This document shows, piece after piece, positions 1 through 64,000 of a DNA stretch of 64,000 bases (positions are counted from its first letter, which is position 1; each line of letters starts with the position of its first letter). Source of the stretch: Flavobacterium branchiicola (GTDB lineage: Bacteria; Bacteroidota; Bacteroidia; Flavobacteriales; Flavobacteriaceae). A program made the position numbers and the translations under genes. The stretch is from positions 70,059 to 134,058 of the forward strand of contig NZ_JAGYWA010000007.1 in NCBI RefSeq assembly GCF_018383905.1. The letters run 5' to 3'. The notes under the pieces are model-generated. The model saw only the letters and a list, made by a program, of their open reading frames with translations. It did not search any database and had not been told where the DNA came from.

Positions 1-84
1 GGAGAAAGAGGGATTCGAACCCCCGGACCTGTTACAGTCAACAGTTTTCAAGACTGCCGCATTCGACCGCTCTGCCATTTCTCC
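1..84 (-). tRNA. tRNA-Ser(UGA), copy 1, cut at window edge
   Basis: Read on the minus strand this is a full cloverleaf with the long variable arm typical of tRNA-Ser. The acceptor stem GGAGAAA pairs with TTTCTCC, the anticodon loop CTTGAAA carries UGA, and the T arm holds GGTTCGAATCC. The discriminator base lies just outside the window. The body is identical to the copy at 228-312. Confidence 0.95.
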
Positions 85-116
85 AGTATGTCGCTATCGT
101 TTTGTGATTGCGAGTG

Positions 117-124
117 CAAATATA
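117..124 (-). promoter_or_regulatory. -7 promoter element of tRNA-Ser copy 1
   Basis: The minus strand reads TATATTTG, an exact match to the Bacteroidota primary sigma factor -7 consensus TAnnTTTG, about 33 nt upstream of the mature tRNA 5' end. The same sequence occurs at the same distance from copy 2. Confidence 0.7.
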
Positions 125-191
125 GTGCGTTTTTTTGATTGTGAAAATTTTTTTTCAATTATTTGCAAAGAAAATAATATGCTATAAAAAA

Positions 192-218
192 GAAACCCTC
201 AACAAAAGTTGAGGGTTT
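192..218 (-). terminator. Rho-independent terminator of tRNA-Ser copy 2
   Basis: Stem AAACCCTCAAC / GTTGAGGGTTT with an AAAA loop, followed on the minus strand by a T-rich run. It lies about 10 nt downstream of the tRNA at 228-312, so copies 1 and 2 are probably separate transcripts. Confidence 0.8.
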
Positions 219-227
219 CACTTTCAG

Positions 228-312
228 CGGAGAAAGAGGGATTCGAACCCCCGGACCTGTTACAGTCAACAGTTTTCAAGACTGCCGCATTCGACCGCTC
301 TGCCATTTCTCC
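228..312 (-). tRNA. tRNA-Ser(UGA), copy 2
   Basis: Identical to copy 1 over the visible 84 nt, with anticodon UGA and a long variable arm. The discriminator is G (complement of C228), as expected for serine tRNAs. CCA is not encoded. The promoter-side flank is also duplicated, so the whole transcription unit was copied. Confidence 0.95.
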
Positions 313-344
313 AGTATGTCGCTATCGTTTTGTGATTGCGAGTG

Positions 345-352
345 CAAATATA
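345..352 (-). promoter_or_regulatory. -7 promoter element of tRNA-Ser copy 2
   Basis: TATATTTG on the minus strand (TAnnTTTG consensus), 33 nt upstream of the tRNA. It lies in a block of about 40 bp identical to the block upstream of copy 1. Confidence 0.7.
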
Positions 353-451
353 GTGTGCTTTTCCGATTATAAAAACTTTTTTTGGAACTTTTTTAAATTA
401 ATTTTCAAGTGTCTAATTATCAGTATTTCCGGAAAAGTTTTTTTTTAATTT

Positions 452-850
452 TTATTCCAGATTATCTAAAATCGGCATTGGTTTTTTGTTTTCGTCAACA
501 GCAACAAACGAAAAAGTTCCTGAAACTACTGTTTCGCGAAGCTCTGAATACATTTGTTCCATGAAAATATCAACATGAATTTTACAACTTGTTCTTCCAA
601 CGCTCACAACTTTTGCTACTAACTCAATTAAAGTTCCGGCAGGAATTGCTTTTTTAAAGTCGATTTGACCTGTAGATATCGTAACCACTTTTTTTCGACT
701 AAAACGTGTTGCGCAAATAAAGGCAACTTCATCCATTAGATGTAATGCAGTTCCTCCAAATAAAGTGTCATAATGATTGGTTGTACTAGGGAAAACGGCT
801 TTAAAAATACGTGTTTCAGATTTCTGAATTCTTTCTTCTAATGTTCCCAT
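452..850 (-). CDS. Acyl-CoA thioesterase, hot-dog fold
   Basis: This 132-residue protein matches the YciA/BACH type of acyl-CoA hydrolases, which cut acyl-CoA thioesters in the cytoplasm. The visible signature is NHYDTLFGGTALHLMDEVA near residues 26-44: the conserved N and GG of the active-site helix followed by the MDE acidic residue. The rest has the beta-sheet pattern expected of a single hot-dog domain (FKKAIPAGTLIELVAKVVSVGRT). It is the last gene of the compact minus-strand operon and starts 3 nt after ribB. The acyl chain preference cannot be read from the sequence. Confidence 0.85.
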   Translation of the reverse strand: MGTLEERIQKSETRIFKAVFPSTTNHYDTLFGGTALHLMDEVAFICATRFSRKKVVTISTGQIDFKKAIPAGTLIELVAKVVSVGRTSCKIHVDIFMEQMYSELRETVVSGTFSFVAVDENKKPMPILDNLE

Positions 851-853
851 AAA

Positions 854-1987
854 TTAGTAGCTAACGTATTCAGTGATTTCAAGGCCATATCCAATCATTC
901 CAACACGTTTTGTTTGTTCTGTGTTTGAAACCAATCTAATTTTAGAAATATCAATGTCATGAAGAATTTGAGCTCCAATTCCGTAATCCTTGCTATCAAT
1001 AATAACTTTTGGGGCTTTTAAAGTTCCATTGGCCTGTAAAGTTTTAAGCTCCGAAATTCTGTTTAAAAGATTTACAGCTGTCATATCCTGATTGATGAAG
1101 ATAACTGCACCTTTTCCGTTTTCATTTATTACTTTAAACATATCGTCTAATTGCTGTTCGGCATTATTAGTTAATGTGCCTAGCAAATCATTATTTACTT
1201 GTGAAGAATGGATTCTGGTTAAAATGGGTTCACCTAAATTCCATGTTCCTTTAGTTAAAGCAATATGAATTTGTTTATTTGTTGTTTGCTCGTAAGCCCT
1301 TAGTCTAAAAGTTCCAAAACGAGTTTCGATATCAAAATCTTCTTTTTTTACAATTAAGCTATCGTGCTGCATTCTGTAAGCAACGAGATCCTCAATTGAA
1401 ACTAATTTTAAGTTGAATTTTTTAGCAACTTTTATAAGTTCCGGTAAACGAGACATTGTTCCGTCTTCGTTTAAGATTTCGCAGATTACACCTGCAGGTT
1501 TAAATCCAGCTAATCGGGCAAAATCAATTGCAGCTTCTGTATGTCCAGTTCTTCTTAAAACACCGCCTTGTTTTGCAATCAGTGGAAAAATATGTCCGGG
1601 ACGAGCTAAATCATGTGGTTTTGTATTAGGATCTACTAAAGCTTCAACTGTTTTAGAACGATCTGCAGCAGATATTCCGGTAGTAACTCCATTACCTTTT
1701 AAATCTATAGAAACAGTAAAAGCAGTTTCCATATGATCGGTATTGTTGGTTACCATAGCGCGCAAATCAAGTTCTTTACAACGGCTTTCGGTAAGTGGAG
1801 TACAAATTAAACCACGACCGTGAGTGGCCATAAAATTGATCATTTCCGGAGTTACTTTTTCAGCTGCAGCTAAAAAATCGCCTTCATTTTCACGATCTTC
1901 ATCATCGACTACAATGATTACTTTTCCTTGACGAATATCTTCTATAGCTTCTTCAATGGTATTCAGTTGTATTTTTGTTGTTGACAT
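854..1987 (-). CDS. ribB: 3,4-dihydroxy-2-butanone 4-phosphate synthase with a degenerate GTP cyclohydrolase II domain
   Basis: Riboflavin pathway enzyme that converts ribulose 5-phosphate to DHBP and formate. Residues 1 to about 205 are a complete RibB domain: the acidic [12 protein letters not shown] motif (28-39), [10 protein letters not shown], and [17 protein letters not shown]. Residues about 215-377 align with GTP cyclohydrolase II (RibA) but lack its catalytic features. The zinc-binding Cys positions are replaced (RIHSSQ instead of [14 protein letters not shown] instead of CDCGxQL), and the EGRGIGL loop reads [10 protein letters not shown] infer that the second half is inactive as a cyclohydrolase, so a separate RibA is expected elsewhere. 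It sits between lptF/G (2 nt) and the thioesterase (3 nt). Confidence 0.9.
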
Positions 1988-1989
1988 AA

Positions 1990-3444
1990 TTATTGTTGCT
2001 TTTGAGCTGGAAAAAACCGCTCGGAAATTTTTTGAAATAGTTGTGAAATAGGTGTTGTAATGGCATCAAAATTTATTAACCCATTATCATTTGTAGCACG
2101 ATAGGTTAGTAAAATTGCTAATGGAGACAAAATAAATGAAGACATCCATGATCCCATAAAAGGAGTCATACCGCCTTCCTGTGATAATCTTTTTCCAAAA
2201 GTATTGATGAAGTGAAAAGTAATAAAAATTAAAACTGCAAATACAATAGGCAAACCTAGTCCGCCTTTACGGATAATTGCACCAAGAGGAGCGCCAATAA
2301 AAAACATTAAAAAGCACGCAAAAGCAATTACAAACTTTTCATACAATGCAGTTAAATGTTTGTTGATTTCTCTTTGTTTATCTTTTAAATCTTTCTGAGT
2401 TGTTTCAATCGAATAAACATTGCTGGTAACATTACTGGCTGCCATTCTTAGAATATCAGCTTTTTGCTTGTGGGTGTATAGAGATAAAAGATTAGTCGGT
2501 AAAGGTTTTTTCTTTTTATCTGTTTTTAATTCAATTGGAGATCTTTTGATTCCAACGCGCTGATTTATATTTTCTGAAAATGATAAGATTTCATTGTCCA
2601 GATTTTTATTTAATGAATCTAAAGTATATCGTAATTCGTTAACATTCAGCATTCCATTTGTACTGCTAATGTTTTCCTTATCTTCGTCAACTTTGTTTAG
2701 TTCAGAAAGATCGATATTAATGATTTGCTTTTTGAAGGCTGCTTTTACAAATGGAAGTTTGGCGCGATCTTCATATTTTTTTGGTGTAACATCCTGATAA
2801 TAATAACCATCATTCAAAACCAGTTTTAAGATGCTGGATTTTTCGTTACTTATTAGTTTACCATCTTTTGCTTTAATAACGGTTTTGTTTTCTCCAACGT
2901 TATTTGATTTCTCATGAATAGTAACGCCAGTTAAGATATTTCCGTTTTCTCCAGACTTTTTATTTACTTTAATGTTGTAAAAGCCGACATCATTAAACTG
3001 TCCTTCGGCAATTGCCATGGCTGGTTTTGCCTGCGCGATATTCTTTCGAAAGTTAACGAATTTGTATTCTGCATACGGAATTACATTGTTGGCAAACCAA
3101 AAGGCCACAATACTCAATACACATATGAAAACGATTAGAATACGCATAGCTCTTTGAAGCGATATTCCTGAAGATTTCATGGCTGCAAATTCATAATTCT
3201 CAGCTAAATTTCCAAATGTCATAATCGAAGCCAGTAAGACCGAAAGCGGTAAAACCAGTGGGATTATTCGGGGCATTGAGAATAACAGGAATTTTACAAT
3301 CAATATCAAATCCAGATCTTTACCTGCAAGTTCTGAGATAAAGAGCCAGACTGTTTGTAGAATGAATATAAAAAAAAGGATTACAAATACCGTAGTAAAT
3401 GTAATCAGAAATGTTTTTAGTAAGTATTTGTCTAAAATTTTCAA
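1990..3444 (-). CDS. LptF/LptG-family permease (YjgP/YjgQ)
   Basis: Inner-membrane component of the lipopolysaccharide transport ABC complex, which extracts LPS and passes it to the periplasmic bridge. At 484 residues it is longer than the usual 360 or so, because the periplasmic domain between the two membrane blocks is enlarged. There are about three membrane helices at the N-terminus (MKILDKYLLKTFLITF and the PRIIPLVLPLSVLLASIMTFG segment), a hydrophilic middle of about 250 residues, and three helices near the C-terminus (FVIAFACFLMFFIGAPLGAI onward). The start codon is TTG; MKILDKYLLK is the usual family N-terminus and no ATG is close. It follows the lolA-like gene by 8 nt, which fits a shared job in outer-membrane building. 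Confidence 0.88.
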   Translation of the reverse strand: MKILDKYLLKTFLITFTTVFVILFFIFILQTVWLFISELAGKDLDLILIVKFLLFSMPRIIPLVLPLSVLLASIMTFGNLAENYEFAAMKSSGISLQRAMRILIVFICVLSIVAFWFANNVIPYAEYKFVNFRKNIAQAKPAMAIAEGQFNDVGFYNIKVNKKSGENGNILTGVTIHEKSNNVGENKTVIKAKDGKLISNEKSSILKLVLNDGYYYQDVTPKKYEDRAKLPFVKAAFKKQIINIDLSELNKVDEDKENISSTNGMLNVNELRYTLDSLNKNLDNEILSFSENINQRVGIKRSPIELKTDKKKKPLPTNLLSLYTHKQKADILRMAASNVTSNVYSIETTQKDLKDKQREINKHLTALYEKFVIAFACFLMFFIGAPLGAIIRKGGLGLPIVFAVLIFITFHFINTFGKRLSQEGGMTPFMGSWMSSFILSPLAILLTYRATNDNGLINFDAITTPISQLFQKISERFFPAQKQQ

Positions 3445-3452
3445 CCTTGTAA

Positions 3453-4145
3453 TTAGTCTAGTTTGTTGATGTAATATTTTGGGTATTTGCTAGCAACAAA
3501 GGTAAACTGATTTTTTGATAATGGCTGATTGGTTTTAAAAGAATTAACGGTTAAAGTTGTTTTTGTTCCGTTTTTTCCGGTTTCAATCAAATTATAGATG
3601 TGTTTAGTCTGAACGTCAATACCTAAAAGAATTTCTTTTCTTTGGTCTTTTCCACTTGTAGGAACTAATTTAATGTACTGAATTTTTCTTCCTTTTACAT
3701 TCTGAACGATATCCATATTGTATTTATATCCAGAATTAAAGAAAGTAAGCATTTTTGAAGGCGTGATTGCGTTATCATCTTTTTCATTTACTTTAGAAAC
3801 AGTAACTTCTTCATCTTCCGGTACGATCGTATATGTTTTTTGTCCGTCAAAAATTTTTGTTACGCCCATAAAGTTCAATACATATTGATTTCCTTTCATG
3901 GTTACATTTCCTTTACTGTCCTGATTGATGTTTTCTTTGGCGTTATTCAACGAATATTTAAAATCAATTACAATATTGTCATAACTTTTTATTTTGGAAG
4001 TAACTTCGTTCAATAAATCTTTGGCTTTTTTATCCTGTGCCTGAATAGAAGTGAAGCTCAAAAGCATTACGATTGCCATTTGAAAACACTTTTTAGTCAT
4101 GTTAGTGATAGAATTGTTACTGATTTCCTGAATTTTCTTTTTCAT
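3453..4145 (-). CDS. LolA-like outer-membrane lipoprotein carrier
   Basis: Periplasmic carrier of the LolA/LolB fold that would ferry lipoproteins between membranes. The mature part starts near QDKKAKDLLNEVTSKIKSYD and shows the alternating beta pattern of the family (FKYSLNNAKENI, YVLNFMGVTKIFDGQKTYTI, KEILLGIDVQTKHIYNLIE). I chose the ATG at 4145, 7 nt after the ftsK stop, in line with the tight spacing of this operon. The ATG at 4100 (MTKKCFQMAIVMLLSFTSIQAQ minus its last residues) gives a more classical signal peptide and may be the real start. A longer frame back to 4190 uses a non-ATG start inside ftsK and is unlikely. Confidence 0.82.
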   Translation of the reverse strand: MKKKIQEISNNSITNMTKKCFQMAIVMLLSFTSIQAQDKKAKDLLNEVTSKIKSYDNIVIDFKYSLNNAKENINQDSKGNVTMKGNQYVLNFMGVTKIFDGQKTYTIVPEDEEVTVSKVNEKDDNAITPSKMLTFFNSGYKYNMDIVQNVKGRKIQYIKLVPTSGKDQRKEILLGIDVQTKHIYNLIETGKNGTKTTLTVNSFKTNQPLSKNQFTFVASKYPKYYINKLD

Positions 4146-4152
4146 GATGGGG

Positions 4153-6609
4153 TTAATTTTGTTCATTATTAAAAAATTGATCAAGAGCACTTAAGTCTAA
4201 AATGTTCACACTTCTTGCTTTACTGCCTTCAAAAGGACCTACAATTCCAGCTGCTTCCAATTGATCAATCAATCGGCCAGCTCTATTGTAACCTAATTTT
4301 AATTTTCTTTGCAATAATGAAGCAGAACCTTGCTGTGCATTAACAATTATCTCAGCAGCTTCTCTAAATAAGGTGTCTCTGTCGGAAATATCCATATCAA
4401 GATTGATGCCAGTTTCTTCTCCAACAAACTCAGGAAGTAAATAAGCCGTAGCATATGCTTTTTGTCCACCAATAAAATCTGTAATTTTTTCTACTTCCGG
4501 TGTGTCAATAAAGGCACATTGAACACGCGTTACATCATTTCCGTTTGTATATAATAAATCCCCTCGTCCAATTAATTGGTCTGCTCCTTGTGTATCAAGA
4601 ATGGTTCTCGAGTCAATTTTTGAAGTTACTCTAAACGCAATTCTTGCAGGGAAATTGGCTTTAATTAAACCAGTAATAACGTTTACAGAAGGTCTTTGAG
4701 TTGCAATAATTAAGTGAATACCAATTGCACGGGCTAATTGAGCCAAACGGGCAATAGGAATTTCTACTTCTTTTCCGGCAGTCATAATCAAATCGGCGAA
4801 CTCATCGACAACCAGGACGATATAGGGTAGAAATCGGTGGCCTGCTTCGGGATTTAATTTTCTTGCTTTGAATTTATCATTGTACTCTTTAATGTTACGA
4901 ACCATCGCATCTTTTAATAAAGAATAACGATTATCCATCTCAACACAAAGAGAATTTAAAGTGTTAACCACTTTTGCATTGTCTGTAATAATTGCATCTT
5001 CCGTATCTGGAAGTTTTGCTAAATAATGTCTTTCAATTTTATTGAAAAGAGTAAGCTCTACTTTTTTAGGATCCACCAAAACAAATTTTACTTCGGCAGG
5101 ATGTTTTTTGTATAAAAGTGAAGTTAAAACGGCATTTAATCCAACAGATTTTCCTTGTCCGGTTGCTCCGGCCATCAACAAGTGAGGCATCTTGGCTAAA
5201 TCGACAACAAAAGTTTCATTGGATATGGTTTTTCCAAGAGCAATTGGTAGTTCCATTTCAGCTTCCTGAAATTTAGCTGATCCAATAACGCTTTTCATAG
5301 AAACCATAGTTGGGTTTTTGTTCGGAACCTCAATACCGATAGTTCCTTTTCCAGGAATTGGCGCAATAATACGAATTCCCAGGGCTGATAGAGACAAGGC
5401 AATATCATCTTCTAAACTCTTGATTTTAGAAATTCTGATTCCGGCTTCCGGAACGATTTCATACAAGGTTACAGATGGACCAACGGTCGCTTTAATCTGT
5501 GCGATTTCAATTTTGTAGTTACGAAGTGTGTCTACAATCTTGTTTTTATTTTCTTCTAATTCTTCCTGATTAATTGTAATTCCTCCTGTCGAGTATTCTT
5601 TCAATAAATCGATTGTAGGGAATTTGTAATTGGACAGATCTAATGTCGGATCAAACAATCCAAAATCGGCAACCAGACGTGAAGCTAAATTTTCTTCAAT
5701 AATATCTTCTTCTTCTGCTTTTTCAATAACAAATTCTTCTGTATGAACAGCAGCGGTTTCTGTAACAGGATTTACATTCATTTGTACAGGTTTTAAAACC
5801 GGATTCAAATCAATCTCTGATGAATGTGAAATGGTTGGTTTTAAAGCTTCTTTATTGATTTCAAATTGAGAATCAACCGTCTTTAAATGAATGTTGTCTA
5901 ATTCAGAATCCTGATCTTCTTCAATGGCAAACTCTTCCAGATTGTATGCACTTTCTGGTTCTTGTGGAGTTGGTTTAATGGAGTTTAATTCTGACTTGAA
6001 CTCTTTTTTTGTTGAGTCAAAATATGACTGAATTTTTTCAGGAGATAGTTTAATCTTGAAGATGAGATAAATGATTAGCCCAAAAAGAAGGGTTAATAAT
6101 GTCCCTGTTTTTCCGATATAATCCTGAAGGAAAAGATTTAGCTCGTAACCAATTGTTCCTCCTAATTCTGGTGCTGAAGTAGCAAAAAAGCCAAATAAAA
6201 CAGAAACAATTATTACAGCAAATAAATCCCAAAACCAGGTGTTTTTTAATTTTTTGGTCGAAAGTTCTAATGCAAGAAATAATCCGGTTAAGAAAAATAA
6301 ACGAACAAATATAAAAGAAGCAATCCCGAAACCTCTGTAAACAATAAGGTCGGCGAGGAAAGCGCCAAATTTACCAAGCCAGTTTTGTACTACTTCGGTA
6401 CGATCACCAAGCTGACTTACTGCACTTTGGTCTGTTTGCCATTGCCCGTTAACATAAAACGAAATAAATGCAACTAATAATGCAATCGAAAAGAGTACTA
6501 AAAGGCATCCTAGAACAAATTTTTGTTGTTTGGATAATGTGAAGGACCTAACGCTCTCGATTTTTGATTCGGTTTTTTTGTCTACAGTTTCTTTTTTACT
6601 TTTTGCCAT
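4153..6609 (-). CDS. ftsK: DNA translocase FtsK/SpoIIIE
   Basis: Septal ATP-driven DNA pump that clears chromosome ends at division. It has 818 residues, with an N-terminal membrane block of about four helices (residues about 28-185), an acidic linker (about 190-310), and the motor domain. Walker A GATGQGKSVGLN lies near residues 480-491, Walker B LVVDEFADL near 598-606, followed by the LIIATQRPSVNVITGLIKANFP stretch typical of FtsK. A C-terminal winged-helix gamma domain (about 745-805, LLQRKLKLGYNRAGRLIDQLE) should read the polar DNA sequences that direct translocation. The ATG at 6609 is 15 nt after dgkA. Confidence 0.95.
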   Translation of the reverse strand: MAKSKKETVDKKTESKIESVRSFTLSKQQKFVLGCLLVLFSIALLVAFISFYVNGQWQTDQSAVSQLGDRTEVVQNWLGKFGAFLADLIVYRGFGIASFIFVRLFFLTGLFLALELSTKKLKNTWFWDLFAVIIVSVLFGFFATSAPELGGTIGYELNLFLQDYIGKTGTLLTLLFGLIIYLIFKIKLSPEKIQSYFDSTKKEFKSELNSIKPTPQEPESAYNLEEFAIEEDQDSELDNIHLKTVDSQFEINKEALKPTISHSSEIDLNPVLKPVQMNVNPVTETAAVHTEEFVIEKAEEEDIIEENLASRLVADFGLFDPTLDLSNYKFPTIDLLKEYSTGGITINQEELEENKNKIVDTLRNYKIEIAQIKATVGPSVTLYEIVPEAGIRISKIKSLEDDIALSLSALGIRIIAPIPGKGTIGIEVPNKNPTMVSMKSVIGSAKFQEAEMELPIALGKTISNETFVVDLAKMPHLLMAGATGQGKSVGLNAVLTSLLYKKHPAEVKFVLVDPKKVELTLFNKIERHYLAKLPDTEDAIITDNAKVVNTLNSLCVEMDNRYSLLKDAMVRNIKEYNDKFKARKLNPEAGHRFLPYIVLVVDEFADLIMTAGKEVEIPIARLAQLARAIGIHLIIATQRPSVNVITGLIKANFPARIAFRVTSKIDSRTILDTQGADQLIGRGDLLYTNGNDVTRVQCAFIDTPEVEKITDFIGGQKAYATAYLLPEFVGEETGINLDMDISDRDTLFREAAEIIVNAQQGSASLLQRKLKLGYNRAGRLIDQLEAAGIVGPFEGSKARSVNILDLSALDQFFNNEQN

Positions 6610-6624
6610 TCTTGCGTTTCTTGC

Positions 6625-6999
6625 CTATATAAATTTTGGGAGATAAATAATTAAGCCAATTGCTATTGCAGTCATTGCAGCAAAAAATACCGCTCCGGCA
6701 GCAATATCTTTAATAAATCCGATTCGTTTGCTGTAATCAGGATGAATAAAATCAGCAATTTTTTCGACCGCTGTATTTAATCCTTCAACCGCTAAAACTA
6801 AACCAATAGCTAATGTTTGGCAAAGCCATTCGGTTTGTGAAATGTGAAAATAAAATCCGGCAATAGTCATTAGGATACCCAATGAAAATTGAACCATGAT
6901 GCTATGTTCTGTTGTAATCAATTTTACAGCACCGTTAAAAGCATAAGTCATGCTTTTTAAACGGCCTGTAACAAAAGTATTGTCTTTTTGAAATTCCAT
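6625..6999 (-). CDS. dgkA: Diacylglycerol kinase / undecaprenol kinase family protein
   Basis: Small integral membrane lipid kinase of 124 residues that phosphorylates diacylglycerol or undecaprenol. It has the family pattern of an amphipathic N-terminus (RLKSMTYAFNGAVKLI), E31, and three membrane helices. The signature EGLNTAVEKIADF (residues 72-84) carries the catalytic glutamates, followed by the DIAAGAVFFAA helix. The substrate (DAG or undecaprenol) cannot be told from sequence. Its position between tpx and ftsK, with gaps of 9 and 15 nt, places it in the envelope and division operon. Confidence 0.9.
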   Translation of the reverse strand: MEFQKDNTFVTGRLKSMTYAFNGAVKLITTEHSIMVQFSLGILMTIAGFYFHISQTEWLCQTLAIGLVLAVEGLNTAVEKIADFIHPDYSKRIGFIKDIAAGAVFFAAMTAIAIGLIIYLPKFI

Positions 7000-7008
7000 G
7001 TATGGGTA

Positions 7009-7506
7009 TTATAGTGCTGCTAAAGCCGCTTCGTAATTTGGTTCGTTTGCAATTTCTGCAACTTGTTCTGTGTGAAGTACTTTTCCGTTAGCGTCAACCA
7101 CAATGATTGCTCTTGAGTGTAAACCAGCTAATGGTCCGTCTACGATTTCTAAACCGTTTGCTTTACCGAAAGCACCAGTTTGAAAATCAGATAAGTTTAC
7201 TACATTTTCTAAACCTTCAGCACCACAAAAACGTTTTTGAGCGAAAGGTAAATCTCTTGAAATACATAAAACAGTTGTGTTTTCTAATCCGCTTGCACTT
7301 GCGTTAAAAGTTCTAACAGATGTTGCACAAGTTCCTGTATCTACACTTGGAAAAATGTTTAAAACTAGTTTTTTACCAGCAAAATTACTTAATGAAGCAA
7401 CTGATAAATCATTTTGAACTAATTTGAAGTCAGCTAATTGTGATCCAACTGCTGGTAATTCGCCTGATGTATGAACTGGATTTCCTCCTAATGTTATTGA
7501 TGCCAT
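7009..7506 (-). CDS. tpx: Thiol peroxidase Tpx (atypical 2-Cys peroxiredoxin)
   Basis: Reduces hydrogen peroxide and alkyl hydroperoxides with electrons from thioredoxin. At 165 residues it is close to the E. coli enzyme. The peroxidatic Cys60 is in [11 protein letters not shown] and the resolving Cys94 is in [14 protein letters not shown], the usual Tpx spacing. It is the first gene of the minus-strand operon that runs to the thioesterase, and a good promoter sits 26-33 nt upstream. A thioredoxin and an AhpC-type peroxiredoxin are encoded 1.3-2.5 kb away as a separate group. Confidence 0.95.
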
Positions 7507-7531
7507 GATTTTTGATTAAATTAATGAGGTT

Positions 7532-7539
7532 CAAAAGTA
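7532..7539 (-). promoter_or_regulatory. -7 promoter element of the tpx operon
   Basis: The minus strand reads TACTTTTG, an exact TAnnTTTG match, 26 nt upstream of the tpx start. The same octamer precedes the peroxiredoxin gene at 10016-10023. Confidence 0.6.
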
Positions 7540-7748
7540 AGGATTAATATTTGAATCTAAAAGTATTTGTTGTGCGTTTAAGGATAGATTAAGGAGTACT
7601 TTTTGATCGTCACGAATTCACGAATTTGTGATTTATTTTTAATAATAATTTTTGTTTTTGGAGAATATTGTAAGATTAATTTATTCTCAATCTTGTCAGG
7701 CTGAGCGAAGTCGAAGCCCGCGCAGGTTGCTCTGTAATCTAGTTTTTC

Positions 7749-7873
7749 AATTGCCTCCGGCTTTAGCTGGAGGTTTTGTAGATAAGGGAAAGGGCTTTAT
7801 CCAAAATTACGCATTTGGCTAAAGCCTTTTTTGATGCTTGTTTGAATATCTCCAGCTAAAGCTGGAGGCAATT
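7749..7873. repeat. Nested hairpin repeat, CTTTAGCTGG family, copy 1
   Basis: The outer arms are CAATTGCCTCCGGCTTTAGC at the left and the matching GCTAAAGCTGGAGGCAATTG at the right. An inner pair (AAAGGGCTTTATCC / GGCTAAAGCCTTTTTT) is nested inside. The same architecture occurs at 47521-47647, so this is a dispersed element and not a one-off terminator. Confidence 0.75.
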
Positions 7874-8088
7874 GATTGTTTTATTTGTTTGAATATTCAT
7901 GCATTAGCTTTGTCAGAGTTTGATCGTGGAGCTACTTGTGGAGATCCTTCCTTCGTCAGGATGACAAGGTCGTGTGAAAAAACTTTTGTAAATAATTATT
8001 ATGACTTAAACCGAAAACTTCTTTTGAAAACTTTTACCTGCGAGAGGGATAGGAGCAATCCGCCGCAGCGGAGCGGATAGCCCGACAG

Positions 8089-8142
8089 CATCCCGATAAA
8101 AGGGCGAATAGGCGCAAAGTGAGTTGCCCTTTTATCGGGATG
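8089..8142. repeat. Perfect 17-bp inverted repeat
   Basis: Arms CATCCCGATAAAAGGGC and GCCCTTTTATCGGGATG are separated by 20 nt. It is preceded at 8050-8085 by another small palindrome (ATCCGC...GCGGAT). There is no T-run on either side, so a simple terminator role is not supported. Confidence 0.75.
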
Positions 8143-8203
8143 GTGGCTCGCCCAAATAATGTTAGATTTTTAGATTTCGGAGTGATGATTTTAGATTTAG
8201 TCT

Positions 8204-8306
8204 GTCAGGCTGAGCAGAGTCGAAGCCCGGGTAAGTAACCCGAGACTCTAGATACGCAATCTTTGTCGATTTGCTTTGCGTGGGCTTCGACTCCGCTCAG
8301 CCTGAC
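8204..8306. repeat. 25-bp-arm inverted repeat, TCAGGCTGAGC family
   Basis: The left arm begins GTCAGGCTGAGCAGAGTCGA and the right arm is its near-perfect complement ending CTCCGCTCAGCCTGAC, with about 53 nt between. A single left arm also occurs at 7695-7719 and a diverged right arm at 33609-33631 (CTTCGACTTCGCTCAGGGTG), showing a dispersed family. Confidence 0.75.
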
Positions 8307-8344
8307 AAAGATTGCTTGAAAACTGAGACTAAAAACTGACCACT

Positions 8345-8378
8345 AAAAAAAGCGTCTCTAATTAGAAACGCTTTTTTT
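8345..8378. terminator. Bidirectional terminator after the gene at 8418-8675
   Basis: Stem AGCGTCTCT / AGAAACGCT with an AATT loop, an A-run on the left and a T-run on the right. It lies 40 nt downstream of the minus-strand gene at 8418. Confidence 0.75.
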
Positions 8379-8417
8379 GTCATGTTTTTTTGTTTTTTCT
8401 TTGAAAAAGAGGCTCGA

Positions 8418-8675
8418 TTATTTATCGATTGAACCTAAAACACGTTTCATAAACGTATTTAAAGCTTCTTTTTTATCGGTTCCCTGTGCTACCAATTTTT
8501 GTACTTCAAGGGCGCCATACATATTTGAAATCAATTCGCCGATTACGTCTAATTCTTCATCTTTAAGAGAAGAAATTTCGGTCATGGCTTCAAGAACTTC
8601 GATCGTTTCTATGATATAATCCTGATCGTTTTCTTCGATGAATTGCGTTAAATGCTTAATTACTGGTAATTTCAT
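8418..8675 (-). CDS. Small conserved alpha-helical protein, unknown function
   Basis: 85 residues, acidic and probably all helical (FIEENDQDYIIETIEVLEAM, LDVIGELISNMYGALEVQKL), with no signal peptide and no cysteine. It resembles a small Bacteroidota family that I recall as DUF6952, usually found next to thioredoxin genes; that name is from memory and unverified. It lies 112 nt downstream of the thioredoxin gene and 360 nt after the peroxiredoxin group began, so a role in the peroxide/thiol module is likely by context only. Confidence 0.7.
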   Translation of the reverse strand: MKLPVIKHLTQFIEENDQDYIIETIEVLEAMTEISSLKDEELDVIGELISNMYGALEVQKLVAQGTDKKEALNTFMKRVLGSIDK

Positions 8676-8787
8676 AATTTAGACTTTCTTAGATTTTTAG
8701 ACATTCTTAGATTTCTTAGACCTTTTTAAAGATTATAGACAACCTCTGAGAAGTCTAAAAATCTAAGCCAGTCTAACGGATCTAAAT

Positions 8788-9096
8788 TTAAGCAATTGTG
8801 TTTACTAGATCGATTAAAACTTCTTGTTTGTTAGTTTGCGTTTCGCCAACTAATTGTCCGTTTACAAAAGTAGCAAAAGTAGGCAGGTTGCTTACGTTAG
8901 CTAATTTTCTTGATTCAGGAGAGTTTTCTGCATCAACCAAAACAAAAGTGATAGCTTCATTTTCTGTTGCTAATTTTTTGAATTTTGGTTTCATAATACG
9001 GCAATTTCCACACCATGAAGCTGAATATTGTACTACTACTTTTTCGTTTTTAGCAACTAAATCTGCTAACGTATCTTCGTTTAAGTCGATTAACAT
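8788..9096 (-). CDS. Thioredoxin-family protein with CGNC active site
   Basis: Cytoplasmic thiol-disulfide protein of 102 residues, a single thioredoxin domain without signal peptide. The redox motif SASWCGNCRIMKPKF places the cysteines at 29 and 32. CGNC replaces the classical CGPC, which changes the redox potential in related proteins. The cis-proline is in SNLPTFATF. The neighbours on the same strand are the AhpC-type peroxiredoxin upstream and the 85-residue gene downstream, so it probably reduces that peroxiredoxin. Confidence 0.9.
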   Translation of the reverse strand: MLIDLNEDTLADLVAKNEKVVVQYSASWCGNCRIMKPKFKKLATENEAITFVLVDAENSPESRKLANVSNLPTFATFVNGQLVGETQTNKQEVLIDLVNTIA

Positions 9097-9343
9097 ATCT
9101 TTATTTTTTAAGGTGCTAAGTCGCTGAGGTGCTAAGGTTCTAAGTTTTTTTAGCCTCTTAGTCCTTTAAAATGACTTAACGTTAAAATTATTTTTTGAGA
9201 TCTTAAGTCATCGAGGTTCTAAGATCCTAAGTGCTAATCTTAGAACCTAATGACTGTATTGTAGAATTGTATTTTAAGTTTCAAAAGTTCAGTTAAAAAA
9301 GCTTAGCGCCTTAGTAGCTTAGAACCTCAGAACCTTAAAAAAA
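9097..9343. repeat. Degenerate GCTAAG inverted-repeat spacer
   Basis: The spacer between peroxiredoxin and thioredoxin is made of GGTGCTAAG/GGTTCTAAG words on the left (9108-9145) and their complements CTTAGAACC/CCTTAG on the right (9230-9340), so the RNA can fold into a long imperfect hairpin. A similar but different-sequence inverted repeat (TTTAGAC / GTCTAAA words) fills 8676-8787. No gene is seen. Confidence 0.6.
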
Positions 9344-9982
9344 TTAGTTTGCGCTTAAGTATTCAGCAGTACTGATTCTGTCAGCAGACATTGCTTCTTT
9401 ACCAGCTTCCCAGTTTGCAGGACAAACTTCACCTTTAGTCTGGATGTGCGTGTAAGCGTCAACCATTCTTAAGTATTCGTTTACGTTACGTCCTAATGGC
9501 ATATCGTTTACACTTTCGTGGAAGATTTTTCCAGTTTCGTCAATAAGGTAAGTAGCTCTGTAAGTTACGTTTGAACCTTCAACGATTACTGAATCAGTTT
9601 CTTCGCTATAGCTTGTAGATTCGATATCAAGAATACCTAAAATGTTAGCTAAGTTACGGTTTGTATCTGCTAAGATTGGGTAAGTAACACCTTCGATTCC
9701 ACCATTGTTTTTTGCAGTATTTAACCACGCAAAGTGAACTTCGTTTGTATCACAAGAAGCACCAATTACGATAGTATTTCTTTTTTCGAATTCTGGTAAT
9801 GCAGCTTGAAAGGCGTGTAATTCAGTTGGACATACAAAAGTAAAATCTTTTGGGTACCAAAATAAAAGTACTTTTTTATTGTTGTTTACTGCTTCTTCAA
9901 AAATGTTGATTTTTAAATTGTCACCCATTTCTGAGATAGCATCTACTGCAATACTTGGGAATTTTTTTCCTACTAAAGACAT
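9344..9982 (-). CDS. Peroxiredoxin, AhpC/Prx1 type (typical 2-Cys)
   Basis: 212-residue peroxidase that reduces peroxides. The peroxidatic Cys51 lies in FTFVCPTELHAF and the resolving cysteine near residue 187 in GEVCPANW, the two-cysteine layout of AhpC/Prx1. The catalytic Thr and Arg are visible (PTEL; VTYRATYLID). The C-terminal extension is longer than in E. coli AhpC and closer to Prx1. No ahpF is nearby; the CGNC thioredoxin downstream is the likely reductant. A TACTTTTG promoter element lies 34 nt upstream. Confidence 0.93.
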   Translation of the reverse strand: MSLVGKKFPSIAVDAISEMGDNLKINIFEEAVNNNKKVLLFWYPKDFTFVCPTELHAFQAALPEFEKRNTIVIGASCDTNEVHFAWLNTAKNNGGIEGVTYPILADTNRNLANILGILDIESTSYSEETDSVIVEGSNVTYRATYLIDETGKIFHESVNDMPLGRNVNEYLRMVDAYTHIQTKGEVCPANWEAGKEAMSADRISTAEYLSAN

Positions 9983-10015
9983 AATATTCGTTTTACGTTA
10001 AAAATTTATTTGATG

Positions 10016-10023
10016 CAAAAGTA
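10016..10023 (-). promoter_or_regulatory. -7 promoter element of the peroxiredoxin gene
   Basis: Minus-strand TACTTTTG fits TAnnTTTG, 34 nt upstream of the start at 9982. Confidence 0.55.
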
Positions 10024-10105
10024 GGGCATAAGTGCAGGTAGTTACAATAAGATGTGATTATAAAAACTTATAAGTTGATAAATTTTGACTATTTAACTTT
10101 TTAAC

Positions 10106-11719
10106 TTACTGAATGTCAATATTTACTGGTAAAACACCATTGAAACTATTTTTTTCTAAAAATTGAATTCCTGCAGTTTTTTGAAATTCTTCAAAATCCT
10201 GATACGCCTGAATTAGCCCAAAAGCCTTTTTAAGATTCGGAATAATTGGTAAAACGTATGGATTTCCGAAAACGTAAATAATGCATTTTTTGGTTTGAAG
10301 TAAGTCTGAAAGTAATTCTAAAACTTCATTATTAACTTCAAAATTATTCATTGGTTTTGCTTTTGGAACAAATAATGAAATAATGAGTGTTTCGAAGTTT
10401 TCTAATTCTTTTTTGATAGCAGAAATATCTGAAACTTCTAAATTTTCAAAAGCAAATTCCGGTGAAGGTAATTCGGTATTTAAAGTTTTGAAGAATGTGT
10501 TTTCGGTATTTTTATATAAACTTAGTTTTGCTAAAGTGTTGTTTTTATGCGCTTCTTTAGCTAAATCTGAAATTCCGTTATCAATGATTTTTGTGATACA
10601 ATTTTCAGCGATTTCACGATTTAGTTCAGAAGTTTTTTGGAAATTTAATTCACCTGAGATAAAATCGTCATTTGATAAGATTCCAACTTTTTCTTTCGCT
10701 TTTCTAATTCTTTCATAGCTTTCGAAAATACGATCTGGTGAAGCATTTTTATAAATGGCTTCAATTCCTTCGGGAACATTTTCGGTGAAACACAAAACGT
10801 CGTTTCCAGCGTTGAAAGCTTCCCATTCCAGTTGACCTTTTGTTTCATATAATTTAGAAACGCTGTGCATATTTAAAGCATCAGAAATAACTAAACCGTC
10901 GTAACCTAATTTATCACGTAAAAGATTCTGAATAACCGCTTTTGATAAAGTTGCCGAAGTATCTTTTCCGTCATTTAAATTTGGAACAGCCAAATGTCCA
11001 ATCATAATCGAATCGACATTATTTTCAATTCCTTTAATGAAAGGATATAATTCGTTTTCCATTAATTCTTCCAGAGTTTCCTTTAAAACAGGTAATCCCA
11101 AATGCGAATCAACGTTAGTGTTTCCGTGTCCGGGAAAGTGTTTCAGGCATCCTAGAACGCCAACTTCTGACATTCCGTTTAAATATTCAATCGAAAAATT
11201 GGCTACTTTTTCTTTGTTTTCCCCAAAAGAACGATAACCAATTACAGGATTGTTCGGATTGTTGTTGATGTCTGCCAGAGGCGATAAATTATATTGAATT
11301 CCGGCCGCTTTTAAATCCAAACCAATTTGTTTTCCAACTTCGTAAACTAAACTTGATTTGTTTTCCGGTAAAGCACCAAGCGTAATGGCATAAGGATATT
11401 GCGGTGTTTTTTCGATGCGCATTGCCAAACCCCATTCGGCATCAATACTGATTAAAAGTGGAATAGAAGCGGCTTTTTGATAACGAATAATCAAAGCTTT
11501 GATTTTTTCGTAACTGTCATCGTTAAAAACAACTTTTTTCTTGCTTTCATAATTGGTCGCAGCGCTCGCACGACTATGAAAAAAGGTTAGTCCGCCAATA
11601 TTGTGCTCTCTAATAAGGCGTTCTGTTTCCTGAATGTTTTCTTCGGTATCGTTGATGAAAACAGCTGGGAAGAAAAACTGTCCTATTTTTTGTCTTAATG
11701 CTTCGGCTGTGATTTTCAT
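10106..11719 (-). CDS. nagZ: Glycoside hydrolase family 3, NagZ-like beta-N-acetylglucosaminidase (cytoplasmic)
   Basis: Removes terminal GlcNAc from muropeptides. The N-terminal (beta/alpha)8 domain (residues 1 to about 340) carries the NagZ signature KHFPGHGNTNVDSHLGLP, whose His and Asp form the characteristic catalytic dyad, and the nucleophile Asp in LVISDALNM. GYRSFGENKEKV is also typical. A second alpha/beta domain follows (about 370-537). No signal peptide is visible, so it should act in the cytoplasm, unlike the lipoprotein homologue at 24200. I chose the ATG at 11719, 2 nt after the GNAT stop; a longer frame begins with a non-ATG codon. It is the last gene of the susC-to-nagZ series. 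Confidence 0.88.
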   Translation of the reverse strand: MKITAEALRQKIGQFFFPAVFINDTEENIQETERLIREHNIGGLTFFHSRASAATNYESKKKVVFNDDSYEKIKALIIRYQKAASIPLLISIDAEWGLAMRIEKTPQYPYAITLGALPENKSSLVYEVGKQIGLDLKAAGIQYNLSPLADINNNPNNPVIGYRSFGENKEKVANFSIEYLNGMSEVGVLGCLKHFPGHGNTNVDSHLGLPVLKETLEELMENELYPFIKGIENNVDSIMIGHLAVPNLNDGKDTSATLSKAVIQNLLRDKLGYDGLVISDALNMHSVSKLYETKGQLEWEAFNAGNDVLCFTENVPEGIEAIYKNASPDRIFESYERIRKAKEKVGILSNDDFISGELNFQKTSELNREIAENCITKIIDNGISDLAKEAHKNNTLAKLSLYKNTENTFFKTLNTELPSPEFAFENLEVSDISAIKKELENFETLIISLFVPKAKPMNNFEVNNEVLELLSDLLQTKKCIIYVFGNPYVLPIIPNLKKAFGLIQAYQDFEEFQKTAGIQFLEKNSFNGVLPVNIDIQ

Positions 11720-11721
11720 TA

Positions 11722-12171
11722 TTATAAAGTCTTTTTCATGCAAACGCTATTATCCATTTCCTCGTAAGGCGGATAATTTGGAATGATGGTATAATTTAAT
11801 TTTTGGTATAAGTTGATGGCTTCCGGCTGGTTTTTCCCGGTTTCAAGAATGGTATAAGTATAGCCTACTTCTTTTGCCCAGATTTCAAGTTCCTTTAAAA
11901 CGGCCGATGCAATTCCTTTTTTTCGATGATCGGGATGAACATACATTCTTTTAATCTCTGTTTTGCCTGGTTCTTTTTCGCGAAAAGCGCCACAGCCAAC
12001 AGGAATTCCGTTTTCGTAGTAAACAATTGTATGTTTTATTTTATCGGTTTTATTAAACTGATTATAAAACGCATGATCGTCGCCATCTCTAATTGCTAAA
12101 TCCTTATCTAATAAAACAACTAGATTTATAAAATCAATGTCGTCTGAATTGGTGCGTTTTAAAGTAATCAT
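11722..12171 (-). CDS. GNAT-family N-acetyltransferase
   Basis: 149 residues with the acetyl-CoA-binding core RMYVHPDHRKKGIASAVLKELE (in which HRKKGIA is motif A) and the ETGKNQPEAINLYQKLNY tail of the GNAT fold. The substrate is unknown. It lies between the TPR-like gene (194 nt, palindromic spacer) and nagZ (2 nt), so it is co-transcribed with nagZ. A link to amino-sugar acetylation is possible but only contextual. Confidence 0.85.
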   Translation of the reverse strand: MITLKRTNSDDIDFINLVVLLDKDLAIRDGDDHAFYNQFNKTDKIKHTIVYYENGIPVGCGAFREKEPGKTEIKRMYVHPDHRKKGIASAVLKELEIWAKEVGYTYTILETGKNQPEAINLYQKLNYTIIPNYPPYEEMDNSVCMKKTL

Positions 12172-12201
12172 GTCAATAAAAATTTAGTTATCTTATTTTT
12201 T

Positions 12202-12358
12202 ACCATTAAGGCATTAAGTTCATAAAACTATGACTTAAATTGTTTAATCTATTTGTGGCAAAAGAAAATTAAGCTTAGGGGCACAGTTTTACTTTATTTT
12301 CTCCTTTTCAACAGAAAGTTCATAAAGCTTGGCTTAAATTACTTAATGTCTTAATGGT
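12202..12358. repeat. 18-bp-arm inverted repeat between TPR gene and GNAT
   Basis: Arms ACCATTAAGGCATTAAGT (12202-12219) and ACTTAATGTCTTAATGGT (12341-12358) match at 17 of 18 positions. Inside are two direct copies of a GTTCATAAA..GGCTTAAATT-type word. It separates two same-strand genes and may form an RNA hairpin in the transcript. Confidence 0.7.
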
Positions 12359-12365
12359 GAGAAAA

Positions 12366-12707
12366 TTATTTCAACTTTGCTTTCTTTTGCTTCGCTAATT
12401 GTTTTTTGGTTTCGAGTGCTTTTTCTAATCGGTTTTTAAAACGGAAAAGTTTTGGCAAGCCTTCAATTCTGTCTACAAGAGTAATTTCTTCGTAAACAAT
12501 AATGGCTTTTTCTAAAACGCGAATTTCATTCTCAATATCATTTTGGTTCTTATAGATTGTTGCCAGTCTATCGTAAGGATGATTTCCTTTAAAGCCTTCC
12601 TTGACATTTTCCTCATATAATTCAATTGCTTTTTCAGGATTTCCGGTTTTTTCGAACTCAGCTCCTTTCAGATTGCGTTCGGCTTGCAAATTTTCATTGA
12701 TTTCCAT
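12366..12707 (-). CDS. Small TPR-like protein
   Basis: About 113 residues, basic and helical, with one recognisable tetratricopeptide unit (GAEFEKTGNPEKAIELYEEN) and a second weaker one (DRLATIYKNQNDIENEIRVL). It ends in a lysine-rich tail. I chose the ATG at 12707; the longer frame to 12755 overlaps ampG and uses an unlikely start. It follows ampG by 22 nt. The function is unknown, and a scaffold role is only a guess from the fold. Confidence 0.72.
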   Translation of the reverse strand: MEINENLQAERNLKGAEFEKTGNPEKAIELYEENVKEGFKGNHPYDRLATIYKNQNDIENEIRVLEKAIIVYEEITLVDRIEGLPKLFRFKNRLEKALETKKQLAKQKKAKLK

Positions 12708-12729
12708 AGGTAAAAGTTTGATTTGGGGT

Positions 12730-14052
12730 TTAAACTTCTTCTGATTTCTTCCCAAAATCTTTTGGGAAAGTTAAAAAACGTGATAAAATAAGACCTGGAA
12801 TTGTAGCGATCAAAACCCAAACAAAGAAGTTTTGATAGCCTAAATATTGTTGAATAAAACCGCTCAGCATTCCCGGAAGCATCATTCCCATTGCCATAAA
12901 ACCGGTTGCAAGAGAATAATGTGCGGTCTTTGATTCTCCTTCGGCAACATGAATTAAATACATCATAAAAGCAGTAAAACCAAAACCGTAACCAAATTGT
13001 TCTGCTATAACTACAATAGAAGTATAAAGATTAAGGTTAGAATCGAACTCGAAAAAATATAAGTTTAAATGGAAATGAAAAAATTCTACTGGTTGGAAAT
13101 GCGCCAATCCCACAAATCCAATAATTGGAAGATGCATTGCTAAAAACATTGGAAACATGCATTTAGTAAGGCCATGTTTTGATATGGTAATTCCGGCTAG
13201 AATTCCACCAATAGTTAATGCTGTAATTCCTAATGTTCCATAAATAATCCCTACGTCTTCAGTTTTTAAAGCCATTCCGCCAACACTTTTCGGATCAACT
13301 AAAAATGGATTTAACATTTTTAGTAATTGAGATTCTCCTAAGCGAAAGACAAGAATGAAAGCTAAAATTAATCCGATTTGTTTCTTTTTAAAAAAAGTTG
13401 CAAAGACTTCAGTAAAACTTTTGTGCTCAATAGTATTTTTGTCTAATATGTTATTTTCTTCTGTTTTTGGAGTAGCAAAAAAATTATATACTGTAATGAA
13501 GGTCATTATCAAACCAACGAAAATCATTGTATAAGACCAAGCTTTGGCATTATCATGATATTTGTTCTCTAAATGGCCAGCAAAAAGTACCATAAGACCA
13601 CTTCCGGTAAGTCCTGCTAGTTTGTAAAATGTACTTCTAATACCTAAGAAAAAAGATTGTTCTTCAGGTTTTAATGTTAATAAATAATATCCATCAGTTG
13701 CAACATCATTTGAAGCAGAAGCAAAAGCAGCAATTGTAAATAATGCAAGACTTAAGGTTAGAAAATTATTTAAAGGAATTGTAAATCCAATAACTAAAAA
13801 GATGAGAGAAATTATTATCTGCATCGATAAAAACCATTTTCTTTTGGTACCATGCGCATCGATAAATGGACTCCATAAAGGTTTAACTACCCACGGTAGA
13901 TAAAAAAGACTTGTATAAAAGCCTACAGATTCATTATCAATTCCTAATTTCTTATACATCAAAACCGAAACAGAGATAATTATAGCATACGGTAATCCGG
14001 AAGCGAAATTAAGAAGCGGGATCCAAAACCATGGTTTATTATCTATTTTCAT
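12730..14052 (-). CDS. ampG: AmpG-like MFS muropeptide permease
   Basis: 440-residue inner-membrane transporter with 12 predicted helices, related to AmpG, which imports GlcNAc-anhydroMurNAc-peptides. The hallmark FASGLPYAI in the first helix and the WSPFIDAHGTKRKW loop between helices 2 and 3 fit the family. The first 14 nt overlap the end of the GHL10 gene, so the two are translationally coupled. Its place in a cluster with nagZ, anmK and murQ strongly supports muropeptide import over general MFS transport. Confidence 0.85.
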   Translation of the reverse strand: MKIDNKPWFWIPLLNFASGLPYAIIISVSVLMYKKLGIDNESVGFYTSLFYLPWVVKPLWSPFIDAHGTKRKWFLSMQIIISLIFLVIGFTIPLNNFLTLSLALFTIAAFASASNDVATDGYYLLTLKPEEQSFFLGIRSTFYKLAGLTGSGLMVLFAGHLENKYHDNAKAWSYTMIFVGLIMTFITVYNFFATPKTEENNILDKNTIEHKSFTEVFATFFKKKQIGLILAFILVFRLGESQLLKMLNPFLVDPKSVGGMALKTEDVGIIYGTLGITALTIGGILAGITISKHGLTKCMFPMFLAMHLPIIGFVGLAHFQPVEFFHFHLNLYFFEFDSNLNLYTSIVVIAEQFGYGFGFTAFMMYLIHVAEGESKTAHYSLATGFMAMGMMLPGMLSGFIQQYLGYQNFFVWVLIATIPGLILSRFLTFPKDFGKKSEEV

Positions 14053-15610
14053 TTGGTTGGGCTGGTATATAGTTTTTGAATGGTTTTTTAAGATCTATTG
14101 CAGTTGGTGTACTCTCGTTTGCGTAGTAATCGATAAAAGTTACGGCACAGGCTTTAAATAAGTTTAATTTTCCTCCAGCAACTGAGAATGTAATTTTTCC
14201 GTCAACTTCTTTTACGGTTACTTTCTCCACAATTTTTGTAGCGTCGTTAATGTCAATTTTCGAAACATGATCACCTCCGTAAATAACCATATAACGAACA
14301 TTTGTATTTAGCGGACTTTTAATTGTAAAGGTATATTTAATACTGTCTTTAGAGTATTCCAAAACTTGAGGCGTATCAATAATTACATGTTTTAAGTTTG
14401 GTACCGCTGCAGGAAGAGCAGGATATTTATATTGATTTTCTTCTAAATGACGAACTACATCTAAGTTTTTACCCATGAACCATTTTGAACTGAAATAAGC
14501 ACTTCCGGAAACATTTTTAAAACTTCTGGCAAAATCAATCTGAGTTGGAATTTCATTCATAAAATTCCAGCTTTTATCACCATCACCTCTGATTTTGTAT
14601 GATGCGTGACCAATATAAATAGCGGTGTTATTGGAGTTTTCGGACCACCATTTTACTAATTTTGAATAAGAAGCGCGAGGATTATTCATACTCCAATACA
14701 ATTGAGGTAGGATATAATCGATCCATTTTTGATCCATCCATAAAACCGGATCAGCATATAAATCGTCATAATTTGATGTTGATTGTGTTTCTGAACCTCT
14801 TGGATCTACCGATTTATTACGCCAAACTCCAAAAGGGCTAATTCCGAACTGAACCCAAGGTTTACTGGCTTTAATAGTTGTCGAAATCGTGTGTACAAAA
14901 TTGCTCACATTAGCGCGACGCCAGTCTGAAAGGCTTAAACCTGCTCCGTATTTTTTGAATGAAGCGGTATCGTTAAAACTTTTCCCGGGAACGGTATAAG
15001 GATAGAAATAATCATCAAAATGAATGGCATCGATGTCATATTTATCTACAACTTCTTTTACCACTTTTGTTAAATGTTCCTGAACTTCAGGTAAAGCAGG
15101 ATCGTAATAATATTTTCCGCCATATTCGATCATCCATTCCGGATGTTTGAAAAGATCGTGTCCGGGACTTAAAATGTTTTTATTCAAATCGAAAGTAGCA
15201 CGATAAGGATTTAGCCACGCATGAAACTCAAAACCTCTGGCGTGTGCCTGCTCGATCATCCAGGCTAATGCATCGTAATAAGGGTTTGGAGCCAGGCCTT
15301 CTTTTCCGGTTAAAAAACGGGACCATGGTGCCAAATCTGAAGGATAAATAGCGTCTCCGACACTTCTAACCTGAACAATTACGGCATTGTAATTTAATTT
15401 TTTATAAGCTTCTAAAATTTCCAAATAATCAGCTTTTTCTTTTTCTACATTATCAACACTTGTTTTTGGCCAGTCGATATTGACAACGGTGGCAATCCAG
15501 ACCCCTCTAAATTCATTTTTTGGGTGCATTGTGTTTTCCTGCGCTTTGGCTAGTACAGGAAAGAAAAGAATATATAGGATTGAGAATATTAGATACTGAC
15601 TTTTATGCAT
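14039..15610 (-). CDS. Exported glycosyl hydrolase-like 10 (GHL10/YngK) protein
   Basis: 523 residues with a signal peptide (MHKSQYLIFSILYILFFPV, then AKAQ cleavage). The (beta/alpha)8 domain of the GHL10 family (Pfam PF02638, formerly DUF187) spans residues about 35-350: RGVWIATVVNIDWP, NAVIVQVRSVGDAIYPS, FEFHAWLNPYRA, IDAIHFDDYFYP and WMDQKWIDYILPQLYWS. A beta-rich C-terminal domain follows (about 400-510). The family is thought to hydrolyse glycans but the exact substrate is not settled; the cluster suggests peptidoglycan or its amino sugars. It overlaps ampG by 14 nt. Confidence 0.85.
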   Translation of the reverse strand: MHKSQYLIFSILYILFFPVLAKAQENTMHPKNEFRGVWIATVVNIDWPKTSVDNVEKEKADYLEILEAYKKLNYNAVIVQVRSVGDAIYPSDLAPWSRFLTGKEGLAPNPYYDALAWMIEQAHARGFEFHAWLNPYRATFDLNKNILSPGHDLFKHPEWMIEYGGKYYYDPALPEVQEHLTKVVKEVVDKYDIDAIHFDDYFYPYTVPGKSFNDTASFKKYGAGLSLSDWRRANVSNFVHTISTTIKASKPWVQFGISPFGVWRNKSVDPRGSETQSTSNYDDLYADPVLWMDQKWIDYILPQLYWSMNNPRASYSKLVKWWSENSNNTAIYIGHASYKIRGDGDKSWNFMNEIPTQIDFARSFKNVSGSAYFSSKWFMGKNLDVVRHLEENQYKYPALPAAVPNLKHVIIDTPQVLEYSKDSIKYTFTIKSPLNTNVRYMVIYGGDHVSKIDINDATKIVEKVTVKEVDGKITFSVAGGKLNLFKACAVTFIDYYANESTPTAIDLKKPFKNYIPAQPNENR

Positions 15611-15704
15611 TTCAATGTTTTTTAACAGAAACCAAAAATAGTTTTTTTAGATGATTATAAGAAATTTAAATTTTACAATAATAATTATGGTTTTCCTTAA
15701 GAAT

Positions 15705-16976
15705 TTAGACTTTAAAAATCATTTTCTTTTTATAAAAATACCACAGTACGCAACTCCATAATGCTATATAAATTATAGAATAGGTGAGGGATGAAAGCAG
15801 CTGATTTTCAAAAAGCGGACTAATCCAAAAATTGTAAGCATAATCCCTAACGTTGATTGTGTCTGATATATTTTGAGGATCCTGAATTTTAATCATCGTT
15901 AATGCACGTGGCAAAATTCCGGAAACAAAGAATACAATCATTGGGTTTACTCCCCAGGTAAGTAAAAAGGTTGTCCATTTTTTGTATCCTAAAACATCAA
16001 TTATATAATATATTACAGAAAGCAATAATAAAGCCAAACCTGCTGTAAACAAAACATAAGAACTGGTCCAGATGGATTTATTTATAGGGAAAACTAAAGC
16101 CCATAATAAACCCAAAAGAATCAATATCAAACTTATGCCGGCCATTATTTTATTGATTTTTATTTTTGGTATTGGCTGAATTAATAGCTGACCAATTAAT
16201 AAACCTATTAAACCGTTTCCTATTACGGGTAATGTACTTAGTAAACCTTCCGGATCCCAGGTTTTGGTTTCGATGTACATGTGGTTTTCAAGTAAAACAC
16301 TGTCAAGCCATGATGCAAAATTGGTTCCAACTTCCAAATTTGGATGCCCTATACCAGGAACAGGAATCAGTGTCATTATTGCCCAATATCCCAATAAAAT
16401 AGAAGCAGCTAAAATGGCCTGCGTTTTTATATTGGTTTTTAAATAGATAATCGAAACAAAAAAGTAAACAATACCAATTCTTTGTAGAACGCCTAACAAT
16501 CTTATTTTGGCAAAATTTTCATATCCGCTGTAGGCTAAACCAATCAGAATTATAAAAATTGTAACGGCTAAAATGGTTTTTGTTTTGGGTTTAAAATCAC
16601 CAATTAAGGCATAACCAACTAAAAAAGTGAAAAATAAGCGAATGCATAAAAGGAGAATTCCGGATTGTAAACCCATGAAATGAATCGAATAAAAATAGCT
16701 TAGAAATAATCCTAAGCAAAAGATACGCAACGATCGGGTAATAATTTTAGTAACGTTTTCGGCATTGTCTTTTTTAATTGGCATTGCCAAAGGAACGGCA
16801 ATTCCGACAATGAAAATGAAAAACGGAAACACTAAATCGGCTAAAGTGCAACCATTCCATTTTGCGTGATCTAATATCGGATAGACATAGCTCCAGCTTC
16901 CGGGATTGTTTACTAATGTCATTAATAAGACGGTAAGTCCTCTTAATACATCGACTGAAATTATACGATCTTTCAT
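15705..16976 (-). CDS. NagX-like heparan-alpha-glucosaminide N-acetyltransferase family membrane protein (COG4299/DUF5009)
   Basis: About 423 residues with 10 or more membrane helices. The N-terminal DVLRGLTVLLMTLVNNPGSW and DLVFPFFIFIVG segments are typical; the conserved acidic and His residues of the human HGSNAT family lie in the same region (DHAKWNGCTLADLVFP). The family transfers acetyl from acetyl-CoA to amino sugars across the membrane or acts as an amino-sugar permease. I chose the ATG at 16976; the frame extends to 17093 with a GTG start, but that extension lies in repeat sequence. It is likely part of the salvage cluster. Confidence 0.82.
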   Translation of the reverse strand: MKDRIISVDVLRGLTVLLMTLVNNPGSWSYVYPILDHAKWNGCTLADLVFPFFIFIVGIAVPLAMPIKKDNAENVTKIITRSLRIFCLGLFLSYFYSIHFMGLQSGILLLCIRLFFTFLVGYALIGDFKPKTKTILAVTIFIILIGLAYSGYENFAKIRLLGVLQRIGIVYFFVSIIYLKTNIKTQAILAASILLGYWAIMTLIPVPGIGHPNLEVGTNFASWLDSVLLENHMYIETKTWDPEGLLSTLPVIGNGLIGLLIGQLLIQPIPKIKINKIMAGISLILILLGLLWALVFPINKSIWTSSYVLFTAGLALLLLSVIYYIIDVLGYKKWTTFLLTWGVNPMIVFFVSGILPRALTMIKIQDPQNISDTINVRDYAYNFWISPLFENQLLSSLTYSIIYIALWSCVLWYFYKKKMIFKV

Positions 16977-17036
16977 TTTTGGGTTGGTTTTGTAATTAGA
17001 TTTGGTTTGTTTGTAGTTTGTTTTATCAGTTGTGTG

Positions 17037-17195
17037 TAATTTCTTTAACACATAGTGACATAGATTTTGTAAGCTAAAATATAGGCGTTTCACTTGTTTA
17101 AATAAACATAGTTTAAGCTATGTGAAAGAAATATATTTCTTTTTTAGCACTCTTTTTTAAATAAAAATCTATGTTTCTATGTGTTTGTTTTTTGA
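17037..17195. repeat. ACACATAG/GGCGTTTCAC intergenic palindrome, copy A
   Basis: Outer words TTAACACATAGTGACATAG (left) and CTATGTTTCTATGTGTT (right) are inverted copies, with the marker GGCGTTTCACTTG in the middle. Related copies are at 18474-18662, 24040-24180 and 29650-29772. It fills the spacer between anmK and the nagX-like gene. Confidence 0.75.
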
Positions 17196-17221
17196 GTGCA
17201 CTAAAATGTAAAATTATATTA

Positions 17222-18427
17222 CTAATCCGGCATGGAAATTTTTCCCATTGTAATGGATGGAATTTTTTGTGATCCGAAATTAAAATCTCCTCCGGCTACT
17301 GTTTCATTGGCTAAAATGGCAAATAACACGGCTTCTTTGGCATCACTTGAAATTCCTAAATCATCACTTTTATAAAACTGGTAAGGCAGTAATTCTTTCA
17401 GCCAGCTTACGATTAAAGGATTATTTGTGCCTCCGCCGGACATATAGATTTTAAAATCTTCAATTGAGGCTGAGGTATTTTTTACGGCATATTGAATGGC
17501 TTCTGCTATGGTTTCAGCTGTAAAACGGGATAATGTGGCTAATAAATCCGGAGCAGAAATGGTTTCAATTTTGCTTTTTTTCAAAGCAGCCTCTACATAT
17601 TCGGCACCAAAAAGTTCCGGTCCGATTGTTTTTGGAAATTCCTGCTGAAAAAAAGAATTGTCTTTTAGATTGTTTAATAGAATCGGATTTACTGTTCCTT
17701 GTTTGGCAATTTCAGCATCTTTATCATAGCTTTTTTCGGGGAAATAATGCTTTACAAAAAGATCAATTAAAGTATTTCCGGTTCCGGTATCGGTTACAAA
17801 AGTTTCATCGGCATTTAATGAAGCGGGTAAAAAGGTAAAATTAGCAATCCCCCCCATATTAAGCATAATTCGGTTTTCGCCTTTTTTTCCGAATAAAAAA
17901 TAATCGCCATAAACAGCCAATGGAGCCCCTTCGCCACCAGCTGCAATATGTTTTTGCCTGAAATCGGATAATGTTATAATTCCGGTTTTAACTGCAATAT
18001 GATCACCATCGCCAATTTGTAAAGTAGCATTTGGAAATTTTTCCAGCTGATGCAAAAACTTCGGAGCGTGTAAAACCGTTTGTCCGTGTGATGCAATTAA
18101 ATCGATTGAATCAGAAGTGATATTCCATTTTTTTAAACTCGTATTAATCATTTCGGCATGCAGCAAACCGATCCATTCGTTTAGGACAACCAGATGTTGG
18201 AAATCAATTTCTTTTTTGGCGAATACTTTACGAATTTCAGTTTTAATTTCTTCGGAATAATCAATGGTTTCAAACTGAATGATTTTTACTTCGGTATTTT
18301 CTCCGGATCCTGAAATTTCGCATAAAGCAATATCAAGTCCATCCAGAGATGTGCCAGACATTAATCCAATAATTCTTCGGGTTTCTTTTTGCGCAATTTG
18401 ATAAAGTGCGGTGATATTCTTGTTCAT
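17222..18427 (-). CDS. anmK: Anhydro-N-acetylmuramic acid kinase
   Basis: Opens the 1,6-anhydro ring of anhydroMurNAc and phosphorylates it to MurNAc-6-phosphate, the substrate of MurQ. The 401-residue protein has the ATP-binding GLMSGTSLDGLDIALCEI at residues 22-39, LIASHGQTVLHAP with the His-Gly-Gln motif, GDGDHIAVKTGI, and FVTDTGTGNTLIDL, all typical of AnmK. murQ is encoded 10 kb upstream in the same region. The gene is flanked by palindromic repeats on both sides (copies A and B). Confidence 0.95.
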   Translation of the reverse strand: MNKNITALYQIAQKETRRIIGLMSGTSLDGLDIALCEISGSGENTEVKIIQFETIDYSEEIKTEIRKVFAKKEIDFQHLVVLNEWIGLLHAEMINTSLKKWNITSDSIDLIASHGQTVLHAPKFLHQLEKFPNATLQIGDGDHIAVKTGIITLSDFRQKHIAAGGEGAPLAVYGDYFLFGKKGENRIMLNMGGIANFTFLPASLNADETFVTDTGTGNTLIDLFVKHYFPEKSYDKDAEIAKQGTVNPILLNNLKDNSFFQQEFPKTIGPELFGAEYVEAALKKSKIETISAPDLLATLSRFTAETIAEAIQYAVKNTSASIEDFKIYMSGGGTNNPLIVSWLKELLPYQFYKSDDLGISSDAKEAVLFAILANETVAGGDFNFGSQKIPSITMGKISMPD

Positions 18428-18473
18428 GAAAAGTAGATTTATGAATTATTTCTAAATTCAAATACTATTATTT

Positions 18474-18662
18474 AACCTGTTGGGTGTAATTAAAAAAAAC
18501 TCTTTTAACACATAGAAACATAGTTTTTTTATCTATAAAAAAGGCGTTTCACTTGCATTAAAAAACATAGCTATGTGTTAGAAACTAGTTTCTTTTTTAA
18601 ATCTTTTTAGGGATATGAAAAATAATCTATGTTTCTATGTGTTAAAAATAATTACACCCAAC
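18474..18662. repeat. ACACATAG/GGCGTTTCAC intergenic palindrome, copy B
   Basis: The fullest copy. Outermost arms are TTGGGTGTAATT (left) and AATTACACCCAA (right); the next layer is TTAACACATAGAAACATAG against CTATGTTTCTATGTGTTAA; the centre holds GGCGTTTCACTTGCATT. It separates susD from anmK on the same strand. Confidence 0.8.
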
Positions 18663-18715
18663 GAGTTATTATTTAATAAAATGGGGACATAAAATACGCC
18701 CCCATTTTTATTATT

Positions 18716-19993
18716 TTATATTGCCGGATCTGGCGGAGTGTTTGTATTATTGTTTCTTTCAGAATCCGGATAAGGATACCAGTCACGGTTTCTTTCGGCT
18801 GTTGGTGTACTTGCACCCGGGCGCTCAAATCTTCTGCTGTCTTCCAGTTTTAAGCTTGACATGTACATTTCGATACAACGGTTTCTGTAAATTTCAGTCA
18901 GAATTGCTGGTTTTGTAATTGCTCCTGCGTAAGGCGCAAGATTAGCTCCAATTCCGTAAGTATCTCCTGCGGCAGTTTTAGTCAGAACTTTGTTTAATTC
19001 TATAACTGCTTGTGGTAAATTGTCTTTTCTTGCATATCCTTCCGCTTTAATCAATATCATTTCACCAGGTAAGTATAATGGTATTGGTTTTAAATTCGAA
19101 TCAAAAAATCCGGTTGCAGTTGTTGGGTTAGAACCTGGTTTGATGTAAAAATTCAATCTTCCGTCAGAACTTATTGGTGCTAAATCTGCTGGTAATCCCA
19201 AAGTTAAATCAACAGGCTGAAATACATTGTTTGTTGTAATCGAAATATAAGCAATCGGGTTAGGGCTAATCTGATCAAAAGCAAATACTGATTTAGCAGA
19301 AAGATCAACCATTCCGGCATAAGTAATTGCATTATCATAGTCTCCCGCCATTAAATACGTTCTGGCTAAAAGTGCATAAACGGTATTTTTATAATTAATA
19401 CCGGCTACTAAACCTGAAAACCCGGTCGCTTTATCCAATAAAGGTTCTGTCGCTTTTAGGATTTTAATGGCTTCGGCTAATACATCAGCTCTGGTATCAA
19501 AAGTGGCATTTTTTCCTGTTTTTAACGGAACAGACTGAAAATATTGCACAAGAGTTGTGATGGCCATTGCTTTAAAAATAGAGGCATGTACCAGAACACT
19601 TGCTTTCTCATTTTCTGTTGTTAAAACATCAACATGATCAATTACTTTTTGAGATTCGGATTTAATCACAAGACATTGTGACCATAAATTATTTACGACG
19701 TTATTTTTTGTCGAAAGAACTCCGCCACCAATAGAAAGTTCACCTTCGTCAACGTTTCCAGCGTTTAGCAATCGTAATTCTTTTGTTGTAAAACCGTTTC
19801 CGGTAATAGTATTATAAACCGGACTTGTTCTGTCGATCGTCCAAAGTTGTTGTAAGCCGTTTGCCGCACCAATAAGTCCGTCTCTGGTTCCAAAAACTAG
19901 CTCCTGAGATGGTTTGGTCGGGTCTAAATAATCTTCATTACAACCGATAAAAAGTAATGAAAGGGCTACTATAGGGATGAATATCTTTTTCAT
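18716..19993 (-). CDS. SusD/RagB-family outer-membrane lipoprotein
   Basis: Surface substrate-binding partner of the SusC porin. 425 residues with a lipoprotein signal MKKIFIPIVALSLLFIGC and a lipid-accepting cysteine at about 18. The typical start of mature SusD follows (NEDYLDPTKPSQE), and TPR-like helical segments are visible (NTVYALLARTYLMAGDYDNAITYAGM cut short here). The C-terminal EIYRNRCIEMYMSSLKLEDSRR corresponds to the usual 'RxxEl...g.R..DLrR' pattern. It lies 15 nt after susC. The ligand is not predictable from sequence; the cluster suggests peptidoglycan fragments. Confidence 0.9.
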   Translation of the reverse strand: MKKIFIPIVALSLLFIGCNEDYLDPTKPSQELVFGTRDGLIGAANGLQQLWTIDRTSPVYNTITGNGFTTKELRLLNAGNVDEGELSIGGGVLSTKNNVVNNLWSQCLVIKSESQKVIDHVDVLTTENEKASVLVHASIFKAMAITTLVQYFQSVPLKTGKNATFDTRADVLAEAIKILKATEPLLDKATGFSGLVAGINYKNTVYALLARTYLMAGDYDNAITYAGMVDLSAKSVFAFDQISPNPIAYISITTNNVFQPVDLTLGLPADLAPISSDGRLNFYIKPGSNPTTATGFFDSNLKPIPLYLPGEMILIKAEGYARKDNLPQAVIELNKVLTKTAAGDTYGIGANLAPYAGAITKPAILTEIYRNRCIEMYMSSLKLEDSRRFERPGASTPTAERNRDWYPYPDSERNNNTNTPPDPAI

Positions 19994-20008
19994 AATATTT
20001 TTATTAGA

Positions 20009-23000
20009 TTAAAATTGAACTTTTACAGCTAAAGTATACGAGCTAGGAATTGGCACTGTTCCAAAATTATATTTCGCAACAGATGATTGTCCGCCAGAAT
20101 TGGTTTCCGGATCGAAACTAGTAAAGTTATCCCATGAAATAAGGTTTCTTCCACTTGCTGTAATCGTTAAATCATCAAAGAAATTATTTAATTTTCCGAA
20201 AGAATAGTTTAAAGAAACTTCTCTTAATTTTAAATAGCTTCCGTCAACCACTCTAAATTCTTCTACATTATAAACTGACCAGATGTAACCACGTGGCAAT
20301 TCTCCGTTAAGCTCTTTTGTAACCAAAGTTCCAGATCCTACACCTTGTCTTGTTCTGTAATCGGCATCAAAAACGTCAACACCTTGTACGCCGTCAAATA
20401 ACACAGATAAACCGAATTTTTTGTAATTCATATTGGCACCAAATGCGATGATATAGTCCGGATTTGGATTTCCAATTTCTTTGTTCAGAATAGTTCCTGT
20501 AGGTTGTCCAGATGCATCTCTTTGTGGAGTTCCTGTGTTTACATCTCCTTTTTCTGTTTGCGGATATCCTGTAGGTGTTAGTAATAAACTTCCGTCAGCA
20601 TTTCTCGCAAAATAAGTTCCGTAGAAAATTCCAATTGGTTTGTCCATTTCAACAAATACCGGTGCGCCCGCTAAGTTACTGTCCAGTTTAAAACGAGTTT
20701 GAGGTAATCCAGTTACTTTATTTCGGTTGCTGCTATAGTTTACAAAAACATCAAGATGCAAATCTTCTTTTTTAATTACATCATATTTAAGATTGATTTC
20801 GTACCCTTTGTTGTTCATTTGTCCAACATTTTTGATTGTGTTTGTAGCACCTTCAGAAGCTGCTAATTGAACAGGCAATAATAAATCATCAATATCGGCA
20901 TTGTAATAACTAAACGATAAGTTTAAACGATCTTTGATAAAACCAAAATCTCCACCAACTTCATACGTAACACTTTGCTCTGGTCTTAAATCTAAGTTTC
21001 CTTGTTTAAGTCCTTCCATTGTAAAGGTGCTATTTCCTAAAAGTGTTCCTGTAGAATAATTTGTAAAACGTGCATAAGGTTTAATAGCGGTTAAACTTCC
21101 TGATTTTCCCCAAGATCCTCTTAATCTCACAGAACTTACAACCTCATGAATTCCTTGCATGAATTTTTCATCAGAAAGAACATAACTTACACTCGCTTTT
21201 GGATAAAACTGAGATCTGTTATCGCTCGAGAAAATAGTCGAAGCATCTTGTCTGATTGCCAAAGTCATGTATAATCGGTCTCTAAATCCAATAGTTTCCT
21301 GTAGATAATAACCCCATAAATTATATTTGGACTGACTTGCGCTTGGTGAACCCGGAAGTAAAGTATTAAAAGCATTAATAGTTTCAATAAATGGCTTTAA
21401 GTTTCGGCCTTCAATAGCGCCAAAATCGTCACGATAAGTTTGAACGTTGTAACCTCCGTAAGTAGTAGATTTCCATATATCATTGATGTTCCAAAGATAT
21501 CTTAAGTTCAAATCGTTGTTAAATTGTACGACTCTGTTTGTTGCTTCAGAAACATAACCATCATTGTAATACGCAGGATTTACCGTGTAAGGATATCTTG
21601 GAATGTATACATTTCCTCTTTGGTTGTAATTGTCAAGACCAAAAATTAAATCGGCATTAAAGTTTTTAAAAGGAACATAATTCAACTGAAGATCTGAAAT
21701 AATACGATCTGTATTTTGTTGTATTTTGAATGTTTCTATAATAGAAAGCGGATTGATTCTGTTTGGGTCAACAGGCAATAAGTTACCATTTATGTCTCTT
21801 TGATTAATATCATAAGTATTGTTGGTAATATTAATAGAGTTTATCGGACTCCAGAAAACGTTTCCATCCGGTTTTTCGTTTGAACTTGAGTTTACATAAT
21901 TCAATCCAACGGTTGCAGATAACTTAGAATTGAAATCATGTTTCAATCTTAATTTAGCACCAATTCTCTTGAAATCGGTGTTTTTGATGATTCCTTCATT
22001 TGATAAATAACCAAGTGATCCAAAATATTTTGTTTTGTCATCTCCACCTTGTAAAGAGAAATAAGTATCTGTACCAACTCCGGTAGTGAAAATATCATCC
22101 TGATAATCGTAACGTTGTACGCCAATAGTTCTTGTCTCAAGGTTTCTTCCTAAGACATTTACTGTAGTTGGACTCGCCGGATTTCCCTGAATTGGGAATA
22201 AAGCTGGCGAACTGTTCACGAATTGTTTATCAGACATATTCATGTCTATTTTTTTTCTGATATGGTTTGAAGTGACGCTGGTTGCAAACGTGTATCTTGT
22301 TTCGCCGGCAACACCTTTTTTAGTTGTAATTAAAACAACTCCGTTGGCAGCTCTCGATCCGTAAATAGCGGCAGCAGCACCACCGTTTAATACTTCAATG
22401 CTTTGAATATCATTAGGATTAATATCCGAAGATCTGTTCTGACCAATCTGCATATTAGAATTTCCTGTCGTTACATTTAAGTTGGTTACGTTAGTTGTAG
22501 CATTATTTAAAATTACACCATCAATAACATATAAAGGGTCTGAAGATCCCAAAATAGAAGAAGTTCCTCTAAGTTTGATGCTGAAACCTCCCGCCGGATC
22601 ACCTGAGTTTTGAGAAACTTGTGCACCAGCAATTTTACCTTGCAAAGCACTGGTAAGACCAACTGGCTGGGCTTTTACTAAATCTTCGGCTTTTAGACTT
22701 GTCACTGCATTACCAAGCTCTTTACGAGTGGCACGAACGGTGGATCCTAATACTACAACCTCAGAAAGTGTATTAAGTTCTTCGACCATTCTAAGATTAA
22801 CAACAGAAGTGCCTGCGGAGAGTTTAACTCTTTTAGTAGCAAATCCAACGAAACTAAAAACAAGCGTTTCATTTTCGTCTGCAGTGATACTAAATTTTCC
22901 ATCGAAATCGGTTACGGTACTTTTAGAAGTTCCATCGATCAGAACTGATACTCCTGGTAGAGAAAGTCCGTCTGTTTCACTTTTAATTGTTCCGGTTACG

Positions 23001-23071
23001 GTTTTTGTTTGTGCAAAAATGGGCTGCGCAAATAAAATAATTCCAAATAAAATAAATAACAGTTTTTTCAT
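20009..23071 (-). CDS. SusC/RagA-family TonB-linked outer-membrane transporter
   Basis: 1020-residue TonB-dependent porin that imports glycans with SusD. It has a signal peptide (residues 1-20, ending FAQ), a carboxypeptidase-like beta-sandwich (about 24-105: VTGTIKSETDGLSLPGVSVL and FDGKFSITADENETL), a plug domain (about 112-235) with the SusC signature LYVIDGVILNNA and GGAAAAIYGSRAANGVVLIT, and a beta barrel ending in the aromatic residue of LAVKVQF. No N-terminal anti-sigma (STN) domain is visible, so regulation by an ECF sigma pair is not expected; the divergent DeoR-family gene is the natural regulator. Confidence 0.93.
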   Translation of the reverse strand: MKKLLFILFGIILFAQPIFAQTKTVTGTIKSETDGLSLPGVSVLIDGTSKSTVTDFDGKFSITADENETLVFSFVGFATKRVKLSAGTSVVNLRMVEELNTLSEVVVLGSTVRATRKELGNAVTSLKAEDLVKAQPVGLTSALQGKIAGAQVSQNSGDPAGGFSIKLRGTSSILGSSDPLYVIDGVILNNATTNVTNLNVTTGNSNMQIGQNRSSDINPNDIQSIEVLNGGAAAAIYGSRAANGVVLITTKKGVAGETRYTFATSVTSNHIRKKIDMNMSDKQFVNSSPALFPIQGNPASPTTVNVLGRNLETRTIGVQRYDYQDDIFTTGVGTDTYFSLQGGDDKTKYFGSLGYLSNEGIIKNTDFKRIGAKLRLKHDFNSKLSATVGLNYVNSSSNEKPDGNVFWSPINSINITNNTYDINQRDINGNLLPVDPNRINPLSIIETFKIQQNTDRIISDLQLNYVPFKNFNADLIFGLDNYNQRGNVYIPRYPYTVNPAYYNDGYVSEATNRVVQFNNDLNLRYLWNINDIWKSTTYGGYNVQTYRDDFGAIEGRNLKPFIETINAFNTLLPGSPSASQSKYNLWGYYLQETIGFRDRLYMTLAIRQDASTIFSSDNRSQFYPKASVSYVLSDEKFMQGIHEVVSSVRLRGSWGKSGSLTAIKPYARFTNYSTGTLLGNSTFTMEGLKQGNLDLRPEQSVTYEVGGDFGFIKDRLNLSFSYYNADIDDLLLPVQLAASEGATNTIKNVGQMNNKGYEINLKYDVIKKEDLHLDVFVNYSSNRNKVTGLPQTRFKLDSNLAGAPVFVEMDKPIGIFYGTYFARNADGSLLLTPTGYPQTEKGDVNTGTPQRDASGQPTGTILNKEIGNPNPDYIIAFGANMNYKKFGLSVLFDGVQGVDVFDADYRTRQGVGSGTLVTKELNGELPRGYIWSVYNVEEFRVVDGSYLKLREVSLNYSFGKLNNFFDDLTITASGRNLISWDNFTSFDPETNSGGQSSVAKYNFGTVPIPSSYTLAVKVQF

Positions 23072-23163
23072 TTTAAAATATTTGATTGGTTAGAGAATCT
23101 AAAAATAGGAATAATTTTTAAATAATGCCAGTTTATGCAATTTATTTGTTTGAATTATAATAA

Positions 23164-23181
23164 AATGCATAATAACGCATT
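23164..23181. promoter_or_regulatory. Candidate DeoR-family operator, site 1
   Basis: AATGCATAATAACGCATT is an inverted repeat of AATGCAT/A(C/T)GCATT with a 4-nt spacer. It differs at one base from the site upstream of namZ (31110-31127). It lies 93 nt upstream of susC and 110 nt upstream of the regulator gene, where it could control both. Confidence 0.55.
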
Positions 23182-23200
23182 TATTTATGTTTTTTTTATT

Positions 23201-23208
23201 TATATTTG
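23201..23208 (+). promoter_or_regulatory. -7 promoter element of the DeoR-family gene
   Basis: TATATTTG on the plus strand, exact TAnnTTTG, 83 nt upstream of the ATG at 23291. The candidate operators lie on either side (23164-23181 and 23251-23266). Confidence 0.55.
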
Positions 23209-23250
23209 ATACGCAAGTCGATTTCTGAAAAATATATTTTTGATGTTGAT

Positions 23251-23266
23251 TTGCGTAATGCGTTAA
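23251..23266. promoter_or_regulatory. Candidate operator, weaker site 2
   Basis: TTGCGTAATGCGTTAA repeats the GCGTTA/TGCGTAA half-site of the 18-bp operator in the leader of the regulator gene. A related half-site AATGCGTTA also occurs near the namZ operator (31156-31164). Confidence 0.35.
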
Positions 23267-23290
23267 TTTTAAATTTATTAAAAAATTAAA

Positions 23291-24040
23291 ATGCTAAAAA
23301 AAGAAAGACATCAATTTATACTGGGTAAATTTAATAATGTAGAAAAAATCAATACTATTGATTTGGCTTTAGAACTTAATATTTCTGAAGATACTATACG
23401 CAGGGATTTTAATGAATTACACAATAAAGGACTTATTGATAAAGTATACGGAGGTGCTTTTCTTGTAAAAGACAAGTCTAAAAATGTATTTGATATTACG
23501 ATTATTAATGAAGATAAAAAAATGGCTGTAGGCAAAAAAGCCTTGTCATTTCTTAGTGAAGGTCAGGTCATTATTATGAGTGGTGGTACTACCAATTTGT
23601 CTTTTTGCAAACTCATTCCAATAGATTTTACCGCCACAATATATACTTATAGTCTACCAATCGCCATGCAATTGTCTCAACATCCCAATATCGAGTTGAT
23701 TTTTATTGGCGGAAAACTGCAAAAAAAGGCGATGGTTACTATTGGTATAGATGTAGTTCAGGTTTTGTCTAAAATTAAGGCCGATGTTTGCTTTCTTGGC
23801 GTGAGTAGTCTGGATGTAAATCAAGGATTAACAGAAATGGGTTATGAAGTTTCGGTGATTAAAAAAGAAATGATAAACGCTTCAAATAAAATAATTGTTT
23901 TAGCAACTTCAGATAAAATAAATGGTACCATGCCGCATAAAGTCTGTGGTCTTGATAAAATTGATGCCATTGTTACGGAATTAAATCCTAAAAGCCCTAA
24001 AATCAAAAAGTTTGTTGATAGCGGTGCGAAAATGTTTTAA
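23291..24040 (+). CDS. DeoR/GlpR-family transcriptional regulator
   Basis: 249 residues. The N-terminal winged helix is of DeoR type (residues about 1-60: RHQFILGKFNNVEKINTIDL, SEDTIRRDFNELHNKGLIDKVYGGA). The C-terminal DeoRC sugar-phosphate sensor (about 75-235) has GQVIIMSGGTTNLSFC, IELIFIGGKL and a conserved Lys/Asp pattern. Members usually repress sugar genes and are released by phosphorylated sugars. It is the only plus-strand gene within the 10-31 kb muropeptide region, divergent from susC. The likely inducer is MurNAc-6-phosphate or GlcNAc-6-phosphate (inference from the neighbouring AnmK and MurQ). Confidence 0.9.
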   Translation: MLKKERHQFILGKFNNVEKINTIDLALELNISEDTIRRDFNELHNKGLIDKVYGGAFLVKDKSKNVFDITIINEDKKMAVGKKALSFLSEGQVIIMSGGTTNLSFCKLIPIDFTATIYTYSLPIAMQLSQHPNIELIFIGGKLQKKAMVTIGIDVVQVLSKIKADVCFLGVSSLDVNQGLTEMGYEVSVIKKEMINASNKIIVLATSDKINGTMPHKVCGLDKIDAIVTELNPKSPKIKKFVDSGAKMF

Positions 24041-24180
24041 CACATAGAAACATAGTTTTTTGTTTGAAAAAACAGGGACAGATTATTATAAAAATCCAGA
24101 GTTTTACACATAGCTATGTTTGTTAATGCGAGTGAAACGCCTTATTCTGAGTTTAAATAATCTATGTCTCTATGTGTTAG
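24040..24180. repeat. ACACATAG/GGCGTTTCAC intergenic palindrome, copy C (inverted)
   Basis: Outer words AACACATAGAAACATAG and CTATGTCTCTATGTGTT; the central marker is present as GTGAAACGCC, so this copy is inverted compared with A, B and D. It lies between the convergent ends of the regulator gene and the NagZ/AmiE-like gene and could act as a two-way terminator. Confidence 0.75.
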
Positions 24181-24199
24181 AATATTTGCTTAGCAACCA

Positions 24200-27199
24200 T
24201 TATTTAATGATAGACTCATAAATAATCTTCTGAATATCCTCGCGAATTTTTTCTTTCGCCAGTTTATTTCCTTCTTCACCAACTTCCGGATAGGTTCTGT
24301 TAGATAAAAACACGTAAACCGTTTCATTTGCCGGATCAACCCAGGCCATATCTCCCGTAAAACCCGTATGCCCAAAACTCGAAGCCGAAGTACATTGGCA
24401 AGTCGGACCATCTTTTCCTAATCTTTTGTCAAAACCTAAACCGCGTTCAACTCCTTGTGCACAATAAAAACAAGTGTTGAAGGTGTCAAATGTAGCCTCA
24501 GAAAAATAACGTTCGCCTCCATAACTTCCTTTTTGCAGAAAAAGCTGCATCATTTTAGCGACATCCAGAGCGTTCGAGAAAATTCCGGCGTGACCTGCAA
24601 CTCCGCCCTCCATAGCCGCAGCCATATCATGTACGTAACCCTGAATAAGCTGATGTCTGAAATACGTATCAATTTCAGTAGGAGCAATAACATTTCGATC
24701 AAATTTCAATAACGGATTGTAGGTTGTATAATTCATTCCGATAGAATTGAAAAAGTTTTCCTGACTTAAATCTTCCAATTTTTGATGCGTCATTCTTTCC
24801 AGATATTCCTTCAAAATAATAAAAGTAAAATCGCTGTATTTGTATTCTTTTTTGGTTGCAACAGGCGAGTCAGCAATAAATTTCATGATGGTATCATGAT
24901 AATCATTTCGAATAAAAAGACTGTCGGTAACTTTGGTAGTAAAATTTTTCTCCTGAATTTTTCGGTAATATTTTTCAAGCGGAAAACCTTTGGCATCTAT
25001 AGTCGATTTATAAAACGGACTCCACGCAATTAAGCCCGCATAATGATTTAGTAACTCCTTAAACGAAATGTCTTTTTTGTTTGATTTTGCAAACAACGGC
25101 AGCATCGTTCCCAGTTTTGTATCTAGCGTAACTTTGTTTTTATCGTACAATTGCATCACGTTTGGAAGCGTAGAAATCATTTTAGAAATCGAAGCCACAT
25201 CATACAAATCGGTATTTGAAACTTTTACATCATTAGTATAAGTATGATATCCGTATGATTTCTGAAAAACAACATTTCCTTTTCGGGCAACCAGAACCTG
25301 CATTCCCGGAGCCATTTTTCCATCGATTGCTTTTTGGGCAATGGCATCTATTTTAGAAAGAATGGCTGAATTCATTCCAACATTTTCAGGTGTTTCAAAA
25401 CCTAAACGATCTATTTTTTCAGTAATTAAACCGTCGTTTACTTTAAAACTATCATTAATCGAAACCGGCAATTTTCCTTTGGCATCTTTTGCTCCAAATA
25501 AAATCTCGGCAGAAACAATCTGAGAAATAGGAGCGTTTTGATATGAAACAACTAATCCTTCTATAGCATCAAAATTTTGAATAGAAAGCAATGAATACGG
25601 CTTTGCAAAAACATCCAGAATTACTTTGTTGTTTTCGGCTATTTTGTTGAGGCAAAACAATTCATTGGAATTAAAATCCTGTTTTTCCCAAGCTTTATTT
25701 ACTTTATGATAACTCACAATTACCAAATCGTATTTCTTTAATTCTGCGTTTAAAGAATCAATATTGGTATTCGAAACTTCTGTAATGTTGGTATACTTTT
25801 TTAAAGTGGAAACAAAATCACTGTTTACATCTTCTCCCAGTTTTACATACGCGATTTTCTGATTCAGATTTTTGATCGGAAGAATGTCTTTTTCATTTTT
25901 TAAAACCGTAACCGCATTTTCATACAAAGTATATTGTAGTGCATCTTTCTCCGGGCTGTTTAAATCTTGTTTTAAATTTTGAAGATCAATTGGTTTGTAT
26001 TTATTTAAACCAGCTTTAAATTTATAATGAAGAATTTTTTTAACCGAATGCGCCAGACGTTCTTCTGTAATTTCTCCATTGGTATAAAAAGTTTTTAGTT
26101 TTTCCAGAGCAAGCGGAACGTCATCCGGACAAAGGAAAATATCATTTCCAGCTTGTAAAACCGCCAGTTCAAGATCGCCAACGCCTTTAAAATTACTTGC
26201 GCCTTTCATTCCTAAACCATCCGTAAAAATCAATCCGTCAAAGCCCAATTGTTTTTGAAGCAATTCTGTTACAATCGCATAAGAAGCAGAAGACGGTATA
26301 TTTTCGCGGGATTCTAAACTCGGAATATTCAAATGCGCGACCATGACAGAAGCTAAACCTTCATCAAAAAGTTGTTTGTAAGGATATAATTCCACTTCAT
26401 CAATATGTTCTTTGGTCGAAGAAACCGTAGGAAGTGTTTTGTGTGAATCTGCTGAGGTTTCACCATGTCCTGGAAAATGTTTTCCGGTACATAAAACGCC
26501 CTGACTCTGAATTCCTTTCATGATTGCCGCCGCTCTGTTGGCAACATTTGTTTTGCTTTCGCCAAAAGAACGATTGCCAATAATAGGATTTAGCGGATTG
26601 GTATTAATGTCGAGAACAGGAGCAAAGTTAAAATGGATTCCCATTCTTTTGCATTCGCTTCCCATATTTCGTCCTACTTTTTCAATTAAATCTAAATTCT
26701 GAATTGCGCCCAAAGTCATATTCCATGGATAAGCGTAAGTAGAATCTAAACGCATGCTTAATCCCCATTCGGCATCAAGACCAATAAACAACGGAACTTT
26801 TGCTTTTGCCTGATATTCGTTGGTTAATTTCGCCTGACGAACCGGTCCGCCTTGAAAGAATATTACGCCGCCCACTTTATAATTGGACACTAAATCTTTT
26901 ATTTTATTTACATGAACAGAATCTTTATTAGAATAGGCCGAAACAAAAAACAACTGTCCTAATTTTTCATCCAGTGTCATTTTGCTGTAAATGCTATCTG
27001 TCCAGCGGTTTTCGGCATCACAATCTTTAACAAAAGGTTTCTTTTCTAATTTGTTTTTTGGTGTGTAAACTTCTTTGTTTTGAGTAGAAACAGGCTGGTT
27101 TTTTACCACAACAGTTTTGTTTTTTTTAGAAACACCACAATTGATGATAAAAAAAAGCATAACTGCAAACAATCCTGTTTTTATAAGGGCATTTTTCAT
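24200..27199 (-). CDS. Exported fusion of a GH3 NagZ-like hexosaminidase and an AmiE-like serine hydrolase
   Basis: About 999 residues. The N-terminus is a lipoprotein signal (MKNALIKTGLFAVMLFFIIN then Cys). Residues about 70-400 are a GH3 NagZ domain with KHFPGHGETSADSHKTLP and nucleophile Asp in LIFTDGLGM. A GH3 C-terminal alpha/beta domain follows (about 430-605). Residues about 630-995 form a beta-lactamase-fold serine hydrolase: VASISK gives the SxxK catalytic pair near 676-679, YSD replaces the Tyr-x-Asn motif, and FGHTGFTGD is the third motif. In Bacillus subtilis NagZ and the beta-lactamase-like amidase AmiE are separate neighbours acting in sequence on GlcNAc-MurNAc-peptide, so this fusion probably joins both steps. 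I chose the ATG at 27199; the longer frame begins with TTG. Confidence 0.87.
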   Translation of the reverse strand: MKNALIKTGLFAVMLFFIINCGVSKKNKTVVVKNQPVSTQNKEVYTPKNKLEKKPFVKDCDAENRWTDSIYSKMTLDEKLGQLFFVSAYSNKDSVHVNKIKDLVSNYKVGGVIFFQGGPVRQAKLTNEYQAKAKVPLFIGLDAEWGLSMRLDSTYAYPWNMTLGAIQNLDLIEKVGRNMGSECKRMGIHFNFAPVLDINTNPLNPIIGNRSFGESKTNVANRAAAIMKGIQSQGVLCTGKHFPGHGETSADSHKTLPTVSSTKEHIDEVELYPYKQLFDEGLASVMVAHLNIPSLESRENIPSSASYAIVTELLQKQLGFDGLIFTDGLGMKGASNFKGVGDLELAVLQAGNDIFLCPDDVPLALEKLKTFYTNGEITEERLAHSVKKILHYKFKAGLNKYKPIDLQNLKQDLNSPEKDALQYTLYENAVTVLKNEKDILPIKNLNQKIAYVKLGEDVNSDFVSTLKKYTNITEVSNTNIDSLNAELKKYDLVIVSYHKVNKAWEKQDFNSNELFCLNKIAENNKVILDVFAKPYSLLSIQNFDAIEGLVVSYQNAPISQIVSAEILFGAKDAKGKLPVSINDSFKVNDGLITEKIDRLGFETPENVGMNSAILSKIDAIAQKAIDGKMAPGMQVLVARKGNVVFQKSYGYHTYTNDVKVSNTDLYDVASISKMISTLPNVMQLYDKNKVTLDTKLGTMLPLFAKSNKKDISFKELLNHYAGLIAWSPFYKSTIDAKGFPLEKYYRKIQEKNFTTKVTDSLFIRNDYHDTIMKFIADSPVATKKEYKYSDFTFIILKEYLERMTHQKLEDLSQENFFNSIGMNYTTYNPLLKFDRNVIAPTEIDTYFRHQLIQGYVHDMAAAMEGGVAGHAGIFSNALDVAKMMQLFLQKGSYGGERYFSEATFDTFNTCFYCAQGVERGLGFDKRLGKDGPTCQCTSASSFGHTGFTGDMAWVDPANETVYVFLSNRTYPEVGEEGNKLAKEKIREDIQKIIYESIIK

Positions 27200-27217
27200 G
27201 AAATAGCTTTTGAGCAA

Positions 27218-28723
27218 TTAAAAAGAGATTCGTTCGCTGGAACGTTTGCTTGTAAAATAAATTCCGATATAAGTAAATAATCCGTTGATGATGATTAATT
27301 CATTATCAAAAGTATAACCGAATAATTGTGCCGAATATTCACTTAAAAAATAAGTCAGAATTGGAGAAATGATGCAGATTAACGGAATCAGATTGTCGTT
27401 TACTAGTCGCGATTTTTGTAATAATCCAAATGCATATAATCCTAATAATGGACCATAAGTATACGATGCTGCCCTGAAAATTAAAGCTACTACCGAGGCA
27501 TCATTAAATGAATTCAGAATAATAATCACTACGAAAAGTAATATTGAAAACCCAAAATGAACCCAGTGTCTTTTGGTTACATTGCTTTTGTTGTCTTGGT
27601 TTTCAGATTTATCCATTCCGAGAAAATCGACGCAAAAAGAGGTTGTTAAAGCCGTTAAGGCTGAATCTGTAGTGGCAAAAGTAGCGGCGATAATTCCTAA
27701 AAGGAAAACAAATGCCGGAACAATAGACAAATGATTTAAGGCAATTTCAGGAAAAAGTAAATCGGTTCTTGGTTTATTTGTCGCTGTATCTAAAGGAATT
27801 GAAACCCCATTTTTTTCGGCATAGATGTATAATAAAGCACCCAAGCTTAAAAAGATAATGTTGATTACAACAAAAATCCCCGTAAAAGTGAACATATTTT
27901 TTTGTGCTTCGCCGATGTTTTTGCAGCTCAGGTTTTTTTGCATTAAATCCTGATCCAGTCCAACCATTGCAATGGTAACAAACATTCCTCCTAAAATTTG
28001 TTTTACAAAATGATATTTGCTGGTGAAGAAATCATCAAAGAAAAAGATTTTAGAATATTGGCTTTTCTGAATGGTTGAAACCGACTCAAGAACAGTTAAA
28101 TTTAAACTGTCACAAACAAAATAAATAGTGATAAATACAGAACTTACTAAAAAGAAGGTTTGTAAAGTGTCTGTTATAATTATAGTTTTTAAACCGCTTC
28201 TAAACGTGTATAAGAAAATCAGCATCAGAGCCAAAAGTACTGTAACGGGAAACGGAATGTGAAAATCGTTGAAAACGTAACGCTGTAAAACAATCACAAC
28301 CAAATACAATCTAAATGCCGAACTCACCGTTCTGCTTACTAAAAATATAGAAGCGGCAGTTTTATAACTTTTAACTCCCATTCGTTGTTCGATATAACTG
28401 TAAATCGAGGTCAGATTCATTCTGTAATAGAGTGGAAGCAGGACTTTTGCAATGATGATAAAGCCTATTGCATTTCCTAAAACAAACTGAAAATACTTGA
28501 ATTGTTCTCCGTTTGGCGAACCTACTTCACCCGGAACCGAAATAAAAGTTACTCCGGAAAGCGCAGTTCCAATCATACCAAAAGCAACTAAATACCATTT
28601 AGAATTTTTATTTGCTTTAAAGAAAGAATCATTGTCTTGTCCTTTTTTACTAATTACATTAGAAATTAAAAGTAGAAGACCAAAATATACAAATATGAAA
28701 ATTAGAATTGTGGTTGATGACAT
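27218..28723 (-). CDS. Sodium:solute symporter (SSS family)
   Basis: 501-residue inner-membrane transporter with about 13 helices, of the SSS/SLC5 fold. It starts with a helix (TTILIFIFVYFGLLLLISNV) and contains the sodium-site region SGVTFISVPGEVGSP and the later AATFATTDSALTALTTSF segment with small residues typical of the Na2 site. It lies between murQ (24 nt) and the NagZ/AmiE-like gene (which follows after 18 nt), so an amino-sugar cargo such as MurNAc, GlcNAc or anhydroMurNAc is likely. No PTS component is visible. Confidence 0.88.
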   Translation of the reverse strand: MSSTTILIFIFVYFGLLLLISNVISKKGQDNDSFFKANKNSKWYLVAFGMIGTALSGVTFISVPGEVGSPNGEQFKYFQFVLGNAIGFIIIAKVLLPLYYRMNLTSIYSYIEQRMGVKSYKTAASIFLVSRTVSSAFRLYLVVIVLQRYVFNDFHIPFPVTVLLALMLIFLYTFRSGLKTIIITDTLQTFFLVSSVFITIYFVCDSLNLTVLESVSTIQKSQYSKIFFFDDFFTSKYHFVKQILGGMFVTIAMVGLDQDLMQKNLSCKNIGEAQKNMFTFTGIFVVINIIFLSLGALLYIYAEKNGVSIPLDTATNKPRTDLLFPEIALNHLSIVPAFVFLLGIIAATFATTDSALTALTTSFCVDFLGMDKSENQDNKSNVTKRHWVHFGFSILLFVVIIILNSFNDASVVALIFRAASYTYGPLLGLYAFGLLQKSRLVNDNLIPLICIISPILTYFLSEYSAQLFGYTFDNELIIINGLFTYIGIYFTSKRSSERISF

Positions 28724-28747
28724 TTGGCTGAGATTTAAAAATTTAGT

Positions 28748-29569
28748 TTATTTTTTGCTGTTGTGATCTAATAATACGGCGCGTACACTTTTATGTTTTT
28801 GCAGTAATTCTTCGGCGATTTCATATTCAATTCCAAGTTCCTCCATAATCATTTTGATGCCGCGTTTTACCAGTTTTTCGTTAGACAATTGCATGTCTAC
28901 CATTTTGTTTCCTTTTACTTTTCCGAGTTTAATCATTACAGAAGTCGAAATCATGTTCAAAGTCAGTTTTTGAGCAGTTCCGGCTTTCATTCTCGTACTT
29001 CCGGTTAGGAATTCCGGACCAACAATTAGCTCAATCGGATGATCTGCTTCCTGCGCTATAAGTCCGTTGCTAATGCAGGAAATACTTCCTGTTTTTATGT
29101 TGTGTTCTTTCGCTTTTTTCAAAGCGCCCAAAACATAAGGCGTATTTCCTGAAGCTGCAATTCCGATAATAAAATCCAGACTTGAAATCTCAAATTTAGC
29201 TAAATCTTTCCAGGCTTGTTCCGTGTCGTCTTCAGCATTTTCAACTGCTTTTCTAATCGCTGTGTCACCGCCGGCAATAATCCCGATAATCATATCATGC
29301 GGAACACCAAAAGTTGGCGGACATTCTGATGCATCCAAAATCCCAATACGTCCCGAAGTTCCGGCTCCAATATAAAATAATCTTCCGCCCAGTTGCATTT
29401 TTTTTACGATTGCTTTTACCAGTTTTTCAATTTTCGGAATCTGTTGTTCGATAATATCCGGTACTTTTTTATCTTCTGTATTAATGTTGGTGAGGAGTTC
29501 TTTCACACTCATTTGATCCAAGTCTTTGTATAAAGACTCTTGTTCAGTTTCAGGATTTTTATTATTCAT
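28748..29569 (-). CDS. murQ: N-acetylmuramic acid 6-phosphate etherase
   Basis: Cleaves the lactyl ether of MurNAc-6-phosphate to give GlcNAc-6-phosphate and D-lactate. 273 residues, a single SIS domain. Diagnostic stretches are GRLFYIGAGTSGRIGILDAS, ECPPTFGVPHDMIIGIIAGG (with the catalytic Glu), AVENAEDD, and GIAASGNTPYVLGAL; LTGSTRMKAGTAQK closes the site. It is the first gene of murQ-symporter-NagZ/AmiE and follows namZ after a palindromic spacer. Confidence 0.95.
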   Translation of the reverse strand: MNNKNPETEQESLYKDLDQMSVKELLTNINTEDKKVPDIIEQQIPKIEKLVKAIVKKMQLGGRLFYIGAGTSGRIGILDASECPPTFGVPHDMIIGIIAGGDTAIRKAVENAEDDTEQAWKDLAKFEISSLDFIIGIAASGNTPYVLGALKKAKEHNIKTGSISCISNGLIAQEADHPIELIVGPEFLTGSTRMKAGTAQKLTLNMISTSVMIKLGKVKGNKMVDMQLSNEKLVKRGIKMIMEELGIEYEIAEELLQKHKSVRAVLLDHNSKK

Positions 29570-29649
29570 TTTTCTTTTTTTTGTGGATTTTTAAAACCGA
29601 TATTTTTTTGATTAAATGCTGTTGATCTTTTTTATGGGGTAATCTTTAA

Positions 29650-29772
29650 CCCGTTGGGTGCAATTAAAAAAAAACTTTTTTAACACATAGTAACATAGTT
29701 TTTTTGTCTATAAAAAGGCGTTTCACTTGCATTAACAAACATAGCTATGTGTTAAAAATAATTGCACCCAAC
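29650..29772. repeat. ACACATAG/GGCGTTTCAC intergenic palindrome, copy D
   Basis: Outer arms GTTGGGTGCAATT and AATTGCACCCAAC are a perfect 13-bp inverted pair; the inner layer is TTAACACATAGTAACATAG against CTATGTGTTAA, with GGCGTTTCACTTGCATTAA in between. It lies between murQ and namZ on the same strand. Confidence 0.8.
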
Positions 29773-29781
29773 ATATTTTAT

Positions 29782-30978
29782 TTAATAAATCAGATACGCT
29801 TTTCGCATACTATTAAAAGCGTCTAAATCTTTTTTCCAGCTATCGCGAATGGCTTTTTCTGAAACTCCCGATTCTATTTGCTGCTGTAGTTTTTTTGTTC
29901 CTGCCAGTTTGGTAAAAAAGGGAATGAAAAATTTAGATTTATCACTCGTATTTTGATACGCTTTTAATAACCAATGCAATTCAAACTGCGTTACTTTTGA
30001 AGCCGCAGAAAGATCTTCTCCATAACATTCCTGTCCGTTATAAACAGGATCTTTTGCACCAAAATTTGGTTTCGGCGTAAAAGAAAAACTTCCTTTAGTT
30101 AAAAAAGGAGAACCATAAATTTGAAATTGTTTTTCAGTTCCACGTCCAACGCTCACATTTGTTCCTTCAAACAAACATAAACTTGCATATAGATTAATTG
30201 CCTGATCGTTCGGGAGATTGGGTGAAGGTTTTACAGGGAGACTGTACGGCATGTCTCTTTTGTAATTAGAACAAGGAATTACAGTCAATTTGCATTGTAT
30301 ACCGTTTTTAAGCCATTTTTGACCATTAATCATTTGACCATATTCACCAATTGTCATTCCGTGTAAAATTGGAATTGGGTGCATGCCCACAAAACTTGTA
30401 AACTCTTTTTCCAGCAAAGGCCCGTCAACAATACTTCCGTTTGGATTTGGACGATCTAAAATAATGAGTGGAATATTATTTTCTGCGCAAGCTTCCATCA
30501 CATAATGCAAAGACGAAATATAGGTATAGAATCTCGCGCCAACATCCTGCAAATCGAAAACCATAATATCAATTCCGGTTAATTGTTCTTTTTTAGGCTT
30601 TCTGTTGTCTCCATAAAGCGAAACAATTGAAAGTCCGGTTTTGGCATCTTTTCCATCTACGACATGTTCGCCCGCATCGGCAGTTCCTCTAAATCCGTGT
30701 TCCGGTGCAAAAATGGTATGAATGCTAATTTTTTTCTCCAGTAAAAAATCTACCAAATGTGTTTTATTAGATAGAATGCTCGTTTGATTGGTGACAACAC
30801 CTACTTTTTTGCCTTTTAATAAAGGAATATATTTCTCGAAATTATCAGCTCCTGTTTTGATTTCGCTACTGATACTGTTGGTTTTATTTTCGCTGATTTT
30901 TACAGAACAACCCGCATTGGACAGATTGCAAATAGTCAAAAATAAAATAAAAGCGATTTTTTTAAAGGATTGAAACAT
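29782..30978 (-). CDS. namZ: NamZ-like exo-beta-N-acetylmuramidase (DUF1343)
   Basis: 398 residues. The N-terminus is a signal ending in a probable lipobox (FLTICNLSNAGC). The conserved DUF1343 blocks are present: KVGVVTNQTS, IFAPEHGFRGTADAGE, VSLYGDNRKP, IMVFDLQDVGARFYTYISSL, ILDRPNPNG, and FVGMHPIPILHGMTIGE. In Bacillus subtilis this family (NamZ, GH171) releases terminal MurNAc from the non-reducing end of peptidoglycan fragments. It leads murQ-symporter-NagZ/AmiE, the same functional set found around namZ in Bacillus. The candidate operator lies 132 nt upstream. Confidence 0.92.
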   Translation of the reverse strand: MFQSFKKIAFILFLTICNLSNAGCSVKISENKTNSISSEIKTGADNFEKYIPLLKGKKVGVVTNQTSILSNKTHLVDFLLEKKISIHTIFAPEHGFRGTADAGEHVVDGKDAKTGLSIVSLYGDNRKPKKEQLTGIDIMVFDLQDVGARFYTYISSLHYVMEACAENNIPLIILDRPNPNGSIVDGPLLEKEFTSFVGMHPIPILHGMTIGEYGQMINGQKWLKNGIQCKLTVIPCSNYKRDMPYSLPVKPSPNLPNDQAINLYASLCLFEGTNVSVGRGTEKQFQIYGSPFLTKGSFSFTPKPNFGAKDPVYNGQECYGEDLSAASKVTQFELHWLLKAYQNTSDKSKFFIPFFTKLAGTKKLQQQIESGVSEKAIRDSWKKDLDAFNSMRKAYLIY

Positions 30979-31109
30979 AAGACAAAAGTTTAAATTACAA
31001 TTAAAATTACATTTTATAATGTAGTAATAGAATAATTAGAAAGACTAATGTATAAAATGTTTTTTAAAAACTGCAATATTATGTCGTTTTTTTGTAAAAA
31101 TTAGTTAAT

Positions 31110-31127
31110 AATGCATAATAATGCATT
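31110..31127. promoter_or_regulatory. Candidate DeoR-family operator upstream of namZ
   Basis: AATGCATAATAATGCATT, with perfect 7-bp arms AATGCAT/ATGCATT. It matches the site in the susC/regulator gap at 17 of 18 positions. No other gene lies between it and namZ. Confidence 0.55.
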
Positions 31128-31192
31128 TTTTGATAATTTGAAATGAAATTGAAAAAATGCGTTAGCGAGAGCTTTTTGGCAGTAATTAAATA

Positions 31193-31223
31193 AAAAACCT
31201 CGACTTTTTTAAAATCGAGGTTT
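31193..31223 (-). terminator. Terminator of the small gene at 31237-31470
   Basis: Stem AAACCTCGA / TCGAGGTTT; on the minus strand the stem is followed by a T-rich run. It starts 14 nt after the stop codon and insulates namZ from read-through. Confidence 0.75.
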
Positions 31224-31236
31224 CTCTTTAAAATTC

Positions 31237-31470
31237 TTACTCCAAATCCAAATAAGGATTTAAAGTTTCTGCTAATTCATTGAGCCAGTATAAACTGTCT
31301 TTCAATTTGGAGATTTCACTATGAAGTGTTTCATCTTCGCTCATAACGCCTAGTGCAAGTGAAAGATTTACTTGTCTAAGAGTTTTAGCCATTTCAACAG
31401 GTCCGATTCTGTCGTTGAAAAAATTCAAAAGTCTGATTTCGGTTTCTTTTGAGATTGTGTTGGTACTCAT
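31237..31470 (-). CDS. Small helical protein, unknown function
   Basis: 77 residues from the ATG at 31470 (MSTNTISKETEIRLLNFFND); a longer frame to 31500 begins with GTG inside the structured leader and is less likely. The protein is acidic, all helical by pattern (DETLHSEISKLKDSLYWLNEL), has no signal peptide or cysteine, and is not a family I can name. It has its own terminator and an unusual leader (31473-31606) with a foldable segment between two 15-nt direct repeats. Confidence 0.65.
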   Translation of the reverse strand: MSTNTISKETEIRLLNFFNDRIGPVEMAKTLRQVNLSLALGVMSEDETLHSEISKLKDSLYWLNELAETLNPYLDLE

Positions 31471-31472
31471 AA

Positions 31473-31606
31473 TCTTTGTGTTTAGGAAAAGAACCCGCAC
31501 AGCTAAGGTGTCCTACGCCACAAAGTGCGTTGCAGTTGTTTCCAATACCGCCACCATACCGCACGGGCAAAAGTTTTTTTGATATCATTTTTCTTTGTGT
31601 TTAGGA
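31473..31606 (-). repeat. 15-nt direct repeats bracketing a leader segment
   Basis: On the minus strand TCCTAAACACAAAGA occurs at 31592-31606 and again at 31473-31487. Each copy is followed within 2-4 nt by an ATG, so the ribosome-binding region of the 77-residue gene appears duplicated with about 104 nt between the copies. Confidence 0.8.
31494..31567 (-). ncRNA. Candidate structured leader RNA (three-way junction)
   Basis: The minus-strand RNA folds by eye as follows. P1 is CCCGUGC/GUGCGGG (two G-U pairs, so the minus strand folds better than the plus). P2 is UAUGGUG/CACCUUA with one mismatch. P3 is a GCGG..UUG-GAAA-CAA-CUGC hairpin with a GNRA loop. P4 is ACGCAC-UUU-GUGGCGU with one bulge. 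The segment is GC-rich in an AT-rich neighbourhood. The alternative reading is a Gly/Cys-rich ORF (31588 down to 31394, RYGGGIGNNCNALCGVG). Neither matches a family that I recognise. Confidence 0.45.
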
Positions 31607-32000
31607 TTGTAAAGATATCAAAAAAATATTTTAAGTAAGAAAAATATTATATTTATATTGTTTGGAAAACAATAGTATTTATTGCAGCGAATAAATCTGC
31701 ATGGTAAATATAAAACGTTATTTTGAGAAAAGACAAATTCAGCCAGATTTCCATATAGTTTGTCATTTCGACGAAGGAGAAATCTTCGCAAGAAACTCTA
31801 GAACAGTGCGTGCTCAGCGTGTGGAGATTTCTCCTTCGTCGAAATGACAAGATTGGGGGGAATGTCTTTGCAAATAAAATTTTTAGATTTAGCAAACCCC
31901 AGTAAATTTCAATGTAGTATGTCATTTCGACGAAGGAGAAATCGCACTAGAAACTCGACAAAGATTGGTGATTCTCTTTGCGTAATCCCGCGTGTGATTT

Positions 32001-32027
32001 GCTTCGCCTGTTCGCTATCGCTCGGGT
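32001..32027. repeat. 27-nt inserted unit, copy 1
   Basis: Begins GCTTCGCCTGTTCGCTATCG and ends CTCGGGT. It interrupts a hairpin arm that is continuous in units lacking it (GATTT then CTCCTTCG). Further copies are at 32371-32397, 33249-33275 and, with two changes, 37937-37963. Confidence 0.8.
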
Positions 32028-32370
32028 CTCCTTCGTCGAAATGACAAGATTGAGAGGAATGTCTTTGCAAATAAAATTTTTAGATTTAATAAACCCCAGT
32101 AAATTTCCATATAGTTTGTCCTTTCGACGAAGGAGAAATCGCACTAGAAACTCGACAAAGATTGGTGATTCTCTTTGCGTAATCCCGCGTGTGATTTCTC
32201 CTTCGTCGAAATGACAAGATTGAGAGGAATGTCTTTGCAAATAAAATTTTTAGATTTAATAAACCCCAGTAAATTTCCATATAGTTTGTCCTTTCGACGA
32301 AGGAGAAATCACACTAGAAACTCGACAAAGATTGGCGATTCTCTGTGCGTAATCCCGCGTGTGGAGATTT

Positions 32371-32397
32371 GCTTCGCCTGTTCGCTATCGCTCGGGT
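32371..32397. repeat. 27-nt inserted unit, copy 2
   Basis: Identical to copy 1 and at the same position in the fourth hairpin unit of the array. Confidence 0.8.
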
Positions 32398-32645
32398 CTC
32401 CTTCGTCGAAATGACAAGATTGAGAGGAATGTCTTTGCAAATAAAATTTTTAGATTTAATAAACCCCAGTAAATTTCCATATAGTTTGTCCTTTCGACGA
32501 AGGAGAAATCACACTAGAAACTCGACAAAGATTGGCGATTCTCTGTGCGTAATCCCGCGTGTGATTTCTCCTTCGTCGAAATGACAAGATTGGAGAAGTC
32601 TCTTTGGAAAATAAAATTTTTAGATATAGATTTGAGCTACAAATT

Positions 32646-33077
32646 ATGATAGAAAAAATCTTAAAGGACTACATTACATTTATCAGAAGCTTTGAGGCTT
32701 TATTGAAAGATAAATACCAACAAGACATAAATCCATGTTCGTTTTCTCGAACCTTTTTTGAACGAATAGGTTCAATTGACGGAATTGAATATTATTTTCA
32801 CGGAAGCGGATGCACTGCCAAAAAAGACAGTGTTAGTTATGAGTATGATATTACAGTAGATGAAATTAAATTTTCACAATGGAAATTTTCTGAATTTATA
32901 AGAACTCATCCCGAATATCAAAAATTAAATTACACTGAAGATTATATAGAATATGAATTGTATAAGCTTATAAATAAAGGAATTTTAGATTGGCTAACTA
33001 TTGAGGGAATAGAGGGAACTTCTTTTGGTTGTGTTTTTAAATGTTATAGAATTGTTGAGGAATCGTTTTTTGTTTGA
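32646..33077 (+). CDS. Orphan protein embedded in the hairpin array, unknown function
   Basis: 144 residues from the ATG at 32646 (MIEKILKDYITFIRSFEALL). A longer frame starts at 32604 with TTG inside repeat-derived sequence. It is acidic and soluble, without signal peptide. The motif YYFHGSGCTAKKDSVSYEYD resembles what I remember of DUF6896 proteins, some of which look like immunity proteins; this is a weak resemblance. No toxin partner is visible. The gene sits between hairpin units 5 and 6 and is the only plus-strand gene for several kb. Confidence 0.65.
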   Translation: MIEKILKDYITFIRSFEALLKDKYQQDINPCSFSRTFFERIGSIDGIEYYFHGSGCTAKKDSVSYEYDITVDEIKFSQWKFSEFIRTHPEYQKLNYTEDYIEYELYKLINKGILDWLTIEGIEGTSFGCVFKCYRIVEESFFV

Positions 33078-33165
33078 GAATTAATCTAATTGAAATTTAG
33101 AAACCATATCTTGATAATAATTATCTCCGACAGTTTTCCAATTGTCAAGTAAATTTCCATATAGT

Positions 33166-33297
33166 TTGTCCTTTCGACGTAAGGAGAAATCACACTAGAA
33201 ACTCGACCAAGATTGACGATTCTCTTTGCGTAATCCCGCGTGTGATTTGCTTCGCCTGTTCGCTATCGCTCGGGTCTCCTTACGTCGAAATGACAAG
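33166..33297. repeat. Hairpin unit 6 with altered arms and 27-nt unit
   Basis: Same family as 31761-32587. The left arm has one extra base (TTCGACGTAAGGAGAAATC) and the right arm has the matching extra base (CTCCTTACGTCGAAA), keeping the stem paired. It contains 27-nt copy 3 at 33249-33275. Confidence 0.85.
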
Positions 33298-33339
33298 ATT
33301 GAAGTGATATCTGTGGAAAATTTTATGTTTTGATTTAAT

Positions 33340-33372
33340 AAACCCGACAGGTTTTAAAAACCTGTCGGGTTT
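33340..33372. terminator. Perfect hairpin AAACCCGACAGG/CCTGTCGGGTTT
   Basis: 12-bp perfect arms with a TTTTAAAAA loop. It lacks a clean T-run on the plus side, so it may be a terminator for the orphan gene at 32646-33077 or just another palindrome. The region 33078-33775 otherwise holds no gene. Confidence 0.5.
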
Positions 33373-33450
33373 GTATTGTAGGCGCGAAAGGACAAGGTTG
33401 CAGATTTTTGTTGTGTAAATGTTTGCCAATTTCTTCTTTTGAAACCGAAT

Positions 33451-33542
33451 GCCCTAGCCCTGATGGGAGGGAAAATCCTTTTGTGTCTCGTTTTTCGAAC
33501 GAGACACAAAAGATTTGGAAGGACAGCAGGAAATAGCTCCTA
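33451..33542. repeat. CCCTAGCC...AATAGCTCCTAA element, copy 1
   Basis: Starts GCCCTAGCCC, contains a perfect hairpin (CTTTTGTGTCTCGTT / AACGAGACACAAAAG) and ends GAAATAGCTCCTAA. A copy with the same end words in reverse orientation and a different hairpin interior is at 46257-46406. Confidence 0.65.
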
Positions 33543-33775
33543 AAAAATTTCAACTTCCAATAAAGCAAATTCCAAATTCAAAAACCGAGAAGTTGATGGT
33601 TTCACAAGCCTTCGACTTCGCTCAGGGTGACAATTGGTTTTGTAATGTTGGTAAAATCTTGAAATTAGAGATTTTAAAAGTGGAATGCTTTACAGGATTC
33701 TCTTAGAATTTTGTAAGATCTTCTGCTAAGTTTGGATAAAATCACAATTTATATCAATTTACACTGCTATATTTT

Positions 33776-33783
33776 TATATTTG
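33776..33783 (+). promoter_or_regulatory. -7 promoter element of the FAD/Fe-S dehydrogenase
   Basis: TATATTTG, exact TAnnTTTG. A transcription start about 7 nt downstream would lie after the TTG at 33781, which argues for the ATG at 33829 as the real start. Confidence 0.6.
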
Positions 33784-33828
33784 CTGTTCGAGTATTTTCA
33801 GAATATATTATACAAAAGCACCACTTCC

Positions 33829-36735
33829 ATGTTGACCCAATCTCATTTAGAGCAATTAGCAGGTACTCTCGAGGGTACACTTTTATACGACGAGCTTAAC
33901 AAAACACTTTATTCTACTGATGCATCGGTGTACCGAATAAGGCCAAATGCAGTGGCGGTGCCTAAAACGACCGAAGATATTGCGAAATTAATTCGGTTTG
34001 CGGCAGAACATAATATTTCGATTACGCCAAGAACTGCCGGAACATCATTGGCAGGGCAGGCGGTAGGAGACGGACTGGTGATTGATGTGTCGAAGCATTT
34101 TACTAAAATCATTTCGTTTGATGCAGAAAAGAAAACCGTTACGGTTCAGCCTGGTGTAATTCGCGATGAGCTGAATTTATTCTTAAAACCTCATGGTGTA
34201 TTTTTTGCACCCATTACCTCTACATCAAACCGCGCGATGATTGGTGGAATGGTGGGAAATAATTCTTCGGGAACAACTTCGATTCGATATGGTGTAACGC
34301 GTGATAAAATTGCTGAGGTAAAAGCAATTTTGAGCGACGGTTCTGAAGTGGTTTTTAAAGATCTGACTGCTGAAGAATTTATAGAAAAAACAAAAGGGGA
34401 TACTTTAGAAAATAAAATATATAAAACGATTTACGATGAGCTTTCTGTAAAAGAAGCGCAGGACGAAATTGTAAAAGAGTTTCCGAAACCGGAAATTCAC
34501 CGCAGAAATACAGGTTATGCGGTTGATATTCTGCTAAAATCAGATTTATTTGGCGGAACTGAACCTACTATCAACTTAGGAAAACTGCTTTGCGGAAGTG
34601 AAGGAACTTTGGCTTTTACGACAGAAGTTACGCTAAAAGTAGACGATTTACCTCCGGTTCATAATATTATGGTGGTAGGACATTATCATACTATTCAGGA
34701 ATCGCTGGAATCTGTAGTTGTGGCAATGAAACATCATTTGTATACCTGCGAAATGATCGACGATACGATTTTGGATTGTACGAAAACAAATCGTGAACAC
34801 ATTAAAAACCGTTTCTTTTTAGTAGGCGAACCTAAAGCAATTATGTTGTTTGAAGTAGCAGCACATACGCTGGAAGATGCCGAAAAACAAGCCAATGATT
34901 TAATTGCTGATCTGGATAAACATAATTTTGGTTATGCCAAAGTAAAAATTTATGGTCCCGATATTGACAAAGCCAACGAACTTAGAAAAGCAGGTCTTGG
35001 ACTTTTAGGAAGTATTGTAGGCGATAACAAAGCAGCAGATTCTATTGAAGATACAGCGGTTGAGTTGAGCGATTTACCAGCCTATATTGCAGAGTTTTCG
35101 GCAATGATGTTGAGTCACGGTCAGGAAGCGATTTATTATGCGCATGCGGGTGCGGGAGAACTACACTTGCGTCCGGTTTTGAATTTGAAGAAAACTTCTG
35201 ACTTAAAGTTATTCAGAACCATTGCGACCGATGTGGCGCATTTAGTGAAAAAATACAGAGGCTCATTGAGCGGGGAACACGGCGACGGAATTGTGCGCGG
35301 TGAGTTTATTCCGTTTATGATTGGCGATAAAAATTATGAGTTGCTGAAAAGGTTGAAACTGGCATTCGATCCAAATTCGGTTTTGAACATCGGGAAGATT
35401 GTAAATGCGTTGAAAATGGACGAAAACCATCGTGTCGTTTCAGGTAGAGTAGAACCGGATATTAAAACGTTTCAGGATTTCTCAGACAGTATGGGTGTTT
35501 TGCGTGCTGCCGAAAAATGCAACGGTTCGGGAGATTGCCGAAAATTGCCATCGGCAGGAGGAGCAATGTGTCCGAGTTATCGGGCGACGAAAAATGAAAA
35601 GGAAACAACGCGTGCGAGAGCCAATGCGTTGCGTGAATATTTGACGTATTCTGAGAAAGAAAATAAATTTGACCAGAAAGAATTATACGAAGTTTTTGAG
35701 TTGTGTGTAAGCTGTAAAGCCTGTGCAAGCGAATGTCCGAGTAACGTGGACGTAGCAACTTTGAAGGCGGAATTTTTATATCAATATCAAAAAGCAAACG
35801 GATTTTCGACCCGAAATAAAATTTTTGCCAACAACGCCAAACTGAATAAAATGGGAAGTAAATTCCCGGCGATTACGAATTTTATTTCGAATCAGGCTTT
35901 GGTGAAGAAAACAATGGGAATTGCGCCTGAAAGACAAGTTCCGTTACTGGCTAAAAAGACGTTTAGAAAATGGTACGCCAATAATAAACCTAAAACGGCT
36001 GATTTCCCGAACGGAAGATTGTATTTGTTTGTGGATGAATTCACGAATTATTATGATGTAAATATCGGAATTGATGCTTTTGAATTATTGACGAAACTTG
36101 GTTATCAGGTTTTGGTTATAGATCATGAAGAAAGCGGAAGAACGTATCTTTCTAAAGGTTTTCTGGAAGAAGCAAAAGAAATTGCCAATCATAATGTTAG
36201 GGTTTTTAAAGATTTGGTTGCGGGTAATGCACCTTTAATTGGGATTGAACCTTCGGCAATTTTGACTTTTAGAGATGAATACCTGCGTTTGGCGGATGAT
36301 AAAGAAGCGGCGGAGAAATTAGCAGGAAATGCTTTTACGATTGAGGAATTCTTTAAAAAAGAAATCGTTGACGGAAAAATCAAAGCGGATTCTTTTTCGG
36401 AAGAAACGAAAGAAATTAAAATTCACGGACATTGTCATCAAAAGTCATTAAGTTCTGTTGAAGCGACTTTCGCGATGCTGAATCTGCCTAAAAATAATAC
36501 GGTTACGATTTACAATTCAGGTTGCTGCGGAATGGCGGGTTCTTTTGGTTATGAAAAAGAACATTATAAAGTAAGTATGCAAATGGGAGAAGATACGCTA
36601 TTCCCAAAAGTGCGTGCCACAGCCGAAAACGTAAAAATCGCTGCAGCAGGAACAAGTTGTCGCCATCAAATTTATGATGGTACAAGTCGCGAGGCTCAGC
36701 ATCCGGTTAGTATTTTAAGAAGTTGTTTGTTATAA
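33829..36735 (+). CDS. FAD-linked oxidase fused to Fe-S/CCG domains (YdiJ-like D-2-hydroxyacid dehydrogenase)
   Basis: 968 residues. The order is an FAD-binding PCMH-type domain (about 20-240: PRTAGTSLAGQAVGDGLVID, GGMVGNNSSGTTSIRYG), FAD-oxidase C-terminal domain (about 260-545, ending SGEHGDGIVRGEF and FDPNSVLNIGKIV), a ferredoxin-like part with CNGSGDCRK..MCPSY and CVSCKACASECP, and a C-terminal CCG part (HGHCHQKSL, NSGCCGMAGSFGYE). This layout is that of YdiJ/D-lactate dehydrogenase-type proteins that oxidise D-2-hydroxyacids. MurQ in the adjacent cluster makes D-lactate, a plausible substrate (inference). The start was chosen from the promoter position and because the longer frame begins with TTG. 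Confidence 0.87.
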   Translation: MLTQSHLEQLAGTLEGTLLYDELNKTLYSTDASVYRIRPNAVAVPKTTEDIAKLIRFAAEHNISITPRTAGTSLAGQAVGDGLVIDVSKHFTKIISFDAEKKTVTVQPGVIRDELNLFLKPHGVFFAPITSTSNRAMIGGMVGNNSSGTTSIRYGVTRDKIAEVKAILSDGSEVVFKDLTAEEFIEKTKGDTLENKIYKTIYDELSVKEAQDEIVKEFPKPEIHRRNTGYAVDILLKSDLFGGTEPTINLGKLLCGSEGTLAFTTEVTLKVDDLPPVHNIMVVGHYHTIQESLESVVVAMKHHLYTCEMIDDTILDCTKTNREHIKNRFFLVGEPKAIMLFEVAAHTLEDAEKQANDLIADLDKHNFGYAKVKIYGPDIDKANELRKAGLGLLGSIVGDNKAADSIEDTAVELSDLPAYIAEFSAMMLSHGQEAIYYAHAGAGELHLRPVLNLKKTSDLKLFRTIATDVAHLVKKYRGSLSGEHGDGIVRGEFIPFMIGDKNYELLKRLKLAFDPNSVLNIGKIVNALKMDENHRVVSGRVEPDIKTFQDFSDSMGVLRAAEKCNGSGDCRKLPSAGGAMCPSYRATKNEKETTRARANALREYLTYSEKENKFDQKELYEVFELCVSCKACASECPSNVDVATLKAEFLYQYQKANGFSTRNKIFANNAKLNKMGSKFPAITNFISNQALVKKTMGIAPERQVPLLAKKTFRKWYANNKPKTADFPNGRLYLFVDEFTNYYDVNIGIDAFELLTKLGYQVLVIDHEESGRTYLSKGFLEEAKEIANHNVRVFKDLVAGNAPLIGIEPSAILTFRDEYLRLADDKEAAEKLAGNAFTIEEFFKKEIVDGKIKADSFSEETKEIKIHGHCHQKSLSSVEATFAMLNLPKNNTVTIYNSGCCGMAGSFGYEKEHYKVSMQMGEDTLFPKVRATAENVKIAAAGTSCRHQIYDGTSREAQHPVSILRSCLL

Positions 36736-36779
36736 ATTTCTTTAAAGCATATTTGTAATCTTTTAATCAAACTAAAAAA

Positions 36780-37733
36780 ATGAAGTTTTATTTCTATGTA
36801 ATGCTCTTAGTTGCTTTTTCAGTTAGTGCACAAAGTAAACTAGATTGTTCCAAATGTTCTTCTGAAATTATTGATGAAAGTAAACTGAAAAATGAAGATA
36901 TTTTTTCTTTAAAATTATTAAAGAATGAGATTTATGCCAGAAAAGGATATGTGTTTTCTAGTCCAGAATATGCAGAAGTTTTTAAAAAGTACAATTGGTA
37001 TAAACCTATAAATAATAATAACAACATTGTATTTTCTGATATAGAGATTAAAAATATTGCTATTATTGGTCAGAGAATTAGTGAGTTATCAGAATATCTT
37101 ATAAACGAAAAGAATAGCAAGTATAAAACATTATCTGAGGAAAAAGTTAATCAAATTTTTACAAAAGATATAAGAAGACAGCTTGGAATTAATTTCGTTA
37201 TTTGGAAGGTTTATGATTATAAAGACAAAACAGGCAGCTATTATTTAGTTTTGACAGAAGATAAATATAAGGAAACAGTTAATGGTAATAACTTTAACAA
37301 TGCTGTCAAGGCATTCAATTTTAAAATTGAAAACGACCGTTGGATCAAAACTTTCGAAACAAACGATTTTAAGGATAAACATGAAGACAGTATATGGTTT
37401 TGGTCTAAATATATTTATGTAGAAGACTTTGATTCTGATGGAATCATTGATCCGATTTTAATTTATGGTACTAGCGGACCTAATTTATATGACGATGGAA
37501 GAATTAAAATTCTATTGTACTATAAGGGGAAAAAAATCGGAATTCGAATTCAGAACGGAGTTCTGGACGATGAAAGAAATTTTAGTGTAGACGCTGAATT
37601 TTATACTTTGCCAAAGAAAATACAAGAAAAAATTATAGAACAAATGTCAATGATGGTCGAAAATAACCATTCGATTTTACCTTACGGATGGCAAAAAAAG
37701 ATGGCAAAAAAAATGACTTTCATTTCTGAATAA
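36780..37733 (+). CDS. Exported YARHG-domain protein, unknown function
   Basis: 317 residues with a signal peptide (MKFYFYVMLLVAFSVSA, cleaved before Q). Residues about 37-95 match the YARHG domain (LKLLKNEIYARKGYVFSSPE, then KYNWYKP and IKNIAII). The remainder is beta-rich with an aspartate-rich segment VEDFDSDGIIDPILIYGTSG that looks like a calcium-type loop. The CSKC pair near residue 24 may form a disulfide. It is 44 nt after the dehydrogenase but is probably unrelated in function. Confidence 0.75.
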   Translation: MKFYFYVMLLVAFSVSAQSKLDCSKCSSEIIDESKLKNEDIFSLKLLKNEIYARKGYVFSSPEYAEVFKKYNWYKPINNNNNIVFSDIEIKNIAIIGQRISELSEYLINEKNSKYKTLSEEKVNQIFTKDIRRQLGINFVIWKVYDYKDKTGSYYLVLTEDKYKETVNGNNFNNAVKAFNFKIENDRWIKTFETNDFKDKHEDSIWFWSKYIYVEDFDSDGIIDPILIYGTSGPNLYDDGRIKILLYYKGKKIGIRIQNGVLDDERNFSVDAEFYTLPKKIQEKIIEQMSMMVENNHSILPYGWQKKMAKKMTFISE

Positions 37734-38102
37734 ATAATGAAAGAAAGTGTAGCGCATTTCAGTTTCACGGAGATTTTGATGGTTTGAACAGATTCAATTT
37801 TAAAGATCTGCACAAATCTTTTCGAAGTAAAAAAAATCTGCATTATCTGCCAAATCTGCGAGAGAAAAAAATATAGCCACAGATTATAAGGATTAAAAAG
37901 ATTTAAAAAAATATGCTCCCGCAGATTTGGCAGATTGCTTCGCCAGTTCACTATCGCTCGGGTGAGCAGATTAATTTTAAAATTATTAAAATCTGCAGTA
38001 TCTGCAGTATCTGCGTGAAAATAATTAAAGACAAAGATTAAAAAAGAAAATAATTCGTGAATTCGTGGCGAAAAAAAACAAGAGAAAAACAAAATCGTTT
38101 TA
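37734..38102. repeat. CCCGCAGATT/AATCTGC repeat spacer with 27-nt copy 4
   Basis: Inverted words of the CGCAGATT / AATCTGCG family (about 37808-38010), also found at 40240-40330, 40424-40515 and 44873-44955. At 37937-37963 it carries the 27-nt unit (with two base changes, GCTTCGCCAGTTCACTATCG start). No gene is seen. Confidence 0.7.
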
Positions 38103-38110
38103 TATATTTG
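38103..38110 (+). promoter_or_regulatory. -7 promoter element of the amino-acid permease
   Basis: TATATTTG, exact TAnnTTTG, 82 nt before the ATG at 38192. Confidence 0.55.
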
Positions 38111-38191
38111 AAATCAGGATAATTTTTGCATTATTTGCAAAATAAAACCATCACAACTGAAATATATTAATTTATAATAGCAAAACATCAT

Positions 38192-40123
38192 ATGGCATTT
38201 TCAAGTTTATTCCGAAAGAAAACGGTACAGGATATTCTGAAACAGGTTGCAAAAAACGAAGCAGACGGTCATAATGCATTAGGAAAGCATTTAACAACCA
38301 GAGATTTAACTGCTTTTGGAATTGCAGCAATCGTTGGAGCCGGTATTTTTAGTACTATCGGAAAAGCTAGTGCAGATGGTGGTCCGGCGGTAATTTTCTT
38401 GTTTTTATTTACTGCATTGGCATGTAGTTTTGCTGCTTTTGCTTACGCAGAATTTGCCTCAATGGTTCCGGTTTCAGGAAGTGCTTATACGTATTCTTAT
38501 GTTGCTTTTGGAGAATTAATTGCCTGGATTATTGGTTGGGCATTAATTATGGAATATGCCGTTGGAAACATAACGGTCGCAATATCCTGGAGTGATTATT
38601 TTACCACGCTGCTCCAGAGTGGCGGAATCCATTTACCGCAATGGATTCAGATGGATTACCTAACTGCTTCAAACGGATTTAATGATGCTACTGCTTTAAT
38701 GCATGGCGGAAAAGCATTCGAAAATTTAAGTGCGCCATTACAGGCTTCTTATACGGCTTGGACTACAGCGCCAACAATTGGTTCTTTTCATTTTGTAGCC
38801 GATTTGCCAGCCTTGTTTATCATTATTTTAATTACAGCTTTGGTTTACAGAGGAATGAAAGAATCCCGTAATGCCAGTAATGCAATGGTGGTTGTAAAAC
38901 TTTGTATTGTACTTTTGGTTATAGCAGTTGGTGTATTTTATGTAGATACAACAAACTGGGATCCGTTTGCACCAAATGGAGTTAGCGGAGTTTTAAAAGG
39001 AGTTTCGGCAGTTTTCTTTGCTTATATTGGTTTTGATGCTATTTCGACTACAGCAGAAGAATGTAAAAATCCGCAACGTGATTTACCACGCGGAATGATG
39101 TGGGCAATTATTATCTGTACGATTTTATATATTGCCATTGCTCTGGTTTTAACCGGAATGGTGAAGTATAATGAACTAAATGTGGGAGATCCTCTTGCTT
39201 TTGTTTTTGATAAATTACATTTAAAATGGATGTCGGGAATTATTGCCGTAAGTGCGGTAATTGCAATGGCGAGTGTTTTGTTGGTTTTCCAGATGGGACA
39301 GCCTCGTATCTGGATGAGTATGAGCCGTGACGGTTTATTACCAAAGAAATTTTCTACGGTGCACCCAAAATTCAAAACACCATCTTTTGCAACTATTGTA
39401 ACTGGTTTTGTGGTGGCGGTTCCCGCTTTATTTTTAAACCTGACAATGGTTACGGATTTATGTAGTATCGGAACTTTGTTTGCCTTTGTATTGGTTTGTG
39501 CAGGAGTTTTGGTTTTACAAAACAAACCGGATATTCCAAGAGGAAAATTCAAAACACCTTATGTAAACTCAAAATATATTCTTCCGGCTTTACTTATTGT
39601 TGGATTGTATTATGCTTTTTCATTCAACAATAAAGCTACAATGGCTTTTATTAATAATGAAGCACAAACTTTTGATGCTACAACAATTGTAACATCATTG
39701 AATAAAGAAGATTCTGAAAAAGTTTTCAATTATTTAAAAAGCATCGACGTAAATAATAAAACTTCTCAGACTTCAGATTTAGAACATTTATTAAGCCAAT
39801 ATCAGGATGATGAGGTAAAATATGCTGAAGTTGTAAAAGGATTACCAATTAGTGATTCTGCAAAATACGAATCAGGATTTAGTTTATTTAAACACAAAAT
39901 TCCAATGTGGATTTTCTTATTGGTTTTAGCCGGATTAACGGTTTGGGCTTTCAGAAAAAACCTTTCATTAATTCCGCTTTTAGGATTAATCTGCTGTCTT
40001 TACATGATGGCTGAATTAAGTGTCTGGAACTGGATTTATTTCACTATTTGGTTATTAATCGGATTATTGATTTACTTCACGTATAGCAGAAAAAATAGTA
40101 AACTGAATACGCTTGAAGGTTAA
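38192..40123 (+). CDS. APC-family amino-acid permease (cationic amino-acid transporter-like)
   Basis: 643 residues with about 12-14 membrane helices. The first helix has the APC substrate motif AIVGAGIFSTIGKAS, and FAYAEFASMVPVSGSAYTY is helix 3. EECKNPQRDLPRGMMWAI is the cytoplasmic loop typical of CAT-type transporters. There is an inserted hydrophilic segment of about 80 residues (roughly 485-565, NNEAQTFDATTIVTSLNKED onward) before the last helices, which is unusual. The substrate is not known; cationic amino acids are the family default. It has its own promoter and a strong terminator. Confidence 0.88.
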   Translation: MAFSSLFRKKTVQDILKQVAKNEADGHNALGKHLTTRDLTAFGIAAIVGAGIFSTIGKASADGGPAVIFLFLFTALACSFAAFAYAEFASMVPVSGSAYTYSYVAFGELIAWIIGWALIMEYAVGNITVAISWSDYFTTLLQSGGIHLPQWIQMDYLTASNGFNDATALMHGGKAFENLSAPLQASYTAWTTAPTIGSFHFVADLPALFIIILITALVYRGMKESRNASNAMVVVKLCIVLLVIAVGVFYVDTTNWDPFAPNGVSGVLKGVSAVFFAYIGFDAISTTAEECKNPQRDLPRGMMWAIIICTILYIAIALVLTGMVKYNELNVGDPLAFVFDKLHLKWMSGIIAVSAVIAMASVLLVFQMGQPRIWMSMSRDGLLPKKFSTVHPKFKTPSFATIVTGFVVAVPALFLNLTMVTDLCSIGTLFAFVLVCAGVLVLQNKPDIPRGKFKTPYVNSKYILPALLIVGLYYAFSFNNKATMAFINNEAQTFDATTIVTSLNKEDSEKVFNYLKSIDVNNKTSQTSDLEHLLSQYQDDEVKYAEVVKGLPISDSAKYESGFSLFKHKIPMWIFLLVLAGLTVWAFRKNLSLIPLLGLICCLYMMAELSVWNWIYFTIWLLIGLLIYFTYSRKNSKLNTLEG

Positions 40124-40176
40124 GAGTTCTTAGTTCTTAGTGTCATTAGTAAGAAGTAAAAAAGTTATATATAAAA

Positions 40177-40207
40177 GCCGTTCTGGAGTTTCAGAACGGC
40201 TTTTTTT
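40177..40207 (+). terminator. Terminator of the amino-acid permease
   Basis: Stem GCCGTTCTG / CAGAACGGC, loop GAGTTT, followed by TTTTTTT. It starts 53 nt after the stop codon. Confidence 0.85.
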
Positions 40208-40544
40208 GTAGTCCCGATATAAGAGTGTTGTTGAAAAATCTCCCGCAGATTTTGCAGATTTATTTTAAAAATCTGTGTGAATCTTTTTGACGCAATAAAA
40301 ATCTGCTAAATCTGCCAAATCTGCGTGAAAAATAATATAGCTGCAAACAAAAAAAAGAACCATTCTGGAGTTTCAGAACGGCTTTTTTGTACTCCCGATA
40401 TAAGAGTGTTGGTGAAAAATCTCCCGCAGATTGAGCAGATTTATTTTAAAAAATCTGTGTGAATCTTTTTAGCACAATAAAAATCTGCTTTATCTGCAAA
40501 ATCTGCGGGAGAAATAATATAGCTGCAAACAAAAAAAAGAACCA
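40181..40544. repeat. Two tandem 182-bp units, each with a terminator hairpin
   Basis: The word TTCTGGAGTTTCAGAACGGC begins at 40181 and again at 40363; the third, diverged hairpin begins at 40545. Both steps are 182 bp. Each unit also holds CCCGATATAAGAGTGTTG and CGCAGATT/AATCTGC inverted words. It represents a duplicated terminator block. No gene is seen in 40124-40595. Confidence 0.85.
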
Positions 40545-40571
40545 TTCTGAAATATTCAGAACGGCTCTTTT
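40541..40571. terminator. Third hairpin of the series, two-way terminator
   Basis: ACCATTCTGAA TA TTCAGAACGGCT stem, with A-rich sequence on the left and T-rich on the right. It can serve the GH57 gene on the minus strand, whose stop is at 40596. Confidence 0.7.
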
Positions 40572-40595
40572 TAGCTTAAATAAAGATTTAAAACT

Positions 40596-43500
40596 TTATT
40601 TTTTGATAATCTTTTGCATCGTTTCTACACCATTTTCCAATCGGATAGTGATAAAGTAAAGTCCGTTGCTTAAACGGCTTACATCAATAGTACTTGTATT
40701 CGATTTTCCTTCCTGAACAATACTTCCTTGTGCCGAAACAATACTGTACTCACTTATTGCAATAGTAGAATTTATTTGCAACGTTTGCTCTACAGGATTT
40801 GGAAACAAACGAACAGCATACGTTTGGGTTTCTTCAGTCTCAGTATTTACAGTCATTTTAGCAGTAGTTGAGCCCCAGGTATAAGAGTAACCATCTGTTT
40901 TATTCAGTAAATCGGCAGTTTGATTCGCAGAACCGCTTGAACCATTATTAAAAATTACATTTACAGAAGTTGGTCCCGTAATCGTGTATTTATAAAAACC
41001 ATTTGTATCAGCCGTCATTGCAACACCAGGCCAGGTTGTATTTGCCACACTTCCTGAAGGAACAGCATTCCAGTAATGTACTTTTGGAACACCAGTCCAG
41101 CTTGTTGGTGGTTTAAAATAAACCGTAAGTGTTGGAACTGCAGCAAAAGTATACACTTCTGTTTTTACTGCCGATGAAACTCCGGCTGTATTCACTACAA
41201 AGGCTTTTAGAGTTGTGTTGGCGGTAAAAGCAAATGATTTTGTACCAATAGCTGACGCTGAACTTATAGTAGGGGTAGTACCGTCTAAAGTGTAATAAAT
41301 TGTTGAAGTTGTAGCATTTGCTGTTAAAACAACATTCACGGTTGTTCCCGTTGTAAAAGTACCACCAACTTTAGAATTTGTAAAATCAGGCGCGATAACA
41401 GGACATCTGTTTGCAGGCTCGGCGCTTAACCAACCCGAATCATAATATTTAATTCCCGCAGTAGTGCTTAAATCCCCTGTTTTTAGATTACCATCATTAA
41501 ACAACAAATTCGAAGCACTTACTGTCGATGGGAAAGTATATTTATACCAATCTCCGCAATCCTGAGTCATTGCAACTCCCGGATAAGTTACAGCAGGGGC
41601 AGTTCCTGTTGGTGACCAATAATAAATTTTTACAGCAGAACTCCAGTTAGTTGGTTTTTTAAAATATACCGTAAAAGTGCTTGGTGTACTAAAAGTATAG
41701 GTTTCTGTTTTTACAGCAGAAACAGTTCCTGCAGCATTTTTTACAAAAGCTTTAAGTGTAGTTGTACTTGTTATTGCGATCGTTTTTGAACCAACGGCAG
41801 AAGTAGAAGCAGTTGTTGGAACTGTTCCGTCTAAAGTATAATAAATAGTTGAAGTACTTTCGTTTGCAGTTAAAGTAAGATTTACAGTTGTTCCCGTTGT
41901 GAAAGTTCCTCCTGCTTGCGAAAAAGTAAAATCAGGAGCTACAGAAGCACATCTGTTTGCAGGTTCAGCGCTTAACCAGCCTGAATCATAATACTTGATT
42001 CCGCCTGTAGTATTCAAATCACCCGTTTTTAAAGTACCATCGTTAAATAGTAAATTAGAAGCCGTTACAGTAGACGGGAAAGTATATTTATACCAGTCTC
42101 CACAATCCTGAGTCATAGCCACTCCAGGATACGTCAGTGCAGGAGCCGTTCCTGTTGGAAGCCAGTAATATACTTTTACAGCGGAATTCCAATTGGCAGG
42201 TTTTTTAAAATATACTGTAAATTCAGGAATCGCTCCAATCGTATAGGTTTTAGTCACTATATCAGATTGATTTCCATCTTTGTCAACTGCAAATGCTTTT
42301 ATCGTAGTTGTTTGCGTAACGTTGATTGTTTTTGTAGACTCGGCAACAGCTGAAGTAAGAGTCGGAGTAGAACCATCAGTAGTATAATACAATTTTGGTT
42401 TTGGATCCGTACTGTCAGTAGCGGTAATCGTTATATCGATAGCTGTGGTTGAATTTCCGGCATCTGGCGTAAAAGCGATTTTTGGCGCAACATCCAGGTT
42501 TTTCCCCACCCAAACATGCTGAATTTTCGATTTGGTTACGTTTCCTTTTTTATCCGTTACTTCAACATAATAGTCCAACAGCTTTTCTGATATTCCTGCA
42601 ATTTCTGCCGAATATTGATTAGCGATAACATCCGGAAGCATGTATAAATCAGCCTGCGTACTATTAGTCACATTTCCTTTAGGGAAAACTCTTTCTGCCA
42701 TTGACAAAGAAATCCAGTTTCCTACTTCGCTGCCGCCCGCATAAGTTTCATTTTGGTTAGAGCTTAGTGTGTTTTTTCCATCAACATCAACTCTGTATTT
42801 TAATTCTGCTTTTTCAATTCCGCTTACATCATACGCAAAAGTATAGACTGTGAAATCTGCCGAATTCAGGAAATCTTTGTACGCATAAGGCGCTCCGTAT
42901 CCTTTTTCTCCCGGATTATAAGGCCATCGTTGCGGAATAAAAACAGAAGGTTTTGTAGCATCGACACCCGGATGTGCATCCAGAGTTGGTTTTGCATATT
43001 GCACACATCTGTTAACGGCTAGTGTAGTTTTGATTTCAAGATCTTCCGCCAGACCATAATACGCATTTCCGCTATCATAACCTGCCATCAAAAAATGCCA
43101 TGCTTTTTCAGCCGGACTTACTACCGATGTTGGATTTACAATTTCGCTCATTCTCAAATTGCTCCCTTCCAGTTGTTCAGCCATGATAGCGTGATTTTCT
43201 CCGGCAGTAGTAATCGCCTGATTCATCATGTCTTCTGTCCAGCCATTTGGATTAAATTTTTTAGAAACCGGATCAAAAAATGGCCATAACCAATTCGTAA
43301 ATTGCGGATGACCAAAATCACCATCTGCATTTACCCATGCACCATCTTCAACGTGTACCACTGCCGATTCAGGAACAGGATTGTCACTCAGATACTGTGG
43401 AATTGTAGTTGGAATATTTCCATTTGCCGCCGAGGCATGAGAAAATCCCGTAACCGATTCGTTGTAATATGATGAGCCGCCGCCCCAGGCATTATCGCCA

Positions 43501-44519
43501 TCATGAGCAAACAAAACCAAAGGAGGTCTTGGCGAAGTAGAAGCTTTTGCAACAATTGGTGCAATTAGCGAAGTGCCAATAGTAGCATATCCATCTTCAT
43601 AACTTTCGTAATCAGCCATTGGAACAACAGTAATTTTGTATTCCTGAGCCGTTTCCGGATCCACATATTTTGCTTTGTAAGGAAGATAAGAGTAGGGAAC
43701 AGCAAACTGTCCGCCACGCGCATCTTTTTGTGCAGAAAACCAAGTACCGCCTACAGTTTCTACCTGATCTGCTTTGTTAGGAACATCGCACATCGTTCCG
43801 CCCGAGCCATATTTTACAGGATAATCAGCCAGCGTTCTCGATAAATGGCTGTTGGCAATTACAGACCATTCGATTCCGCATTCTGTGAGGGTTTTTATAA
43901 TTCGCTCAGAAAAGGCACATTCTGCTGGCCAGTATCCTTTAGAATCATGCGATCCAAATAACTGAGCACTGTAATATTGATGCGCTTTAATTTCTTTCTT
44001 CAATGCCTCGTCGCTCAATAATGGCGAAAGAGCATGATGCATGGTAAAAGAAACGACTTCCATGCGGGAGAATCCGCCGGAAGTTTTCCATGACTTTGCA
44101 TCTTTAATGTTTTGAGTCCACGAATTAGAATATCCCCATTGATTAGCTTGTGCAAGTTCATTCACATTTTCCATCAAAGATCCTCCGTAGGTAATTTGCG
44201 CTCCGGCTTTTGCTAAATCGCGAATAGAGTTAATAGCATTTTTTGGCGCAAACTGATAAGCAGCCACACGATCGCCAGTCCCGAAAATTTCTTCAAGATT
44301 ATTTGTAGGATGAGCCAGTCCGTTTTTATCATTATTGGCTCCAGAAACTTTAAGGTCTTGCGACTCTTTTACGATTTGGTATCGGTTGGGATTTTTTTTA
44401 CTCACATCGCCCCAATAAGTAGGCTGATGCAAATGCCATAGGTAAGAAGTATTCACTTGTGCCTGCAAAAAAGCAAAGGGAATTACCAGGGCATACAACA
44501 AAAGTAGGTTTTTCTTCAT
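40596..44519 (-). CDS. Secreted GH57 amylase-like enzyme with starch-binding modules and T9SS sorting domain
   Basis: 1307 residues with a signal peptide (ending FLQAQ). The catalytic domain (about 20-560) is GH57: WHLHQPTYW at the start, the nucleophile Glu in GYWPAECAFSER (about 193-204) and an acid Asp in FAHDGDNAWGG (about 338-348). Then come three pairs made of a chitobiase-C-type beta domain (IYYTLDGTVPT, LKAFV) and a CBM26-like starch-binding module (FKKPANWNSAVKVYYW, GVAMTQDCGDWYKY). Two of these pairs are near-identical. The last 73 residues (AVRLFPNPVEQTLQIN to MQKIIKK) are a type IX secretion sorting signal. It should act on alpha-glucans at the cell surface. It is a single-gene unit. 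Confidence 0.9.
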   Translation of the reverse strand: MKKNLLLLYALVIPFAFLQAQVNTSYLWHLHQPTYWGDVSKKNPNRYQIVKESQDLKVSGANNDKNGLAHPTNNLEEIFGTGDRVAAYQFAPKNAINSIRDLAKAGAQITYGGSLMENVNELAQANQWGYSNSWTQNIKDAKSWKTSGGFSRMEVVSFTMHHALSPLLSDEALKKEIKAHQYYSAQLFGSHDSKGYWPAECAFSERIIKTLTECGIEWSVIANSHLSRTLADYPVKYGSGGTMCDVPNKADQVETVGGTWFSAQKDARGGQFAVPYSYLPYKAKYVDPETAQEYKITVVPMADYESYEDGYATIGTSLIAPIVAKASTSPRPPLVLFAHDGDNAWGGGSSYYNESVTGFSHASAANGNIPTTIPQYLSDNPVPESAVVHVEDGAWVNADGDFGHPQFTNWLWPFFDPVSKKFNPNGWTEDMMNQAITTAGENHAIMAEQLEGSNLRMSEIVNPTSVVSPAEKAWHFLMAGYDSGNAYYGLAEDLEIKTTLAVNRCVQYAKPTLDAHPGVDATKPSVFIPQRWPYNPGEKGYGAPYAYKDFLNSADFTVYTFAYDVSGIEKAELKYRVDVDGKNTLSSNQNETYAGGSEVGNWISLSMAERVFPKGNVTNSTQADLYMLPDVIANQYSAEIAGISEKLLDYYVEVTDKKGNVTKSKIQHVWVGKNLDVAPKIAFTPDAGNSTTAIDITITATDSTDPKPKLYYTTDGSTPTLTSAVAESTKTINVTQTTTIKAFAVDKDGNQSDIVTKTYTIGAIPEFTVYFKKPANWNSAVKVYYWLPTGTAPALTYPGVAMTQDCGDWYKYTFPSTVTASNLLFNDGTLKTGDLNTTGGIKYYDSGWLSAEPANRCASVAPDFTFSQAGGTFTTGTTVNLTLTANESTSTIYYTLDGTVPTTASTSAVGSKTIAITSTTTLKAFVKNAAGTVSAVKTETYTFSTPSTFTVYFKKPTNWSSAVKIYYWSPTGTAPAVTYPGVAMTQDCGDWYKYTFPSTVSASNLLFNDGNLKTGDLSTTAGIKYYDSGWLSAEPANRCPVIAPDFTNSKVGGTFTTGTTVNVVLTANATTSTIYYTLDGTTPTISSASAIGTKSFAFTANTTLKAFVVNTAGVSSAVKTEVYTFAAVPTLTVYFKPPTSWTGVPKVHYWNAVPSGSVANTTWPGVAMTADTNGFYKYTITGPTSVNVIFNNGSSGSANQTADLLNKTDGYSYTWGSTTAKMTVNTETEETQTYAVRLFPNPVEQTLQINSTIAISEYSIVSAQGSIVQEGKSNTSTIDVSRLSNGLYFITIRLENGVETMQKIIKK
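41110..42210 (-). repeat. Internal tandem duplication in the GH57 gene (546-bp period)
   Basis: The word CTGTTTGCAGG starts at 41407 and again at 41953, and the surrounding blocks match over about 180 codons. Each unit encodes one chitobiase-C-like domain and one starch-binding module. Confidence 0.8.
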
Positions 44520-44756
44520 AATTTCATTTTAGTTAGTTAAGTGGTTATTTTTTTGATAAAAGTATATTTAATTAACATTGAAATTATGTAATAATCTAAA
44601 AGTCAGTAACTACAACGTTTGAGTGTTTGAAACTTTTTTTAAATTATAGAGTAAAAAAACTTTATTCGCATAATTTGTTATTTTTTTTGCGAATAATTTA
44701 AGACTGCTTTTTAATTTGTTGTAAATGAATATCTAAAGGTTTTTAGGAAACAAAAA

Positions 44757-44792
44757 AAATCCGCTTAGAGAAAAAGATCTCCAGCGGATTTC
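44757..44792 (-). terminator. Terminator of the gamma-lyase-family gene
   Basis: Stem AAATCCGCT / AGCGGATTT; on the minus strand it is followed by TTTTTTT. Between it and the stop at 44983 is a CGCAGAT/ATCTGCG inverted repeat (44873-44955). The rest of 44520-44982 shows no gene. Confidence 0.75.
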
Positions 44793-44982
44793 AAACAAAC
44801 TAATAAAAAATCGTGCAAATTTATTTATAAAGAACTGTTTTGCTTTTGTAAGAAGCTATAAACTTTTCTTCGCGCAGATCCTGCAGATTTTTCAGACTCT
44901 TTCTAGAGATTTTCTCTAATAAATCCGTGTAATATGCCCAATCTGCGTGAAAAAAATCTTTAAAGCATCTTTATGGAATAAG

Positions 44983-46185
44983 TTATAAAATTCCAAGTTC
45001 GACCATGCAGGCCTTCATCATTTCATAAGTGCGTTGGATATCGTTATCCAGACCTATAGAAAAACGAATTAAACCATCCGTTAATCCCATTTCGTGTTGT
45101 TCTTCTAACGGAATTTCACTTGATGTTGAAGTTCCCGGTGCACTAAACAATGTTTTGTAAAATCCTAAACTTACAGCCAGATAACCCAAATTGCGATCCT
45201 GCATCAGTTCCATTAATTGATTCGCTTTTTCTAAAGAACCTACATCAATCGTCATCATTCCTCCAAAACCATATTCCGGATTAATCATCGTTTTGTATAA
45301 TTCATGACTTGGGTGACTTTTCAATCCCGGATAAACGGTTTTTAAACCATCTTTCTCAAACTGATCCGCCAGATAATGTGCATTATGACTGTGTTGTTTA
45401 ATACGAATATGTAGAGTTCTCAGGTTTTTCATCACACTTGCAGAACGCAAACTGTCCATAGTTGGTCCCAAAAGCATGCTTGCTCCGCTGTTTACATTCT
45501 TTAGTGAATTAATGAAATCTTTCGATGCACAAGTCACACCTCCAACAGTATCACTACTTCCGTTAATGTACTTCGTTAAACTATGAATCACGATATCAGC
45601 ACCTAGTTTTGCCGGAGAAACTGATAAAGGCGAAAATGTATTATCGACAACTAATTTTAAATTGTGCTTTTTAGCAATTTTAGCCAATCCGGAAATATCT
45701 GCCACTTCCAATAACGGATTACTAACGGTCTCGCAATACAAAACCTTAGTTTTTGGAGTTATTGCAGCTTCTACAACATCTAGTTTTGTAATGTCTACAA
45801 AGCTTGTTTCAATACCAAAACGCGGAGTGAAGTTCTTTAAAAAAGCATAGGTTCCACCATAAATCGTTCTGCTTGAAACAATATGGTCACCAGCACCACA
45901 CAATTGCAATAGAGTAGGTGTAATGGCGCCCATTCCCGAAGCCGAAACATTTGCCGTTTCTGTTCCTTCCATCGCCGCCAAGGCCTGATCTAAATACAAA
46001 TTACTTGGAGAAGAATGACGCGAATATAAATAACAGCCTTCCATGTTTCCTTCAAAAGTGTCAAACATGGTTTTTGCCGAAAGAAAAGTATAAGTAGAAG
46101 AATCCGAAATCGATGGGTTTACACCACCAAATTCGCCAAAATATTGTAAGTCCTGAATTTTATCAGCTGGATTAAAGTCTTTCAT
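44983..46185 (-). CDS. Cys/Met metabolism PLP-dependent enzyme (methionine gamma-lyase / cystathionine gamma-synthase family)
   Basis: 400-residue PLP enzyme that acts on sulfur amino acids. Family features are YSRHSSPSNLYLDQALAAME, the PLP-phosphate loop SASGMGAITP, the stacking tyrosine in IYGGTYAFL, VVDNTFSPL, and the Schiff-base lysine in IHSLTKYINGSSD. In Pseudomonas methionine gamma-lyase a cysteine follows YG; here it is Gly, so gamma-lyase activity on methionine is not certain. The divergent Lrp gene suggests amino-acid-responsive control. Cystathionine gamma-lyase or O-acetylhomoserine activity are alternatives. Confidence 0.85.
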   Translation of the reverse strand: MKDFNPADKIQDLQYFGEFGGVNPSISDSSTYTFLSAKTMFDTFEGNMEGCYLYSRHSSPSNLYLDQALAAMEGTETANVSASGMGAITPTLLQLCGAGDHIVSSRTIYGGTYAFLKNFTPRFGIETSFVDITKLDVVEAAITPKTKVLYCETVSNPLLEVADISGLAKIAKKHNLKLVVDNTFSPLSVSPAKLGADIVIHSLTKYINGSSDTVGGVTCASKDFINSLKNVNSGASMLLGPTMDSLRSASVMKNLRTLHIRIKQHSHNAHYLADQFEKDGLKTVYPGLKSHPSHELYKTMINPEYGFGGMMTIDVGSLEKANQLMELMQDRNLGYLAVSLGFYKTLFSAPGTSTSSEIPLEEQHEMGLTDGLIRFSIGLDNDIQRTYEMMKACMVELGIL

Positions 46186-46256
46186 ATGTTTTTTGTTTTT
46201 AGTTTGTTTTGTTTCAGGTTTCAGGTTGTTGAACTTGAAACCTGAAACTAATTTTG

Positions 46257-46406
46257 TTAGGAGCTATTCCAGCTTTCCGTTTCAAGTCCTCATAAAAAAG
46301 TCAAAGTTTCTAATGTTCTAAAAAGAGCTTCCGCTGGTCGCTTTTTTAGAACAAGAAACTTATGCCTTTTTTACTCCGGGCTTTACTCTTCAATCTGGGC
46401 TAGGGC
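46257..46406. repeat. CCCTAGCC...AATAGCTCCTAA element, copy 2 (reverse)
   Basis: TTAGGAGCTATTCC at the left and GGGCTAGGGC at the right are the reverse complements of the end words at 33451-33542. Inside is a hairpin GTTCTAAAAAGAGC / GCTTTTTTAGAAC. Just outside, 46211-46249 is a CAGGTTTCAGG/CCTGAAAC hairpin. Confidence 0.65.
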
Positions 46407-46522
46407 AATCGTTTTCAAAATAAATTCTAGTCAAAGAAAAGTTTAATTGGAAAAATTGTCAATAACAAACTATTTTTATAGAATTTAAAACTGTAAATAT
46501 TTAATTACTTAGAATTTTAATC

Positions 46523-46530
46523 TAAATTTG
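46523..46530 (+). promoter_or_regulatory. -7 promoter element of the Lrp-family gene
   Basis: TAAATTTG, exact TAnnTTTG, 78 nt before the ATG at 46608. Confidence 0.5.
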
Positions 46531-46607
46531 GTAGATATAAGATGATTCTATAGATTTTATTTCATTTCAAGAAAACAATAAACCATCAACCACAAACTAT
46601 AAACAAA

Positions 46608-47066
46608 ATGAATCTTGACGCCACAGATAAAAAACTTCTCGTTTTACTTCAAACCGACAGTAAGAAGACCAATAAAGAATTATCGCTAAAACTTAATTTG
46701 TCTGTAACCGCAGTTTATGAACGAATCAAAAAACTAGAGCGGGAAGGAATTATTAAAAATTACGTTGCTTTGGTCGATAAATCCAAAATCGAAAAAGGCT
46801 TTGTTGTGTTTTGCCATTTAAAGTTAATTCAGCACACAAAAGAATTCCTGACCAAATTCGAAAGCGAAGTCATCAAACTGAATGAAGTTTTAGAATGTCA
46901 TCACGTTAGCGGCGATTACGATTATATTTTGAAAGTATTGGTAAAAGATATGGAAGCCTACAGAGAATTTTTAGTCACAAAACTAACTTCGTTGCAACAT
47001 ATTGGAAGTACCCAAAGTATGTTTATGATTAGTGAAGTGAAGAATTCTACGGTGATTTCGTTCTAA
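46608..47066 (+). CDS. Lrp/AsnC-family transcriptional regulator
   Basis: 152 residues with an AsnC-type HTH at residues 1-60 (LDATDKKLLVLLQTDSKKTN, then LNLSVTAVYERIKKLEREGI) and a C-terminal RAM ligand-binding domain (about 65-145; HVSGDYDYILKVLVKDMEAY is the conserved G-DYD motif). It is divergent from the sulfur amino-acid enzyme and probably controls it in response to an amino acid (inference). Confidence 0.92.
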   Translation: MNLDATDKKLLVLLQTDSKKTNKELSLKLNLSVTAVYERIKKLEREGIIKNYVALVDKSKIEKGFVVFCHLKLIQHTKEFLTKFESEVIKLNEVLECHHVSGDYDYILKVLVKDMEAYREFLVTKLTSLQHIGSTQSMFMISEVKNSTVISF

Positions 47067-47155
47067 GGCGCTAAGGTTTTTTTAATCTCGCAAAGGCGCA
47101 GAGGCGCAAAGAAAAAACTAAATTTAGGTTTAATAAAAACGAAGTGGAATTAACT

Positions 47156-47488
47156 ATGGAAAATTGGGAACCAATAGCACTAAATGAGCTTTACGGAGAA
47201 ATTAGAAAGAATGAAAATGATTTGACAAAAAAGGAAAAAAACTTTTGGAACTTGATTAAAATAAACCCAATTAAATGGCAAGAAAAGAAATATGGTGAAA
47301 TGGGTGGTGGTTTTTGGGTTGTTGCTATTTGTGGTACTAAGATAATTTGGTACAATGATATCGAAGAAGGTTTTAATATTTGTGATTATACAGTTTTTGG
47401 AGAAATTGAAGAATACAGTTGCGATCAGGATGAACTTATCTGGTCTGTTAAAAGATTGTTTGGACTAATTAAAAAAGTCGAAGGCTAA
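47156..47488 (+). CDS. Small soluble protein, unknown function
   Basis: 110 residues from the ATG at 47156 (MENWEPIALNELYGEIRKNE). A longer frame uses GTG at 47144. It is acidic and rich in aromatic residues (GGGFWVVAICGTKIIWYNDIEEG). I do not recognise the family; the fold looks alpha/beta. It is bracketed by inverted words CTCGCAAAG (47083) and CTTTGCGAG (about 47670 and 47750), which may only be intergenic repeats. Confidence 0.65.
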   Translation: MENWEPIALNELYGEIRKNENDLTKKEKNFWNLIKINPIKWQEKKYGEMGGGFWVVAICGTKIIWYNDIEEGFNICDYTVFGEIEEYSCDQDELIWSVKRLFGLIKKVEG

Positions 47489-47520
47489 ATTGGTTGAGTT
47501 GGTTTAAAGTTTTAAAATGA

Positions 47521-47647
47521 ATTGCGTCCAGCTTTAGCTGGATGTAAATATAGTTTCAGGAAAAAGGCTTCAGCCAAAACTATCAAAGTTTGGCTAAAGC
47601 CTTTTTTGCTTTCAATCTGAAATCTCCAGCTAAAGCTAGAGGCAATT
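47521..47647. repeat. Nested hairpin repeat, CTTTAGCTGG family, copy 2
   Basis: Same architecture as 7749-7873: ATTGCGTCCAGCTTTAGCTG at the left, AGCTAAAGCTAGAGGCAATT at the right, and the inner pair AAAGGCTTCAGCCAAA / TTTGGCTAAAGCCTTTTTT. The inner pair could terminate the 47156 gene. The rest of 47648-47887 holds CTTTGCGAG-type words and no gene. Confidence 0.75.
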
Positions 47648-47887
47648 CAAAATACTTGGCAATCTTGCACCTTTGCGAGACTACAAGAAAGAACCTTTGG
47701 GCTTTTGAAGCAAAAAAAACTAAGATCAAAAAACTTTGCAACTTTGCGTCTTTGCGAGCAAATTCTCAACACAACAAAATAAAAATCAAGAACTCTTGTA
47801 GAATCTTAACAGCCTTTACGCTTAAAAGAGGCTAATATTTCACACAAAAAACATTGAAATTTAAACTTTAAACAAAACTTTATTCCT

Positions 47888-47895
47888 TAATTTTG
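47888..47895 (+). promoter_or_regulatory. -7 promoter element of lpdA
   Basis: TAATTTTG, exact TAnnTTTG, 28 nt before the ATG. Confidence 0.6.
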
Positions 47896-47922
47896 TATCG
47901 CTAAATTAAAATAGACAAAACT

Positions 47923-49326
47923 ATGAGTTCATTTGACGTAGTCATTATAGGTTCAGGTCCTGGCGGATATGTATCAGCAATTCGTTGCGCACAATTAGGT
48001 TTCAAAACTGCAATTGTAGAAAAATATAATTCATTAGGCGGAACTTGCCTTAACGTAGGTTGTATTCCTTCAAAAGCATTATTATCTTCTTCTCATCATT
48101 ATGCTGAAATTGCTCATTTTGCAGATCACGGAATCGAGGTTTCTGGTGATGTAAAAATCAATTTAGAGAAAATGATTGCTCGTAAACAAGCAGTTGTAGA
48201 TCAAACCGTAGGTGGAATCAACTACTTAATGGATAAAAACAAAATTACTGTTTTCAATGGTTTAGGTTCATTCGTAGACGCAACTCACATTGCTGTTGCA
48301 AAAGTAGACGGCACATCTGAAACTATCGAAGCAAAATATACTGTAATTGCTACAGGATCAAAACCATCTTCTTTACCATTCATAAAAATTGATAAAGAAA
48401 GAATCATTACTTCTACTGAAGCTTTGGCTTTAAAAGAAGTTCCAAAACACTTAGTTATTATTGGTGGAGGAGTTATCGGAATCGAGCTTGGACAAGTTTA
48501 CCTTCGTTTAGGAGCTCAGGTTTCTGTAGTTGAATTCATGGACAGAATTATTCCGGGAATGGATAGTTCTCTTTCTAAAGAGTTAACTAAAGTATTGAAA
48601 AAACAAGGAATGAAATTCTACGTTTCTCACAAAGTAAAATCAGTAGAAAGAAACGGTGATGCTGTTACTGTTCAGGCTGAAAACGCAAAAGGAGAAACAA
48701 TCACTCTTGAAGGAGATTATTCATTAGTTTCTGTTGGTCGTCGTCCTTACACAGACGGATTAAACGCTGACAAAGCCGGAGTTAAAATTTCAGACAGAGG
48801 ACAAGTAGAAGTAAACGATCATTTACAAACTAGCGTTCCAAATATCTACGCAATTGGTGATGTTGTTCGTGGAGCAATGTTAGCGCACAAAGCGGAAGAA
48901 GAAGGAGTAATGGTTGCTGAAATCTTAGCGGGTCAAAAACCACATATCGATTATAACTTAATTCCTGGTGTAGTTTACACTTGGCCGGAAGTTGCTGCAG
49001 TTGGACAAACGGAAGAGCAATTGAAAGCGGCTGGAGTTAAATATAAATCCGGAAGTTTCCCATTTAAAGCTTTAGGACGTGCAAGAGCAAGTGCTGATTT
49101 AGACGGATTCGTTAAAATCCTTGCTGATGAGAAAACAGATGAGGTTTTAGGAGTTCACATGATTGGAGCACGTACAGCAGATTTAATTGCGGAAGCGGTT
49201 ACTGCAATGGAATTTAAAGCTTCTGCTGAAGATATTTCAAGAATGAGCCACGCGCACCCGACTTTCGCGGAAGCGGTAAAAGAAGCAGCATTGGCAGCTA
49301 CCGAAAACAGAGCATTACACGTATAA
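47923..49326 (+). CDS. lpdA: Dihydrolipoyl dehydrogenase (E3)
   Basis: 467-residue flavoprotein that reoxidises dihydrolipoamide in the 2-oxoacid dehydrogenase complexes and glycine cleavage. The FAD motif VVIIGSGPGGYVSAIR is at residues 6-21, the redox pair in GGTCLNVGCIPSKALL (about 40-55), the NAD motif VIIGGGVIGIELG, and the catalytic His-Glu in HAHPTFAEAVKEAA. No E1 or E2 genes are adjacent. Codon use looks like that of a highly expressed gene, with many AAA/GAA and GGA codons. The terminator follows directly. Confidence 0.97.
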   Translation: MSSFDVVIIGSGPGGYVSAIRCAQLGFKTAIVEKYNSLGGTCLNVGCIPSKALLSSSHHYAEIAHFADHGIEVSGDVKINLEKMIARKQAVVDQTVGGINYLMDKNKITVFNGLGSFVDATHIAVAKVDGTSETIEAKYTVIATGSKPSSLPFIKIDKERIITSTEALALKEVPKHLVIIGGGVIGIELGQVYLRLGAQVSVVEFMDRIIPGMDSSLSKELTKVLKKQGMKFYVSHKVKSVERNGDAVTVQAENAKGETITLEGDYSLVSVGRRPYTDGLNADKAGVKISDRGQVEVNDHLQTSVPNIYAIGDVVRGAMLAHKAEEEGVMVAEILAGQKPHIDYNLIPGVVYTWPEVAAVGQTEEQLKAAGVKYKSGSFPFKALGRARASADLDGFVKILADEKTDEVLGVHMIGARTADLIAEAVTAMEFKASAEDISRMSHAHPTFAEAVKEAALAATENRALHV

Positions 49327-49348
49327 CATATACGTCAATTATATTTAA

Positions 49349-49388
49349 AAACCGTTAGTTCTGAAGCATCAGTACTGACGGTTTTTTT
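49349..49388 (+). terminator. Terminator of lpdA
   Basis: Stem AACCGTTAGT / ACTGACGGTT with a TCTGAAGCATCAGT loop, followed by TTTTTT. It begins 23 nt after the stop codon. Confidence 0.8.
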
Positions 49389-49579
49389 ATACCATTTAGA
49401 TTTATCTTTTAATCCAATGTTTTCTGGTATAATGCCGATGTAATATGAAAATAGTACAATGCAATTGGACTATATTGAATATACAATCGGTATTATTTGT
49501 GCTTTGTTCCTGTTTTAAATGTTTGAAAAAATATAAAGTTTCAGAAAAATTTTGTAAATTAGATGTGTAATTCAGATGC

Positions 49580-49587
49580 TATCTTTG
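49580..49587 (+). promoter_or_regulatory. -7 promoter element of the lipocalin gene
   Basis: TATCTTTG, exact TAnnTTTG, 23 nt before the ATG at 49610. Confidence 0.6.
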
Positions 49588-49609
49588 TGATTATTAAAAA
49601 GATAGCGTT

Positions 49610-50152
49610 ATGAAAAATAAGTATATAGCTCCAATTCTTCTTGGAGCAGGAATTGCAGCAGTACTTTATTCCTGCGGTTCAACGATTCCTGAAAAAGCAG
49701 TTGCCGTCACCAACTTTGACAAGGCAAAATATTTAGGAAAATGGTTTGAAATTGCAAGATTAGATTACAAATGGGAAAAAGATTTAAATAATGTAACTGC
49801 CGAATATTCTCTGAATGATAACGGTACCATAAAAGTCGATAATAAGGGCTATGATGTCAAAAAAGACAAATGGGAGGAAAGCATCGGGAAAGCCAAGTTT
49901 GTCAAAAAGGACAATGTTGGTATGCTTAAGGTCTCGTTTTTTGGTCCTTTTTATGCCGGGTACAATGTTATCGCGGTAGACCAGGATTATAAATATGCTC
50001 TGGTTGCAGGCGAAAGTTTAAAATACATGTGGATACTTTCGAGAGAAAAAACAATCCCGGAAAGTATTAAAGCAGATTTTCTTATCAAAGCGCGGGAAAT
50101 TGGATATAATGTGTCTGATTTGATCTGGGTGAAACATGATAAGATGAATTAA
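49610..50152 (+). CDS. Bacterial lipocalin (Blc-like lipoprotein)
   Basis: 180 residues. The signal peptide ends in a lipobox (VLYSC, Cys22 lipidated). The lipocalin barrel begins with the GxW motif in YLGKWFEIARLDYKWEKDL (about 41-59), and the second motif region is seen in NVIAVDQDYKYALVAGESL and MWILSREKTIPES. Blc proteins bind lysophospholipids or fatty acids at the outer membrane and are often induced by envelope stress. It is a single-gene unit with its own promoter and terminator. Confidence 0.92.
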   Translation: MKNKYIAPILLGAGIAAVLYSCGSTIPEKAVAVTNFDKAKYLGKWFEIARLDYKWEKDLNNVTAEYSLNDNGTIKVDNKGYDVKKDKWEESIGKAKFVKKDNVGMLKVSFFGPFYAGYNVIAVDQDYKYALVAGESLKYMWILSREKTIPESIKADFLIKAREIGYNVSDLIWVKHDKMN

Positions 50153-50159
50153 CAAAAAG

Positions 50160-50196
50160 AAACCCGATAGTTTTTGAAGCTGTCGGGTTTTTATTT
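50160..50196. terminator. Terminator between the lipocalin and DoxX genes
   Basis: Stem AACCCGATAG / CTGTCGGGTT followed by a T-rich run on the plus side. It lies between convergent genes and may serve both. Confidence 0.75.
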
Positions 50197-50210
50197 TAGG
50201 TTGAAAAAAA

Positions 50211-50588
50211 TTAAGCAGTGAAAACACTTTTGTAATTATCCCAATATCTGTAAATTAAGAAGATGTTGCCAAGGAATAATAATCCAGCAAGTGGTAATCC
50301 GTCTGGCGTCAGGAAATAATTAATAAACAAGATATTTACCGTAATAGGCAAGATCAAAATATTTGCTAATGTGACATAGCGTCCTGTTACAAATGCAATT
50401 CCGCAAAGCAACTCAATTGATTTGGCCAAAGGCATTAAGTAGGTAGAAGCCATTAAACCTGTATTGAAAGCTTTAAAATCATCATTAGTGGCCGGCTCAG
50501 CAGGCATTAAATGAAAAAAGAAACTGATGGAGGCAAAAAGGAATAAAAGACCAATTAAAACACGGACAATAATAGTAGCAATTTTCAT
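50211..50588 (-). CDS. DoxX-family membrane protein
   Basis: 125 residues with four membrane helices (TIIVRVLIGLLFLFASISFF; MPLAKSIELLCGIAFVTGRY; LANILILPITVNILFINYFL; GLPLAGLLFLGNIFLIYRYW). The arginine in helix 1 and the KSIELLCG segment are typical of DoxX-like proteins. The function is poorly defined; some members take part in thiol or redox metabolism. It is transcribed alone and converges on the lipocalin gene. Nothing notable was found in the 209 nt between it and the DUF4349 gene. Confidence 0.82.
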   Translation of the reverse strand: MKIATIIVRVLIGLLFLFASISFFFHLMPAEPATNDDFKAFNTGLMASTYLMPLAKSIELLCGIAFVTGRYVTLANILILPITVNILFINYFLTPDGLPLAGLLFLGNIFLIYRYWDNYKSVFTA

Positions 50589-50797
50589 AATACTTAGGAT
50601 TTTTTAAAAAAGGTTAAAAAAAATATGCGCTTGGAAATCGTCTAATCTAATTCTCTAATGTACCATAAAAAGGGGTTTTTTGGTCACTTTTAATGAGAAC
50701 TTTACAATCAAAACAGCCTTGTTTTAGGATTAATTGAATAGCATATCAAATATAACGATTTTTTTGTTATGATATTGCTATTTTATTAACACTTTTC

Positions 50798-51688
50798 TTA
50801 TTTCTTGCTATATTTTTTGTAAAGTAAAAATCCGCCAATGCTGATCAAAATAAATGGCCAAAGATTAATCAGGAAAACTAAAATTGCCTGCAATATATAC
50901 CAGCCACTTTTTAAAGAGTCTATAGCCTGAATTCCTAAATTAGGTTTATAAGCGGCACTGTCTTTTTCGCTTGCCATTACTTCTTGTTTTATAGTTTCAT
51001 TTTGATAAAGCTGAAGTGTAATAGTGCTAAAGTTAATTTGATCTTGTAAAGACAAGTTTTCTATTGTGCGATTGTCATTTTCTTCTTTTTTGTTATCCAG
51101 TGTATTTTCGGCTTCCACAATATCATTTATCTTTTTTCCTTTAGAATCAATTGCTTGTGCAACTCTTTTTTCGGTAACAGAACTTCTTTTTTGCGAAAGC
51201 TGATTGGCTAAAACTTTTAAAGAAACATCCTCAGCTTTAATAACCCTGAAATCCAGAAAATCAATTTGTCTGGCAATCGTTTTAATCACAGTGTCTAATT
51301 GTGTATTTGGAACGCGGATCGTAATATCATTTACAACAGAATATTTAGTGGTTTCTAAAGTGCTGTCCTGACTGATTTTAGTTTTAATCTGATCGTGAAT
51401 ATTACTTTGTAAATTGGTGTACGTTATAAATCCGCCAAACTTTTGAGTAGCATTTTCAATTGCATAAGTAGACTTGACGACGTTTTTAACCTTAAATTTA
51501 ATATCAGCAGTTCGAATGAACTTTTGTTTACTATCTTTCCTTTCTACGGCTGCAGATGAAGAAACTGCTGTAGAATCGGTTGTTGCTTTTAATTCAGCTT
51601 CTTCCGAAGCATAATCTGCTTTTTTACAGGAAAGTAATACTACAGTAAGAGTCAAGGTTGTCAAACCTAATTTTGCAATTGTTTTCAT
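50798..51688 (-). CDS. DUF4349 lipoprotein with C-terminal membrane anchor
   Basis: 296 residues with a lipoprotein signal (MKTIAKLGLTTLTLTVVLLSC). The DUF4349 core covers about 58-280: RTADIKFKVKNVVKSTYAIE, FGGFITYTNLQS, ITIRVPNTQLDTVIKTIARQ, a coiled-coil stretch (LANQLSQKRSSVTEKRVAQA), and a final helix WPFILISIGGFLLYKKY. The function is unknown; relatives sit in the cell envelope. It is divergent from pabB. Confidence 0.85.
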   Translation of the reverse strand: MKTIAKLGLTTLTLTVVLLSCKKADYASEEAELKATTDSTAVSSSAAVERKDSKQKFIRTADIKFKVKNVVKSTYAIENATQKFGGFITYTNLQSNIHDQIKTKISQDSTLETTKYSVVNDITIRVPNTQLDTVIKTIARQIDFLDFRVIKAEDVSLKVLANQLSQKRSSVTEKRVAQAIDSKGKKINDIVEAENTLDNKKEENDNRTIENLSLQDQINFSTITLQLYQNETIKQEVMASEKDSAAYKPNLGIQAIDSLKSGWYILQAILVFLINLWPFILISIGGFLLYKKYSKK

Positions 51689-51843
51689 AAAGTTTTTAAA
51701 ATTTGATTAATGATTAAAAAGTTTGTTTGTTAAAAAAATGATCTATTGATTAAATTATTCTGGAATAGGTATAAAATCGATATACTAAAAAGTGTGCCAA
51801 ATAATTTTAAGAGATTCTTTCTATCGAAGGATTTTTTTTATCG

Positions 51844-51851
51844 TAATTTTG
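51844..51851 (+). promoter_or_regulatory. -7 promoter element of pabB
   Basis: TAATTTTG, exact TAnnTTTG, 22 nt before the TTG start, leaving a leader of about 15 nt. Confidence 0.55.
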
Positions 51852-51872
51852 AAGTCTTAAATCCATTCATTT

Positions 51873-53171
51873 TTGAGAGTTTCAATTCATAAAAAGATTT
51901 CAAATCCAGCACACTTTAAACAGCAGTTATTAAGCTGGTCGCAACAATTTAGAGAAGTTGTTTTTCTGGACAGTAATTCCTATCCGCAGGAATATTCAAA
52001 TTTCGATTGTTTGTTGGCTGTTGATGCTTTTACGTCTCTGAAAACAGATTTTCAAAACGCTTTTGATGATTTAAAACAATATCAGCAAATGACCAAAGAT
52101 TGGCTTTTGGGCTATCTTTCGTATGATTTAAAAAATGATATTGAGGAATTAAAATCAACTAATTTTGACGGACTGAATTTTCCTGATTTATTTTTCTTTC
52201 AGCCAAAAAAAATATTTCTGTTAAAAGGAGATCAGCTTGAAATTCAATATTTGCGATTGTGCGATGATGAACTCGAAGATGATTTTAATGAGATAGTTGA
52301 AAGTCAATCCCGAAGCCTCGGGACGGAAGTCGAAAGTCAGGAAAAGATAGAAGTGCAACAACGAATTTCGAAGGAATTATATGTTGAAAAAGTAAACAAA
52401 ATTCTCGAACATATTCATAAAGGTGATATGTACGAAGCGAATTTCTGTATGGAGTTTTTTGCAGAAAATGCCAATATAAATCCATTAGAAAAGTTTCAGA
52501 AACTGAATGCCATTTCGCAGGCACCATTGTCTGTTTTCTTCAAAAATAATAAGCAATATTTATTATCAGCTTCACCGGAACGCTATCTGAAAAAAGAAGG
52601 AGAAACAATTATTTCTCAGCCTATAAAAGGAACTTCAAAGCGTTTTTCAGATCCTGTAGAAGACGAAAAATCAAAGCACTTTTTAGAATCGGATTCAAAA
52701 GAACGTGCTGAAAATATCATGATTACCGACTTAGTTCGTAATGACTTATCTCATACTGCTCAAAAAGGTTCGGTTGAGGTTACAGAGCTCTGCAAAATCT
52801 ATTCTTTTTTGCAGGTTCATCAAATGATTTCGACCATAACGTCTAAGTTAGATCCACAATATTCTCCTGTGGATGTTTTAAAAACAACATTCCCAATGGG
52901 AAGTATGACCGGTGCGCCAAAAATTTCGGTGATGAAAATCATTGAAAATCTGGAAGAAACTAAAAGAGGTTTATACAGCGGTGCTATTGGTTATTTTACG
53001 CCAGAAGGTGATTTTGATTTTAATGTTGTAATCAGAAGTATTTTGTACAACCAGGAAAAACAATACGTTTCGTTTTCTGTTGGAAGTGCTATTACTTCAT
53101 TATCGATACCGGAAAAAGAATACGAAGAATGTTTGCTGAAAGCCAAAGCAATGCACGAAGTTTTAAGGTAA
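51873..53171 (+). CDS. pabB: Aminodeoxychorismate synthase component I (anthranilate synthase-like)
   Basis: 432-residue chorismate enzyme for p-aminobenzoate in folate synthesis. The chorismate-binding domain shows EANFCMEFFAENA, PIKGTSKR (about 250-257), ITDLVRNDLS, FPMGSMTGAPK and YSGAIGYF. PIKGT, with the lysine nucleophile, favours PabB over TrpE (which has PIAGT). The start is TTG (MRVSIHKK): an in-frame stop lies just upstream and no ATG occurs nearby. Residues about 143-153 are a 33-nt in-frame insertion bounded by direct repeats (see 52299-52339). Confidence 0.87.
   Translation: MRVSIHKKISNPAHFKQQLLSWSQQFREVVFLDSNSYPQEYSNFDCLLAVDAFTSLKTDFQNAFDDLKQYQQMTKDWLLGYLSYDLKNDIEELKSTNFDGLNFPDLFFFQPKKIFLLKGDQLEIQYLRLCDDELEDDFNEIVESQSRSLGTEVESQEKIEVQQRISKELYVEKVNKILEHIHKGDMYEANFCMEFFAENANINPLEKFQKLNAISQAPLSVFFKNNKQYLLSASPERYLKKEGETIISQPIKGTSKRFSDPVEDEKSKHFLESDSKERAENIMITDLVRNDLSHTAQKGSVEVTELCKIYSFLQVHQMISTITSKLDPQYSPVDVLKTTFPMGSMTGAPKISVMKIIENLEETKRGLYSGAIGYFTPEGDFDFNVVIRSILYNQEKQYVSFSVGSAITSLSIPEKEYEECLLKAKAMHEVLR
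52299..52339 (+). repeat. 33-nt palindromic insertion within pabB
   Basis: GAAAGTCA occurs at 52299-52306 and at 52332-52339. Between them is the hairpin TCCCGA AGCC TCGGGA. The step is 33 nt, so the reading frame is kept and the residues VESQ are repeated on both sides of SRSLGTE. The same TCCCGAAG/TTCGGGA core forms the long palindrome at 61218-61261. Confidence 0.75.
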
Positions 53172-53183
53172 AATGGTTTGCCC

Positions 53184-53256
53184 CGAATTACACAAATTAC
53201 ACTAATTTTATTATGCTTTTTAATTAAAATTCGTGCTAATTAGTGTAATTCGTGGC
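53184..53256. repeat. Inverted repeat between pabB and tilS
   Basis: CGAATTACACAAATTACACT on the left and AGTGTAATTCGTGGCG on the right. It supplies the misleading upstream GTG start of the tilS frame. Similar TTCGTGGCGAAAAAAAA words occur near 38055. Confidence 0.65.
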
Positions 53257-53323
53257 GAAAAAAAATATCACGCTTAACATTTCATTTAAAAATAGATCGC
53301 ATTTAATTTTTTACTTTTATCAA

Positions 53324-54634
53324 ATGTTTTCAAACTTTCAAAATCATATCGTTTCCCGTTTTTCTTTTTTAGCAGAAAAAAAGCTGTTTCTTGCCGTTAG
53401 TGGCGGATTAGATAGTATGGCTTTGCTACATTTATTAAAGCAGTTGCCTTATGAAATTGCGGTTTTGCACTGCAATTTTCAACTTCGCGGTTTGGAGAGT
53501 TTTGGCGATCAGGAGTTTGTTCAAAATTATTGTAGCCAAAATAATATCCCTTTTTTTACCACTCAATTTGATACTAAAGCTTTTGCCGAAGATTATAAAT
53601 TATCTACACAAGTTGCAGCAAGAGAACTTCGTTACAGTTGGTTTTATGAGCTTTTAGAAGAAGAAAATTTCGATTATATTCTAACGGCACATCATGCCGA
53701 TGATAATCTGGAAACCTTTATTATCAATTTAACCCGCGGAACCGGTTTAGATGGATTAACCGGAATTCCAGAGCAAAATGATAAAATTATTCGTCCGCTT
53801 TTGCCTTTTTCAAGGGAAGAAATTCTGAAATATGCTGAAGAAAATGCTATCGAATGGCGAGAAGACAGCAGTAATGCATCCAATAAATACCTGCGAAATA
53901 AAATTCGTCATGATTTGGTTCCCATTTTAAAGGAAATCAATCCTAATTTTCTGGATGCTTTTCAAAAAACACAATCCTATTTGCAGGAATCACAGGAAAT
54001 GGTTGAAGACGCCTCTATAATGATTTACCAGCAAGTGGCGAAAGAAGAAGGAGATGATATTCATTTTGACTTGAATCAGCTCAGAAAACTTCCAAATTAT
54101 AAATCGTATTTGTACCAATGGCTGAATGAATTTGGTTTTACTGCCTGGAATGATATTTACGATTTGGTAAACGGACAATCGGGTAAACAAGTATTATCGG
54201 AAGAGTTTAGATTACTGAAAAACAGAGAAACTCTGATTTTGAGTCCGCTTTCTGAAATATCCCAAATAGAAGAGTTTGAAATAAACGAAAACGAAACAGA
54301 CGTTAATTTTCCCTTAAATTTAAGACTTTGTAACGTAGGTCACATAACTATAGAATCAAATAAGGCTATATTTGTGGATGCTGAAAAAATCCGCTTTCCC
54401 TTGATTTTACGTAAATGGAATGAGGGAGATGTTTTTCATCCTTTTGGAATGCAGGGAAAATCAAAAAAAGTGAGCAAGCTTTTTAAAGACGAAAAATTAT
54501 CCCTGATCGAAAAAGAAAAAACATGGATTTTATGTTCAGATAATCAAATCGTCTGGGTTGTAGGACTTAGACAAGATGAACGCTTCAAAATCGATAATAC
54601 TACTAATAGAATACTTAAAATAGAACTGCAATAA
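53324..54634 (+). CDS. tilS: tRNA(Ile)-lysidine synthase
   Basis: Adds lysine to C34 of the AUA-reading tRNA-Ile, an essential decoding step. About 436 residues from the ATG at 53324 (MFSNFQNHIVSRF). The PP-loop SGGLDSMALLHLL lies at about 23-35, followed by LHCNFQLRG, AARELRYSWF and LTAHHADDNLETFIINLTRG with the conserved HHADD. The C-terminal TilS domain holds WNEGDVFHPFGMQGKSKKVS. The longer frame to 53252 begins with GTG in a repeat. The stop shares a base with the dsbD start. Confidence 0.93.
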   Translation: MFSNFQNHIVSRFSFLAEKKLFLAVSGGLDSMALLHLLKQLPYEIAVLHCNFQLRGLESFGDQEFVQNYCSQNNIPFFTTQFDTKAFAEDYKLSTQVAARELRYSWFYELLEEENFDYILTAHHADDNLETFIINLTRGTGLDGLTGIPEQNDKIIRPLLPFSREEILKYAEENAIEWREDSSNASNKYLRNKIRHDLVPILKEINPNFLDAFQKTQSYLQESQEMVEDASIMIYQQVAKEEGDDIHFDLNQLRKLPNYKSYLYQWLNEFGFTAWNDIYDLVNGQSGKQVLSEEFRLLKNRETLILSPLSEISQIEEFEINENETDVNFPLNLRLCNVGHITIESNKAIFVDAEKIRFPLILRKWNEGDVFHPFGMQGKSKKVSKLFKDEKLSLIEKEKTWILCSDNQIVWVVGLRQDERFKIDNTTNRILKIELQ

Positions 54635-56730
54635 TGAATTTTAATCAATACCGTCAAACGATAATGCCAAAAAGTGCCTGGAGTCGATCCATTTTATTTA
54701 TACTGTTTTTCTTCTTTGCATTTGCAAAAGGTAATGCACAGGTTTTAGAACCAGTTAAATGGACTGCCAAAATTGAAAAAAAAGCCGGAAATAATGCTGT
54801 TTTAATTTTTGATGGAACGATCGAAAAAGACTGGCACATGTATTCGCAATTTACTCCTGAAGGCGGACCTCTTGCATTGGAAATTGCATTTAAAAATCAA
54901 AAAGGAAATTACGAATTAGTTGGTAAAGCTAAAGAAGGAAAAACCAGAACGGCTTTTAATGACGTTTTTGGTGTAAATGAAACTTTCTTTGAGGGAAAAG
55001 CACATATTACGCAGGAAATCAAGATTGTTAATCCAAATTTAAAAACGGTTGATGTTGAATTTGATTTTCAGGTTTGTAAAGAAGTTTGTATCAATTCTAA
55101 TAAAAAATTCTCAATTGCAATTCCATCTACTTTCAATATGGAAGCTGTTCCAGCTATTACAGAAGTAAAAGCGGATGAAACAAAAGTAACAGGAATTGCT
55201 GTTGATACAGCAAAAAAAGCAACTGACAGCGCAAAAACACAAGTTGTAAAATCAAATATTGAAGAACCGGTTTCTAAAGCTGATATGCCTGCACCGGCTC
55301 CGGCAAGAAGTTTATGGTCGATCTTTTTTCTTGCTTTTTTAGGCGGTTTTGCTGCTTTGTTTACGCCTTGTGTGTTTCCAATGATTCCAATGACGGTAAG
55401 TTTCTTTACGAAACAAAGTAAAAGCAGAGCAAAAGGAATTAGAAATGCGATTATTTATGGACTTTCTATTATTGCAATTTATGTAATTTTAGGTCTTGCG
55501 GTAACCAAAATATTTGGTGCAGATGCCTTAAATGCTTTATCTACAGATGTTTGGTTTAACCTGGTTTTCTTTGTGATTTTGGTTGTTTTTGCAACTTCAT
55601 TTTTAGGTGCATTCGAAATTATGCTGCCAAATTCGTGGGCTAACAAAGCAGATCAACAAGCAGATAAAGGCGGATTGATTGGAATATTATTTATGGCTTT
55701 GGCTTTGGCAATTGTATCTTTTTCTTGTACTGGGCCAATTGTCGGGACGTTATTGGTTGATGCAGCTTCAAACGGAGGAATTGCTCCTGTGGTTGGAATG
55801 TTAGGATTCTCCTTGGCTTTGGCGCTTCCGTTTATGTTATTTGCTATGTTCCCGGGTTGGTTAAATTCATTGCCAAAATCGGGCGGATGGTTGAATACAG
55901 TAAAAGTGGTTTTAGGATTTTTAGAATTAGCTTTAGCGTTCAAATTCTTATCAAATGCTGATTTGGTTTTACAATTGCATTTCTTAGAAAGAGAAGTTTT
56001 CATAGCGATCTGGATTGCAATTTTTGGAGCTTTAGCGTTTTATTTATTCGGAAAAATTACATTGCCGCACGATAGCCCAACCAATCATATATCAGTAGGA
56101 AGATTGTATTTAGGATTACTTACTTTAGTATTTACAGTATATTTAATTCCGGGACTTTGGGGAGCGCCGTTAAAATTAATTAGTGCTTTCCCGCCACCAC
56201 CGCAGTATAGCGAAAGTCCGTTTGGAGTTGGAGGTTCAGGACATTCAAATGTAAGCGCCGATACAAAAGGACTTCCGGTTGGTGCAGAATTAGGTCCACA
56301 CGGAATAATGGTTTTTCACGATTATGAAGATGGATTAGCTTATGCAAAAGAAATCAAGAAACCAATTATGCTTGATTTTACAGGATATGCTTGTGTAAAT
56401 TGTAGAAAAATGGAAAACAATGTTTGGTCAGATCCGGCAGTTTTACCGATCTTAAAAAATGAAGTTGTTTTGATTTCTCTATATGTAGATGATAAAAGAG
56501 AATTGCCAAAAGAAGAACAATTTGTTACCAAAGCTGGAGATGAAATTATCACAGTAGGAGATAAGTGGACTGATTTTATGATTTCAAAATACAAAACCAA
56601 TACACAGCCTTTATACGTTATTACAGATTTAGAAGGTAATAATTTGCATGATTCAAAGCCTACAATTAGTTATGTTGGTGTAGAAGAATATCTTAAATGG
56701 TTAAAAGAAGGAATTGCGAATTTTAAATAG
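54634..56730 (+). CDS. dsbD: Thiol:disulfide interchange protein DsbD-like
   Basis: Carries electrons from cytoplasmic thioredoxin across the inner membrane to periplasmic proteins. 698 residues with a signal peptide (cleaved near AFAKGNAQ), an N-terminal DsbD alpha domain (about 40-180, with the cysteines of FQVCKEVCINS), and about eight membrane helices (about 230-520) with the redox cysteines in FTPCVFPMIP and SFSCTGPIVG. A C-terminal thioredoxin domain has FTGYACVNCRKME (about 580-592). The start ATG overlaps the tilS stop by 1 nt; an alternative start is at 54664. Confidence 0.92.
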   Translation: MNFNQYRQTIMPKSAWSRSILFILFFFFAFAKGNAQVLEPVKWTAKIEKKAGNNAVLIFDGTIEKDWHMYSQFTPEGGPLALEIAFKNQKGNYELVGKAKEGKTRTAFNDVFGVNETFFEGKAHITQEIKIVNPNLKTVDVEFDFQVCKEVCINSNKKFSIAIPSTFNMEAVPAITEVKADETKVTGIAVDTAKKATDSAKTQVVKSNIEEPVSKADMPAPAPARSLWSIFFLAFLGGFAALFTPCVFPMIPMTVSFFTKQSKSRAKGIRNAIIYGLSIIAIYVILGLAVTKIFGADALNALSTDVWFNLVFFVILVVFATSFLGAFEIMLPNSWANKADQQADKGGLIGILFMALALAIVSFSCTGPIVGTLLVDAASNGGIAPVVGMLGFSLALALPFMLFAMFPGWLNSLPKSGGWLNTVKVVLGFLELALAFKFLSNADLVLQLHFLEREVFIAIWIAIFGALAFYLFGKITLPHDSPTNHISVGRLYLGLLTLVFTVYLIPGLWGAPLKLISAFPPPPQYSESPFGVGGSGHSNVSADTKGLPVGAELGPHGIMVFHDYEDGLAYAKEIKKPIMLDFTGYACVNCRKMENNVWSDPAVLPILKNEVVLISLYVDDKRELPKEEQFVTKAGDEIITVGDKWTDFMISKYKTNTQPLYVITDLEGNNLHDSKPTISYVGVEEYLKWLKEGIANFK

Positions 56731-56845
56731 TTTCTTTTTTAGAGAATAGAAGAAAGAGAATAGAAGAAAGAAATGCTGCAATTTTCTTTTAATCTAAAAT
56801 CTGCAATCTAAAATATATAAATAAGGTTTGATTTTAATTCAAATG

Positions 56846-56882
56846 AAAATCCCTCTAAGTTGTAGCTTAGAGGGATTTTTTT
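56846..56882. terminator. Two-way terminator between dsbD and amtB
   Basis: Stem AAAATCCCTCTAAG / CTTAGAGGGATTTT with a TTGTAG loop, A-rich at the left and T-rich at the right. It lies between convergent genes. Confidence 0.85.
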
Positions 56883-56912
56883 GTAAAGGCAAAAAGTTGA
56901 AAATTAATTTTT

Positions 56913-58238
56913 TTATAAATATTCTCCGTGTTGAGAGATGTCTAATCCTAATTCTTCTTTTTCTTCTGTAACTCTTAGAGGAGTAATTTTATTTACAATG
57001 AAGAATAAAATATAAGAGCTTACAAAAGCAAAAACTGAAACTAATACTAATGCTTTTAATTGTGTTAAGAATAAAGTAGCATCACCAAAAATTAAACCTT
57101 GGTTATCGCCAACTACAGCATTTACACTTTTAGAAGCAAAAACTCCTGTTAATAGCATTCCTACCATTCCGCCAACTCCGTGACAAGCGAAAACGTCAAG
57201 AGCATCGTCAATTTTTCCTTTAGGGAATTTGCTTACTACAAGATTACTAATTACAGCAGCAATAATACCAATGGCAAGAGCGTGAGGGATACTTACGAAA
57301 CCTGCAGCCGGTGTAATGGCAACTAGACCTACAACAGCTCCAATACAAGCGCCCATTGCTGATAATTTATGTCCTAATATTTTATCAAGGAAAACCCATG
57401 CCATAGCAGCAGAAGCAGCAGCAATTGTAGTTGTTCCTAAAGCCTGAGCAGCAAGACTGCTTGCTCCAACTGCCGAACCTGCATTAAAACCGAACCATCC
57501 AAACCATAATAAACCTGTACCTAATAATACATAAGTAATTCTTGCAGGATTTACTTTTTGAACTTTACGTTTTCCTAAGAAAATTGCTCCGGCCAAAGCA
57601 GCCCAACCTGCACTCATGTGTACTACAGTACCACCAGCGAAGTCAAGAACTCCCCATTTAAAGAACTTTCCGTCAGGATGCCAGGTCATGTGACATAATG
57701 GAGCGTATATGAATAAAATAAATAAAACCATGAATAATAAATAAGCCCAGAAACGTACACGTTCTGCAAAAGCACCTGTAATTAATGCAGGAGTAATGAT
57801 GGCAAATTTTGCCTGAAATAAAGCAAAAAGAATCATAGGGATTGTTGGTGCCAATTCCCATGCAGTGTTTGCGCTAACTCCGTTGAAAAATATATTTGAT
57901 GACGGATCTCCGATAAAACCTCCTATAGATGGTCCAAAGCAAAGTCCAAATCCAATTACGATCCAAAGCACGGTAACAATTACCATTGCCATAAAACTTT
58001 GAAGCATTGTACTAATTACATTTTTCTTGCCTACCATTCCTCCATAGAAAAAACCTAATCCTGGAGTCATTAATAAAACAAATGCTGTAGCAACAACCAT
58101 CCATGCTGTATCACCCGTGTCCAGTTTTAATTCGACAACATGAGCGCCTAATGTTTTTGATTCAGTAACAAATGAAAGAGAAAAAATAGAGAGTAATAAA
58201 ATCGTGATGAGGATCACACTTAAAATAATTTTTCGCAT
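56913..58238 (-). CDS. amtB: Ammonium transporter (Amt/MEP/Rh)
   Basis: 441-residue channel protein for ammonium uptake with an N-terminal signal-like helix and 11 membrane helices. The family signature begins DFAGGTVVHMSAGWAALAGA; GFFYGGMVGKKN, FVFL-type helices and FACHGVGGMVGMLLTGVFAS carry the two pore histidines. No glnK/glnB gene is next to it, although most bacteria pair the two. A -7 element lies 108 nt upstream. Confidence 0.93.
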   Translation of the reverse strand: MRKIILSVILITILLLSIFSLSFVTESKTLGAHVVELKLDTGDTAWMVVATAFVLLMTPGLGFFYGGMVGKKNVISTMLQSFMAMVIVTVLWIVIGFGLCFGPSIGGFIGDPSSNIFFNGVSANTAWELAPTIPMILFALFQAKFAIITPALITGAFAERVRFWAYLLFMVLFILFIYAPLCHMTWHPDGKFFKWGVLDFAGGTVVHMSAGWAALAGAIFLGKRKVQKVNPARITYVLLGTGLLWFGWFGFNAGSAVGASSLAAQALGTTTIAAASAAMAWVFLDKILGHKLSAMGACIGAVVGLVAITPAAGFVSIPHALAIGIIAAVISNLVVSKFPKGKIDDALDVFACHGVGGMVGMLLTGVFASKSVNAVVGDNQGLIFGDATLFLTQLKALVLVSVFAFVSSYILFFIVNKITPLRVTEEKEELGLDISQHGEYL

Positions 58239-58345
58239 AGTTATTTAGTTTTAAATTTTTGTTAAAAGTATAAAATCATTCAACACCCCTATAAAAAATA
58301 GAGTGCAATGCTTAATTTTTGTTAATTTTTAAATTTACCCCCTGT

Positions 58346-58353
58346 CAAATTTA
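58346..58353 (-). promoter_or_regulatory. -7 promoter element of amtB
   Basis: Minus-strand TAAATTTG, exact TAnnTTTG, 108 nt before the start. The 315-nt gap between amtB and the next gene holds this and the element at 58511, and nothing else that I can identify. Confidence 0.45.
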
Positions 58354-58510
58354 GATGTAGTTGTTAAAACAACCTTAAAATTTACAATTTGACAACATTT
58401 TTTTTGCTCGTTTTATGAAAAGCTTATTTTTCTTAAATTTTTTATGTGATTTTTTGAGTTAAAATCGGTTTTAATTGATCAAAAGCAGTTAAAAGTTTTG
58501 ATTGATGCGT

Positions 58511-58518
58511 TATATTTG
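58511..58518 (+). promoter_or_regulatory. -7 promoter element of the Gfo/Idh/MocA gene
   Basis: TATATTTG, exact TAnnTTTG, 36 nt before the ATG at 58554. Confidence 0.6.
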
Positions 58519-58553
58519 ATGTTTTTAACATTTTTTACGATTAAAGCTTAACC

Positions 58554-59528
58554 ATGAAAAATCAGAAGATAAAATGGGGAATTACTGGTCCCGGAAATAT
58601 TGCAGCTCAGTTTGCAGCAGATTTAGTATTGATAGAAAATGCAGAATTAACTGCGGTTGCATCTAGAGATATTTCTAAAGCGGAAGATTTTGCGCAAAAA
58701 TTTAATGCCGCAAAATCATATGATTCTTATGATTTACTTTTTAAAGATAAAGAAGTTGATATTATCTATATTGCAACACCTCATAATTCGCATGCGGAAT
58801 TAACTATTAAAGCATTAGAAAATGGAAAGCATGTATTGTGCGAAAAACCAATGGCACTCTCTTATAATGATGCGTTACGAATGATTGAAGCTTCGAAAAA
58901 GTATAATAAGTTCTTTATGGAAGCTTTTTGGACACGTTTTATTCCGTCAGTTAAAGATGTTACAGAGAAAATAAACAACGGAGTAATAGGTAATGTTAAT
59001 TATATAAAAGCTGATTTTGCTTTTCACGGAAGTGAAAGAGAACATAAAAGACTTTTTGATAAAGAACTTGGAGGAGGAGCGTTATTTGATATTGGCGTTT
59101 ATCCTTTATTCTTGTCTTATTTATTACTTGGAAACCCTAAAGAGATAATAGCTAAAGCAATCAAACATAAAAATGATATAGATTTACAAACTTCTATGAT
59201 TTTGCAATATGAATCGGCACAGGTTGTTTTGCACGCTTCTATAGTTTCAGAATCTGATATGAAAGCAATTATTTCGGGTACAAATGGTCGAATAGAATTA
59301 AATGCGCCATGGTTTGTTGCAGATGGATATTCTTTATTTCAAAATGAAGAAAAAGAAGCTGTGTTTAGTTTACCAGCTTTCGGAAAAGGATATACACATG
59401 AAATTATAGAATGCCAAAATTGTATTTTAAACAATCAGATTGAAAGTGAGCTGTGGTCGCATCAGAATAGTTTAGATTTGAGTAAGATTGTGGAAGAAGT
59501 TAAGCTTCAGATTAAATTACCGTTCTGA
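58554..59528 (+). CDS. Gfo/Idh/MocA-family NAD(P)-dependent oxidoreductase
   Basis: 324 residues. The nucleotide-binding Rossmann motif is WGITGPGNIAAQFAADL (residues 8-24). DIIYIATPHNSHAELTIKAL and VLCEKPMALS (the EKP motif with the catalytic lysine) follow, and GGGALFDIGVYPL begins the C-terminal beta-sheet domain. The family oxidises or epimerises sugars and related polyols; the substrate cannot be told. It is probably co-directional with comM (77 nt) but functionally unrelated. Confidence 0.9.
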   Translation: MKNQKIKWGITGPGNIAAQFAADLVLIENAELTAVASRDISKAEDFAQKFNAAKSYDSYDLLFKDKEVDIIYIATPHNSHAELTIKALENGKHVLCEKPMALSYNDALRMIEASKKYNKFFMEAFWTRFIPSVKDVTEKINNGVIGNVNYIKADFAFHGSEREHKRLFDKELGGGALFDIGVYPLFLSYLLLGNPKEIIAKAIKHKNDIDLQTSMILQYESAQVVLHASIVSESDMKAIISGTNGRIELNAPWFVADGYSLFQNEEKEAVFSLPAFGKGYTHEIIECQNCILNNQIESELWSHQNSLDLSKIVEEVKLQIKLPF

Positions 59529-59605
59529 CCTAATTTATTTTGTAATAAAATATTTACATTTAATTAATTTTCATTAGCTTTAAAAATATTTAATGAAAGA
59601 ATTAT

Positions 59606-61141
59606 ATGTTAATAAAAGTTTACGGAAGTGCCGTTTTTGGAGTAGAAGCGACCACAATTACGATTGAGGTACATATGGATAAAGGAATTGGATATCATTT
59701 GGTTGGACTTCCTGATAATGCCATTAAAGAAAGTAGTTTCAGAATTGCGGCTGCTTTGAAAAATAACGGATTAAGTCTTCCCGGAAAAAGAATCACCATC
59801 AATATGGCGCCAGCCGATCTTCGGAAAGAAGGTTCGGCTTACGATTTACCTTTAGCAATGGGAATTCTTGTTGGTTCGGATCAGATAAAAGCTCCGGAAA
59901 TTGAACAATATATTATTATGGGTGAACTTTCTTTGGATGGAAGTTTACAACCTATTCGCGGAGCATTACCTATTGCCATAAAAGCCAAAGAAGAGGGGTA
60001 TAAAGGCTTTTTTCTTCCCGTACAAAATGTAAAAGAAGCTGCAATTGTAGCAGGATTAGATGTTTATGGAGTTACTAATTTACAGCAGGTAATTGACTTT
60101 TTTGCGGGAAAAGGAACTCTTGAACCAACTGTCATTGATACAAGGGCCGAATTTTATAAAACACTTGATTTTCCAGAACATGATTTTTCAGATGTTCGCG
60201 GACAGGAAAGTATAAAACGCTGTATGGAAATTGCCGCTGCGGGAGGTCATAATATTATTTTGATTGGTCCGCCAGGTGCAGGAAAAACAATGCTGGCAAA
60301 ACGAGTTCCGAGTATATTGCCGCCGATGACTTTGCGGGAAGCGTTGGAAACGACGAAAATTCATAGCGTTGCAGGAAAATTAAAAGAAGTAGGCTTAATG
60401 AATCAGCGTCCGTTTCGTTCACCTCATCATACAATTTCAAATGTGGCGCTGGTTGGCGGAGGAAGTTATCCGCAGCCTGGTGAGATTTCGATGGCACATA
60501 ATGGTGTTTTGTTTTTGGACGAATTGCCCGAATTTAAACGTGATGTTCTCGAAGTAATGCGTCAGCCACTTGAAGATCGTGAAGTAACCATTTCCAGAGC
60601 AAAATTTACGGTGACTTATCCATCCTCTTTTATGTTGGTGGCAAGTATGAATCCGAGTCCGAGTGGCTTTTTTAATGATCCAAGTATGCCAAATACTTCT
60701 TCTCCACACGAAATGCAGCGCTATATGAGCAAGATTTCCGGACCACTTTTAGACCGAATCGACATTCATATTGAAGTTACTCCGGTGCCTTTTGAAAAAT
60801 TAGCCGATGATCGAAAAGCCGAAAGCAGTGCAGAAATCCGTAAGCGTGTAACTGCTGCGCGCGAAATTCAAACCAAACGTTTTGAAACGGTAGAAAATAT
60901 TCATTACAATGCGCAAATGAGTAGTAAGCTGATTCGTGAATATTGTGCACTCGACGAACAGTCTAAGGAACTACTTAAAAATGCGATGGAACGTTTAAAT
61001 CTTTCGGCAAGAGCTTACGACAGAATCTTAAAAGTAGCCAGAACAATAGCCGACTTAGACAATGCACCAAATGTAATCTCATTACATATTGCCGAAGCTA
61101 TTCAGTACAGAAGTTTAGATCGCGAAGGCTGGCTGGGATAG
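59606..61141 (+). CDS. comM: YifB/ComM-family Mg-chelatase-like AAA+ ATPase
   Basis: 511 residues. The N-terminal domain is of ChlI/Lon type (GIGYHLVGLPDNAIKESSFR, PADLRKEGSAYDLPLAMGIL). The AAA+ core has Walker A GPPGAGKTMLAKR (about 216-228), Walker B GVLFLDELPEF, and FMLVASMNPSPSG. The C-terminal domain ends NAPNVISLHIAEAIQYRSLD. ComM acts as a branch-migration helicase during natural transformation in some bacteria; its role in Bacteroidota is less clear. It ends in a long palindromic terminator. Confidence 0.9.
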   Translation: MLIKVYGSAVFGVEATTITIEVHMDKGIGYHLVGLPDNAIKESSFRIAAALKNNGLSLPGKRITINMAPADLRKEGSAYDLPLAMGILVGSDQIKAPEIEQYIIMGELSLDGSLQPIRGALPIAIKAKEEGYKGFFLPVQNVKEAAIVAGLDVYGVTNLQQVIDFFAGKGTLEPTVIDTRAEFYKTLDFPEHDFSDVRGQESIKRCMEIAAAGGHNIILIGPPGAGKTMLAKRVPSILPPMTLREALETTKIHSVAGKLKEVGLMNQRPFRSPHHTISNVALVGGGSYPQPGEISMAHNGVLFLDELPEFKRDVLEVMRQPLEDREVTISRAKFTVTYPSSFMLVASMNPSPSGFFNDPSMPNTSSPHEMQRYMSKISGPLLDRIDIHIEVTPVPFEKLADDRKAESSAEIRKRVTAAREIQTKRFETVENIHYNAQMSSKLIREYCALDEQSKELLKNAMERLNLSARAYDRILKVARTIADLDNAPNVISLHIAEAIQYRSLDREGWLG

Positions 61142-61217
61142 TTTAATTTTAGATTTTTGATTGCTGATTTTAGATTTTAGATTTTGAACTTATAGGGTTT
61201 TCTATGTAAACATGAAG

Positions 61218-61261
61218 TTTTGTCCTTTCGATCCCGAAGTTTCGGGATCGAAAGGACAAAA
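61218..61261. terminator. Near-perfect 44-nt palindrome, two-way terminator
   Basis: Twenty-one-base arms starting TTTTGTCCTTTCGATCCCGA, with a GT loop and then the exact complement. It lies between convergent comM and the ABC-F gene (stop at 61265). T-runs occur on both outer ends. Confidence 0.75.
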
Positions 61262-61264
61262 AAC

Positions 61265-62854
61265 TCAACTTAATTCAATAAAATTCTCCACTTTTATTTC
61301 CTCCAAAAACAAATTATCATGCGAAACTACAATCAAAGTTCCCTGAAACTCATTGATTGCGGCAGTGAGAATTTCAATATTCTGAATGTCCAGATTGTTT
61401 GTCGGTTCATCAAGAAGTATGATATCGGGAGCTTGTTTATTGATCGTTAAACAACAAAGTAGTAAGCGCATTTTTTCTCCACCGCTCAAAGCACCGCAAG
61501 GTTTATTCCAGTCGTTTTGAAAAAACAGGAACTTGTTCAGTTTCATTTTTAATGTATGTTCCTCTAAACCGGAATCATTAAATTGTTGTATCTGTTCGTA
61601 AACCGATAATTGATTTTTGATTAACGAATAATCCTGATCGATGTAGATTATTTTTGCATCGGCTTTGTAAATTGTTCCGGTTTTGGGTTCAATTTCTCCG
61701 GTTATTATTTTGATTAAAGTAGTTTTTCCGGAACCGTTATGACCTTTTATAGCAATTCTTTCTCCGCTTAAAATTTGAAGATTGAGCGGTTCTTTCCACA
61801 ACAATCTACCTTCAAAATTGTGATTAATTTGGGTTGCAGTAAAAAGGATTTTACCTTTATGAAGCTCTGTTTTATCAAAACCAAATTTCATTTTATCAAT
61901 TTCAGGTAAACCGGAACGTAAATCTTGTAAGTCCTTCGAGATTCCGCCAATTTTTTCAGCATGAACCCCTTTTGTTTTTGCAGTACTGTTTTCGGCACTG
62001 TTACGCAATGTGTTCATCATGATTCGGGATACTCCGGCTTTTTTTTGTTTTTTTTCTCCGCGGGAATCCAGTTTATTTTGACGCTCCATTGTATCGCGTT
62101 CTTTTTCTTTTGCCTTGCGCAAAGCTTTTTCTTTACTTTGAATATCCTGATTTAAGGCATTATTTTCAATTTGCTTTTGTTGCATATAAAAATCATAATT
62201 TCCGCCATAAATGGTAATTCCGTGTTTGCTCAGTTCGTAAACAGTATTCAGTAAATTCAATAATTTTCGATCGTGGCTTACAATGATTAAAGTCGTCGAA
62301 GTATTTTTTATAAAATTATATAACAGTTCTCTAGCTGCAATATCTAAATGATTACTCGGCTCATCCAACAGAATAAGTTCGGGTTCATGAATCGAAATTC
62401 CGGCCAGAAATACTTTTGTTTTTTGTCCGCCACTAAGCGTTTCCAGTTTCTGATTTAGATCGAAATCATTCAGTTCCCAATAGTGCAAAGCTTCATTGCA
62501 ACGCTCTTCTATGGTCCAGTCGTCGTTTAAAAGATGCAGATTTTCTTCGGATACATTTCCGTTTAAAATTTCCTGAAAGGCTTTCAGTTTATCGTCAATC
62601 TGTAAAGCCTGAGCAATAGTAAGATGATTAAACTGCCCGAAAATCTGAGGAATGTAAAAAGGCCTGGAATTGGTTTTTAATATTCCTTCTGAAGGTTTTA
62701 ATTCCCCTGAAATAAGTTTTAATAACGTTGATTTTCCAACACCATTATTCCCAATTAAGGCAATTTTTTCGTGATTGTTAACTGTAAAAGTGATTTTATC
62801 GAACAGCAGTTCCCTGTTCCCATGTATATAGGAGATGTTTTGTAAATTAAGCAT
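61265..62854 (-). CDS. ABC-F family ATPase (translation factor type)
   Basis: 529 residues with two ABC domains and no membrane domain. Domain 1 has Walker A GNNGVGKSTLLKLI (about 35-48) and signature LSGGQKTKVFLAGI. A charged linker (about 230-290, KALRKAKEKERDTMERQNKL) is the P-site tRNA-interaction motif of ABC-F proteins. Domain 2 has GHNGSGKTTLIKII (about 371) and LSGGEKMRLLLCCL, LLDEPTNNLDIQ. Such proteins act on the ribosome; some protect against antibiotics, but no resistance type can be assigned by eye. Confidence 0.88.
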   Translation of the reverse strand: MLNLQNISYIHGNRELLFDKITFTVNNHEKIALIGNNGVGKSTLLKLISGELKPSEGILKTNSRPFYIPQIFGQFNHLTIAQALQIDDKLKAFQEILNGNVSEENLHLLNDDWTIEERCNEALHYWELNDFDLNQKLETLSGGQKTKVFLAGISIHEPELILLDEPSNHLDIAARELLYNFIKNTSTTLIIVSHDRKLLNLLNTVYELSKHGITIYGGNYDFYMQQKQIENNALNQDIQSKEKALRKAKEKERDTMERQNKLDSRGEKKQKKAGVSRIMMNTLRNSAENSTAKTKGVHAEKIGGISKDLQDLRSGLPEIDKMKFGFDKTELHKGKILFTATQINHNFEGRLLWKEPLNLQILSGERIAIKGHNGSGKTTLIKIITGEIEPKTGTIYKADAKIIYIDQDYSLIKNQLSVYEQIQQFNDSGLEEHTLKMKLNKFLFFQNDWNKPCGALSGGEKMRLLLCCLTINKQAPDIILLDEPTNNLDIQNIEILTAAINEFQGTLIVVSHDNLFLEEIKVENFIELS

Positions 62855-62966
62855 AATTTCTTTTTTGAAAGTGTATAATAATAGCCAACCACATTGGGTT
62901 TACTATCTATTTTTCCTGAAAGAAATTATTTTTCACATAAAATGATCCGCTTGATTTTTACTCCTG

Positions 62967-62974
62967 CAAATATA
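62967..62974 (-). promoter_or_regulatory. -7 promoter element of the ABC-F gene
   Basis: Minus-strand TATATTTG, exact TAnnTTTG, giving a leader of about 105 nt. ABC-F genes often have regulated leaders, but no attenuator could be confirmed. Confidence 0.5.
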
Positions 62975-63014
62975 CAAAAGTTTTTGAAACGCCTGTAAAA
63001 GGCAATTTTCTGTT

Positions 63015-63884
63015 TTATTCTTTATTCTGAGGATAGAAAAATCGGAAAGAATTTGAAACTGCCGGATGCAAAATAGTTCCGTGATTTTCTGTTGGTAAAT
63101 AATCAAAGTAGACTTTTATATTTTTGCTTTTTGATGCTTTTATTTTTTCTGCTAATAAATTAGCGTCAACTTCCATAACTCTCGGGATTTCTGTAGGCGT
63201 AAGTCCTTCTTTTCCCACTGCAATGTAAATATCTGTTTGCCGATTGAAATTTTCCTGTAGCATTTCAGAATCTGCATTTAGCAATGAACCGTTATTCCAC
63301 CATAAACTAGGGCTTACAATTACATATTTATTAAAAAGAAATGGTTTTTTGAGTAAGATTTCGGTTTCTAATAATCCTCCTAAAGACTGACCAATGATGG
63401 TTTTAGAAGCTGTTGTTTTGTACTTTTTATTTATAAAAGGCTGTAATTCTTTTTCGATAAAAGCGATAAATTTATCAGAATGTCCAGTAGTAGGAAAACG
63501 AGTTTTATCTTTTTCAAGAGTAGTTGGAAATGTAAAATCACGTCTACGATCTACTGTTGCTATACCAACAACAATAGATTTAGGAACCTGATTGATCCAT
63601 TCAAAACTATTAAATTGTACTAATCCGGAAATATGAATAAAATCTTCATCGGCAGAGCCATCCAGGAGATAAATAACAGGGTATTTTACATCGTCTTTTG
63701 GATTATAGCCTTCAGGTAAATATATATTTAGAATTCTGTTTTCTCCTAATTCTTTAGATTGTAATTCCTCGATAACTCCAAGTACAAATGGTTTGGTAGT
63801 TTCGGTTGCTTTTGTTTTATTATTTTGACTGAAAATAGAAATTGAAGAAAATAACAGGAAGGTAATGGTAATAATTCGGTTCAT
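63015..63884 (-). CDS. Exported alpha/beta-hydrolase esterase (enterochelin esterase-like)
   Basis: About 289 residues from the ATG at 63884, with a signal peptide (MNRIITITFLLFSSISIFSQ). The nucleophile elbow GQSLGGLLETE is near residues 165-175; YPVIYLLDGSADEDFIHISG and IVVGIATVDRRRDFTFP match the esterase-D/putative esterase family. The catalytic His is probably in PTENHGTIL. It may hydrolyse siderophore or other esters in the periplasm. The longer frame to 63908 begins with TTG. No gene is seen after it; the last 92 nt are AT-rich. Confidence 0.85.
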   Translation of the reverse strand: MNRIITITFLLFSSISIFSQNNKTKATETTKPFVLGVIEELQSKELGENRILNIYLPEGYNPKDDVKYPVIYLLDGSADEDFIHISGLVQFNSFEWINQVPKSIVVGIATVDRRRDFTFPTTLEKDKTRFPTTGHSDKFIAFIEKELQPFINKKYKTTASKTIIGQSLGGLLETEILLKKPFLFNKYVIVSPSLWWNNGSLLNADSEMLQENFNRQTDIYIAVGKEGLTPTEIPRVMEVDANLLAEKIKASKSKNIKVYFDYLPTENHGTILHPAVSNSFRFFYPQNKE

Positions 63885-64000
63885 TATAGGGTATTTAATA
63901 ATCCACAAAGGCTTGTGGTATGTTGTGCTTAAAATGTTTTCTTTAAGTGAAATTACGAATTAAAATTATAATATAACACTATTGTTTTTTTGATTTTGGA

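Follow-up and report, generated by a model that had tools for sequence, protein, structure and literature searches.

A probable DeoR-controlled peptidoglycan-utilisation locus of two operons in Flavobacterium branchiicola

In Escherichia coli, the cell's own wall is recycled by AmpG, NagZ, AnmK and MurQ, and to our knowledge this system has neither a dedicated outer-membrane importer nor a linked DeoR-family regulator. The Gram-positive Bacillus subtilis, which imports through a phosphotransferase system, rescues muropeptides by means of NamZ, NagZ, AmiE and MurQ. In the comparisons made here we take the ybbC product of Tannerella forsythia to be NamZ, and GH171 to be the family of NamZ. According to the accessible portions of the reports on it, the T. 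forsythia ampG-ybbC-murTKQ operon (Tanf_08345-08385) encodes AmpG, YbbC, the sodium symporter MurT and MurQ, and serves the use of scavenged peptidoglycan (PMC5388701, PMC7670621, PMC5790795). A locus composed mostly of murein genes is known from a Urechidicola symbiont (Flavobacteriaceae); the accessible part of that paper gives its substrate as unknown and lists, within 27 kb, two SusCD pairs together with deoR, murQ, nagB, ampG and the gene of a sodium co-transporter (PMC10199937).

We analysed a stretch of 64,000 nucleotides from F. branchiicola (the window), assigning families with Pfam and NCBIfam profiles and setting the scores against curated cut-offs. Glycan-active enzymes and a DeoR-family gene are linked there in a locus of two gene runs, NamZ-MurQ-SSF-NagZ/AmiE and SusC-SusD-AnmK-NagX-GHL10-AmpG-TPR-GNAT-GH3, which have a repeat in common; the DeoR gene is divergent from SusC (Table 1). 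All of these named genes are present and intact. The genes specific to muramic compounds (NamZ, MurQ, AnmK and the AmiE domain) have an operator-like repeat and a putative regulator in common with SusC/SusD, and we therefore interpret the runs as two operons of a DeoR-controlled polysaccharide-utilisation locus (PUL) whose substrate would be peptidoglycan, a reading to which we assign a probability of roughly 80%. The original prediction had proposed a PUL-type locus for peptidoglycan fragments, which the common repeat and regulator, together with linkage in other Bacteroidota, largely support. Its calls of AnmK, MurQ, NamZ, NagZ/AmiE, SusC, GHL10, SSF and DeoR agree with the profiles, and its coordinates were right.

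Table 1. Features of the locus, with positions in the window
Feature	Position	Strand	Basis
Operator-like direct repeat TGCATT-N4-TGCATT, upstream of NamZ	31110..31125	-	exact match
Promoter region left from SusC2-type operon; deletion junction 31037-31047	31037..31146	-	alignment to G818 (L180)
NamZ exo-N-acetylmuramidase, exported	29782..30978	-	PF07075, PF20732; closest solved chain 4jja
MurQ, MurNAc-6P etherase	28748..29569	-	TIGR00274 over cut-off
SSF sodium symporter	27218..28723	-	PF00474; TIGR00813 below cut-off
NagZ-AmiE fusion (GH3 + serine beta-lactamase-like domain), probable lipoprotein	24200..27217	-	PF00933, PF01915, PF00144
DeoR-family regulator	23291..24040	+	PF00455, PF08220
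Operator-like direct repeat TGCGTT-N4-TGCATT, upstream of SusC	23164..23179	-	exact match; conserved in relatives
SusC, TonB-dependent outer-membrane transporter	20009..23071	-	TIGR04056 over cut-off
SusD, probable surface lipoprotein	18716..19993	-	PF14322 just under cut-off; model and Foldseek
AnmK, anhydro-MurNAc kinase	17222..18427	-	PF03702, NF007149 over cut-off
NagX-like membrane acetyltransferase	15705..16976	-	NF046061 below cut-off; relatives
GHL10 enzyme related to the lytic transglycosylase Cwp19; signal peptide judged by eye	14039..15610	-	PF02638; 5oq2
AmpG-like muropeptide permease	12730..14052	-	TIGR00901 E 1e-54, below cut-off
TPR protein	12366..12755	-	weak TPR matches; retained in operon of several relatives
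GNAT acetyltransferase	11722..12171	-	PF00583; retained in operon of several relatives
NagZ-like GH3, probably cytoplasmic; signal peptide not seen	10106..11743	-	PF00933; alignment with 3bmx

The SusC protein scored 620 bits against TIGR04056 (cut-off 368), which identifies it as a SusC-type TonB-dependent transporter. SusD is divergent, its 26.6 bits against SusD-like_3 (PF14322) being 0.4 bit under the cut-off of 27. Its predicted model (pLDDT 88.6) matched many SusD-fold chains in Foldseek (best E 3e-11), none of them indicating a ligand, and the protein has a lipobox cysteine at position 18 followed by acidic residues. By its modelled fold it is a SusD-type protein, and probably a surface lipoprotein, adjoining SusC, so the pair named in the original prediction stands. 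NamZ has both Pfam domains (NamZ_N and NamZ_C) over their cut-offs and 4jja as its closest solved chain (E 3e-111); a simple lipobox pattern gave no match in it. MurQ (TIGR00274, 322 bits, cut-off 302) and AnmK (NF007149, 672 bits, cut-off 616) both belong to their families, the latter being the only AnmK match in its genome. When aligned with 3bmx, the NagZ-AmiE fusion and the second GH3 protein both retain the Asp/His pair and the nucleophile Asp; the fusion also has a serine SxxK motif (SISK, residues 676-679) and a lipobox cysteine at position 27. We take the Asp-x-His dyad, the nucleophile Asp and SxxK to be the catalytic residues of NagZ (GH3) and AmiE. The predicted NagX-like and AmpG genes are present, but both score under their curated cut-offs (NF046061, 167 against 480 bits; TIGR00901, 186 against 350 bits), and the second, an MFS protein, is AmpG-like by similarity and context only. 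A NagX and a GH3 protein would also fit the use of chitin or GlcNAc. Some of the listed reading frames (NagX, GH3 and TPR) probably start too early, judging from the lengths of their relatives in genome G124 (423, 537 and 113 residues, respectively); the listed NagX frame extends to 17093, and the relatives of 423 residues agree with a start at 16976. The SSF symporter is a probable MurNAc importer, MurT-like in its presumed role. No MurNAc kinase was found among the locus genes scanned with profiles; a MurK/K1058-like candidate, at 22.8 bits against a Pfam cut-off of 31.5, is encoded elsewhere in the genome (C39:607287). The GHL10 protein scored 259 bits against PF02638 and matched 5oq2 (Cwp19) at E 1e-103, which places it among Cwp19-related GHL10 domains; E. 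coli DigH is presumably a GHL10 protein as well. The accessible part of its source calls DigH a hydrolase acting on denuded glycans, and that of PMC6016235 calls Cwp19 a lytic transglycosylase.

These assignments can be arranged into a pathway with presumed locations and direction of flow. Peptidoglycan fragments would cross the outer membrane through SusC/SusD. Once in the periplasm, their glycan chains would be cut by the GHL10 enzyme to leave anhydro-MurNAc ends, and MurNAc, GlcNAc and peptide would be removed by NamZ and NagZ-AmiE. The inner membrane would be crossed by two routes. AmpG would carry GlcNAc-anhMurNAc inward, for splitting by the cytoplasmic GH3 and phosphorylation by AnmK to MurNAc-6P; the SSF symporter would carry free MurNAc, for phosphorylation by the MurK-like kinase encoded elsewhere. 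MurQ would then convert MurNAc-6P to GlcNAc-6P for central metabolism. The DeoR protein would bind TGCRTT-N4-TGCRTT before both operons and sense a sugar phosphate of the pathway; we infer both this effector and the sign of the regulation.

The 16-bp repeat TGCRTT-N4-TGCRTT occurs exactly twice without mismatch in the window, against an expectation of 0.05, and one copy precedes each run. The genes had been predicted to sit in one region, 10106-30978; they do lie together, but as two runs with a common repeat, and the NamZ copy of that repeat (31110-31125) falls outside it. Genome-wide there are six exact matches, and a reversed control pattern matches twice, so single copies can arise by chance. 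The four further matches fall inside open reading frames or at their margins and were therefore not accepted as operators. Read by eye, they concern a triosephosphate isomerase, a response regulator (at its edge), a secreted protein of 799 residues and a frame of 2476 residues. Simple scans for promoter and terminator motifs gave no more than shuffled sequence. Relatives of the DeoR gene occur in 50 of 249 Flavobacterium genomes; 51 loci with 53 such genes were compared. SusC is divergent from all 53, and a salvage gene lies downstream of SusC/SusD at 49; of the other four, two are in L165, one is the second copy in L164 and one is in L146, and the stretches available for L146 and L165 are short. 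An exact repeat stands within 330 bp upstream of 48 of the 53 genes, and one with a single mismatch upstream of the remaining five. These loci contain 110 exact matches, 51 of them between DeoR and SusC and 28 just 3' of DeoR. Another 30, 24 of them at an identical base, occupy fixed places within the deoR frame, which may reflect coding conservation, and one is in NamZ. A separate scan, which excluded L001, L002 and L063-L068, found 18 repeats upstream of SusC in 16 loci, two others, and four more that had been picked because they match.

Gene order is conserved in relatives across many genomes, as the proposed comparison within Flavobacterium bears out. Of the loci with a member of the SusD family, 17 of 19 in Flavobacterium and 20 of 40 in other genera have AnmK, MurQ, NamZ, GHL10, AmpG or NagZ-AmiE at a distance of no more than about 10 kb, compared with 0 of 13 loci with weaker SusD-like matches. 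L091, which repeats the SusD of L031, and L107, in which no SusD frame matched, are left out of this count. No salvage neighbour was found in the available stretch of the other 20 loci from other genera or of two from Flavobacterium (L019 and L020), and several stretches end at contig ends (L025 is 4 kb); SusC/SusD may therefore serve another or a wider substrate in such loci. Muramic-specific genes and SusC/SusD are also linked in other arrangements in other Bacteroidota. AnmK (16 of 16 loci checked, 189 of 246 genomes) and NamZ (208 of 219 in the family) are near universal, so only physical linkage counts, and genome-wide co-occurrence of SusD and AnmK was dropped as support. The two orphan Flavobacterium copies, L019 and L020, are what a merely accidental adjacency of SusC/SusD and salvage genes would allow. 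They show no DeoR match and no exact repeat in the available stretch, and the common repeat and regulator, the conserved order and the separate linkages in other genera already contradict such an accident, which we consider highly improbable. The TPR and GNAT genes had been regarded as possible hitch-hikers. This view is not upheld, as one or both stay with AnmK-GHL10-AmpG-GH3 in eight of the ten loci L109-L118, which represent genomes with the same AnmK type and no strong SusD1 match.

The loci without salvage neighbours in other genera, half of those counted, are also compatible with a wider amino-sugar locus whose SusC/SusD would take up chitin oligomers or GlcNAc, the muramic genes playing a secondary part. 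The NagX-like and GH3 genes point the same way, as do a NagB-PIG-L gene in 22 of the 51 DeoR loci and the GH18 gene that the accessible gene list gives for the Urechidicola locus (PMC10199937). The two NagB-PIG-L relatives in the window's own genome have no exact repeat upstream; at up to two mismatches, one has no site and the other has one about 870 bp upstream. No chitinase or other hexosaminidase family was found among the locus genes scanned with profiles, however, and the repeat stands before NamZ itself. We also know of no use of NamZ, MurQ, AnmK or the AmiE domain in chitin breakdown, and we regard this alternative as improbable.

The place beside DeoR is occupied by three SusC types (24, 16 and 13 genes), which are best-hit labels, so that L146 (42%) and L170 (33%) may represent additional types. 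No significant BLAST match was obtained between the SusDs of the three reference loci. In these comparisons, SusC/SusD is an exchangeable front end to a retained set of DeoR, repeat and salvage genes. The nearest relative found, G818 (L180), has two SusC/SusD pairs and the window has one. The window aligns to G818 at 3152-3248 (82%) and then resumes at 8992 onward, lacking 5743 bp that hold SusC2, SusD2 and a lipoprotein; the promoter and repeat of the missing pair remain, before NamZ. SusD2 has no close relative in the window's own genome (best 27% identity). We tentatively propose, at somewhat less than even odds, that unrelated pairs, each tuned to a different peptidoglycan fragment, are swapped while one regulator, operator and catabolic set is kept; species would thereby choose among their neighbours, dead or dividing, those whose walls they can use, and the window strain would recently have gone from two importers to a single one. 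Alternatively, SusC/SusD may recapture fragments that the cell itself loses, as part of own-wall recycling and not in order to feed on other bacteria. AnmK-GHL10-AmpG-GH3 occurs with no SusC in the stretch, as in ordinary recycling, in 9 of 14 Flavobacterium genomes with the same AnmK type (E under 1e-80), the other five having a pair nearby, and the SusC/SusD part is accessory, DeoR being found in 50 of 249 genomes. Recycling would have no need of an accessory, exchangeable import front, however, and this front, with its surface lipoproteins and a catabolic MurQ, resembles nutrient uptake; we consider recapture unlikely, although the most serious alternative to peptidoglycan utilisation.

A locus of comparable composition (DeoR-SusCD-murQ-ampG-GH171) has already been published, that of the Urechidicola symbiont, as far as the accessible part of the paper goes (PMC10199937). 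Among the matches listed in the open literature we recognised no further such PUL, subscription papers and preprints being outside the scope. Like the window locus, the Urechidicola locus also has GH3, GH171 and GH10 genes; AnmK, NagX and a NagZ-AmiE fusion are absent from its accessible list, whereas ampD, dacA, an epimerase, nhaC and GH18 are listed only there, the comparison being one of gene lists. The accessible description includes no operator, pair exchange or substrate test (PMC10199937). The inner-membrane and cytoplasmic steps of the peptidoglycan pathway proposed here are like those of E. coli by family. The enzyme families are those of the B. subtilis rescue, with the NagZ catalytic residues kept; in contrast to B. 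subtilis, NagZ and AmiE form one protein, and uptake would be through SusC/SusD, AmpG and SSF. The T. forsythia operon also contains a xanthan lyase, two glycosyltransferases and lytB; the accessible text mentions no SusC or SusD, and no AnmK is predicted there. Its murK lies inside the operon, under the control of GppX, whereas no MurNAc kinase was found among the genes scanned in the window locus. Beyond that operon, as far as it is described in the accessible text, the window locus has SusC/SusD, AnmK, GHL10, the NagZ-AmiE fusion and DeoR. For T. forsythia the same text places MurT and AmpG in the inner membrane and names no outer-membrane importer for scavenged fragments. The window locus adds three SusC/SusD candidates, a defined putative operator and natural variants of gain and loss, with which the passage of fragments across the outer membrane becomes a testable question.

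All of the genes that the original prediction had placed in a peptidoglycan-salvage locus were found intact in the window based on family profile matches. They form two runs in this 5.43-Mb genome, and the gene spacing suggests that each run is a single operon, the widest gap in the second run being the 288 bp between SusD and AnmK. DeoR is encoded on the plus strand between the two runs, divergent from SusC and convergent with the NagZ-AmiE fusion of 1005 residues. The closest named relatives of the SusD are from Flavobacterium (78–92% identical).

Coordinates of features in the window
Feature	Position	Strand	Remark
Run 1: NamZ, MurQ, SSF, NagZ-AmiE fusion	30978 to 24200	minus	gaps 0–212 bp
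Run 2: SusC, SusD, AnmK, NagX-like, GHL10, AmpG-like, TPR, GNAT, GH3	23071 to 10106	minus	
Repeat copy	23164–23179	minus	precedes SusC
Repeat copy	31110–31125	minus	precedes NamZ
Palindromic element	17044–17185		
Palindromic element	18503–18647		
Palindromic element	24041–24182		
Palindromic element	about 29645–29789		
Tandem array, 370-bp unit	31826–32625		
Tandem array, 182-bp unit	40181–40572		2.1 repeats

Relatives of DeoR were found in 50 of 249 Flavobacterium genomes (E ≤ 1e-50). For comparison we used 51 loci, these being 49 stretches that cover the DeoR matches (the window and genome G176 left out) plus loci L129 and L130. SusC was divergent from DeoR for all 53 DeoR genes in these loci, and at least one of MurQ, NamZ, AnmK, GHL10, AmpG, and NagZ-AmiE was found downstream of 49 (MurQ of 45, NamZ of 34, AnmK of 23). 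A fusion of NagB with a PIG-L deacetylase-like domain, which might both deacetylate and deaminate GlcNAc-6P, occurs in 22 of the 51 loci (for example L130:8359-10347); the window genome has a relative elsewhere (89%, locus L185) without the repeat described below. Orphan SusC/SusD copies are found at loci L019 and L020, their SusD 84–85% identical to that of the window, with no DeoR, repeat, or salvage genes within the stretches covered.

Alignment of the DeoR-SusC gaps of relatives revealed a conserved direct repeat, TGCRTT-N4-TGCRTT. The window contains exactly two copies, a number reached in none of 100 shuffles, compared to 0.05 expected. The whole genome contains six exact copies, compared to two for a reversed control pattern, the remaining four being located within ORFs or at an ORF edge. 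The repeat is exact within 330 bp upstream of 48 of the 53 DeoR genes and has one mismatch at the other five; another 28 exact copies are found immediately 3′ of DeoR. We infer that DeoR binds this repeat, a putative operator for either repression or activation. Across L129–L179 the repeat is also found at fixed places within the deoR coding sequence (30 cases, 24 at the same base), reflecting either coding conservation or an extra operator.

The SusC adjoining DeoR was of three types by best match (24, 16, and 13 genes). Compared across the three reference loci, the SusCs share about 24–39% identity over their main BLAST segments and BLAST gives no significant match between the SusDs, while the DeoRs share 61–82% identity and every one of these loci has the exact repeat. 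In genome G124 the plain form is a single run, with DeoR followed by SusC2-SusD2-lipoprotein-NamZ-MurQ-SSF-NagZ/AmiE-AnmK-NagX-GHL10-AmpG-TPR-GNAT-GH3. The AnmK type of the window was found in 14 Flavobacterium genomes (E under 1e-80). For ten of these (L109–L118), AnmK-GHL10-AmpG-GH3 adjoins a Prx gene and SusC is absent from the stretch, lying just beyond it in G124, one of the ten. The other four carry the window's pair type, SusC1-SusD1 (the window, G176, and G216), or SusC3-SusD3 (G186).

By DeoR similarity, the nearest relative found is G818 (99%), which has the order repeat-SusC2-SusD2-lipoprotein-NamZ-MurQ-SSF-NagZ/AmiE, then DeoR, then SusC1-SusD1-AnmK onward. G818 and G124 share 92%, 88%, and 82% identity in SusC2, SusD2, and the lipoprotein, respectively. 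When aligned with G818, the window is missing 5743 bp containing these three genes (junction 31037–31047); the promoter region and repeat are kept, now before NamZ. Loss from the window is probably a better reading than gain by G818, given that SusC/SusD-NamZ is the usual arrangement. No close relative of SusD2 was found elsewhere in the window genome.

All four window copies of a palindromic element of approximately 140 bp, with ends CACATAGAAACATAG, lie in or beside gaps of the locus; the end motif has 54 exact matches in the genome. G818 is without most of the SusD-AnmK stretch that carries one copy. The 370-bp tandem array, with inverted repeats around TTTCGACGAAGGAGAAATC, is upstream of the NamZ operon and adjoins a DUF6896 gene. 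The 182-bp array is flanked by genes for an amino-acid permease and for a GH57/CBM26 protein that has a secretion tail.

Across the phylum, members of the SusD family were detected in 21 of 296 genomes (alignment A1, E ≤ 1e-20). Outside Flavobacterium, the stretch covered included a salvage gene at 20 of 40 non-duplicate loci (AnmK 15, MurQ 4, NamZ 3), in differing orders: AnmK-SusC-SusD (Pedobacter), SusC-SusD-NamZ (three genera), and SusC-SusD-SSF-MurQ (one). The remaining 20 had no salvage neighbor in the stretch, which restricts what can be claimed for the entire family. Weaker SusD-like matches had a salvage gene in none of 13 loci.

Alignments show that the catalytic residues established for B. 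subtilis NagZ are retained in both GH3 proteins; the second domain of the NagZ-AmiE fusion contains SISK at 676–679. SusD and NagZ-AmiE look like lipoproteins from their N-terminal sequences. Acidic residues after the Cys, a trait of surface lipoproteins, are found in SusD and not in the fusion. The signal of NamZ ends with a Cys, yet NamZ does not match a simple lipobox pattern. GHL10 carries a signal peptide; none was found in the N-terminal sequences of AnmK, MurQ, and the second GH3. No MurNAc kinase was found among the genes of the locus. A candidate of 283 residues elsewhere in the genome (contig position C39:607287) scores below the Pfam cut-off and matches the structures 8ow9 ('Putative novel MurNAc kinase'), 8oqk, and 8ow7 (E 4e-36 or better), the latter two of which we take to be MurK. 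The GHL10 protein is akin in sequence to Cwp19, and E. coli DigH is also a GHL10 protein. Cwp19 is described as yielding anhydro-MurNAc ends (PMC6016235), and DigH is reported to hydrolyze denuded glycans (PMC12288456).

The anatomy and comparison lend good support to the predicted peptidoglycan-fragment utilization locus, for which substrate binding, DeoR action, and flux are putative. The locus is a further example of a kind already in print for a Urechidicola symbiont, in an account that assigns it no substrate (PMC10199937). Two of the four SusCD pairs in the symbiont genome were among its 50 most transcribed genes, and these may or may not be the pairs of the similar locus. Rhodothermus RmNag3 is a characterized fusion of NagZ and a beta-lactamase domain for which a role in peptidoglycan turnover is discussed, and the text consulted ties no SusC/SusD to it (PMC6987092). 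The portions of PMC13209645 and PMC13204101 consulted name no outer-membrane peptidoglycan importer. The nearest characterized system, from the accounts available, is the T. forsythia operon. Our analysis adds a shared putative operator, the swapping of three importer pairs, and the probable loss of one pair.
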